Shown here piece by piece: positions 1 through 47,709 of a stretch of DNA of 47,709 nucleotides. The DNA lies in NCBI GenBank assembly GCA_008704415.1, contig VXIS01000350.1, forward strand, positions 1 to 47,709, in the 5' to 3' direction. Position 1 is the first letter of the stretch, and each line of letters starts with the position of its first letter. Origin of the DNA: Sphaerosporella brunnea (Eukaryota; Ascomycota; Pezizomycetes; Pezizales; Pyronemataceae). Position numbers and translations under genes: made by a program. The notes under the pieces are model-generated. The model did no database searches. It saw nothing but the letters and a program-made list of their open reading frames with translations, and was not told the DNA's origin.

Positions 1-777
1 CTGAAGAGTTTTTGCAATCGAGGTTTTCTACCAATCAGAGGGGAACACGTACCGGCTTGGCGTTCCCAGGCGCGATGCGTGTGATATGTCGAGGAGTTTG
101 GTGACAACACACCGATCGACTGAGTATGTACTTACCCGGCTCCACCAAATAATAGCGAGGGGTCGGTACTAATACCACCCACGCTTGTCTACCCCCCCCC
201 CCCCCAAAAAAAAAGGACTTCCCAAGATCCGCTAGCAGCCAAGCTCCATTTGCCAATCTTGACCAACCTCCACCGCCACCGCAAGAATATCTAGCAGCTC
301 CAGATGGTCAAGATGTATCTACCTAAGTATGTACCAGTAACAGTTTTAGATGGCCGGCGTTGGGGTGTTCGTCTTTTTCGTTCCGTTTTTGCATGCACAT
401 GGTACTCATCAACACCATTCGCATTCCAAAGCAGCAGCAAAGCAAAGCCAAAAAAAGAAAAAAAAAATTAAAACCACATTTCACTGCACTTTTCACCTGG
501 CCAAAACAAGCATACCCACACCCACACAGACTACACAGACAGAGAAGAAAGGAAAAAAAAAGCTCGAGGGAGGGAGAGGGGAAAAAAAAAAGGATAGATA
601 CTTGATACTTACATACATATAGATAGCTTCTTAAGAAAAGAAAAGAAAGAAAAGAGGAAATATTGAAGATTGAAGATGAAGAAAAGAAATGGTATCACAC
701 GCGACCGCACCACGCAAAAACCAAAGCCGAAACAAAAGAATTCCCAAAACAAGCTCATCTAGCTAGCTACTTAAGCA
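1..777. other. Gene-free flank
   Basis: No coding region is supported here. A C-run followed directly by an A-run lies near 191-212, and 430-660 is strongly A/purine rich. The stretch borders the 3' end of the minus-strand gene that stops at 778, so part of it is presumably 3' UTR or terminator sequence. Confidence 0.5.
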
Positions 778-2421
778 TTAAATCTTCTCGCCCGCCCAGA
801 ACGCGCGCACATCTCCAAACATCTTACTTTCCCCGCGACCATTGTTCTCGACGACGTCGTCGGCAGTGGCGGCATCCTCGGCGTCCTGCACCCGCCGTCC
901 ACGCACCAAAAACCCATCGACCGCCTTCTTCAGGCCGGCTTCCTCCTCGACCTGGCCGTCCTCGTCGAGGTAGTCGTCGACGCCCGAGGCGATGAACGCG
1001 CGCACCTCGCGCCGCAGGGACATCGCGGTTTCCCAGCGGGAGTAGGCCGAGAGGATCGAGGTTGTGCTCAGCATTTTGTCGAGCTTGGGAAGAAGCTGTG
1101 AGGTCAGCGGGGAGAGGTAGGGGAGGAGGTGCGCCTCGTTGCTTTCTTTTACGCTTTCTTCCGTCGAGAAGATGGACAGTCGAGAGGGGGGCGCGGGACT
1201 GGTCATTGTGCCCCGTAGCTGCGAGAGGCGGTTGTTGATTGGTGGTGCTGGGGACGACGGCCGGGTGCTGTAGTAGGACGCCGTGGAGTACGTGCTGAGG
1301 CCGCTCATGCGCTTGCCGGCGATGGAGTGGCGCTCGATGGCGGCGGCGGCGGCAGAAGCGGCGATGGTCGAGATGGTCGAGAGCGTGCTCAGGCGCTTGG
1401 TGTTGAGGGCGTCGGTTTCGTATTCGCTGATGGCGATGCTAGGGGCGGGGGAAGGGCAGCGGGCCGGGTGGGTCAGGGAGGTGCGGATCGCGGTTTTCTC
1501 GGCCTCGTCGCCACTGAAGGATGCGGCCGGTGTCGGCGGGGCAAGCGCAGCATCGAAGTTGATGAACGCGGCTGCGTGGTCTGGAGTGATGTACAGAGAA
1601 GTGTGGTCCTCCTCATGCTTGTGCGCGGGCATCGACTCGCGCTTAGGCTCGGCCGGCTCTTCGGGCTGCTGAGGCTCCTCCTCCTCATCCTCCTCGGGCT
1701 CCACAGTGGGAATGGGAGGAACCGGCACAGGCTCGTGGTGGTAGTTTATGAACGCCGCAGCGGCGTCGGGGGTGATGTACAACGACTCTGCCTTCTCCTT
1801 CTCCATCTCAGGCTCAGGCTCCTGCGTATCCGCCTTGGGCTCCTTAACCGGGGTCTGTGCGCGAGGGACGGGGCTCGCAGCGCGAATGTGCTCCTCCTCG
1901 TCGATTTCAGCGCCGTCAAGCATGATCGACGGCGTGACGGGCCTGCTCTTGTCGCCCTCGTACGTGCTTCCAGCGCGGCTAACACTTTCCATCACGTGAC
2001 GGGCCCAGTCGTCCTCGCCCTCGCCCTGCCTTGCGTCTTGCAGCCGCGGCGACTGGGGAGCACCCGGCGACAGCGGCAGGCCCAGGAAGCCCTCGCTACC
2101 GACGCTGGTAAGCGACACCCGCAGCGGCTGCTGTTTCATCGACTCGCGTGCCTGCTGCTCCTCGCGCACAGTTGACAAGCCCGAGATCTCGGAGCGCACG
2201 CGTTCGAGTTCTCGTTCTTCCGCTTCGCGCCGCGCCCGCGCGTAGTCCATGAATTCGGTCGGCGCAGGGGGCTGCGTTGCAGGTTGCTGCTGCTGCTGTC
2301 GTTGCTCTGTTGAGGATGTCGCCGTGGCATTCAGAGAGGTCGAGGAAAGACGCTTTTCTGTGACTTGATCGGCGGCTGGTGCATCGGTAGCTTTCGCCTT
2401 GCGGCCACAGCAGAAAAACAT
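778..2421 (-). CDS. Uncharacterised low-complexity fungal protein, 547 aa
   Basis: Single-exon frame of 547 codons; I do not recognise the family. The N-terminus begins MFFCCGRK, a Cys pair next to basic residues that could be palmitoylated (inference). Residues 44-48 are a poly-Gln run and 58-92 look like a charged helix. The middle is Pro/Glu/Ser rich and probably disordered. The motif SLYITPDxAAAFIN occurs twice, at about residues 213-226 and 275-288, separated by an acidic spacer. The last ~120 residues (from about LPYLSPLTSQLL) are less repetitive and contain predicted helices, so this may be the folded part. Codon use is GC-rich like the neighbouring core genes, which supports a real gene. 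No signal peptide or membrane segment is seen. Function unknown. Confidence 0.75.
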   Translation of the reverse strand: MFFCCGRKAKATDAPAADQVTEKRLSSTSLNATATSSTEQRQQQQQPATQPPAPTEFMDYARARREAEERELERVRSEISGLSTVREEQQARESMKQQPLRVSLTSVGSEGFLGLPLSPGAPQSPRLQDARQGEGEDDWARHVMESVSRAGSTYEGDKSRPVTPSIMLDGAEIDEEEHIRAASPVPRAQTPVKEPKADTQEPEPEMEKEKAESLYITPDAAAAFINYHHEPVPVPPIPTVEPEEDEEEEPQQPEEPAEPKRESMPAHKHEEDHTSLYITPDHAAAFINFDAALAPPTPAASFSGDEAEKTAIRTSLTHPARCPSPAPSIAISEYETDALNTKRLSTLSTISTIAASAAAAAIERHSIAGKRMSGLSTYSTASYYSTRPSSPAPPINNRLSQLRGTMTSPAPPSRLSIFSTEESVKESNEAHLLPYLSPLTSQLLPKLDKMLSTTSILSAYSRWETAMSLRREVRAFIASGVDDYLDEDGQVEEEAGLKKAVDGFLVRGRRVQDAEDAATADDVVENNGRGESKMFGDVRAFWAGEKI

Positions 2422-3951
2422 GGTCGCGGTGTGGTCGTTGTTTGTTTGTTATTCGGTATTCGTGTAAAAAGGAGTGAGTCTCTGAATCAATCGATAACGA
2501 GCGGCAACGAAAAAGGAGGGAAGATCAACTGAACGAGTGAAGATCACTTCTGCTCCTTTGTTCTGTTAAAAGACGGGCGGGGGTTGGTGATCCTCTCGAG
2601 TCGTGGGGGGGAGGAAAACTCGGACGAGAAAGAGAAAAGAGGGAAAGAGAGAAGGAGAGTGAATGGAGTGAGTGAGTGGAGTGTGCAGTGCCGGAGAGGT
2701 GGTTCGAAGAGGAAGCGATATGCATGGGGGGAGATTGCATATGCAGCCACGCCATGCCGCTTGCGGTGTGTGGCGCTGCCAAGCCCGTCGCTTACTCGGC
2801 GTCACGTGGCTGCAGCCTAGCCGCTTGCGGGCATAGCCGAGGCGGAGTGATGCGTGGTGATGCGTTGATGAACACGGGGAACAGGCACTGTCAGAGACTG
2901 GGACTCAGGCAGTTCTGAGAGATGAAGCACGTTTTTCTCCGCTGCTTGGCAGGGTCATCGTGCATGCAGGCACACAGCCGCGCGGATACGCTCTGCATTC
3001 TGCACTTCGAGCATGTTCAATGTTCGCTTGAACGAACCGGCGATAAAGAAGCCGCTTCTATCATATCCACACCGAGAATACCGCGTTCCTCACAAACAGT
3101 CCTTTCACTCATTCCTCAGTCATCGGAACCCGTGACCCGCTCGCTCTGATCGGGAGTCCGTGCGGGCTTCCCATCCGGACTGTGGAACGGAGGCCTTTCC
3201 TCAACGAACCAGCGGAAACTGCCAGCGTCGAGGGTGGTCGGTTGCGAGCTTTCTTTACACGTCGTCGTGGAACAGTTGCCATGGCTTTCGTTAACGTTCA
3301 TGCATACCAGGCGCATGGCTGATCACTCCTGCTCGACGTGCACATGGCGTCACCAGTAATGATTCGAAGGTCACCATGCAGCACTCGGTCACCCTGTCGC
3401 ACTCTCAGGCAAGCGGCAGACTGGAGCCACCTTTTCAAAGAGTGCAGCCGGTGGCTTCCACGGATTCGCGCGCTTTGGTGCTCTGTGGAGAAGGCCACCC
3501 CGCATATCCTGCAGTTTCTGCAGGATACAAAGGTTGGGCAATCAGTGGCGGAGGAGGAGGTCCGCCATCATCGTCTGGAGAGGAGTCAGAGGAGGAGGAG
3601 TGACCCGGCCCTGGCGGCCATGGCCTTCACATGTTGTTACAACCTGTTTTCTTTCTTTTGTCTTTTCTGCTTGTGTTTAGTGCTTTTGGTATTCCGGGTG
3701 GCCGCAGTTGACCCATGAGATAGCATCAATAAGGGGCGAATAGGATAAGGTTGGGGATGAGCAAGGGGTCTGTCATGATCGCTCGCGGTTGCATACGGGT
3801 AATAAACGTGATTACAAACAAAAGCCCTGGCAGCCGGGCTGATAAAAAAAGCCCGCCGGGCTGGCTGCTTAAAGCAGTCGGCCAAGCCCGCACGGCTGTT
3901 TCAGCTGGCTATTGAAAATACTGAGGCACGGTAAGGGGGATCGTCGGAGGG
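2422..3951. other. Intergenic, no gene supported
   Basis: Short frames on both strands are not conserved-looking and overlap each other. The first ~200 bases would be the promoter and 5' leader of the minus-strand gene that starts at 2421; 2600-2670 is purine-rich (GA-biased). I see no RNA gene. Confidence 0.4.
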
Positions 3952-3953
3952 GA

Positions 3954-4012
<59 letters not shown>
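3952..4012. repeat. (GA)n microsatellite
   Basis: An almost uninterrupted GA dinucleotide tract of about 60 bases, broken only by one GACAG unit near 3963. It is a simple repeat with no coding role visible. Confidence 0.95.
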
Positions 4013-4014
<2 letters not shown>

Positions 4015-5448
4015 CTGTCAAATCATAGATTATCACTCGACGGTTTCTTTTCTTCAGGAGTTTGGGGTTGGTTGTTTCCACTATATAAACCCTCCATCCT
4101 CGCTCCTCAAATTTCCAGGTGTGTTGCTAGATACGTCCATTTGACGCGGTGGCGAACTCTGTGCCAGCCGTGCCCAATCGGTGCGCTGACGACGGAGTAT
4201 CGCCCACCCCTGGGCGCAGCAGAGAGCTGCGCGGCACATGATACGGTGGTGCTCTGCCACTTGGCGCTTGGCCTTGATGGAGGCAACTGCCAAAGGGCCG
4301 CCTCTCATTTGTGATTGTACGTGCTTGTGAAGGGATTGAAGGAGATCCTTAGCTTGCGGGCTTGGAGGACTGCCCCTAGCCGTTCCGAACAAAAGTACAC
4401 ATTTCTTGTTGCCGGGGTAAGCACAGCTGCAGTTAGGGGGAGAGTTTTCAGTTGAAATGCACCCACCCCCGTAACTTCCAATTTGGTCCGAGCTGGCTCT
4501 TTTGTTTTGCCCCCCAACAGCTCAAGAGAAGCATCAATCGACCAAGTTTCAGCTACGAGTTGTAGGGAAAGTCGCGAAGTTCTTGGTGCAAGGCCTAAAT
4601 TCCGAGCCCGTAGAACAAACCGAATGAGCTATGGCCGTGCGCATAACACGCCCAGGCGCACGGCACGTATGGACGAGAGAGAAATTCTCTGGCCGTGTCC
4701 GGAAGCACATATTATCACTCGATAAGGTTGGTGGAATGTTCTGCGGACAACACAGTCGTGACTGGTATTCCCGTTCGCGACTGGGAAGTTCAACATGCGA
4801 GCAAGTAGTTGATTTCTGTAGGAGAACACCACGCTTTAAAAATGACCTTATTCAGTTTGTTGCCATTCCACTGAGTATGATCATGACTGCGGGCCCTTGA
4901 GCGAATGAACGGCACTTTAACTATTGGGTACGGGGGAACATCGCCAAATCTCTTCCTCATCACCTTCGCCCCTCATCCTCCTCGTTCTCTTCCCTGCCAT
5001 CCTCGCTTGTGATTGTCTTGTTGTTTTGCTTCCACTGCCTCGACGACGCGGCGGCATTTTGGGCTGGTTGATGTAGATAGGTCAACGGGAAACCCTAACC
5101 CTTTACTCACCTTGACAATTCCGACATCAGCATAATTAGGCACCCTGACGTCCACGCTATTACGATTGTTAATTTAGGTGTATATTTCAAGTATATGGTT
5201 TAGTGAGGAAGTTCTAGTCCTTAACACCAGTAGTGTACGAGTACAGTAGACGTTCGTGAGTGGGAATACCAGTCGCGACGGGGATTTGGTCGCGTACGGG
5301 TCGTTCCCGAAGAAGTCAGTGTTTTTTCTTCAAAACTCCCAAGAAGGCTCTAGAGAGGCCTACGATGCCGCCACCAGCTTCACCAAGTTCTAGCAGCGAT
5401 CGTGGTGGAGTTGCCAGTTCTCCAGGGTCCCCAGACCCACTGTGGATA
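4013..5448. other. Gene-free stretch with a short telomere-like motif
   Basis: No convincing gene on either strand. A short CCCTAACCC motif sits at about 5093-5101. Two copies of a six-base motif are not a telomere, so it is only noted. Confidence 0.35.
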
Positions 5449-5861
5449 GGCATCCGGCTCCCGAAGGGTCTAATGAGTCCCTGGGCCCGTCGCTGGTAGG
5501 CATCCGGTCCCCCTGCGCATCCCACAGCCCACGGCTTCCTGGATCTACCGCAGGAAGGCATCCTGTCTCCCTGGGGATCCCACGGATCCTTGAGCCTGTG
5601 GCTAGTAGGCAGCCCATCTCCCTCGAGATCCCACTGAGTCCTGGGCCCGTGGCTTCTAGGCATTTTGTCCCTCTGCACGTCTCACGGCCTCTCGGGTTCA
5701 CGGCGGGTCGGCATCCCATCTCCCTGGGAATTCCACGGAGCCCTGGGCCCATGGCCTCTAAGCATCCCCTCTTCTATATGTCCCACGTCTTCCCGCCCCC
5801 ACGGCAGGTTGGCATCCTGTCGCTGTGTTCTCCCCGACCATTTCCTGGCACCTAGGCCCCA
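5449..5861 (+). repeat. Degenerate ~51-bp tandem repeat, about eight units
   Basis: The landmark GGCATCC (or a close variant) recurs at 5449, 5499, 5557, 5608, 5659, 5710, 5761 and 5811, spacings of 50, 58, 51, 51, 51, 51 and 50. Each unit also carries a CCCTGGGCCCGTGGC-like block. Because 51 is divisible by 3, long frames stay open on both strands and translate as a 17-residue repeat. Divergence between units, and the adjoining dead LINE, argue that this is a minisatellite rather than an exon. Confidence 0.8.
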
Positions 5862-5929
5862 CGGCGCCTCGATATATCAGCCTTTTTAACTGCCATTGTC
5901 ACTTAACGTGTGGCGCCTCGCCCTGACAC

Positions 5930-6870
5930 CTTAAGCTTTGTGGTGCTGCGCCCATACCTTACAATGGCGGCCCAGATCACATTGGACCGACTGGCTCAGC
6001 CTACCTTAGGAACCTCGTTGAAGGCATTATCTTCGGTACGGCCTCCAACAGGAGTCCGGGTCCCGATCGTTTGGGGCCTTCTACGGTACACCTTCTGTAG
6101 GCTGGGAACCCTCTCGTGTCCTTGCCCTGTTCGTACCGCTATCCGATTGGGTAGACACCCTTCCACCTGGAAGGTGGCCAGAGGTATTGCCATCTCCAAG
6201 TCCGGCAAAGATGACTACAGCCGGGCCAAGTCATATCGCGTTATCTCCCTTCTCAACTGCCTTGGCAAGGTGGTCGAGAAGGTGGTTGCAACTTTGGTCA
6301 GCAAACACTGTGAACGTACAGGATCGCTACACCCAGAGCAGTGTAGCTGTTGCAAATGCTGGTCTGTTGTCGATGTCATTGGAGTCCTCATGGCGGAAGC
6401 CTAAGGGACTTGAAAAAGAAAGTAGGCTCATAATGGATATCGCTACTAATTTTCCAGGCGTCGCTCGGGAGTGACTGCTTCGCAAGATGTGGATTATGAA
6501 AACCTGGTTGCATGGACCGCCAGCTTCATGCAGGATAGGTGGGTACGCATGGTGGTTGATGGCTTGAAGGGGAGGAAATGCGGGTCACTACTGGTCTCCC
6601 TCAGGGATTACTGGTCTCCCCGATTCTCATCGCCATCTATATCGCAGAGGTCCATAGCGCGGTGGAACAAAAGGTGGAGGGAGTTCGCACCCTATCTTTC
6701 GTTGACGATGTCACCTAGTAGGCGGTTGGAGGCAACCTTGTGGAGGTATCTGCTACGCTGGAAAAGTACGCTTCGCTTAGCCTGCGACGGGCTGCACAGA
6801 ACGGCGTGGCCTTCAAGACGACTAAGGCAGAAGCCATGCTCTTCTCTCGTAACCATTGACACTGATTGGA
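5930..6870 (+). mobile_element. Decayed Tad-like LINE reverse transcriptase fragment
   Basis: Translated pieces match non-LTR reverse transcriptase order: a region around 6170-6330 reading SYRVISLLNCLGKVVEK (palm/fingers block), then LVAWTASFMQDRW near 6505-6540, then remnants of the catalytic region with a frameshifted FVDDVT near 6700-6715. Pieces lie in several frames with stops between them, so no functional enzyme is encoded. Neither end of the element nor a poly-A tail is identifiable here, and 5' and 3' limits are approximate. Confidence 0.75.
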
Positions 6871-7361
6871 AAGAGGTGAACCTGCAGGCGGGAAACAACA
6901 AATATTTCTCGTTAACCAAGTAATTTCTTCCTTCCCCCCTTCCTCCCGCTTGTCCTTTTGTTGCGGTGGCTTCGAGTGCCGTGTAAAGCCTGATGGACCG
7001 GATTGTGGGGGAACATGGGAGAATCCGGATTCGCTTCTATCGAACGAATGTATTCCCCCGCAGAACCGCGTCGTTGGTGATGCCATACCGCCCACCTCTG
7101 ACGGATGCATTTTTGTCCTCTCAGATCTCCTCCATCCATCTTACTGCTTTGGCTCCGTTATGGCCGTGGAATTCGAAAGCCCACCAGAACGATATGATCC
7201 CTCTCCATAATGTCGATAGCCTTGATAATGATTGGCTCCAACGAAATAAGCATTGATGCCACAGTCCCACCCTCCGGTTCTCTCCACCGGCTCTTTTACA
7301 AAAAGCGAAGACTCCTCCCAGTCAAAGCGGAGTCCCATCACTCGGTTAATGAATCTCCGGC
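6871..7361. other. Intergenic stretch upstream of the ceramidase gene
   Basis: No gene recognised. It lies between the LINE relic and the core promoter of the ceramidase gene and probably contains the upstream regulatory region of that gene. Confidence 0.35.
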
Positions 7362-7369
7362 TATATATA
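7362..7369 (+). promoter_or_regulatory. TATA box of the ceramidase gene
   Basis: TATATATA, 73 bases before the ATG at 7443, a normal spacing for a fungal TATA-containing promoter. Confidence 0.6.
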
Positions 7370-7442
7370 GTAACCGCGGTAACTAGCTTCTGACTCGCTC
7401 GCTTATCAACAAAACCCCACCTTACTCCAACCTCACGCCACG

Positions 7443-9632
7443 ATGCTCCCGCGCTTACTGCTCCTTCTGCTGCCGCCATGTCTCGCCGCTTCACAGGCCG
7501 TCGAGTCGGGGACCCTCTACTCCCTCGGCGTCGGCAAGGCTGACATCACCGGGCCGGTGGTGGAGATCGGCATGATGGGCTACGCGTCGCTGGCGCAAAA
7601 GGGCAGCGGCCTGCGGCAACGGATCTATTCGCGCGCGTTTATCGTCGGGGACGCAGCCGCCGCTTCCGAGCGGTGGGTGTATATCATTGCCGACCTGGCA
7701 TGCGGGGACACCGCGATCCGGGACGGCGTGTTGAAGCAGCTGGCGGAGAAGTATGGCGGGCTTTACCACCAGGGGAATGTAGCGTTGGTGGGGACACACA
7801 GTCACGCCGGGCCTGGTAAAAAAAAAACTATGTCTTTTGCAGAGAGAGAGAGAGAGAGAGGGCTGATGATGGATGAAGGCGCTTGGTTGAATTACCTGCT
7901 CCCGCAGATCACGACGCTCGGCTTCGACCCGCAATCGTACGCGGCCGTCGTCGAGGGCATCGTCCGCTCCGTCGACCGCGCACACGGCTCGATCGGCCCC
8001 GGCTACCTGAGCGTGTCGCAGACCCTCGTGGCCGGCGCGAATATCAACCGCAGCCCGTACGCGTACGAAGCGAATCCCGCCGCCGAGCGCGCGCGGTACG
8101 AGTCCGTCGGGGGCGAAGTCGACAAGGTGATGACGGCATTGCTCTTCACCTCCGCCGCCGGCCCCGCGATCGGCCAGCTCAACTGGTTCCCCGTGCACGG
8201 CACCTCGCTGTACCTCAACAACACCCTGATCGCCGGCGACAACAAGGGCCTTGCCGCCTCGCTGCTGGAAAAGTCGGTCGCTACGCCTGGATTTGTGGCC
8301 GGGTTCAGCCAGGCCAACGTCGGCGACACGACGCCGAACACGCTTGGCGCGTTCTGCCAGGACACGGGCCTGCCGTGCAGGTACGAGGACTCGACGTGCG
8401 CCGGGGAAAGCCAGCAATGCATCGGCCGCGGCCCGGCGTTCCCGCACGGGGGGGACGCAAAGTCGTGCGAAATCATCGCCGCGAAGCAATACGAAGCCGC
8501 AAAATCGCTCCTCACGGCCCCGCAGACGCCGGTCTCCGGCAAGGTCCGCTCGCTCCACGCCTTCGTCGATTTCGCGGCGCCGTACACGTTCCCGCTGCCG
8601 AACGGCACCGTCGTCAGCACCTGCGCCGCCGCGCTGGGGCATTCCTTCGCCGCGGGCACAACCGACGGCCCCGGCGCCTTCGACTTCGTGCAGAACGACC
8701 CCGACCAGCCCAAAAACCCGTTCTGGAACCTGGTCGGCGGCCTGCTCCACCCGCCGACCGAAGCGCAGAGGAAATGCCAAGCGCCGAAACCGGTCCTCCT
8801 CGACGTCGGCAACGCGAACACGCCCTACGCGTGGACTCCGAACATCGTCGACTTCCAGCTCCTCCGCGTGGGGAACCTCGCCGTCGTCGTGTCCCCCGGC
8901 GAAGCCACGACCATGGCTGGCCGCCGCTGGAGAGCCACGTTGACAGCCGCCCTCGAGGAACTCGGCGTGTGGGGGAAAGGCGATGGCTGGGCCGTCATCG
9001 GCGCCCCCGCGAACTCGTACACGCACTACATCGCCACGCCCGAGGAGTACGCGGTCCAGCGGTACGAGGGCGCCAGCACGCTCTACGGCCCGCACACGCT
9101 GGCGGCATACCTCCACCTCACGACGACGCACGCGAAATATCTCGCGGACGACCTCCCGCCCACGCCGCTGCCGCCGGGCCCCCGCCCGCCGATAAACACG
9201 AACAACAGCATCAGCCTGATCGCCGGCGTGGTCTACGACTCCCCGCCGCTCGGGAAGAAATTCGGGCACGTGCTCGACGACGTGGATTCGGCGGCTGCGC
9301 ACAACGCCGGCGACGTCGTGTCCGCCACCTTCGTGGGCGCCAACCCCAGGAACAATCTCCGGCTGGAGGGGACGTTTGCGGCGGTGGAGATGCGCACGCC
9401 GCGCGGCACCTGGGAGAGGGTTAGGGACGATAGCGATTGGAGTCTGCTCTTCAAGTGGAAGCGGACCGAGGAATTGACCGGGCAGAGCCAGGTCACCGTG
9501 GAATGGACGGTGGATAGGGATGCGAGGCCGGGGAAGTACAGGTTCCGTTATTATGGCGATTCGAAGGCGGTGTTGGGTGGGAAGATTACGGGGTTCGAGG
9601 GCGTTAGTGCCGAGTTTTCGGTTAGTCAGTGA
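7443..9632 (+). CDS. Secreted neutral/alkaline ceramidase
   Basis: Hydrolyses ceramide to sphingoid base and fatty acid. Residues 1-~17 form a signal peptide (MLPRLLLLLLPPCLAAS). The family start follows (GVGKADITGP, then MMGYA), with zinc-ligand-type histidines in GTHSHAGPG and NWFPVHGTS and the family block NVGDTTPN. A 63-nt intron at 7816-7878 (GTAAAA...GAAG, with a CTGAT branch) is proposed: removing it restores GPGAWLNYLLPQIT, whereas reading through inserts 21 residues of A-run and GA-repeat code. The spliced product is 708 aa, usual for the family; the C-terminal ~160 residues are the immunoglobulin-like domain. Oddity: in the spliced protein residue 276 is Thr where the GDVSPN nucleophile Ser is expected. 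The intron has no stop and is a multiple of three, so retention would still give a full frame. Confidence 0.93.
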   Translation: MLPRLLLLLLPPCLAASQAVESGTLYSLGVGKADITGPVVEIGMMGYASLAQKGSGLRQRIYSRAFIVGDAAAASERWVYIIADLACGDTAIRDGVLKQLAEKYGGLYHQGNVALVGTHSHAGPGKKKTMSFAERERERGLMMDEGAWLNYLLPQITTLGFDPQSYAAVVEGIVRSVDRAHGSIGPGYLSVSQTLVAGANINRSPYAYEANPAAERARYESVGGEVDKVMTALLFTSAAGPAIGQLNWFPVHGTSLYLNNTLIAGDNKGLAASLLEKSVATPGFVAGFSQANVGDTTPNTLGAFCQDTGLPCRYEDSTCAGESQQCIGRGPAFPHGGDAKSCEIIAAKQYEAAKSLLTAPQTPVSGKVRSLHAFVDFAAPYTFPLPNGTVVSTCAAALGHSFAAGTTDGPGAFDFVQNDPDQPKNPFWNLVGGLLHPPTEAQRKCQAPKPVLLDVGNANTPYAWTPNIVDFQLLRVGNLAVVVSPGEATTMAGRRWRATLTAALEELGVWGKGDGWAVIGAPANSYTHYIATPEEYAVQRYEGASTLYGPHTLAAYLHLTTTHAKYLADDLPPTPLPPGPRPPINTNNSISLIAGVVYDSPPLGKKFGHVLDDVDSAAAHNAGDVVSATFVGANPRNNLRLEGTFAAVEMRTPRGTWERVRDDSDWSLLFKWKRTEELTGQSQVTVEWTVDRDARPGKYRFRYYGDSKAVLGGKITGFEGVSAEFSVSQ

Positions 9633-9850
9633 TACGCGGTCATGATGCACCGGATGTCATTGATAGTTGCTAGATTTTGCGCTGCTGTTTTGGCGTTGTG
9701 GGGTGTGGTTACATTTTCTTTAGGAACGGGGCTGCTCGAGGAGCTGCCAACTATTTTCAACCACATCTGCAGCTGTTAAATGCATGGATAAGCAAGAGCT
9801 ACGGTTACATTGGAGGCTGTCGGCTTAATCACACCGCTCGTCCCCCAAAA

Positions 9851-12098
9851 TTACCTCCGACCGCCTCTTCGACCGCCGGTTTGCCACTCATTGCGCGTAT
9901 CCCGAGTGCCCCACTGTGGCTCCTGATCACCTCCCGACCGAAATCCCGGCTCCTTCCTACTCCTCATCTCAGCCAACCTCCGCACATCACCCTGCGGACG
10001 ATGATACTTCGCCTTGGCACTCCTCTTGACGGCCTCCATCAGCTCCTTGCCCAGGCGCATCCCGCGGTCCAACACCCACAGCTCATAGCCCTCCCTGAAC
10101 TCGATTTTGCGGAAGAAAGCGGTGAACGTGGCCACCTCGTAGATCTCCCTGATGCCCTGCACCATCGTCTCGGCCAGCCCGGAGCCCGGCGGCGGAAACC
10201 CGAAATTGGTCTCCAGGGCGCACGGGTCGGCTAGGTGCGGCACGATGAAGGAGCGCCAGAACAGCGCTTGGAACATCACGAGGCGGTACGAGGTCCTGCA
10301 GGAAGCGAAGGTGGTTCTGAGACGGTAGCTTGACGGGCTGCTGCTAGGCGCTTCCAGCGCTTCGAGCTCTGGGTGCTCGCGGAGGAGCCAGAGCACGTTG
10401 CGCGTGAGGAACTCGCGCAGGAACGGCGCGAGGAGGTCGTCGGGCCAGGAGATGGCGTGCGGGGACGACGCGGAGCAGCTGCCGGCCACGGCGGCGCAGC
10501 AGACGAGGAGCTCCCCCAGGTCCGGCACCGCGGCTTTGTCGCGGGCGCCGGCGTCGTCGCGGAACTTGCGCAGCCGCTGCAGCTCCAGGGTTCGCAGCTC
10601 CGGATGGGACTTCAGGATCGAAACCATGAGGTGGTAGACCTGCAGGTAGCCTATGCACACCTTTTCGGAGGCGAAAATAAGCGCGGATTGCGCTTCGTTC
10701 TTTGCGCTAAATATCGCTTCCGACGTGTTCATCAGTTGGACTGCGAGGTGGTTGCAGAGCCTGTATAACACCCGAAGTCCCAGCTGCTGCTCGGTGGATT
10801 CGATCTTGATCCCGCGCTGCTTGGGCTCCGGAAGCGTGTCCCGCGCTAGCTTTGAGAGGTACGGCCAGAGAGCGTTTTTGTCCAGCACCCGCTGGAAATG
10901 GATGGAGCCGAAGGCCAGAGGGAGGAAATGGCCCGCGGGACTCTTGTCGACTGCAGTCCGGACGTTGAAGTTTTCGAAAGCTGACCGTGAGACCCAGTCG
11001 AATGAACTGCTGACAAACTTCTTGACACTATCAAACCTCACGCCAACACCGAGGATGGTTTGGCGGTCCGTGATAGGTGCTCGAAGGAAGAAGCAGGATA
11101 GCTCACGGTACACATAGACTTTGTGGTGTGAGACGACTTCGGCGAAGCGCGGATAGGCTTGCGAAAAGACGATCAAGGATTCAGAGGGTAGCAAGTCGGA
11201 GATCCCGAGCAGCAACTCAACTGAGAGCCGGTCCAATTGATTGGTAGTGCTCGGTGGCGAGGATGGCGCAGCGTCCTCAACAGGAGCAATTCTCAATGCA
11301 CCGAAACGGTCGAGGTCTGGCAGGATTTCAACCGGGAACTTGGCGGAGTTGTATTTGCACCGAGTACAGCTGAAACGCCGCAGTCCGGGTAGCGTCTGTT
11401 TGTATCTGTTTCTGTCAGTACATTCATGTCCTGGGGGGAAGCACAGCCTACCTCTCGTTCTGCCATTCGATCTTTGCCACACAGCTTCGTTTGGGCGTGC
11501 AAGGCCACTCAATGAGTGCTTGGGAACCGTCGAGGGGAAACTTCCTCGTCATATGCGGAGTGGCGGTTTTCAGCGACTTCTCCTCAAACTCGGCTCTAAG
11601 TTTGGGCGCAGGATGAGACTGGCACCACCGTGCCATCTCATGCCAGCTGGTCTCGTCGTTAGGGTCAACGATTGCGTACCCAACGTTGCCGAGACACTGG
11701 AAACCGCCATAATCCTGCTCCAACCAGTCGGACGAAAAGAAACTCAAAAACTGCACCAGCAAGCCTCTCAGCGTAAACGCGGGGGTGTATCCTCCCGTCT
11801 GCGTGCTGCCTTCCGGCCTCAACAAATCGCAGCAGATCCAGCCGCTGTCGAACACGTTGGGGTGCGGGAGATGCGTTGAACACCCGATCACCGGCGGTGC
11901 CTTCGGCCAATCTCTGGGAAGACGAGCATCGAAATGAAGGCGGAGCCCGGCGAAGGGCCCGTGGAGGGGCATCAGGTGCAGGCAGAAGCTGTGAAGGTCG
12001 TCGGAGTAGTGGTGCACGCTGATGCCCGGGTAGGGGTTGTCGATGAGCTCAGACAGATCTTTGCGCAGACGGGAACGGAGGGCGTGGCTGGAGGACAT
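9851..12098 (-). CDS. UBC-fold (E2-like) plus F-box fusion protein
   Basis: Two exons on the minus strand, 12098-11452 and 11405-9851, joined over a 46-nt intron (GTAGGC...AAACAG, with TACTGAC upstream of the acceptor), giving 733 aa. A 40-nt variant ending at the earlier CAG also keeps frame. Residues ~10-130 form a ubiquitin-conjugating fold: HPN at 79-81 and Cys89 ten residues after the His, the spacing of catalytic E2 enzymes, then YTPAFTLRGLLVQFLSFFS. Residues ~273-310 look like an F-box (LDRLSVELLLGISDLLP). The remaining ~400 residues are helical and unrecognised. Likely role: ubiquitin pathway, possibly SCF-linked; activity unproven. A CTRC pair at 229-232 sits at the junction. Confidence 0.75.
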
Positions 12099-12235
12099 GG
12101 TGAAAAGATGGGGATGGAAAGAGGGGGGGGAAGCGGTTAGGGAACGATGAGTAGATAGAGGAGGAGAAGAAAAGAGAAGAAGAAAGGTTGAGGTTGTTTG
12201 TGGTCGTGAGCTGGCTGCATTGGGTTTGGTACAGC

Positions 12236-12243
12236 TATATATA
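12236..12243 (-). promoter_or_regulatory. TATA box of the UBC/F-box gene
   Basis: TATATATA about 137 bases upstream of the minus-strand ATG at 12098. The motif is palindromic, so the strand is inferred from the gene it precedes. Confidence 0.4.
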
Positions 12244-13105
12244 GAGCCGAAAAGAATCGTCGATGACTAATAGAGTCGAACTGTTGCCGTTTTGGGAGAT
12301 TTGCGGCCTGACTGAAGGGTGCCTACAAAGGCAGCCAGCAAAATTTGTCAGGACGGGGCAGCACGAAACAGAGAGGATACCAGTGACAGTTTAGACCGAT
12401 GGGCTGAGGCCTTTTGCTTTCATCTTTTGCGTTCCCTTCTCCTCTGCTGCAAGGCACACGAACCGCAAACACCAGCTCACGTCAAACAACGGGCCCCAGC
12501 CAATGGATGATATCTGTTACTGCGATGCGGGCACGTACGTGAATACCACATTTCCCACTGGTTCCGCATCGTTTGCAAAGTTTGATTACATCAAGGCACT
12601 TGCCCAGTCAGTGATAATCACTCGGATGATGACTGCCGCATTTGGTCCGTCCAAGCATGTATGCAAGTAAGTATAGCAAACTTGGGAAAAACACATCGGA
12701 TTCTGTCGGAGGCGGAAACGACAAAGCCAACAACGAATCAGATTCACGCCCTTCACCTTCAGGGTTGCGCAACATACAGCGACATGTCCAAACCCAGGGC
12801 TGATTGCCACCGCCCGTTGGGCAATCAGCAACGACCCTGACCCTGACCCTGGTGGCAGGAAGCCCCGAGCTATTGTGCGAGCAGTTCAAGCACGCAGTAG
12901 AGGCCGTCCAAGTAACATGCATTCCAGCCGCAGTTTCATGCAGCTTGAATTCTTTCCGTTCGATCAGTTGAATTTTGTGAGTCTCAACAGCCAAAAATAG
13001 AATCGAGATGGGTAAGGGTTGGCTGTTTGCTCTGTTTGCTGTTTGCATCTGTGCAAGGCAGAGCCATCACATCCGCAGACCTGCAATCCAAAACCTTCGA
13101 GATAG
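12244..13105. other. Divergent intergenic region
   Basis: Separates the minus-strand UBC/F-box gene from the plus-strand helicase gene. No coding region is supported. A short degenerate (GACCCT)n patch occurs near 12833-12851. Confidence 0.4.
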
Positions 13106-13117
13106 CATCATCACCAC

Positions 13118-13149
<32 letters not shown>

Positions 13150-13166
13150 CCATCATCATCATCATA
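13106..13166. repeat. (ATC)n microsatellite in the helicase promoter or 5' UTR
   Basis: About twenty ATC/ACC trinucleotides ending some 75 bases before the helicase ATG. It probably lies in the core promoter or 5' leader. Confidence 0.9.
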
Positions 13167-13239
13167 ACCATCGATACCACAACTCCTCAAACCCCCAAGC
13201 CCTTTAAACGTCTTTCGGCTTGGCGCCTGCGACGGAACC

Positions 13240-16200
13240 ATGTCCCAGAAGCAGATCCTCAGCTGGTACCGCAAGTTCGAGCTTTCAGCTCTGCGCCTAG
13301 ACTTGGTGGGCGATTATGCGGGCACGTCGCGCTTCCTCATCCACGGTGACTCCCTCCTTCGCCACTGCTTTTCTGATCCCCGCATCGACTTCTCTCCGGG
13401 CGCATTCCAGCTGCTGCATGCGGTTTACGTCGTCGAGCAGTTGCTGCAGGGCTTCGTGCGGCGTAAATGCGTGTTTGACCTTGTGTTCCTGAAGGAAGCC
13501 GCCAAGATGTGCATCCCCACCGGACAGACCGATAGCTGTGCCAAGTGGCTGTGCGCGAGAGAGATCGTGATAAAGCATTTGCTGGGACTGCGCAGGGAAG
13601 AGGGACAGACCAAGGTGTTTGGGAGTGTGCTCGACCGGGACTGCCAGCAGTGGATCGCCGAGCGGCGGCCACTGTTCGTCATGGCTACGGACGGAAACGA
13701 CTCGAGGGGGGCAGCGGTCGTGTCCGACGACGAGGACTCCGGCAAGGATTCCGACAGCGACGACGCCAGCGAGCACGGACTCTCGGGCGACGAGCAGTCC
13801 GGGGCCGGTGAGGCTGGTGCGGCGGCCGGCGACTCCGACGACAGCGACGCCGACGAGGGCAACCCCGAGAAAGTTGCCCTGTGCCGCATCAGGCTGCTGC
13901 TGCTGCGCTTCATGCGGCTGGGCTACAACATCGCGCTGCTCAACCGGGTGCAGTTTGACAGCGGCAAGGCAAGCGCTCCACGGCAATGAGGGTGACCCGC
14001 CGCTGACTGCGGTGCAAGATTTTCACGTACATCATCGACTGCAGCGAGCACACGCTGCCGCTCAAGCACGAAGTGCGCGGCGCACCCGCGGCGACCGCAG
14101 ACCCGGGAGCAGCGGCGGCGCTTCCGGCGGCGGACGGCGCAGCGTCCCCGCGGGAGTCTCTGACGATCCACACGCTCGTCAAGCTCCTCAGCCCAAACAA
14201 CCGCCGCGAGTCCCTCGGCCAATTCGCATCTGTGTTTCTCCTGCACACAGCCTTGCTGAGGCAACTCTCGCTCGAGCAGCGCCATCCGATCATATCGCCC
14301 AGAAACCATCAGAAAGCGACAGCGGACCAATTTCTGACCTGTTTCGCACGCATCGCCGCTGCGCTGCTGCAGGACCATTGTCTCGGGCCGGCTGCTCCGG
14401 CAGGCACCGGGGACCTCTGCGATTTCGTCGATGGCCGCCTGTTCTTGCGGCTGGTAGCCCACGGTTCCGGCAAGATCGCGGACCCGGTGCGCAGCGTTTT
14501 CTTGCGCCTGTCCGGCGCGGTGGAGGCCGGTCTGGCGGCGGCGGGCTGCAGCTTCAAGTTTCAGCTGCCGGCGGCCGGCGCCGGCGTGGCGATGCTGACC
14601 AGCGGATTCCAGACGCCCACCTTGCCGCTGCTGCCCTTCAGCAATCCCAGCTTCGATCCGCACTTGCGGAGCATCGGACTGGAGGTCGACGATTTCGCTC
14701 TCGATCCGCACTTGCAGAGCATCGGACTGGAGCTCGACGATTCCCCTCTCGATTCCACGGCGTCTGGCGCGGTCTACGAGGAAAAAACCCACTGGCACAA
14801 CTCGAAGAAGCTTCTGACGCTCGGCGTGCCGAAAAAGAAGCCTGCGACGCGAACCATCCTCCAAAGCGCCCCCCGTGGAAAAGGCCAACCCGAACTGGAC
14901 AAGTGGACCAAGCGGCAGATGGGGCGTGCCAGGCAGAGGGAGCAGCGCCATCTGGCTCAAATGCAGCGCTACGCTGCCAGTCTCACCAACTCGGTCAACG
15001 GGATCCTGGGCGACCAGAAACTGATCCTGTGCGATCCGAAAGCGCCCCCCGAGAAACAGTCGAACCCCAGCAAAAGGTCCGAGAAACCGGGCACGGCGGG
15101 GAAGCCCGCGAAAGCCGCCAAGGACAAGCGGGGAAAGCCCAGCAAACCTGGCAGCACCGTGGCTCTCTCGAAGGCGGATCAGATCCGTTTGGAAAACGCG
15201 GAAAAGGCAGCGGCGAAGGAAACGAAAGCGTTGCTGACCGCCTGGAAACTCCTCTGCCAGGAATTGGAAACAGCGCGTGACGATGAGGGTGGACTGGAAA
15301 GGCTGGACGAGCACTTGAAAAAGATCCAAAAAAATCTACCCAAAGACCGGGCGACCCCGCACGAAGCGCGCTTTGTGGAGCTCGAAATCCGGGTTTACAA
15401 AATCCGCCTGTTGCAAAAGATTTGGGTTGGCCTTCTCAAGCACGGGCACAAACAGCGTGGATTCGCGGTTCTCGCAGCCCTTTTCGACGAGGCCAGGAGG
15501 GCTCTGTCGAGCTCGGTTTTGACGATCAAAGTCCAACAGATACTCGAAAACCTGTTCAAAGAATTGGGGATCGCAAGGCCACCGTCGTCTCTTTCTGGTG
15601 CACAGCTTATCAAGCGTGATCTCAGCTTCAAAACTAAGTGGGACGGAACGTGGGGCGAAGACTTTGAGCTTGGCATGTCTTCGGAGGAGTTTCAACTCCT
15701 GCATTGCGGTCCGTACATGGATCGCAATATGGATTCCAAGCCAGATCCTCGTGTGCCCTTCGAGCCGGATGGGTGGCAGAGGGAGGTATTGGATGAACTC
15801 GACAGCGACAACTCGGTGTTTGTGGTAGCTCCAACTTCTGCAGGTAGGTTCACACCATATCACTCAGATACCCGCTCTGACAACCGAAAGGAAAAACTTT
15901 CATATCATTCCATGCCATGGAGAAGGTAAGCGAGGCATTCGACGAAGCGGTCGTGTTTGCTGCTGACATTTATCAGGTGTTGAAAGCCGACGACGATGGC
16001 TTGCTTGTGTACGTGGCACCCACCAAAGCGCTGGTGAACCAGATTGCGGCGGAAGTCATCAGTCGTTTTCGGAAGAGCTACAAGACAACTGGAAAAACCG
16101 TGTGGGCTATCCACACCAGAGACTATCGCACAAACGATCCGAACAACTGTCAGATCTTGGTCACCGTACCTCACATCCTGTCAATCATGCTTCTTTCTCC

Positions 16201-18838
16201 CACCAACGCAGAGAAGTGGGCTCCTCGGGTAAAGCGCATCATCTTCGATGAAGTTCACTCGATTGGAAACGCAGATGACGGAGTTGTCTGGGAGCAGCTG
16301 CTTTTGCTCGCGCCGTGTCCAATCATCGCACTTTCGGCTACGGTCGGAAACCCGCAAGAGTTCAATGACTGGTTGCAGAGCACACAGCGCTCTCTCGGCT
16401 TCAAGCTAAGCATGATAAAGCACGTGCACCGTTATTCAGATTTGCGAAAGTATGTCTACTCGCCGCCCGCCCCTAAAGCCACTCGAAAGCCTTTCGAAGG
16501 GTTGCAAAAGTGCGAAAAGTTTGGATATATGGAGGGAGCGCCTGGATTGCAGACCATCCATCCCGTTACCTCTCTGGTCGATGCGAGCCAAGAAATCCCA
16601 GATGATTTGGCACTGGAGCCTCGAGACTGCTTGATGCTGTACAAGTGCATGAAAGAACTAGAGACCGAAGACTATCGGATCCCGGTACACCTCGATTATC
16701 ATCGCGTCTTTGGGAGTTCTGGGGAGGTGATCAAGAAGGCTGAGGTGATAATTTGGGAGGCCGAACTCAAAGCAGTCTTGAAGCAGTGGATGCAGGATGG
16801 AAAGTCGCCCTTCAAAACGTTGACTGCGAAACTAGGCAGTCGCTTGCCCACCATCAAGGAGGCCCCACAGCGAGCAGAAACTGACGATGGAGACAACCTA
16901 TCTGGAGATGGATCCGGAAAGCTCAAGGATCCCCTTGTCAAATGGGGCACGCTCCAGCTGCTAGATACTCTTCACACTGAAAACGCCTTACCTGCCCTCA
17001 TTTTTTCCTACGATAGAGAACTATGCGCAAGCCTTTGCGCTTCTCTATGCAAACAACTGGAGCAGGGAGAAAAAGAATGGCGCGCAAGGGACCCTCATTG
17101 GCGGAACAAGATGGAAAAATGGGAAGCATGGAAAAAGGCAAAGGCCTCACGAGGCTCACGTAAGACTACCGTCATACCCCAAGGGCAGACAAAGGCCGAC
17201 GCGATGATGGAGCTGGCTCAAGACGAGCCGGACGCTTTGCAATCCTTCGATCCGGCGGATCCTTCACCCCAATTTTCATTTGCCGATACGAAGAAATGCA
17301 GCAAGGCCGAATTGGAGGCAGAGATTGAGATACTCGATCCAGAATTGGCGGCGTCACCAGTGGTCAAAGCGTTTCAGCGAGGAATTGGTATTCACCACGC
17401 GGGCATGAACAGGCGCTACCGACAAGCGTATGTCCACCCATGTTGAATTGATCAGAATCGCCGCTGATGGTTGCAGTGTTGAGACGCTCTTCCGAAAGGG
17501 CTATCTAAGGGTGGTTATTGCCACTGGTTTGTCATATGTCAGTGTTTTACCCGGTGCCATGCTAATATTTGGAAAGGCACACTGGCGCTCGGAATCAACA
17601 TGCCCTGCAAGACTGTTATATTCGCCGGTGACAGCGTGTATCTCACCGCCCTGAACTTTCGCCAGGCAGCAGGTCGTGCAGGACGTCGTGGTTTCGATCT
17701 GTTGGGAAATGTGGTCTTCCACAACATCGCCTTGCCAAAAGCGCAGCGCCTGATCAGTTCCCGGCTTCCGTCGCTCATAGGCCATTTCCCTATCTGCACT
17801 TCGCTTGTGCTTCGGCTCTTCATCCTCCTCCACAACTCCAAGCAGTCAGAACACGCCAAGAAATGCATCAACAGCCTACTCACACAACCACGGCTCATCC
17901 TCGGCAGCGACTCATTCAAGGAGCAAATGCTACATCACCTGCGCTTTTCAATCGAGTTCCTACGCCGACAACAGCTGGTTGGGCCTGACGGTACACCGCT
18001 CAACTTTGCCGGTCTGATAACGCACATGTACTACCACGAGGACAGCGCATTCGCCTTGCACGCCGTGCTCTGCTCTAAGTACTTGCACAAGCTGTGCCAG
18101 GGCATCCACACGCCTGGACGTCGGGAACGTATCTGCCGGGAAATAATGCTGATTTTATCCAACATATTCCTTCGGAAACCTCTTTCGAAGGATTCAAAAG
18201 TCCCGCGACTACCCCTGCTGCCGAAGGGCGTGCGTAAAATCGTGCAGAGGTATAACGATGCCACACTGCGCACTTATACCACCTACGTCGAGACTTATGC
18301 CAAGCAATATTGCAACTCTGCGGATGACGTCCTCCCGTTCTCTAAGCTGCGCTGCGGCGGCGACGGTGCGGCTGTCGGCGGCACGGCGAGATCAAGCTTT
18401 GTGGCGTTGTCTGGCCACACGGGTGGCTTTGCGGACGTTGCGGACATCGTTGCCTCTGTGCGCTCCGATATTTTTCTCGAAGGCGGCTCGGTGCCGCATC
18501 TTCCAGTGACGGACGCCGGCGGCGGACTCAACGACTACCTCTACTCGTTCTTCAAGAACGGCGACATCTACAAGCTCGAACGAGACAACGGCATCCGCAG
18601 GAGCGACGTGTGGTTCGTCCTCAAAGACTTTTCGCTCGTGCTCGCCACCATCGTCGCCGGCCTCGAGTGCCACATCCTTTACGGCTCCGGCGCGTACTTC
18701 AACGTTGAGGACTCTCGCGACGACGACGATAAGCCGGCCTTGGAAGTGCCGGAGGACGCTGAGTATCGCCAGGTTTTGATCGCGTTTCAGTTGGTCAAGG
18801 CCGAGTTTATGGAGAAGTTTAAGAAGATCTTTGCGTAA
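13240..18838 (+). CDS. DDX60-type DExH-box (Ski2-like) RNA helicase, 1783 aa
   Basis: Six exons: 13240-13968, 14019-15843, 15891-15925, 15977-17427, 17477-17526 and 17577-18838; the sum is 5352 nt, in frame. Start ATG is in context ACCATGT. The N-terminus resembles the DDX60 PIN-like region (FLIHGDSLL). Helicase motifs: I APTSAGKT at ~847-854 (rebuilt only after splicing the 35-nt exon), Ia YVAPTKALVNQ, II DEVH at ~954-957, III LSATVGNP, V TGTLALGINMP (rebuilt by the 50-nt exon), VI QAAGRAGRRG at ~1393-1402. About residues 150-210 are acidic low complexity, and a 48-bp tandem duplication lies in the linker. Intron 1 (13969-14018) appears to use a GC donor (AAG|GCAAGC). The length and order of parts match animal DDX60, a cytosolic RNA-sensing/antiviral helicase; the role in fungi is unknown. 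Confidence 0.93.
14655..14750 (+). repeat. 48-bp tandem duplication inside the helicase coding region
   Basis: Two adjacent 48-bp units (14655-14702, 14703-14750) encode near-identical 16-residue blocks of the pattern DPHL(R/Q)SIGLE(V/L)DD. Frame is kept. Confidence 0.9.
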
Positions 18839-19198
18839 GGTGGGCGGATCGCCCGGGGGGGGGGGGGGGGGTTCGTTGGGATATCCGGTTGCGTCTTGTC
18901 GTCACGGCTTGAAAAAATTGAGTACTTTTTCCTTTTGGCAACACGAGCAATGTAATGTCCAGCTCCTCACATCCATCAGCGGGAGTGTTGTATTTACATC
19001 AGTCGGTTTCAAAATGAAAAGTTGCACTTTTTCCACTGCGATCGATGACTATGGGGCTTTGCGCGTACTTCTTCTGCTTACCTGCTGTCAGGGCAGCGGC
19101 AGCTGTTGTCGAGTGAGAACGGCCGCTTGCGTTCCTGAGTCCGGTCGTGGCGTTGCGGAAATGACAGGTGAATCAGGCGGGGGGAGTGGTACAAATCC

Positions 19199-19231
<33 letters not shown>

Positions 19232-19846
19232 CGAAAATCAAACTATCGCGGGGAAGGCCTGAGCCGGGAGAGCAAGAACCACACGGAGATAATAAGGTGG
19301 CGAACCCCCCCCAGGGATAGGTGCTGATGGCTGATTGTGTGGAGTTGTCTGGATCTGCTGGGCCGTGTTGTTATTGCTGTTGCCTGCACTGCACTGCTTC
19401 GCTACTTGCTGCTGGCTGGGTTGGGTTGTTGGAATCGATCTGGCAAAAAGAAACAAAAAAAGGCACGGGTATGTGTGATCGTTTTTTTTTTTTTGCTTTG
19501 CCACCTGCGAGAGAGAGAGATAGGTGGAAGCGGATAAGATGTTGTCGGGATGCACACGCACACGTACGTACGTACGTACTCCTTTCATGAAGATGTCCTC
19601 TAGAAGTTGCTTCACATTGTAAAAACCGCGCGTTTGGTCGAAAGCCACTTAGCACTGTTGCTGGGCCATGGCATTGGAGAAGTATGGGGCCTTGACGGGG
19701 TTTTACGTGATGCATTTCGGAAAATTGGATTCACAATGATTGAGGCTCTCACTCGAAAGGCCGACACAGAGGGACATTGCTTGTGAATTGAAAAAAAAAA
19801 CAACAGACGATCATGCCAGTTGAACTTAGGAGTCAAGTTAACCGCA
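18839..19846. other. Intergenic stretch with homopolymer tracts
   Basis: No gene seen. Contains a G run near 18855-18871, a T run near 19202-19231, another T run near 19483-19494, and a short (ACGT)n patch near 19563-19580. It lies between the helicase 3' end and the 3' end of the minus-strand methyltransferase, so both terminators fall here. Confidence 0.5.
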
Positions 19847-21784
19847 TCACGGCTCCGGCTTCCGCCCATACACGACATGACTGTTTCCACGACAAAGCAG
19901 CAGTTAGAGGGTGACAAAGCCAACTGAGAGCGATTTCCCTCGGCAACTCACAGGAAGTTGTACGTGTGGAGATGCTTGTATCTCATGGCCTGATAGGCGT
20001 CGCGGCAGAGCTGGGCTGCCTCCTCTTGCGGTATGCCCAGGATGCGAGTGAACGCGGCCATGGAATACGCTTCGATTCCTGGGGGGGGGGGGATCGATCC
20101 ATCAGTTGGCCCCCGCGGCACCAATCACTCCCGAGGATTTTACAAAGGTCTCACCTGTCTGCAGCATCATCAACGCCATGGAGCCGGCTTGCTTTAACCG
20201 TTTATCTTTCGGCCAAGGCCCAAAGGGCTGCTTATACCTAACGCAGCCAGCCATGAGAGATCTCTCGGAAAAAAAAAAAACGGGAGATTGCCGTGGTGGG
20301 GACTCACGAGGAAACCGTGATGTCGACGAATCCAGCATCCTGCAGATACTGCTTCATACGCGCAACGGTGGGCGAGGGCCGCCCGATTCTCTTCATGGCT
20401 TCGGCGACGAGATCGACCACGCGCTTGGCATGGTTGTCGTCGGCAAGGCTTCCGTCGTCGCTGAGAAGCTCGCCCAGCCCAACTTCTACCAGCTCCACCT
20501 GGCTGCGAGTGAGAAGGCTGCTTCAACGTGGACACGAAGAAAGCACACATACATAGCCGCCTGGCGTTGTGCAACTTATCGAAGCGATCAGCACGCCCGG
20601 TTCCAGAAAGCAAGGCTTCCGTCATCAAACATGTCACGCGCGGCGCCCCGCAACGTTGATTTCAGCCAAAGCCCCCCCTAGCAAGGCAAAGTGCTAGGCC
20701 GGCGCTGGAAGAATTTGGAGAATGAGAATGCCGACTCACCGGTAAACCTCCGACATTACGTGTGACCAGTTGGAGATGCCCTGGGCTAGGTTGCGGAGGT
20801 GGATAAAGTCGAAGTAATCGGGCTGGAATGTCCACTCCATTTCGGCGTCGTCGACTTCAAACTTGCTGTGCAAGGGTGGTTAGCGAGATTCAAAAAAAAA
20901 GAATCCCCCAGTCAACTAGCCCAGGAGCGCGGTTTACCAGTTTGCCGGAACCCTGATGGATGCATGGTAATACAGAGCGTCAGCTTTCACCATCTATCTC
21001 GCCATCTCGACGCTTCACGACCCACCATGTCGGCTGGATGGGGCTGTCCACAGTCAGCAAAAACCAGGAGAAACCGGCTCTTCGCAAAGGAAAGCACCTC
21101 AAATCTGTCCCGATGACTTCCGCCGCCGGATATGTGTCGGCCATGTCGATCGCCCAGATTCCAGTGCCCGTTCCGACATCGAGGATGCGGTGAGGATTCC
21201 TCAACGGCGCTTTGTGGAATTCACCTTCCAGCAATTGGAGGAAGATTTCGTGATGCAGGTCCAAACTGGCTTGCAGGTGAGCGGGAAAAAAAAAAAACAA
21301 AAAAAAAACAAAAACACTCCAAAGTCGCGCAAGAATAGACGTGATTTCTCACCGATCCTGTTCGGTCTGATTTAGAAAATTAGCGCTGCTTTCCCCGCCA
21401 ACAAACGGGATCGGAGAGCTGGAGATGCCTTGTCGGTGGGCAGGAAATTCTTGTCGGGGCCGAAGTAGGCGTGGTAGCGACGACCTGGAGAAACAACGGA
21501 CGGGGGGGCGTCAGTTTCACGAGCGCGCGCGCCGCAACGGAACTCGGCCCGCACCGTTCTCGTATATGTACTGGTTGACTGAGCTAGTCAAACTGGCAGT
21601 GCTGGTATCGTATGCTGGGGAATTGTAGCCCGACTCGGTGTTATAGTGGCACTGCGGGGCGGGGGGAGCAATGAGCAACCCGGACGAGCGGTCAGGGTGT
21701 GTGAGCATTCGGAATTCCTACCAACGCCGGATCGACTTCGATCGAGGTAGAGGCCGATTGCTGTGCAGCCGCGTTGGTCGCCAT
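19847..21784 (-). CDS. LaeA/UMTA-like SAM-dependent methyltransferase, 13 exons
   Basis: Exons (minus): 21784-21722, 21651-21555, 21484-21429, 21366-21353, 21265-21098, 21043-21026, 20952-20938, 20865-20740, 20574-20553, 20498-20308, 20237-20155, 20078-19952 and 19880-19847. The sum is 1014 nt, 337 aa. Every join keeps frame and restores family text: [29 protein letters not shown], motif [11 protein letters not shown] (~105-114), IGTDLSPIQPTWVPANCKFE, then PGGYVELVEVG, and the ending [10 protein letters not shown]. Four exons are only 14, 18, 15 and 22 nt. The intron at 21367-21428 needs a GC donor (AAG|GCATCT), the weakest join. The family includes pathway O/N-methyltransferases and the regulator LaeA, so it may tailor the cluster product or influence its expression. 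Start chosen as the first ATG giving a family-like N-terminus. Confidence 0.85.
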
Positions 21785-22798
21785 GTCCGAGTTGTCGTGG
21801 AGGCTGGACGCAAAAAAAGCTATCGAAGAGTTGTTGCGGTCGGTCGGTGTATTGAACCCCAGCGTGGTGGCCGGCGATGTTTGTCCCTTTATGCGAGTCT
21901 GGCGCCATCCGCCTCGGGCCCAGTGCGATCTCGAGGCGATGCTGCCCTCCGTTTGCGTAAGGGAGCGCCCAAGGCGGTTAAGAGTGGCCGTTTCTTACGC
22001 GGACGTTCGTCTTGTGCAAGTGCTGATTGGTTTCCATGTGCAGCAGCCATGCAGTAACGCCTGAACCAACCACAGTTGCGAGCGCGAGAGTACTTGAGTG
22101 GACGGATAGGTGTCCCCAATCGCAGCCTAGGTTCGTCGCCAAGTGACCCGGAAACTCGGGACGCCACGCGGCTGCCTCACCAAGATCACCAGATCGACGA
22201 CGCGGCCGCACAAAATCTGTAGGGTGGAGGTCAAGTCCATTTCGGTACCTGATATACCCCCCGCCATGATGCACTCTACGGGGGGCGCTATGACTGCAGA
22301 CTTGGATTGTGATTGCGACCGGCACGGACGAAAACCAGTGTCGCAGCTGGGCGGGCTCACCGAGCTCTCATATGAGAAGGTATTAATTACCTCAAAAAAA
22401 AAGTGTCAAACATTTCGATACTATACCAGAAAACCTAGGGTAGATCACTACCAGCGCGACACTATATTTGCAAAACTGTCATATTCTTTTCACTGAGTTA
22501 ACTCGGAATTCTTTTGTACCATTATCGTCGAGTTGAAAATATTGTTGCACTTTACCACCTGTTTCGATGACGAGGGCTCTTTGGAACCTTGGATTTGATA
22601 ACACATGTGATCCCGGTTGGTTTGGTTTAGAACGAGCGAAGTGCAGAGATGGCCAGCAGATTTCCTAGCGTGGGCGCGGATGCCCACCGAAGCCGTACAC
22701 ATGTATGTACAACACAACACAATACGACCAACTACCACGGAAACCCACCCGCCGGTTAGAAAGGTTAGAGTTAGAGTTAGGGGGCCCGGGGGGGTTAG
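21785..22798. other. Upstream region of the methyltransferase gene, no second gene supported
   Basis: Several short frames overlap on both strands but none resembles a known family. G-rich TTAGAG/TTAGGG-like units occur at 22755-22798, directly next to the left end of a TIR element. Confidence 0.35.
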
Positions 22799-23712
22799 GG
22801 CCCGTCTGGATTCGCGGTATTTAGGAGATAATGGTCATTTGGCCTAAATATCATTAGGAATGAAATGGGGGTGTGTTGCGAAATGAGCCCCGTCAGTATC
22901 GCTGTGATATCACCCGTCAACCACCGCCCACCCTGCCCGCTCACCCAAGCCAACAAACAGGACCGAGAAGCATGGCTGGCCAAGCATTGCAAGCCGAAAA
23001 AATACTTCCGCCGCCGAATTAAACCCCGATCCGACAGCCTTCAAGGGCCGTAAGACCCTGACATCGCGTTTCTTCCAGCTCAGGCTAGGGAAGGCGCCGT
23101 TGGCACCCACCATACCTGCACAAGACTGGACGACGGGAGGACGACAAATGCTGGTTCTGCACGAAGAAACCAGTCAGACAAGAGATCAGCTGTTCAAATC
23201 CTGGGCTCGATGGAAGAAGGACCAAGCGATACTGTGGAAGGCAGTGACTGAGGCTGCGAGGAAAAGTGAGGGCCCGACAGGGAGAAAGACCAACACGTTG
23301 TTCAAGGTCCTGTTGTCAGATGAGCGATGTACGGAAGCGGTGTTAGATTTCCTAAGCACACTAAAGTGGGGATATGGCCGGGCTAAGCCTAAGGGTGCTC
23401 TATGACATGTAACCTTTCACGGATTTCCTTGGTGCGCATGCTCTTCCCTTTGTCTTCTCTCCTTGGAAGTTTCAGCCCCAGAGTAGGACTCGAGCCTAGG
23501 GGCGTTATGTAGCTACTTCTATGTCATGGCCGCAGGCGGCCGAATACATTATGATTAAAAACAAAAAAAAAAACCACCCTGCCCGCTTCTACAAGAGACA
23601 ACCCCACCGCCCGGCTGCCGCCCCGTCTGCTCACTTCCTGCGGCCGAATTAGCGAAAATATTTTTTGGCCAAATGATCATTATCGCCTAAATACCACCAA
23701 TCCAGACGGGCC
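22799..23712. mobile_element. Non-autonomous TIR element, interrupted by a LINE copy
   Basis: Left end GGCCCGTCTGGATT at 22799 is mirrored at the right end (23699-23712). The inverted repeats extend ~46 bp with about four mismatches and include TATTTAGG and CATTTGGCC. Flanks read GTTAG and ATTAG, a possible short target duplication. Without the nested LINE the element would be ~270 bp. It has no transposase. Confidence 0.75.
22942..23573 (+). mobile_element. 5'-truncated Tad-like LINE copy with poly-A tail and 14-bp target duplication
   Basis: The sequence CCACCCTGCCCGCT occurs at 22928-22941 and again at 23574-23587, flanking this insert. The insert ends in an A-rich tail (23557-23573). It encodes the C-terminal end of a LINE polyprotein: FQLRLGKAP, then in another frame YLHKTGRREDDKCWFC (zinc-knuckle-like), then LLSDERCTEAVLDFL before a stop at 23402-23404. 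Frameshifts between these blocks show it is dead, as expected for a truncated copy. Confidence 0.85.
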
Positions 23713-24058
23713 ATTAGACATTAGGAATACCTAGGTTTTAGCGTTTAGGTCAGCTGGGAATATTATCAATTTTTATCGTGAAAATTGAGTAGTAACAAAA
23801 AGGTATTTTGTACCGTATTGACTCGGCTGTAAACTTCTGGCATTGGATTATTCTGGCATTGGTTTAGGGTTAGGGGTAATGAGGAATTTGCGCAAACGAG
23901 ATATCATATGATACACACATCGTAGAACTATGAGCACCACACAAACGGAAATATTTAGCATTGTACATCGTAATGCGAGACTCTACTCTATGTAAAGAAT
24001 GTCTGTTATCGATATTTCCAAAAACTTCCAAGCCAATCGCAAAAGGACATTCCCGCGT
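23713..24058. other. Spacer with a solo MITE end
   Basis: At 23811-23828 the sequence TACCGTATTGACTCGGCT equals the end of the complete MITE at 43712-43907, but no partner end is nearby, so it is a truncated copy. A short TTAGGGTTAGG-like patch lies near 23865-23877. The 3' region of the terpene synthase gene falls here. Confidence 0.6.
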
Positions 24059-25527
24059 TCAAAGTTGGATGACGACCTTCCCGCTTTCTCGCACCGGATT
24101 CTCTCCAAAGTACCTGGAGCAATTGTAGCTACACTAAGTCAGTTCACTCGCCTTAAAACGCAACAAAGAAGACATCGATCCCAACCTCCAATTTATGCTG
24201 CCAGTGCAAATATCCTTGCAGCCAAGCACAAGCCTCTGTACACTCGCATCAAGCTCAGTGTTCCCAGAGGGCAACGGCAAGCAGCGTTCAGCCTCTTCGA
24301 ACGCGGTGTGCGCTTTGCGGATCAGATCGACTGCGCGGTCCATCGCACCCTGGGCACTCATGCCGTCCTGGTATGCGAGAACACTAATAATGTTTCCAAC
24401 CTGTCCGGACGCCTTTTGATCGCAACCCGGGTTAGCTCGCCAGAGATTACTATTAGGGAAGGAATGCGAGGAGGATACATACCATTTCTGGGCCTAATGA
24501 CACTATGTCGTTGGACCTACATGAACGTCAGTAAGAGTGACGATATAGAGCCAACTTTGGAGGGGGTTAAGTACAGCATGACGATCTCGGTCGTTCTCTC
24601 CATGATTTCCTGCACTGCATCGTGCTCTATTATCGCTTGGGGGATATCTAAGCCGTAGCAATACCTAAAAGTCGTTTAGACTCATCAACCTACCCCACAT
24701 GAATGCAGAGATTACATACTCAATCAGTTCAATTGAGGGTCTCACACCTACCGTCAATCGACGGTTGGCACATTGTTCCGCAAGGGTCGGCATGCTTCCG
24801 TTCTGGCGCTCAGCCCACGCCGTAACGCTATCAATATACTCCCCGATCTCGTGTAGAAAGCGTTTGCGTGGCCCTGTCACAGGAAAATGCAAGTTATTAG
24901 CAAGAAAAACGGTCGCTATGCGGCAAGAGCCTAGTGGTTTACCTAGTGGGCATTTATTTGCAATTTTAGAAACTATCCTCGTTAAGCCGTTGGTGATGGG
25001 TTGTAGAGTCCCGGGTGCCAGGATGGGTTCCTTGTTGAGGATACTCTCGATGTGCCGTTTGGTCTCCTCTTGAAGCCGCTTGGGCCCATGGATGTCGGTA
25101 GTGAGGTCAAAGTTGTCGTCCCATTCGAAAATCTACCAGCACAGTGGCAAAGTCAGATCCGTTGGAACAAGATAGAGAGAAGGGAGAGTACCCAGGCTAG
25201 GTAGCAAGCCATGTCGGCGATCATCTCCTCATCCGCATCTGGATACATGCATTTCGCCAGAAGGCCAGGCTTGCCAGCCCGGGCTTTGGCGTGGGTTGAC
25301 TCGTTGGTAGTCCAGCTATAAACGATAGACTTAGCTTTTTTGATCCCTTCTTGTCAGTCTCTAGCCAACCTCTGTATCCACGCTTCGACGGCGTCGTTTA
25401 CACGCTCGCTGCAGTCACGGCTAGTCTCGTAACGCCAGCCGGGAAGGGCCTCATAAAGGTTTGGAAGGAGGAGCTTTTTGCCTCTGACTAGCGAAAGCGC
25501 CTTCTGTTGGGGTGTGCCAATGGTCAT
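24059..25527 (-). CDS. Class I terpene synthase (sesquiterpene-synthase-like), 343 aa
   Basis: Eight exons (minus): 25527-25370, 25315-25192, 25132-24943, 24873-24720, 24664-24575, 24516-24483, 24412-24186 and 24113-24059; the sum is 1032 nt in frame. Ionises a prenyl diphosphate and cyclises it. The Asp-rich metal motif is WDDNFD (D99-D103); the second metal motif is NDIVSLGPE (241-249), a perfect NDxxSxxxE, rebuilt by the 34-nt exon. ANRRLTVGVRPSIELIEY supplies the usual pyrophosphate-sensing Arg region, and the C-terminal RY pair (326-327) is present. Length fits fungal sesquiterpene synthases. The acceptor of exon 7 could also be at 24400, removing four residues. All catalytic motifs are intact, so an active enzyme is likely; substrate chain length and product cannot be read. 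Confidence 0.92.
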
Positions 25528-25622
25528 TTTGTGGATGTGTGAGAAGGTGCGGGTGCTTGGGATTGGTATTTGTCGGTTCACTGCAGGATTCGAGACGAGG
25601 TACTACGGGTATCATTCTTCTC

Positions 25623-25628
25623 TTTATA
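25623..25628 (-). promoter_or_regulatory. TATA box of the terpene synthase gene
   Basis: TATAAA on the minus strand about 95 bases upstream of the ATG at 25527. Confidence 0.5.
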
Positions 25629-26349
25629 GTGGCGCAGCGCTCCAATAGACCCTTCGGGCTAAGTTGCGGATGTAGCGGAAAGGAATGACCGCTATCAACG
25701 TCCGTGACAAGAGCAAAGCGCTGGCCTTTTTTGGGAACGTTCGTCTTCATCTTATTCCAAACCCGGTTGTCGAGACTCAGTCCCGTCCGCGCCTCTTACA
25801 GACCGAATTTCAAGGGTTGGTCGAGTGACTATCTATGCAACTGCACAATTCGGGCCCGCAAATTTTCAACATGTCGACGCGGGCCGCGGGGAACGAAAGC
25901 GAACTGCCCACTGTACTGTCGGTAAATATCCGGCTGAATTCGGTCTCTCATCGAAAAACGGCAGATAACACTGCGACCACGGACTTTCACCAGAGTTGTT
26001 GACATGGCAGCTGCGTATGTACGGTCCGTCCGCATATACAGAGCCAAGCATTGCCCGGTGAGTAGCCCGCTCAGCGACAGCACATCAGGCCCCACAACTC
26101 ACCGGCTGCGCACCGCGGACTTGGTTCCCCGACTGGGAACATGCTTGAGTGTTCTGACTGGATACGTCCCCGATTCTGTGACTGTATTCGACTCCAGTAT
26201 TCTAAAGGCCCCTCTTGTCACTACACGGGCATACCTCGACTCAATGCGCTAGCGCCTCGGGTTATCCGTTGATATGCCTTTCCCAACGGCCTGGTTCAAT
26301 CACAGAGCTAGTATGCATGGGCTCAAATAGACCTGACGGGACTGGTCAG
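25629..26349. other. Intergenic stretch, no gene supported
   Basis: Lies between the terpene synthase promoter and a TIR element. No recognisable coding or RNA feature. Confidence 0.35.
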
Positions 26350-26893
26350 TAGGGGTGTTCACGACCCCGGAATTCAGCCGAATTCAACAGAATTCGGCAC
26401 CTCCATCAAATCAAATAGCCGCCTAAGCGCGCGAATTCTTGAAGTAGCTCCAGAGCCGTTTTAACTACAAATTCTTGGACGAAACCCTGAACTCCAACTA
26501 ACCCAAACAGCCACGCAAAAAAAAAAAAACCCCTAAAAAAAATCATCGCCAACCACAACCCCCGCGATGTCTGCAACCAACGAGAATACTGCCCCGGAAA
26601 ATGAATCCCCTACTGCAGCAGCTCAAAGAAGAAAAAATAATTAAATCGGCTCCGAAGCTTTCCAACATCAACTGGGCTTCTAATCCTGAGTACACACTCC
26701 GACTTGTCCAGCATTGCACGGAAAATTGCGCAGTGGCAGCCTCTTCTACGATTCGTCCACATCGAATGGAAAGAGGCTCAAAAACTACATGTCACAGCTA
26801 ATCAGCATCAGGACGTAGTCGAATTCTGCAGGGATCTAGGCGCGAATTCAGCCGAAAATCCGTGTTGTAAATTTAGGGTCGTGAACACCGCTA
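26350..26893. mobile_element. Relic TIR element, hAT-like ends
   Basis: The left end TAGGGGTGTTCACGACCC (26350-26367) is mirrored by GGGTCGTGAACACCGCTA at the right (26876-26893). Both ends are followed by GAATTC-rich subterminal repeats. The interior has a broken frame starting near 26566 and a tryptophan-containing block (NINWASNPEYTLRLV) that may be a degenerate DNA-binding domain. No matching 8-bp duplication is left, so it is old. Confidence 0.6.
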
Positions 26894-27061
26894 GTAGCTA
26901 ACGCCGCAAGGACACAGAGAAATAGTACCTGCTATATTGACGGAAGCCAACGCTGGCAGATCACATCTCTTGATCAAGGAACTTATAGGCTACATAAGAC
27001 GTTTTGCTTTCACCTTTTTGAGTTAGCATACAGACTCTAACTAATCCCGAATAAAGTTCTA

Positions 27062-27559
27062 CAATGCCCGTCTGCCCGACCGGTTTTAACTACCCGCACC
27101 ACAACAAAATAACTCGCGAAGAAAACAATAACGCGTCAAAAAAAAAAAAAAGAAGAAGAAGAGGTGGTGGGTGGAGAAGAGGCTGCTCCGGGAAGCCGCG
27201 GGGAAGTGCCAGAACGTGAATGAGTACAATTTGAGCATTCTCTATCTACAAAATGGTCTGCAGTTCCGCACATTGTGGCCTTCCCCTCTACAGCGAGAAC
27301 ACCGTTGGACCCGATCCGGGACATAGAGAGCACAAATAAAAGCAGCGCGGCGTGCACGCTGTTCCCCCGCTGTAAGAGGTGCCGTTGGGAGATGGCCTCA
27401 CGGCGACGGCACAGAGATGCGGACACCTTGCAATAATTCTCTTCTCTCAGCCACAGACTGGCATTATGGACTTTTCTCTTGACGCGTTATTTTGTTGTGG
27501 TGCGGGTATTTAAAACTGGTCGGGCATCATAAAACATAATAAGCGCCAGACGGGCATTG
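27062..27559. mobile_element. 498-bp TA-flanked TIR element
   Basis: Begins CAATGCCCGTCTG after TA (27060-27061) and ends with CAGACGGGCATTG before TA (27560-27561). A second internal inverted block (CCCGCACCACAACAAAATAA and its complement) extends the terminal repeats to about 80 bp with gaps. No transposase; contains an A-run followed by (GAA)n near 27138-27162. Confidence 0.7.
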
Positions 27560-27584
27560 TAGACCTTTACTCCATGGGATATTA

Positions 27585-27931
27585 AGGGCGCGTTTGGACG
27601 CCGGCTTGGACCACGATACGGGGCGCTAGATCATGGTCGCAACGAGAACATGATTTCGCGGATTCGGTGACTGTCTGGTTGCATCACAACTTGGTTCCGC
27701 GGACCATGGTTCTCAAGGGTCCTGACGATTCTAAAAAAAAATAGAATCTACCTCCGCGCGGACCACGATTCGACCGCCACCACAAGCACCCGCAGTGGTA
27801 GAATCATGACTGTGGTCGCACGCTGTTTGGCTCGCGGGCAAATGACGTTTGCGCAACCGTAGTTTCACCTCCTCAATCATGGTTTCTCTGAATCACAGTT
27901 TACCCGACCACGGGCGTCCAAACGCACCCTA
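27585..27931. mobile_element. ~347-bp MITE with GGGYGCGTTTGGACG ends
   Basis: The left end AGGGCGCGTTTGGACG is mirrored by CGTCCAAACGCACCCT at the right end. The ends are near-perfect over ~17 bp and the interior has several degenerate inverted GACCACGATT-type blocks. No coding capacity. Target duplication unclear. Confidence 0.65.
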
Positions 27932-28917
27932 AACGTTCGCTCTATCTATAATGATGTGTAGATGCTCACGTGCAGTTAATTGTGTGCGCACGTGGTGCGC
28001 TATCTACTGTCTGCTGGGCCTAGCGTGTAAAAGTTGCTTGCTCAACCCTCCGGCAGCTTCCTGTAGGGTCAAAACGTGTTAGCATGTGTGTTTTTTCAAG
28101 CCGGTCATTCATTGATCTCGGAGGGTCTTACAGACACAAAGTCCTTGAGCTAGAAGGTGAGCTGAGAAGCAGGGCTGATAGTTGGTGCCGGTGAGCTGGG
28201 GCGACGCTGTGATAACCACATCGAAAATGCGCCAAGTTTAAGAAGTCAAGAATCTCCAGTTGTGCTCCCTTGAATTCAGCTGCCTTTGAAAAGAGCGGAA
28301 AGTTAGAATGGGGGCATGCATCCCAGATGGAAAGTTGGGCCGTTGTCCCACCGACCTATCCATCGTTTGATGCTATAACTATATCGCGGCATATAGTCAC
28401 GGCGCAGGATGTCATCAGCCAATCTGCCGCTTCTACAAAGCCGGTTTATCAGTTCAAGCTGTCCCAGGTTTTGCAGGAACGAGGACGAACTCCTAAATCC
28501 AGGATAACAACTGAGGGTCTTTCTTCCTGGGAATGAGAAAGCTTACTGGGCCACTACGATCTTTTCCGAAAGTATAAAAAGCGAGCGGCAGTGATCTGCC
28601 AAATTTTAGTTGTCGTGGGTGCCGTGGGGAGTTGATGAAATAGGTTCTTCACCCAGGCAACGAGAAGAAGTGGCGGCGGCATTATTATGCGGATGCCCTT
28701 GTGCCTGGAGGGGCAAACTCTAATGTGACTTTTATACACTGGAACACCTTAAGCTGCCACTGCATGCAAAAGGCGGTGGCTATATTTGGTGGTGTTATCA
28801 TCCTCACGAAAATTATCGAACTAGTGGCGGGTTTATTTTTGTTCCCTATGTACCCGCTCCATCGCGATATCGATCAATCCAGGACCCCCGCTCCACAAAG
28901 GCGCTATCCAAAAATCA
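27932..28917. other. Upstream region of monooxygenase A, no gene supported
   Basis: One 88-codon frame (28270-28536, plus) has no family resemblance. The last few hundred bases presumably carry the promoter of the gene starting at 28918. Confidence 0.35.
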
Positions 28918-30290
28918 ATGCCGCATCCTACCAACCTCCACACAAAGCCAGTTCTAATCATAGGGGCTGGAATTGCTGGGCTGGCCCTTGCCCAGGCGCT
29001 GAAAGAAGTACGTTTTTATTTACATCGCAGCAAACCTTGGTTGATGGAATATGGTAGATTGGTGTCCCCTTTCTCGTTTTCGAGCGGGATACAGCGGCCA
29101 ACAGCCGACTCCAAGGCTGGGCTCTTACGATCCATTTCGGCCTCCCCGAGCTGCTTTCTCTGTTGCCCCCAGCCGTGAGCGCGCACATCGACTCTACCCA
29201 GGTAAACCCGGCCTTAGCATATGACAGAAGCGACTCTATTCTCATCAATCTTGCCGACTGCGGGGTCAAGTGGCGGCTGCCACCTGGTTCAGGCACCAGG
29301 AAGCGGGTGTCGCGGGATCGCTTCCGAAAGCTCCTGATGGACGGATTGACAGATAATATTCTCTGGGGGAAGACCTTTGTCGATTTCACCGCCCCCAGAG
29401 ACAGCGAGACTGTGACAGCCGTATTCAGCGACGGATCCTCATATGAAGGCCTGCTTCTGGTCGGTGTCGATGGCGCGACATCCAAAGTCCGTTCATTGCT
29501 TTATAGCCTTGAGAGCTTCCCCCCGACCCCTATCCCAATTACGTTTCTGGGTACCTCATTGCATGTCACTGGGCCCCAGATACGTCCTGTGCTCGACTTG
29601 GATCCTGTGCTCTTTCAAGGTTGCCACCCGCAGTCAGCAACATGGATGTGGTTTTCAGTGATGGATAGTCCCTCGACCAACGGAACAGCGTCGCTCCCGT
29701 ACGATGAACAGGTATGGAGAGTACAGCTCTGCCTATCTTGGCCCTCACCTGGCGATGAGGAGATTCCAGGTACAGATGCAGAGAGGGTCCAGATGATGCG
29801 CCGGAAATCGCTAGACTTTGAACCAAGATTGAAGGCAATCTTCCATGAAGCCTTACCTGACGACCATGGGCCTGTGCTGCGGATTGAGCTGGCCGACTGG
29901 TGCTTGCCATCGCAGAGGAATATGGAGCAGGGTGGTAGGGTCACTTTGGCCGGCGGCGCCGCCCACACGATGGTCATGTGTGCGTTCTCCTTGTTCGTGA
30001 AATTCCCCAGTTCCAACACTTACAAGCTGGTTGTAGATCGCGGGGAGGGCTTTAATCATGCCATCGTCGACGATTATAAGCTTGTAGCAGCGATCAAGAG
30101 GATTTACGATCCCACACTTTCGGAGAGGGACTTAGCGAGGGCCCGTGAGCAGGCGATCGATGAATATGAGTTCGAAGTGTCGGCGAGGGGAAGTAGTGCC
30201 GTGGCGATGTGCCGAGAGGCGTGTTTTGACGTGCACCAGTGGGAAAAGTTGGATGAGAACTCTGCTGTAAGGAAGAAGAGGGTTTTGTGA
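28918..30290 (+). CDS. FAD-dependent monooxygenase A (group A flavin hydroxylase)
   Basis: Three exons: 28918-29007, 29058-29979 and 30037-30290; 421 aa. Expected to use NAD(P)H and O2 to hydroxylate or epoxidise a small substrate. The N-terminal FAD-binding GAGIAG is at 16-21 (VLIIGAGIAGLAL). After the first intron come ERDTAANSRLQGW and LTIHFGLPELLSLLPP, typical of fungal members. Splicing the second intron (57 nt, T|GTGCGT...TTGTAG) restores LAGGAAHTMVMYRGEGFNHA, the second FAD motif (usual GDAAH is GGAAH here). Unspliced, this intron stays open in frame and adds 19 residues. The gene converges with monooxygenase B: the two stops are only ~41 bp apart, so their 3' UTRs should overlap. Confidence 0.88.
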
Positions 30291-30331
30291 TTGTTTGGTC
30301 AACTTAGCATACAATTCTGAAGAATGGGAAA

Positions 30332-31809
30332 CTACGAGAGAGACCGGTTCTCCACAACAGCGACAGTGTGTATGAGCATCTTCTCAGCTCTCTCCCATTC
30401 CGCTTCACAGCCGCCGTCCTCCATTAGCCACTCACAGCTCTGGCCCAGTTCTATCCCTATCTCCTCCTCTGTCTTTTCCTTATATCCCGGGAGCAGAAAT
30501 CCATAAATAAATCCATTCTTCAAAGACCTCTCGGCAACGCTCTGCGCAAAAGGTCGCCTGATATCATCATAAACCCGCAGAACGGCCTCCAAATTCTCTT
30601 TTTGGGCGACGGGATGGGCCAACAGCTTCCAAAGGATAAAGGCGTCTTCCATTCCCTGGCCACCACCTAGCCCCTGATGCGGCGTCATTGCGTGCGCAGC
30701 ATCCCCAACCAGAGCCGTGCGGGCACCAACAAAAGTTGGCAAAGGCTCCACAACATGGATCGCCCAACGTGACGCCCTCTCCGTGGCGCCCAAAAGACTG
30801 ACCAGATCAGGCTCCCAGCCTTCAAAAAATCGTGATATCTCACTTGCAGGGACATCAGCCACCCAGGCCCCGTCAAAAGCACGACGGTGGTCAGCTGGGA
30901 TGTTATCGTATGCCGTGATTTGGATCTGCTCGCCCATACTGTTTGATGTCACATGGCGCCCGGTTCCGCACCACTATTTTTTTTACACCTATAAGCATGA
31001 TTTTTTCCTCGGGCGGGGGGGGGAGGGGGGAGGGTGCGAAAAGGTGTGCTGACAATTTTGAAGCCAGAAAGGCCTATGTGCTCGGGTGGCAACATCTCCT
31101 TCGGACAGCTCATGCGATATGCGAATTGGCCGCTGAAACGCGGCTCTCCGTAGAAGGAATCACCCGCGAACAGTGTCTTGCGCACCCGGGAGTGCACGCC
31201 GTCGGCTCCAATAAGGAGGTCGGCAGTTGCGGTCGTACCGTCGCTGAAATGTAGTGTGACCTCTGACGAGGATGCCGCGTAAGCGCGCAAATGCTTGCTG
31301 GTGTGCACGGTGCAGGTCGCCGGATTGAGTTTGCTAGAGAGGAATTCCAGCAAGACGGCACGCGGCAGGACATGTGGCCCGAAAGTGAGCCCGAAGAAGT
31401 CGTGCGCTGTTACGAGATGATCGGATTTCCGTAATACGGGACCGCGGACTGACACATTGTTAGCACACCGGAGAGAGAGAGTGCGAAACGCGAGGAAGGT
31501 GAGCGACTGGAAGACCAATTCGGGGGTTTGATTCCAAACTGGTAACAATCCTGAGAGATACTGTGGACTTCGTCCAGGATGTCCCAGTATCTCTTCCAGA
31601 CGGCAATTCCGGCACCGATAGCCCGGACCTCAGCTTTGGCTTCGTAGACGGAAACTGAAACCGCCGAGGCTTTGGAAAGGAAGGAGGCAAGCGTGAACCC
31701 GGCGATGCCGCCACCGCTTGGAACTCTTTAGCAGTGAGTATGCATACAGGGACTGGATATGGACGTACCAGATGGCTATGTGGAATTTTGCGGGGCTTCC
31801 AGAGTCCAT
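30332..31809 (-). CDS. FAD-dependent monooxygenase B (salicylate-hydroxylase-like)
   Basis: Four exons proposed (minus): 31809-31769, 31716-~31490, 31448-31054 and 30973-30332; about 434 aa. The 41-nt first exon plus second exon gives the Rossmann motif FHIAICGGGIAGFTL. Later come VYEAKAEVRAIGAGI, ADLLIGADGVHSRVRK (DG motif), then WCGTGRHVTSNS after an 80-nt intron, and LVGDAAHAMTPHQGLGGG (GD motif). The end of exon 2 is uncertain. The acceptor at 31448 has a clear GCTAAC branch, but the only donor in the right phase near the expected place gives a 41-nt intron (GTTTCG), and other choices lose ~20 residues. A 1000-bp transposon lies 168 bp upstream of the ATG. Likely an aromatic-ring or enol hydroxylase of the cluster. 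Confidence 0.82.
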
Positions 31810-31976
31810 TTTAGCTTTGATAGTGATAGTGTTGGTGCTTCAAATTCCTCGATCGTGGGGTCGGGGGGCGGGGGGGGGGGGGGGTTCTAAAATAGCCTTG
31901 ACATTACACACTTGTCGTCCGATAAATGTTCACCTGTCAAGCTACGATTATTTTTTACTAGATGTTGAAGAAACTA

Positions 31977-32976
31977 TCCCCCGCAGTGTTAAAAGCGCTG
32001 AATACACCTACGTCACGCTAAAGTCTTAAATAATGAAGCGTCCATTCGCCCATTACCCTTATTATATACGACTTTTTACTCCCGTACCTCCCTCTGGGGC
32101 CAAACTTACTTCCATACCCCCCAAATTACCGTACCCCCTGTGGATGAGTGAGTGAGAATTTGTGATCACTTGCATTGCCTGTGAGAGTTCATGGTTCATG
32201 ATCTACCGTGACTCCCTCAGGCTGTCGCCGCCGCCGGTCCCCAGCAACCCAGCTATTGATAGCATGGGTCATAGCTCTCTTGCAACAAGCACAACACTCT
32301 GCTCGGAGCTATGACGTCTAGCTTAGCAGTTTTTCGTTACAGAAAGCTTGTGCACCAGCAGATATAGTCGCTATACCGTCGAACCTATCTGTAAAGCCTA
32401 TCAGGACACAGCAGTGCCCTGTTGGAATGCTTGCGCCGTCATATACGCAGAGGGAAAGGCGATTCGATGACAAAAGTCTACAGCTCTCGCTCAGAGTTTG
32501 AAAGTGAACTGTATCCAACAATGTGAGCTACTATCCACCAGAATTTATCGTGAGAATGGCAAGCGTAAGGGTGATATTCGTCGCCCTAAGTAAAAAGGCA
32601 AGCGGTTCCTGGTGCACTTCCCCTAATCCCCAATCGCCGTCCCCCGCGCTACTTCAACCGCAAGGAGATAGTTAGATCATTATGTATCAAAGTGCAGAAG
32701 GCGGCTCACTTATTTTGGTACAATGTATGATAGTTCAAGTGGACTTTACTGCTGCGAAATAAATATGGGTGGAACGTATGTATGAAGGAGCGACGATGCG
32801 GGTGTTTTCACTCACACACTCACAGGGGGGTACGGTAGTAAGAGTAAAAGTTGAGGGGTACGAAAGAGAGTTTGGTCCCGGAGGGGGGTATGGGAGTAGA
32901 AATCTGTATTATATAATCTCTTTCCACATAACTAGTGTGATGAAGGTATATTCGGCGCTTTTGACACTGCGGGGTA
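31977..32976. mobile_element. 1000-bp TA-flanked TIR element, copy 1 of the TCCCCCGCAG family
   Basis: TA at 31975-31976 and 32977-32978 flank ends TCCCCCGCAGTGT and TACCCCGCAGTGT (right end read on the complement). Terminal inverted homology continues with gaps for about 190 bp, including CTCCCGTACCTCCCTC-like and GTGAGTGAG blocks. No transposase frame, so it is non-autonomous. Mismatches between ends show it is older than copy 2 at 44311-45370. Confidence 0.8.
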
Positions 32977-32978
32977 TA

Positions 32979-34049
32979 GAGTACTTTACGTAATGAGCTC
33001 TTTGAGTTATTTTGGATAGGCAATTTAAACAGGCAATGAAAGACTTCCTGTAAGGATCTAAAAGGATTTAAAAGGGATATGGAAGCTTTGAAACCTTATT
33101 TTTCCGGAAAAACCGTCCAGACGAAAAGTCTGAATAGAGGAGGGGGGGGGGTCTATTTAGACTTCCAGACGTCCAAAAGTCTGGGTCACGCGAGGTATTT
33201 GGGGTGTCACTGCGAGTAGCCGTAAAACATTGGCCGTGACGTCGCCCTCGACTGGTGGTTGTGTGAAGGCAAAGATCGCTTTACTTTTGAAAATCAGCTC
33301 AACGGGAATGGCGGGACCCTTTCAGACACAGTTTCTGACTTCTAAACCCTTCTAAATTCTTGCGGGAAGTCTTCCAATCTATCTGAAATAGATTTACGCA
33401 TACAGAATAACCATTGCTCATAGAAGGGATGGGATCACAGAGAAATACGGACTTGAAAAGCAAGGCGGAGACTGATCCCCTATGCATTTCCCCCGCAGTG
33501 TTACAACCCTAGGCCTAGTTATAAGAGGCAGGAAGGTTCCAAGTAACTTTTCAAACTCCTCTAGACGAACTGTGGCTGGTGTAGCTTTATTAAACTTGAT
33601 CGATGTTTCCAGGTGGTTATATATCCTCCAAACTCTTCAGACACCAGCGTTCGTGCCGCCAACATATCATTCCCGTAACTTGGGAAAACAACCTGATTCG
33701 CCGGCGGACCAAACATCTAACAGTATCCATTGGCACGGACTGGGAGAGAGCTTGTTATTTGATCTGGTTTGGCCCCTAATCGATCAATTTACCAGATAAT
33801 TTGAGAATCTTGAGTTCACCGATCGTAGTCAGCAGGTCTTAGAGTTGGCCTGCTCTGGAGAGTCCGAGCTTGGTCGGAAAAGTGCGGGGTATTTTGACGG
33901 GTGGAGAAGTCCATTCGTCCCGAAACTCGATGATGTTTGCTGAGTCGGCTGAGCCACATCGCACCGCCACATGCATCTCACCCCGAGATACCCCCAGGCT
34001 GCGATGGGGTAATCTATCGGTTGCTCTCGCTACCACACCACACATACTC
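32979..34049. other. Intergenic stretch with weak inverted repeats
   Basis: A degenerate inverted pair (AAGACTTCC...TTTAAAAGG near 33039-33075 against 33340-33375) may be another worn TIR element. A solo TTCCCCCGCAGTGTTA at 33487-33502 matches the ends of the TCCCCCGCAG family without a partner. No gene supported. Confidence 0.4.
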
Positions 34050-34057
34050 TATATAAA
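34050..34057 (+). promoter_or_regulatory. TATA box of the prenyltransferase gene
   Basis: TATATAAA 39 bases before the ATG at 34097. Confidence 0.55.
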
Positions 34058-34096
34058 CGCGTGGTGAATCCCTCCGTGCGCGCGAGATTGAGGTTG

Positions 34097-35621
34097 ATGC
34101 GAACTATGACCGATACCCAAGTCAACGTCGACGCCAAAGAAATGGTTGGCGGCGAAGACCTGTCCCGCATCGTGAGTCTCGTTCTATTTTTTTGATCATG
34201 AATACGAACTTGATAAGTTACAGTTAGTATCCTCCCCTTCACCTCAATCTGTTCACGATCTCCCAAGCGCCACCGCCGTCTACGCGTGGCCGTCTATCCT
34301 TGCGCCTTATCTATCGACTGCTCTCACCCACCGGGGTTCCTATACCGAGTCGGAAATACTCCATCACACCGCTTTCTTCGCCAAACATGTATCCAGTTGG
34401 CTTGGCCCAGGCCCCACCGGCTCCAACAGGGCTCAATATCCCTCTTCAATGACGAAGGACTATACACCTTTCGAATTGAGTTTCTGCTGGAAAAGCGCGC
34501 AGCAAAACGGGACTCCCATAGTCCGTTATGTGATCGACATCTTCCCCCAAGATCCAACCAGCGACAGGCGGGGCTCGCTCTCTCGAGCGCTCGACGCCAT
34601 CGCGTCTCTCAATGTGCTCTCCAAGGAGCCTGATAACCAACTCTCGGTGTTCCCCGAGCTGTGGTCTCACGTCACACGCTTTTTTATGAGTATTGAAGCG
34701 ACGCTCCATGCGACCCCCTGCGAGTCCTGCCGACCCTCTTCCACGTTCATCGGCTTCGACCTCGTTGCCACGCAGACAAGGGCAAAACTCTACTGGCTTC
34801 TGCCGTCGTGTCAGAGCACTCCCGACTTGCTGCAAACCATCGACCAACTCTTTGAGACTTGCGCCAGCGTGAACCCTTTTTTTGCTTCCACATCCTTCAC
34901 CGCCGGATGGTCGCAGCTCCGTGAGCACGTCGCCGCGAACGCCGAATCTTTGCGACCGCGGATGGTCAGTATTGATGCCACTCGCTGGCCGGCGCCGAGA
35001 GTCAAGTTCTACACGCGATGCGTCTTCGCGGAGTCGAACAATGGGTTCGGCGTTATTCGGCCACACCTAACGCTTGACGGCAAACTCTCTTTGGAGAGTG
35101 ATTTTGAGAACACATGTGAGCGGTTGTGGGAGGGACTCGTGCAGAAGGAGGGGGAGAAGCGATCAAAGTATTGCATGCTGCTTTGGGATATCGGCGTGGA
35201 AGGAACGGTCGGGAGTAAGCTATACATCATGTGCCAAGAAATCCCTAGAACCGATGTTGTGGTGGCAGGAAAAGTGTTGGAGTGCTGTCGCGCTTCCGCA
35301 GGCGCCGGATTGCTGGAGTAAGTCTCTCCTCCACTGTTTGCATGGGAGCGTTGACGTGCTGAGAGAAGTTACGTAGGGCTTTTGCAGCAAAGGACACGCC
35401 ATCCGCGTTTATTGGCGAGTGAGTCATCGCAATCTAGTAACACGGACTGAGGTTGAAGCTAATGCTACGATAGAATTGGGCTTGCACCCCGCGGCGCAGA
35501 GACGGAGGTATCGATCTATGCCAGTCCTTGTTGGTTTTCGAAGGATTTATGGAAGGAAGGTGAGGATGAAGAGGGATTGCTGGAGAAGATCTGTCCCTAT
35601 GGAGGGATGTATGGTTCGTGA
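34097..35621 (+). CDS. DMATS-type aromatic prenyltransferase, 452 aa
   Basis: Four exons: 34097-34171, 34224-35317, 35377-35418 and 35474-35621; 1359 nt in frame. Transfers a dimethylallyl or similar prenyl group to an aromatic acceptor, usually an indole or tyrosine, by the ABBA-fold mechanism without a DDxxD motif. Seen: YTPFELSFCW with Glu109 at the position of the catalytic acceptor-binding Glu of the family; VRYVIDIFPQ; ARVKFYTRC-type strand written here as PAPRVKFYTRCVF; and the C-terminal strand ETEVSIYASPCWF, recovered only by splicing the last two introns. Length is normal. The nearby aminotransferase and aldolase suggest an aromatic amino- or keto-acid acceptor, which is inference. 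An alternative in-frame ATG is three codons downstream. Confidence 0.92.
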
Positions 35622-36648
35622 ACGTCATGCTCCTGGTGCTGTACATATATGGAGTGCATTTGAGTCCATTAGTGCATGGCAGGGCCCAAGCCTCTTAAAT
35701 TGTGATTTGTTTTACACGCGTCAGCTGTCAAGCGGGTATGCACGAACGTGGTGGTGGTTGGGGCACTATGCTCCACTGAGGGGAGGTCGAAACGACAGTC
35801 ATATCCGCTCAGCTTCAATTCAACGTAATCTGTGATATATTATAAGAGCACGCACGGAGCCATACTTCCCCATTAGGGAGGTTTAGCTAGCGATACAACA
35901 CAATTGCAACTCAAAACTAGACTGCGGCTGGTGCACCGTTGTTCGCGACAGAAAAAAAAGAGGTTATAGCGACAAGCACTTCCACCATCATATTCCACCA
36001 ACACACCACGTTCTATGAAGCTGCTAAAATACTGGCAGTCGTTGTAGAAGCCTCTGCTATGGTGTGTTTCTTCTGTAAAATCATTGATTTTTTTTTTTGC
36101 AGGTACGTTAGTCACGTATGACTGCCCAGGATCAAAGCTGTGTGGCTATTTCCCCGACGATCACGGACGGGCCGATCCTAGAACAAAGCCCAAACCCAAT
36201 ATGCTTAACTAAGCCTTAAGGATTTAGTAGCATTACATACTGACAAACAAGCGGAGCCGTTCTTTCTACCAGGGTAACGTTAACCTGCCGCGGTATCAGG
36301 CCGTTGTCAAATGTTGTGTGATCTACATCTGGGCGGGTTACCCAGGATGTCCAGAACTATTGCGCAATTTCTTGAGCTCGAGGATTTTCTGGAGGGAATG
36401 AAGGTTTGGAGCGAGGAAACGGCGGAAGGCCAGGATGATGATGAGCGGCTTCAAGGGTTCTAGGGGCTGACGGTAGGGCAAGGGGCAGTTTCTGGAGGCC
36501 CCAAGGTGTTCGCCCCTGAGCATCAAAAATCGGCGAGCATACGGTGGAACCAGTTTACGAAATACACCTGGACAAAATTTGGCTGAAACATAGCTACTTA
36601 TTTACACAAAACACATTTCGGAGCAGACAACTCTGGCTCTGCCTTCGT
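35622..36648. other. Intergenic stretch between convergent genes, no gene supported
   Basis: Lies between the 3' end of the prenyltransferase (+) and the 3' end of the aldolase (-). Short frames show no family resemblance. Confidence 0.35.
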
Positions 36649-37804
36649 TCAATGGCTATTTGCCTGTCCAATATATCTCTCCGCGCTATCCGTGCGTGAT
36701 CTTTTGGCTGCTGGCTGTCCATTGCCATTTTCCAGAGCTGCCTCACCCCTCTTCTCGCACTCCTTCAAGAGAGTTTTCATATTCGCCAGATCTTGTCGAT
36801 GCCCATTTACCACACTTATAATGTCGGCGCTTGTCAGCAACAGACTAAACTTACTGACCCAGGCATTCGAGTTTGCTGACACCTTAAAAGCGACTGTCAT
36901 GAGTGGCTTTCGATGCCGTTGGGAGACAGCTATCAGCCGGTCCATTTCTCGTAAGAATCGTGGGTGGTCATTCTCTGCTGATCCTACGGGCTTATGGGGT
37001 AGCCCTAGCGATACACGCAGGTCGCCGGGCCCAAGCATCAAGGCATTGACACCGGGTGTCGACGCAATGGCCTCTAAATTATCCAGTGCGAGCTAGACTA
37101 TCATGTCAGATTTCTAGTGATTCCGGTCAAAGAAGGCGTGGCTGATAATTTGATGCTCACCGTGGATTCGATCTGGACAATGACGGCGATGTGGGCATCA
37201 GCCACCCGCAAGTGATCATAGCCCGGTGGTGCCAGATCCGTGGCCCCTGCAATCAACGCAGAAGGAGAAAGGGAGCGATCTCCACCCGAATAAGGGTATT
37301 TGCATTTTTCCACTGCCCTGGCCGCCTCTTCGGGAGTGTCGATGTGCGGGAAGATTATTCCAGCGGCGCCTGCGCTTGGTGAGTGACCGCTTCCAAACGC
37401 GACAAAGTATGGATACCCACCGGCATCAAGAGCGTGAGTGAGCAACTCAGATTCTGAGCTCGGCACGCGCACAACGGCAACGGTACGGCCTTCGCTCGCA
37501 AGATTCACAGTCTGGACCAGTTGAATCAGATTCTCGGCGTTAATCGCACTGTATGTGTTAAGAAGGAACCGATGAGAGAACTGATTATCCGATAGAGCAA
37601 TTACCTGTGCAAGGCATCGATCATGACAAAATCTAATCCCAGAACGGCCACCGAACGCGCAATGGTAGTGTGTGGTAAGGCAACCACAGAGCCAAACAGA
37701 TGAGATATGGGCACGCCGGAAGAGGGATCCAGTGTCCCCTCAATGGCTTTCGCAAGGTTGGATGGCTGGAAAAGGGAGAGCGCTCGGTGTTGCTGCATGT
37801 TCAT
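36649..37804 (-). CDS. HpcH/HpaI-family aldolase (macrophomate-synthase-like), 343 aa
   Basis: Three exons (minus): 37804-37605, 37548-37161 and 37092-36649; 1032 nt in frame. A Mg2+-dependent class II aldolase fold that cleaves or forms C-C bonds with a pyruvate enolate. Seen in order: ALPHTTIARSVAVLGLDFVMIDALH (first strand and helix), HSAINAENLIQ across the first splice, VRVPS with Arg94, GIIFPHIDTPEEAARAV, VQIES with Glu194, and LGPGDLR with Asp220. Glu194 and Asp220 occupy the metal-ligand positions of the family and Arg94 the substrate Arg. The C-terminal ~30 residues are polar (AAKRSRTD) and extra to the fold. Oriented divergently from the aminotransferase with a ~730-bp shared upstream region, which fits co-regulation. 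Confidence 0.9.
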
Positions 37805-38535
37805 CGCTTATACGTTCCTAGATATGGTGAAAAACTATGGATTATAAAACATTGTTAGATCTCTCGGTGGCAATTAACTGAGTGACTGGTTTGTGGGAAC
37901 CCTAAAGACTGTCTCTCTGTCGAGAAATAGATATTACACCGCTTTATTTGGGCACGATTCCCGAAAGCAGTGGGTACCCGAACAGCGGCAAGCTACGCTC
38001 GACTTTGCCTACCTACTATAATAAACTAGATATGTGGTTATCCGTGGGCCTTTTTTGGCGGACGGCAGAGGAAACAATAGCGCACTTCGAGCGGAAAAAT
38101 AATGTAGTGCCTATTAGTTGTACCTGTATTCAGGTTACAGCGGGAACTTTGATAGTGCAGGGATTGAAAAAAAAACGCAAGCTGGAACCCACAAACTCCA
38201 TATCTGCCGCTGAACAACCACTCTCGGATGTATATTGTGCGCGTACAAAAAAAGCGGCTGGGGGCGTTCAGAGCCAAAGTAACCTCGATTCCGGGTTTAC
38301 CTTGATGTATGATGGATATTTATACCGAGGGAATCGATAGCCAAAGCAGGAACTTATACGTAGGGAGTATTGCGAAGAAAAGGCCAATAATCGACCGGGT
38401 CCAGTACAGATATCCTTCCACGTCGTTTACAAAGCTGCTGATTGCGGTCTGGCTTCCGTTCGCCTCTCATAACTATACTGAAACGCGTCTTTTTGCATTC
38501 GGATTAGCTCTTTCGCTTCTTTCTCAATCGTAACG
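37805..38535. promoter_or_regulatory. Shared divergent upstream region of aldolase and aminotransferase genes
   Basis: About 730 bp without a supported gene between two divergent starts. A bidirectional promoter is inferred from the layout only; I could not assign a specific operator. A TTATAA-type AT-rich patch lies near 37841-37850 on the aldolase side. Confidence 0.4.
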
Positions 38536-39919
38536 ATGAAGCTGCAGCCTGCTCACTTCTCGCTGGAGTATGCCATCCGACCCAACGTCCTTGCTACGTC
38601 TGCCTCTATCACATCGACGTATGATGAATCTCAGCCTCGCACAAGCGTCGTGCTTGACGCCAATGAAAACCCCTTCGGGAGTTGTCTGACACAGGGTTCC
38701 TTCACACTACCAATGAATGGCTCCACAAGCATAGACAGTATGGCCGCGATAGGCTTCGCCGAGACGGCCTCGCTACATCGCTACCCGTCTGCATCCCAAG
38801 CACAGCTTAAAAGCGCGATTGCAGCGTGGAAAGGGCTTCCGAGTAAGCTCAACTGTCGTCAAATCATGACGAATGCTCATGGTCTGGATAGGTGGCGGAC
38901 ATGTATGCCTGGGAATCGGAGCGTCGGATCTCATTGACCTCACCATCCGTATAACGTGCAGACCTACAAGAGATGCGATCATGATAACTCCGCCGTCATT
39001 TCCTCTCTACAAAGCCAGAGCAGACTTGAATGAGGTGAACGCTGTCGAGTGCCCGCTCAAAACCGGTGAAGGCGAGGACTTATTCCAGTTGCGGGTGCCA
39101 GAGGCGAGCAAATGTTACTCCTAAGCACCGCCTTCCTGCCGCTAACTGTCTTATCTGCAGATGATGGACCAGCTCCACAAAAACCCCCAGATCAAAGTGG
39201 TATTCCTTGCCTCCCCAGGCAATCCAACAGGCACACTGATCCCGCTCTCGGATATCCGGCAAATCCTGGATTTTCCGAGCTTCCGCGGCCTCGTGGTCGT
39301 CGATGAAGCCTATATCGACTTCAGCGATGGAATCTCCGCCCTTAGCCTGCTTGACACATACAACAATCTCGTTGTCATCCAGACTTTCAGTAAGATGCAT
39401 GGACTGGCAGGTATCAGGTGAGTGGTGACACTACTTTCTGTTCTGGCGCACAAAATTAACCACGTCAACAGGGTCGGCGCAGCATTCGCTCACCCGGATA
39501 TCGTTGAGATGATGCACAGGATGCAGATGCCTTACTCCATCTCCACTCCATCCTCCACGTTGGCACTGCTCGCCCTTTCACCCGCAGCGTCCCAAGCACG
39601 GCGGCTGGCAAAAGCTCAGATAACAGCAAACCGCGCCTCGCTCAGAAGCGCACTGGCAGAGCTAAATTCCCTCGGCGTCGGTGTGCCACTTGATGGCGGT
39701 CATGCAAATTTCCTTTTGGTGCCGATATTGAAATGCGGGACGACGCAGCGGGACGGCACGAGGGCGCGAACGCTCGTCACGCGGCTGAAGGAAGAGTGGG
39801 CAGTGTCGGTGCGGTACGTGGGTGAGATGCCAGGGCTGCAGGCGTGCTTGAGAATCGCAGTGGGAACAAAGGCGGAGAACGCGAGGCTAGTGGAGGGGTT
39901 GCTTGCTATTCTGGCCTAA
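38536..39919 (+). CDS. HisC-like PLP aminotransferase (histidinol-phosphate aminotransferase family), 407 aa
   Basis: Four exons: 38536-38842, 38892-39103, 39161-39417 and 39472-39919; 1224 nt in frame. Fold-type I PLP enzyme. Seen: LDANENPFG, LHRYPSASQ, LGIGASDLIDL after a 49-nt GTAAGC intron, SPGNPTGT with Asn194, VVDEAYIDF with Asp221 for the pyridine nitrogen, and FSKMHGLAGIR with the PLP-binding Lys251. The second intron is best read with a GC donor (GAG|GCGAGC, branch GCTAAC): this aligns to the family without a gap, while the nearest GT donor costs three residues. The family works on histidinol phosphate but also on aromatic amino acids. Its place beside a prenyltransferase and an aldolase suggests a biosynthetic paralogue or a self-resistance copy of HIS5-type enzyme. 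Confidence 0.9.
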
Positions 39920-42101
39920 TGAACGATTAAATGCCTCTCCCTCGTGGAAGGGGGTAACAAAATTTGTGGCTTAGTAATGAAAACCCTCATGGTCTGGCAG
40001 GCCTGTATTTGGTCCGTTGGTGTTGGCAGCGCGGCGGACTTGATGAGGTAATCCTGTTCCCACCCGCCCGCCTTGCCCGCCTTGCCCGCCTCAAACTCCG
40101 CCTTGTGCACCAATCAGAATGAGATCTGAACAGGCAATCCGTTGTGATTGGACCACCCTCCAGCCACAGTCCCCCCCCCCCCCCACCAACTCGCCCGATT
40201 GCTCTCGGTGAAGAGCATATCAAACGACAGGCGACGGGACCAGGTTCAATGCCCGGCTTCATCTTTTGCAAGGGATTCTGCGGCGAGTGGCGGCGAGTGG
40301 CGGCGAGTGGCGTCGCGACCCGGCTTTACTGTCTCTCCTACACCCACAACTACTTTTGCTCCTAGAAAAATATTGCCTTTCGCGCCGTCAAATTCCTTGT
40401 TCGCTGCCATTGACCCAGTCGAACATCAATCAACAGCCAAAGCCAAAGGCGGTGGGTGCAACTCCAATGTTGGTTGCACTCGGCCACGGTATATATAATT
40501 CGGTCGCGCCCATGGAAAGAGCGGGCGGCTGGCGGTTAACTATGGGAGCCCCCCGCCCTCGCGCGTCAAGCGCAGCCGCTAGCAATTATACATGCTCTGA
40601 ACGTGGGAAGTTTGATCCGAAGATTCGAAGCAATGCTAGAATCAGTTTGAGTCTAGACCAATACACAGACGATCGACTTTCGCTCTCATATTTAATTCTT
40701 CCAGCTGTTTCAATAGTGTTCCTCTAGGGTATTCTACAGCGACCAAACTAGGCATTCGGTTCTCGCCGATCTTCATCTCACCTGCGATAGTGTAGGCACT
40801 GAAGAAATTCTGTGTAATAACTTATACCTATTGTAGGAGTACACTCAAGTCATGGAAGGGGTGAACGGTGATTCACAATCTCGTGGTATTTTTTCTACCC
40901 TAAATTGTTATGGAGGGTTGCGGTTAATATAGTAGAGTAGATTCAGATGGTAGGGATGCAGTTTATGAACGGGCTGATGGGTCCTGATGGGCGAGGGGGA
41001 CACGAACACACGGATCAGTTGCTCTACACATAATAAATTCCGAGGACCATTACGTTTGATACAAACCGAACAAGTGGACTTCTCCTGACCTTACCGGTAC
41101 AGGATACTATCCCGGTGACGGGCATATTTTGCGATGGGGGACTCCTACTCTACAATAAGCCATCTTTCGAGGCCTTGGGTGACATTTCAGACCCGAGATG
41201 TAGTCTGATGGTTCGGTTCGGTGGTAACTTGGGGACATTTAGGCGACTGGCGTTAACGTTGCTCCCTTCGCACCCGAGCCCCGATTACAGGAGCGATAAG
41301 GTTTTGCGGATTACTCCCAACTGGCGGCGTTTGGAGTCCGGCTGGGTCATACTAAATTGAGTTAAAACTATATTCGATGACTGCGGAGCCGGGCTTGGGA
41401 ACTCCATTTGGGAAATTCGTCAAGTATGCACGGGGTATCTGGCCGATCCCTTCGTCGGTCCGCAAAGACACAATTGTTTCCCCTCAATAGGCTAGCTCTA
41501 GCGACCATCAGTGATTGAACGACGAAGGGATAGTCTGGGTTTGCCCAGCTGGCCTGGTCCAGCTGGGAAAGATTTCATGTTTGGCTACAGCACAGTCCCC
41601 GGAGTTCATTGGAGGCACAGATCAACAACCACCAAGTACTCGGCAAGTGGATTCCTATCGGCGATAAAAGCGGGAAAAACTTCCGCTGTGCCTGTCCAGG
41701 ACGATGGCCGCCGGTGCAGTACCCGGAATGAGAGTCGAGAATGAACCTGATGTGAAACATAGAAATAGCGTCGCGGCCAATCGAAAGAAGACGCGTACGA
41801 AGGATTGACCGACTTGTCTATGAAGTGCGCGGTGGTGTTCTAACTAGAGTAGCCGTCCTGCGGCGTTTTTCCGGAATCGCTACTATCGTAGCCTAGTAAG
41901 GCTGATTGGCGCGATATTCTGCATACTAGACACAGCAACCTGGCGTTCGTGTATTCTGAATCAATTGCGGCAGTTTTTGCGCAATGCACCGATGATGACG
42001 CCTGGGCGGGCGGGGTCCTGTGTAGAGTATATGAGGCGGTCGAATCCCGTAGTAGCTACATACCACAACAACCAAAGCAACTAGCACAAAGCACCGCAGC
42101 C
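39920..42101. other. Long intergenic region, no gene supported
   Basis: Over 2 kb with only short unrecognised frames. Contains a C-run near 40170-40183, a triple GGCGAGTGGC repeat at 40281-40312, and a cluster of C-rich GCCCGCCTT units near 40062-40091. The last part holds the thioesterase promoter. Confidence 0.4.
40281..40312 (+). repeat. Three 10-bp GGCGAGTGGC-type tandem units
   Basis: CGGCGAGTGG repeated three times in a row, then a diverged fourth start. Simple short tandem repeat. Confidence 0.85.
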
Positions 42102-42695
42102 ATGGAAACCGCAATCAATACCTTGCCCGAAGCCACAACGGAGAATTCTAGTGCTCCCTACTACCAACCGGGGTCCTCGACTCCTCCCCAATATCACCCC
42201 GACTTTACGGCTCATCCCTGGGCCCTTGCACTTCTCAAGTCGCCAAACGTCCGGCACCGGAGAGACTGGCTGCGCTGTGACTACAGCGACAACACCGACA
42301 CATTGTTGCGCCGCACAGTCGCCGCTACCGACTCGTTCCGGGCGTATGCCGCACTCACGCAATACCATCCGGAGACGGGGATGATCGAGAACTTGAATCT
42401 CATCTCGCTCGGCACGGATCTTAACGCCCATCAAAACCTACTCCACGGCGGGATCGTTGCAACGTTGCTGGATGAGATTGTTGGCGCTGCAGCCGGCTTG
42501 GGGTTTACGGCGTACTTGAATGTTTCGTTCAAGAAGCCAGTCAAGACGCCGGCTGTGGTGCTGCTGCGGAGTAGAGTCGTCAAGCAGGAGGGGAGGAAGA
42601 TAATCTGCGCTGGGAGTCTGGAGGATGGAATGGGGGGCATGTACGCCAGTGCTGAGGGGATGTATGTTCAACCGTCTGGGAAGCTTAAGCTGTAG
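42102..42695 (+). CDS. Hotdog-fold acyl-CoA thioesterase-like protein (4HBT family), 197 aa
   Basis: Start chosen at 42102 because its context (GCCATGG) is strong and the family-like part follows; the frame is open 51 codons further upstream. Expected to hydrolyse acyl thioesters. Residues ~95-197 carry the fold: NLHQ-type start NAHQNLLHGGIVATLLDE with HGG at 115-117 and the acidic pair at 124-125, then TAYLNVSFKKPVKTP (central strand) and SLEDGMGGMYASAEGMYV. Intronless. The N-terminal ~35 residues are polar and Pro-rich. It is the last likely member of the metabolite cluster. Such enzymes in clusters may release a CoA-bound intermediate or be housekeeping, and the sequence does not decide which. 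Confidence 0.85.
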   Translation: METAINTLPEATTENSSAPYYQPGSSTPPQYHPDFTAHPWALALLKSPNVRHRRDWLRCDYSDNTDTLLRRTVAATDSFRAYAALTQYHPETGMIENLNLISLGTDLNAHQNLLHGGIVATLLDEIVGAAAGLGFTAYLNVSFKKPVKTPAVVLLRSRVVKQEGRKIICAGSLEDGMGGMYASAEGMYVQPSGKLKL

Positions 42696-42854
42696 AGCAT
42701 GACTTTGATTATGGGTGCTTGTTTGTATGTGCGGTCTCGCTAGCTAGCATGCGGGAGTTTTGCTTTTTTATTTGTTTTTACAGAGATATTTGGGCGGAGG
42801 GGATATTCGAATACTGCCCATAAACAAGGTTCTGCTGGAGGGCGGCAAAGTGGT

Positions 42855-43370
42855 TAGTGTTGCCCATGACCTGCGACATGTTAGTAACCTATGACTTTTT
42901 TACCTGACTTCCGACCGAAATAGGTGGCAAAATTCATAACTTTGTTCATAACTGCCGATCACGGTGGATTTTGTATGGGAACTATTCTTGGCTTGAAGTG
43001 AAACCCAATGGCAGTCAAAGAAAGCTTGTTCGCTCCCCACACCATCAGGTATTTCTCGAGAGCTTGCCCGTGGCGAAGTCACTGCGCCATAACGGCTCTT
43101 GAAAACCCTCCGGGCGACGACTTAAGGAACACTCTGACCCACACTGGTCCTGGCATGAGCGCGGTTTAGGCAATGGGAACTTTTGGGATTCCTACACACT
43201 GTAACACACACATATATGCGTCTGGCGTGGCGGTAGTACGCAGTGGAGGGTGCTTTCCCTATTGTTCTATTCTCTCTGTCCACTAACGCCAAAGTCATGA
43301 ACGAAGTCATGACTACTGAACAAAGTTACTAACCATGACTTGAACGTGAAGCCATTCATGGGCAACACTA
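42855..43370. mobile_element. 516-bp hAT-like MITE with 8-bp target duplication
   Basis: AAAGTGGT at 42847-42854 and at 43371-43378 flank ends TAGTGTTGCCCATGA and its complement. Subterminal blocks (GTTAGTAAC and its inverse, CATGACTT) repeat inside. Eight-bp duplication and terminal sequence fit hAT. No transposase. It lies 159 bp beyond the thioesterase stop. Confidence 0.9.
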
Positions 43371-43711
43371 AAAGTGGTGGCCGGCATCCGGTATGGCAGA
43401 ACGAGTGCACAGTCAGAACAAACAACAGTTGGTCAATCAGTAGCAAAACAACTGAACGGTGCACGTGTGGGGGTGGTAGTGTGGCGGTGGTAGTGATGTC
43501 TAGGCTGATTTTTTCAACTAGAACGAGGCGAGCAAAAACAAACGTGACTACACACTCTCGGAAGTCGGAGCGTACGCCCTAAACACTCCGGCGGAGATCC
43601 GACCAATCAATCGACCGTAAATCACCAGTCTGAATAACCAGAGAAGTAAAATAACCACACCAAACAAAGCAGACAAACATCTCTCGCAACTGATAGCTCT
43701 CAACCTCTATA

Positions 43712-43907
43712 CCGTATTGACTCGGCTATAAGAGACCCCCCCAGATTTGGTTAGCGGCAGTGAATTGCCTCATAGGGAAATTTTCAAGCTTACCAAGGAG
43801 GGTTTTTGTTTTTACTGACTTCCTTTTGGTGACATTAAATTCCCTATAAGGCAATTCTGTGCCGCTAACCAAATCTGGAGGGGTCTCTTATAGCCGAGTC
43901 AATACGG
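43712..43907. mobile_element. 196-bp nearly palindromic MITE (TA target)
   Basis: Starts CCGTATTGACTCGGC after TA and ends with its complement before TA. Inverted homology extends about 70 bp on each side (includes GATTTGGTTAGCGGC) and leaves a short central loop, so the whole unit can fold into one hairpin. No coding capacity; mariner-like by TA target and ends. Confidence 0.92.
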
Positions 43908-44310
43908 TATCACATCTATCGCACCCTGAGCCTTTAATATATGTAGGTCTTGACGTCGTGGAGGTTGCCGTGCATCGATCTAGGAGGTTGATATCGGGCT
44001 GCTTGTGGTGGTCATTGCGAAAACCCGAGTTGAATTGGTTGATGTGTAGACAAGGGCACAAGGCTATCTACTTAAGTACCTTATAGACATGTTTTGACTG
44101 GCGCTTCGGCGGTGAAGTTAACTATGTGTGCATGTGAGGCTTGGACCGGCTAGAGTTTAGGGCTAACATGTTCTGCTCTAAATAACACCCCGCACCCCTT
44201 TCGGGGACTTTCCGCGGGTATCGCCGAAGATGTCGTGATCCTGGGGCGCTCATTGTCTACTTGCTCGTCTGGAGTAAGGTTGGTGTGCCAGCCCCGGCCG
44301 TGGAGGGCTA

Positions 44311-45370
44311 TCCCCCGCAGTGTCAATAGTGCCGAAAAGGCATACACCTCGCTTAAGGTGAAACTAGCGGCCTTACTAAGACCGACTGCTATTTTTGGGT
44401 GGCGAGTGATATCAAAAGCATGCGTGCGACCTCCCTATGTCCGGGGAGCCTGCAACTCGCGTTGAATGATCCGCCATTAAAAGCATGCAGGGCAAAACAC
44501 CACCGTGTAGTTTTTGTTCGTCCTTTCTCTCCAGCATTGCGCTTTGCAAATCTACAACGTACACTGTTTGATTGACATAGCCTTAACCCGCTCATGCTGG
44601 CCAGACGGGGCCAGTGCAATCAGGAACGGTAGTAATGCCACGCTGCTTACCAAAACAAGGTGTTCCTGAGTACGTCGATAAAACTGAGACTCGTACTTGG
44701 TTGCGTTGGAACGTTTTGCTCGGCTACCCAAGCCAACCTCTTCCAGGCCTGCGCGCTCTTTTCCTTATCTTGGACTGTAGCTACGTTTTCTTGGGCAACA
44801 ATAATGGGCTGCCCACACTCGCATATGCTGACTCTTCCACTAACCGTCTCGGCTGTGAGCGGACCTTCTGCCTTGCGCTTTCGTGGCCGCAAGACTGGCG
44901 ATATACTAAGTAGCGGTGGGTGGCAACACCAAGAATGACAATTCAGTCCAGTGGCGCGCGTACGAGGGTAGCACGGTCCGAACGAGCCGAACGCGACGAT
45001 TCCGACGGATCAAAAATCGTGTCAAACGGAGGTTGAAACTTGAGAATACCTAACCGGCGGCGGGCACCAAACCGGCGGCGGGCTCCTACCGGTCGCGTTG
45101 CACGAGCGCTGAACGAGCGCCACACGATCTTACTCTAGAGCGCGTCGAACTTAGGATGGAGACAGCCGGTCGGTGATCTTCGGCGCCAATTGTTAAACGG
45201 GGATGCAATGGTGCGATGGTGGGGTAGTGGGTTTTGGTGTGTTGTGGCGGGCGTCGTCAGGTCACTCACAGATGAGGTTGAACGAGCCAATCACATGCAC
45301 GCATGTGATTTCGGTCCGTTCACCTTAAGCGAGGTGTATGCCTTTTCGGCACTATTGACACTGCGGGGGA
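44311..45370. mobile_element. 1060-bp TA-flanked TIR element, copy 2 of the TCCCCCGCAG family
   Basis: TA at 44309-44310 and 45371-45372. The first 52 bp (TCCCCCGCAGTGTCAATAGT onward) are repeated perfectly inverted at the right end. Interior shows only short unrecognised frames, so it is non-autonomous. Perfect ends imply it is more recent than copy 1 at 31977-32976. Confidence 0.92.
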
Positions 45371-45372
45371 TA

Positions 45373-46301
45373 CTGGTAATCTTCACATATCACATTGCGA
45401 TGGAGCTCTATCTTGCGGCCGACCTTGCGGATCAGAGTCAACTAACTCCCTCAACGATGGCAGTTGCCGTCCAGTGCCGAAGTCGGCGAAGTCTTGGGTG
45501 CGGCGTCACTCCCATCTCAGAGGGGTCCGTTAGGATGCGTTCATCCATCCTCTCGGCGTTCGCAAACATTCAAACAGTGACTCAACGGATGCCATCGGAG
45601 TAAATCTCAACAATTGGGCGTTCACCGTGCGCGGCCAGGGGATCCGGGGAAATCCCAGGGAGCCCTCAATCATCCCACATTCCTCTGTGTAGACGCATGC
45701 TTAATCTTCAAGGCGCTACGATCGGTCCAAGTCATACAGTCGCAACCAAGCATCACGTCAATCATCTTCAGAAACATGGCTGGCGATTAAGCCCACTAGC
45801 CCAGTTATGGACAGCGAGGTATCGATGCCTCCACGCTTCGCAATACCGTGAAAAAGTCTGTGTAGGTTATTCGCGACGAGACGTAGTCCTGCGAATAAGA
45901 GGATGTCCTCCTAGTGTTGCTACCAAAGCTCACCGCACGCAGGACAGGGATCCTCGCAAAACCTCGTCATGATGTGCCATAACATGTGATGTGCTTGTAA
46001 ACGACTTGCCGCAACCCTTGGCGGGGCACAGAAGGCTGGGTCGTTGTGGCCTTCTCGGCGGCAGTTAGTCGGGTTTTGGCGTCGGCGGCAATGGTGCGTG
46101 CTGAGGGAGGGTATGAGTTGTTGCTTTCAGAGAAGGGAAGATGAGAGGGGGGTAGCGGCGATGATTGGCTCGAGGTTTAGATTGTGGGCATAATGAGGGG
46201 GATTTTGTAGGCGAGGGATGATTTGGAATTGAGCCGGTGGGCCATGATAGCCCACTTATCGGACTCCGGCTACAGGAACGGCAGCGGACCTACGATAGCA
46301 G
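45373..46301. other. Gene-free stretch
   Basis: No gene, RNA or clear repeat recognised. Confidence 0.3.
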
Positions 46302-46715
46302 CTATGAGGGCAAGAGGACACAATTTTTTTTAGCCAATACTGGGTGGGCAAGATCAATTGAGACAATATTATACCAACAGCCAAGCGTTGTAGACAGAAA
46401 CCCGTAGCAGCTCCAGCAAAAATTGCCGATGAGACTGCACCGAACTTTCGTTCTCAAGTCAAGGAGGCCACGCAGCAGAACCAAGGTCATAGTGGCCAGA
46501 AAGGCCACTGCGACCACCAAGGGAAGGGAGAACGTCGTCTCTAAGGCCGCAATGGCCTTGGTGACGCTGGCATTGGCGGCAGAAGCAACGGTCTGGTTTT
46601 CCATTACTTCGCGGCTTAGTGAGCAGGCTAGAAGCAATATGCTGGGCGCAGTGGGCTTAGGATCGTCTACATGTAACGGTAAACTGTGTAAAGGTGAACC
46701 GTTCAAACGCCTCAC
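46302..46715 (-). CDS. Possible small membrane protein, uncertain
   Basis: A 137-codon frame; a second ATG at 46604 would give 100 aa starting MENQTVAS. It encodes one clear hydrophobic span (FSLPLVVAVAFLATMTLVLL) and a weaker second one. I recognise no family, base composition is like the surrounding transposon-rich DNA, and it could be chance. Confidence 0.25.
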   Translation of the reverse strand: MRRLNGSPLHSLPLHVDDPKPTAPSILLLACSLSREVMENQTVASAANASVTKAIAALETTFSLPLVVAVAFLATMTLVLLRGLLDLRTKVRCSLIGNFCWSCYGFLSTTLGCWYNIVSIDLAHPVLAKKNCVLLPS

Positions 46716-47709
46716 TGATCCTCGTTAGGGGTCGATGGTTAATATTATACGCTGCATTTCTTAGTCTGTCGGTGGCGTACGCCAACCCTGGTTGGCAAAA
46801 AAGTGGCCGCCTACAGACTATGCATTTCTTATATTTCTGAAGGCAATACCGAGTTAATGCTTTAACTGCAGTGGAAAACAAAGTTCGCGCCGAGACCGAG
46901 TGATGCCCATGATTCGGTGTTTTTTTTTCGGCATATGTCCAGCATACCACCTCGAAACCTGCGAAAAGAGCAGGATACCACCGAGTTTTTGAGTTGTCCA
47001 GGATACCACAACATGAGTGATCACCCATTCCGTAAACGTCAACCCGCGTTGAATGTAGAACCTCCTCCACTCCATCTCTCCAACTGCCGGACGTACTACG
47101 CTCATTGCCTTGCAACGACACCTCACCCCCCCAAGCGCCTTCACTGATCTCGTTACTTCTGTTACTTCCCTTACCCGCGCGTCGGCCATTTACCCGTCAA
47201 GATGGCAACAGTGGTATCAGAGCTTGGATGTAGCGGGCTCAGATGCAGCTGGTTTGAACCTTCTGAGCATGACAGTCCAACGCAAAGTGCTGGAGGAAGC
47301 GGAGTTATTCAGTACTTTTCAGGACTTCAAGGCGAGAATCCACGCTTGGGCTGCAGTCGCAGGATTTGGTGTGCGCGAACCCCCCATTCTCGATATTCTT
47401 GACGCTTTATGGGCCAAGGAAATGAACTCTCACTTCACGCGTTTGGAATCAGCTCAGAAAACGTTGGCCTGCGAGCAGCATATCTTCGCAGCCCACTGGG
47501 AACGGCTGCTCATCTTGTGACTATGCGGGCGAATGAGCAGCGACAACCAGGGGCAGGTCCCCCCGTAAATCTGGAGCAGGTCCGCCTCCGGGGACAGGAA
47601 GCCATTGCTCAACCTAGCGCCGAGACAAACCATAGCACGGACTCCAGATAATTCTTCAGACACAGATACAGAGTCAGATGCTTTGTCCGGCTCGAGTGAT
47701 GCTCCCTTG
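46716..47709. other. Window end, possible degenerate transposon frame
   Basis: A plus frame at 47110-47520 contains FSTFQDFKARIHAWAAVAGFG, vaguely like the DNA-binding start of fungal MULE/FAR1-type transposases, but the rest does not follow that family. Treated as unresolved; the relevant unit may continue past the window. Confidence 0.3.

Follow-up and report, generated by a model that had tools for sequence, protein, structure and literature searches.

Does the run of enzyme genes within 23 kb of one contig of Sphaerosporella brunnea, an ectomycorrhizal cup fungus of tree roots, encode a single specialised-metabolite pathway, and if so what chemistry might it carry out? The window analysed here is the entire 47.7-kb contig (C280). 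Eight enzyme genes lie on both strands where the sequence-only reading had placed them (Table 1), with intergenic gaps that range unevenly from 41 bases to 3.4 kb, and the contig ends at position 47709, 5 kb beyond the last gene, that of the thioesterase. That reading had credited all eight genes with intact key motifs. All eight are present and complete protein models were obtained for seven, with introns of 49-80 nt, but intactness was not borne out for the methyltransferase, where the profile match covers one exon and falls below the cut-offs.

Table 1. Positions of the genes and other features discussed in the text, with the evidence on which each assignment rests.
Feature	Position	Strand	Basis
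SAM-dependent methyltransferase, multi-exon, left edge of possible cluster	19847..21784	-	Pfam on one exon and frame reading
Class I terpene synthase, 8 exons, 347 aa	24059..25527	-	Gene model and PF19086
Probable 54-nt terpene synthase intron with apparent stop	25316..25369	-	Splice model, 7w5f alignment
FAD-dependent monooxygenase 1, 3 exons, 421 aa	28918..30290	+	Gene model and PF01494
FAD-dependent monooxygenase 2, salicylate-hydroxylase-like, 4 exons, 428 aa	30332..31809	-	Gene model and PF01494
DMATS aromatic prenyltransferase, 4 exons, 452 aa	34097..35621	+	Gene model and Trp_DMAT
HpcH/HpaI aldolase, macrophomate synthase relative, 4 exons, 324 aa	36649..37798	-	Gene model and PF03328
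Aldolase-transaminase intergenic region, 737 bp	37799..38535	.	Divergent transcription
HisC-like PLP aminotransferase, 4 exons, HIS5 paralogue	38536..39919	+	Gene model, clade, residue switches
Hotdog thioesterase, single exon, 197 aa	42102..42695	+	Gene model and Pfam 4HBT

The DMATS, aldolase and HisC-like transaminase genes all lie inside 6 kb, and the intergenic region from which the aldolase and the transaminase diverge is probably a shared promoter region, from which we infer shared regulation. The DMATS is the sole DMATS match in the 50.6-Mb genome, and the genome's best hisC match apart from HIS5 sits 3 kb from it, a proximity that exceeds chance expectation. Homologues that never co-occur in related genomes had been named as the outcome that would speak against a cluster. 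This was followed for three of the eight genes, DMATS, aldolase and HisC-like, taking source contigs of equal length as the same contig, which on megabase contigs does not amount to adjacency. The homologues do co-occur. All three genes share one contig in Trichophaea hybrida (356714 bases) as they do in S. brunnea (47709 bases), and the linkage is kept in another genus at 68-74% identity of the core proteins. DMATS and aldolase are also found together on an 8431-base metagenome contig (P0010, P0067). The aldolase and a transaminase of the HisC-like type share a contig in 7/7 species listed with both, namely S. brunnea itself, T. hybrida, Aspergillus parasiticus, Corynespora cassiicola, Dothidotthia symphoricarpi and two Sodiomyces, while in the control comparison HpcH and an ordinary HIS5 share a contig in none of the three species listed with both. 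Assuming 30 Mb for each genome, the chance of five of the seven linkages is roughly 2e-7. All seven linked transaminases fall inside the one 15-row clade described below, and the other eight rows of that clade come from sources without a listed HpcH. Counting against linkage, 12 of the 15 listed DMATS do not share a contig with any HpcH in the list (five of them sit on contigs shorter than 10 kb and another five on contigs of 20-85 kb; the remaining two are those of Aspergillus melleus, where DMATS and HpcH are on contigs of different length, and of A. parasiticus, a case that may go either way), and for most listed aldolase-bearing fungi neither a HisC-like gene nor a DMATS is listed. Collectively, the comparisons support contig-level linkage of DMATS, aldolase and transaminase.

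These results bear on whether the locus is simply a chance neighbourhood of unrelated metabolic genes. Such a reading is consistent with the uneven spacing, with the presence of several repeat elements, and with a contig that holds no P450 match and none of the genome's 53 matches to a Zn-cluster regulator (78/78 candidates scored), yet it runs counter to a core linkage kept at 68-74% protein identity in a second genus and to aldolase-transaminase linkage in five further species. We consider it extremely improbable, and for the three core genes it is contradicted by the cross-species data.

The earlier label of HpcH aldolase holds for the family and can be sharpened to a clade beside macrophomate synthase (MPS). 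The profile PF03328 gave 92.8 bits on the annotated protein P0016, with which the final 324-aa model is identical. The best solved relative is MPS from Macrophoma commelinae (PDB 1izc), at 105 bits in sequence, and the same structure ranks first in comparison of the predicted fold (TM 0.79/0.85, 30% identity). The catalytic and metal residues of MPS are D70, H73, R101, E185 and D211. All of these, together with H125, are present in the window aldolase, and across the aldolase group D70 and H73 are each found in 44/47 rows, R101 in 46/47, and E185 and D211 in 47/47. Two other MPS residues are replaced in the window protein, E72 by Leu and the pyrone-binding Y169 by Asp, and the MPS residue at either site occurs in 0/47 rows. 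The window aldolase falls in a 42-row clade without 1izc (support 99/99, with long branches flagged). In view of the missing Glu72 and Tyr169 and the clade that excludes 1izc, we do not class the aldolase as a macrophomate synthase. MPS itself is described as acting on 2-pyrones in vitro and as long debated as a possible Diels-Alderase (PMC8159843).

The HisC-like label similarly stands at the level of the family and is narrowed here to a clade that neighbours HIS5 and in which pocket residues are switched. The profile match is 171.8 bits on the annotated 404-aa protein P0136, from which our 407-aa model differs by one intron donor. The protein scores 256 bits against TIGR01141, below the 276.55 cut-off, and 146 bits against E. 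coli HisC (1fg3). A separate S. brunnea HIS5 on contig C62 gives a hisC match of 304 bits. The HisC-like protein belongs to the 15-row clade (support 100/100), and this HIS5 is among 35 rows that fall outside it. Within the clade K214, D184, Y187, R222, R322 and R335 are kept in 15/15 rows, whereas D85, E86 and Y110 are switched in 15/15 and kept in 30/30 ordinary rows. Judged from the alignment, the clade is distinct from HIS5, with catalytic residues kept and three pocket residues switched, and the pocket changes point to no particular substrate. The HisC-like gene was also considered as the genome's own HIS5 and rejected, since HIS5 is on C62 and the HisC-like protein lies in a separate clade.

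The DMATS model is identical to the annotated 452-aa protein P0001. It scores 139 bits against Trp_DMAT, above the Pfam cut-off and with the DMATS fold, and the DMATS alignment has 40 invariant columns. It scores 103 bits against TIGR03429, below the cut-off of 163.85, and shows 15-18% identity to the fungal enzymes that top the structure comparison. In a single-sequence search of solved structures the best match was 9iia (32.2 bits), whose title is free histidine prenyltransferase FunA, followed by DMATS1 (31.7 bits). In a further comparison the window protein gave 53.7 bits with DMATS1, 51.8 with FunA and 42.4 with FgaPT2; structural Z was tied, and structure comparison for the DMATS substrate gave no discrimination. 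The 9iia match, together with a transaminase that is related to an imidazole-substrate enzyme and keeps Arg322 and Arg335, is consistent with a histidine pathway. Here the DMATS would prenylate free L-histidine, the HisC-like enzyme would interconvert prenyl-histidine and its imidazolylpyruvate, and the aldolase would extend the product. We regard this pathway as quite unlikely.

We tentatively favour, with confidence just short of even, a specialised-metabolite cluster built around three enzymes, namely a DMATS, a class II pyruvate aldolase that resembles macrophomate synthase and a transaminase of the HisC type whose specificity has changed. For this cluster we infer every substrate, the order of the steps and the product. 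In the proposed chemistry the aldolase would start from pyruvate or oxaloacetate and generate a pyruvate enolate, for which the acceptor would be an aromatic aldehyde or keto acid, and the transaminase would convert the resulting 4-hydroxy-2-oxo acid to a gamma-hydroxy-alpha-amino acid. Alternatively, the transaminase may supply an aryl keto acid ahead of the aldol step. The DMATS would place a prenyl group onto the aromatic ring, and oxidation would be carried out by the salicylate-hydroxylase-like enzyme and the second flavin enzyme, so that the cluster may yield unusual amino or keto acids that carry a prenyl group. An accessory role is possible for the remaining three enzymes, namely thioesterase, methyltransferase and terpene synthase. 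Pyruvate aldol addition followed by transamination to gamma-hydroxy-alpha-amino acids is reported to work as an in vitro cascade (PMC8482765), with a different aldolase and, according to the abstract, non-aromatic aldehydes. Aromatic-substituted aldol adducts gave poor conversion in one route of that work, which counts against the proposal.

A bolder extension of the favoured scheme, which we consider unlikely, is that the locus represents an undescribed, assembly-line-free class of fungal pathway. In this class the pyruvate aldolase and the re-tooled HIS5 paralogue would act as a chain-extending module leading to prenylated, monatin-like gamma-hydroxy-alpha-amino acids, and the module would recur in distant filamentous ascomycete classes. 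An aryl keto acid would be joined to pyruvate and then aminated, with Arg322 and Arg335 holding the two carboxylates. Such a module would also hint at an origin of macrophomate synthase among aldolases of this kind.

Should aldolase and transaminase indeed form a conserved module, they would constitute a fungal route to non-proteinogenic amino acids, one that can be overlooked when searches target PKS, NRPS or terpene enzymes alone. The accompanying DMATS could then diversify such amino acids, and the macrophomate synthase relative would gain a genomic setting from which its natural substrates might be guessed.

The sequence-only reading had also noted that no assembly line was in view. Up to the contig end at 47709 this holds for ketosynthases, of which a genome profile search placed none on the contig (9/9 candidates scored), and, less firmly, for adenylation domains, for which no match is listed there (14 of 50 candidates scored). 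No Pfam match was found in the seven right-end ORFs scanned, nor in seven more ORFs between or over the genes, a survey that small or multi-exon genes, as well as other ORFs in 42.7-47.7 kb, may have escaped. Rfam gave no match at gathering scores. Ergot alkaloid and terrequinone clusters also combine a DMATS with tailoring oxidases, that of terrequinone with an aminotransferase as well, and they rely on an NRPS, on an NRPS-like enzyme or on a set specific to ergot. We know of no aldolase of the window's kind in either. Among the titles and abstract openings listed from the open-licence PMC literature, none described the present gene set. One survey covered 12 genomes of Pezizomycetes and counted clusters of the terpene, NRPS-like and T1PKS types most often, and the word DMATS is absent from its main text (PMC10455484).

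The genes flanking the core allow a different arrangement, in which two clusters abut. A terpenoid unit of terpene synthase and methyltransferase, perhaps with one flavin enzyme, would lie beside the DMATS-aldolase-transaminase unit, and the thioesterase would belong to either or to none. This arrangement fits with the linkage seen elsewhere, which concerns DMATS, aldolase and transaminase only, the three genes examined. Inverted repeats separate the methyltransferase from the terpene synthase (22799-23712) and the terpene synthase from monooxygenase 1 (27073-27526); however, they are also present between monooxygenase 2 and the DMATS (31974-32979), inside the region, and so mark no boundary. 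The genome has four terpene synthase matches including the window's own, others being on C479 and C627, and methyltransferases of the same Pfam family are numerous, with at least 27 matches (27 of 71 candidates scored). On the other hand, with four matches in 50.6 Mb, a terpene synthase would lie within 10 kb of the sole DMATS by chance with a probability of about 0.2%. We consider two abutting clusters possible but doubtful, and retain the single cluster as the tentative reading.

The evidence for the individual flanking genes is uneven. For the methyltransferase, which we take to be LaeA-like, Pfam Methyltransf_23 and Methyltransf_25 match exon 20983-21348 alone (E 3e-5 and 5e-5, both below cut-offs). 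This protein has a GTGTGIW motif, and a motif of 17 residues and further exons were read from the frames; Pfam scans of 20197-20661 and 21981-22367 in the same area matched nothing. The two monooxygenases are convergent and 41 bases apart. Monooxygenase 1 gave 55.5 bits with PF01494, 71 bits to 4hb9 and 52 bits to AbsH3, and monooxygenase 2 gave 73.2 bits with PF01494 and 173 bits to the salicylate hydroxylase 5evy. The thioesterase scored 26.1 bits with Pfam 4HBT and has a paralogue at 52% on contig C1.

With seven proposed introns the terpene synthase frame is complete, and it contains the DDxxD motif as DDNFD and the NSE motif as NDIVSLGPE. Its best solved relative is terpene cyclase 6 (7w5f, 115 bits), whose RY reads MY in the model. 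The raw frame carries an in-frame TGA near 25354. Removal of a 54-nt GT..AG intron would delete this TGA and leaves a spliced protein that is gapless there relative to 7w5f, and the apparent stop probably lies in this intron. A pseudogene is less likely because the TGA lies inside an in-phase intron and the alignment to 7w5f has no gap at this position. The Pfam score rose from 35 bits for one exon to 131 bits with PF19086 (Terpene_syn_C_2) for the spliced 347-aa model.

The three core genes of the locus, encoding the DMATS prenyltransferase, the HpcH aldolase and the HisC-like transaminase, were followed in other fungi with three protein searches giving the size of each protein's longest contig, where equal size was read as a shared contig. 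The proteins compared were 15 DMATS, the best 120 of 296 HpcH and the best 120 of 3,027 HisC proteins. HpcH and a HisC-like gene of the window gene's clade were on contigs of equal size in 7/7 species listed with both (Sphaerosporella brunnea, Trichophaea hybrida, Aspergillus parasiticus, Corynespora cassiicola, Dothidotthia symphoricarpi, Sodiomyces alkalinus and S. alcalophilus), or 6/6 without S. brunnea. As a control, the three species with HpcH and only the ordinary histidinol-phosphate aminotransferase gene HIS5 among the matches listed (Heterobasidion irregulare, Ramaria rubella and Lyophyllum atratum) gave no agreement (0/3); the L. atratum HpcH lies on the macrophomate-synthase side. 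The chance of five such agreements is ~2e-7 if every genome is assumed to be only 30 Mb. With contigs of up to 9.1 Mb, the genes can be seen to be adjacent in the window alone; the 8.4-kb metagenome contig comes close to showing this.

For the DMATS, contig size matched that of a listed HpcH in 3/15 (S. brunnea, 47709; T. hybrida, 356714; a metagenome contig, 8431). The other 12 had no HpcH on an equal-sized contig among the matches listed; five of these are on contigs <10 kb, and five on 20-85 kb contigs without a matching HpcH among the matches listed. Aspergillus melleus has both genes on contigs of different size (5,594,283 and 7,860,730); the unequal sizes in A. parasiticus (131,407 and 1,821,207) may come from different assemblies. 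The sequence-only reading had proposed a metabolite cluster lacking PKS and NRPS and named homologue co-occurrence as a check; for the three core genes such co-occurrence is borne out beyond S. brunnea by T. hybrida, where DMATS, HpcH and HisC-like genes agree in contig size. No description of the gene set appeared in titles or abstract openings of the open-licence PMC papers listed for the set or its families. We rate the locus as a fungal cluster whose core combination of genes is unfamiliar and is linked in other fungi, and whose product is hypothetical.

The window spans an entire contig, one of 640 in the 50.57-Mb genome of S. brunnea, an ectomycorrhizal member of the Pyronemataceae and the subject of PMC6908789. 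For the DMATS and the aldolase, the spliced models are identical at every residue to the public annotation, and the annotated 404-aa transaminase is reproduced exactly with a GT donor 9 nt before an alternative GC donor. All other introns in the seven gene models have GT..AG ends and lengths of 49-80 nt. A 54-nt intron is proposed to hold the TGA seen in the raw terpene synthase frame; once spliced, the protein reaches 131 bits against Terpene_syn_C_2, and its alignment to the solved terpene cyclase 6 (7w5f) is continuous through that point. A 737-bp gap separates the divergently transcribed aldolase and transaminase genes; the FAD monooxygenase genes converge, 41 bases apart. Another locus of the genome holds a paralogue of the thioesterase (52%). 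A DEAD box and a PIN-like domain are present in the DDX60-like helicase, which was read as several frames.

Genes of the window and the models obtained for them
Gene	Position	Strand	Model
Neutral ceramidase	left of eight-enzyme region		
Ubiquitin-conjugating enzyme	left of eight-enzyme region		
DDX60-like helicase	left of eight-enzyme region, 13168-18838		
Methyltransferase	19.8-21.8 kb	-	match at level of one exon only
Terpene synthase	25527-24059	-	spliced
FAD monooxygenase 1	28918-30290	+	spliced
FAD monooxygenase 2	31809-30332	-	spliced
DMATS	34097-35621	+	spliced
HpcH aldolase	37798-36649	-	spliced
HisC-like transaminase	38536-39919	+	spliced
Hotdog thioesterase	42102-42695	+	model

The nearest solved relative of the aldolase, by sequence and by predicted fold (pTM 0.82), is macrophomate synthase (MPS, 1izc; TM 0.79/0.85). 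Residues were tabulated for 47 proteins of >=250 aa, the window protein included, leaving out 4 shorter of 51. At MPS positions, the aldolase group mostly keeps D70 (44), H73 (44), R101 (46), E185 (47) and D211 (47), with H125 in 31, whereas E72 and Y169 are absent (0/47 each) and 1izc sits apart in the tree from the 42-row clade (99/99; several long branches flagged) that holds the window aldolase. Given the kept residues, the absent E72 and Y169 and the position of 1izc, the enolate-forming machinery should be functional, and the electrophile is probably other than the 2-pyrone of MPS. There seem to be two aldolase forms, one with DxLH plus His125 and a smaller group in which Gln stands at 72 (14/47) and, perhaps in the same rows, at 125 (12/47). 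Blumeria graminis has two group aldolases with close gene numbers (BgTH12-04428 and -04432), and further powdery mildews are among the matches listed. Powdery mildews have lost most secondary metabolism, which makes retention of the aldolase odd. A Pfam search of the S. brunnea genome listed a sole HpcH locus, on contig C278, a lower bound because the exon-wise search missed the window aldolase itself.

S. brunnea HIS5 and 49 of the 120 listed HisC proteins made up the 50-row transaminase tree, in which long branches were flagged, HIS5 among them. A 15-row clade (support 100/100) contains all 7 HpcH-linked transaminases, and the remaining 35 rows, HIS5 included, form the other side. Within the 15, the linked rows form no single clade; the other 8 come from sources without HpcH among the matches listed. 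Y55, N157, D184, Y187, K214, R222, R322 and R335 (E. coli HisC numbering) are conserved in 15/15 clade rows, all of which carry Ser or Ala for D85, Asp for E86 and Phe for Y110, three residues unchanged in 30/30 ordinary rows. The window protein scores 256 bits to TIGR01141, below the cut-off of 276.55. The protein is read from its sequence as a putative transaminase of changed specificity. Among the hisC matches in the genome, HIS5 (contig C62, 304 bits) ranks first and the window gene next (122 bits for its best stretch); the other stretch of the window gene and six lower-scoring rows come after it.

The window prenyltransferase, the one DMATS match in the whole genome, is by its sequence a divergent DMATS. 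A profile of 15 DMATS relatives ranked DMATS1 (53.7 bits), FunA (51.8), FgaPT2 (42.4) and AnaPT (37.4). As the top three have structure titles naming free amino acids or were solved in complex with them, the ranking leans weakly towards a small free aromatic substrate. Fold comparison with solved prenyltransferases did not separate substrate classes.

In the best-supported reading, the aldolase would catalyze aldol addition of pyruvate, the HisC-like enzyme transamination, the DMATS prenylation and the flavin enzymes, one of them closest to salicylate hydroxylase (173 bits), oxidation; the reverse order is possible and the substrates are hypothetical. Aldol-then-transamination logic has been demonstrated in vitro, with non-aromatic aldehydes and a different set of enzymes, and in one in-vitro route adducts with aromatic groups converted poorly (PMC8482765).

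The right boundary of the region is the contig end. The contig had no match for a ketosynthase (9/9 candidates scored), P450 (85/85) or Zn-cluster (78/78), and no adenylation domain among the matches listed (14/50 scored); the transporter search scored 9/182 candidates. Six adenylation domains in a row, spaced by ~3 kb, lie at 50946-68448 of contig C59, probably a large NRPS elsewhere in the genome. A weak reverse-transcriptase match at 5907-6404 (PF00078, E 0.005, under cut-off) is a possible retrotransposon remnant. Several gaps hold inverted-repeat elements of 0.2-1.1 kb, which may account for the loose gene spacing. Inverted-repeat pairs at 22799-23712, 27073-27526 and 43709-43910 (arms 53, 53 and 74 nt, 89-93% complementary) sit in intergenic gaps and right of the last gene. 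Two elements of ~1 kb with terminal inverted repeats, at 44309-45372 and 31974-32979, probably represent a non-autonomous DNA transposon family. The former has 54-nt terminal repeats that are 100% complementary, and the ends of the latter are ~76% like them; the former also has 91 matched stretches genome-wide, its own included, with many partial relatives and a second full copy (96%) on contig C434.
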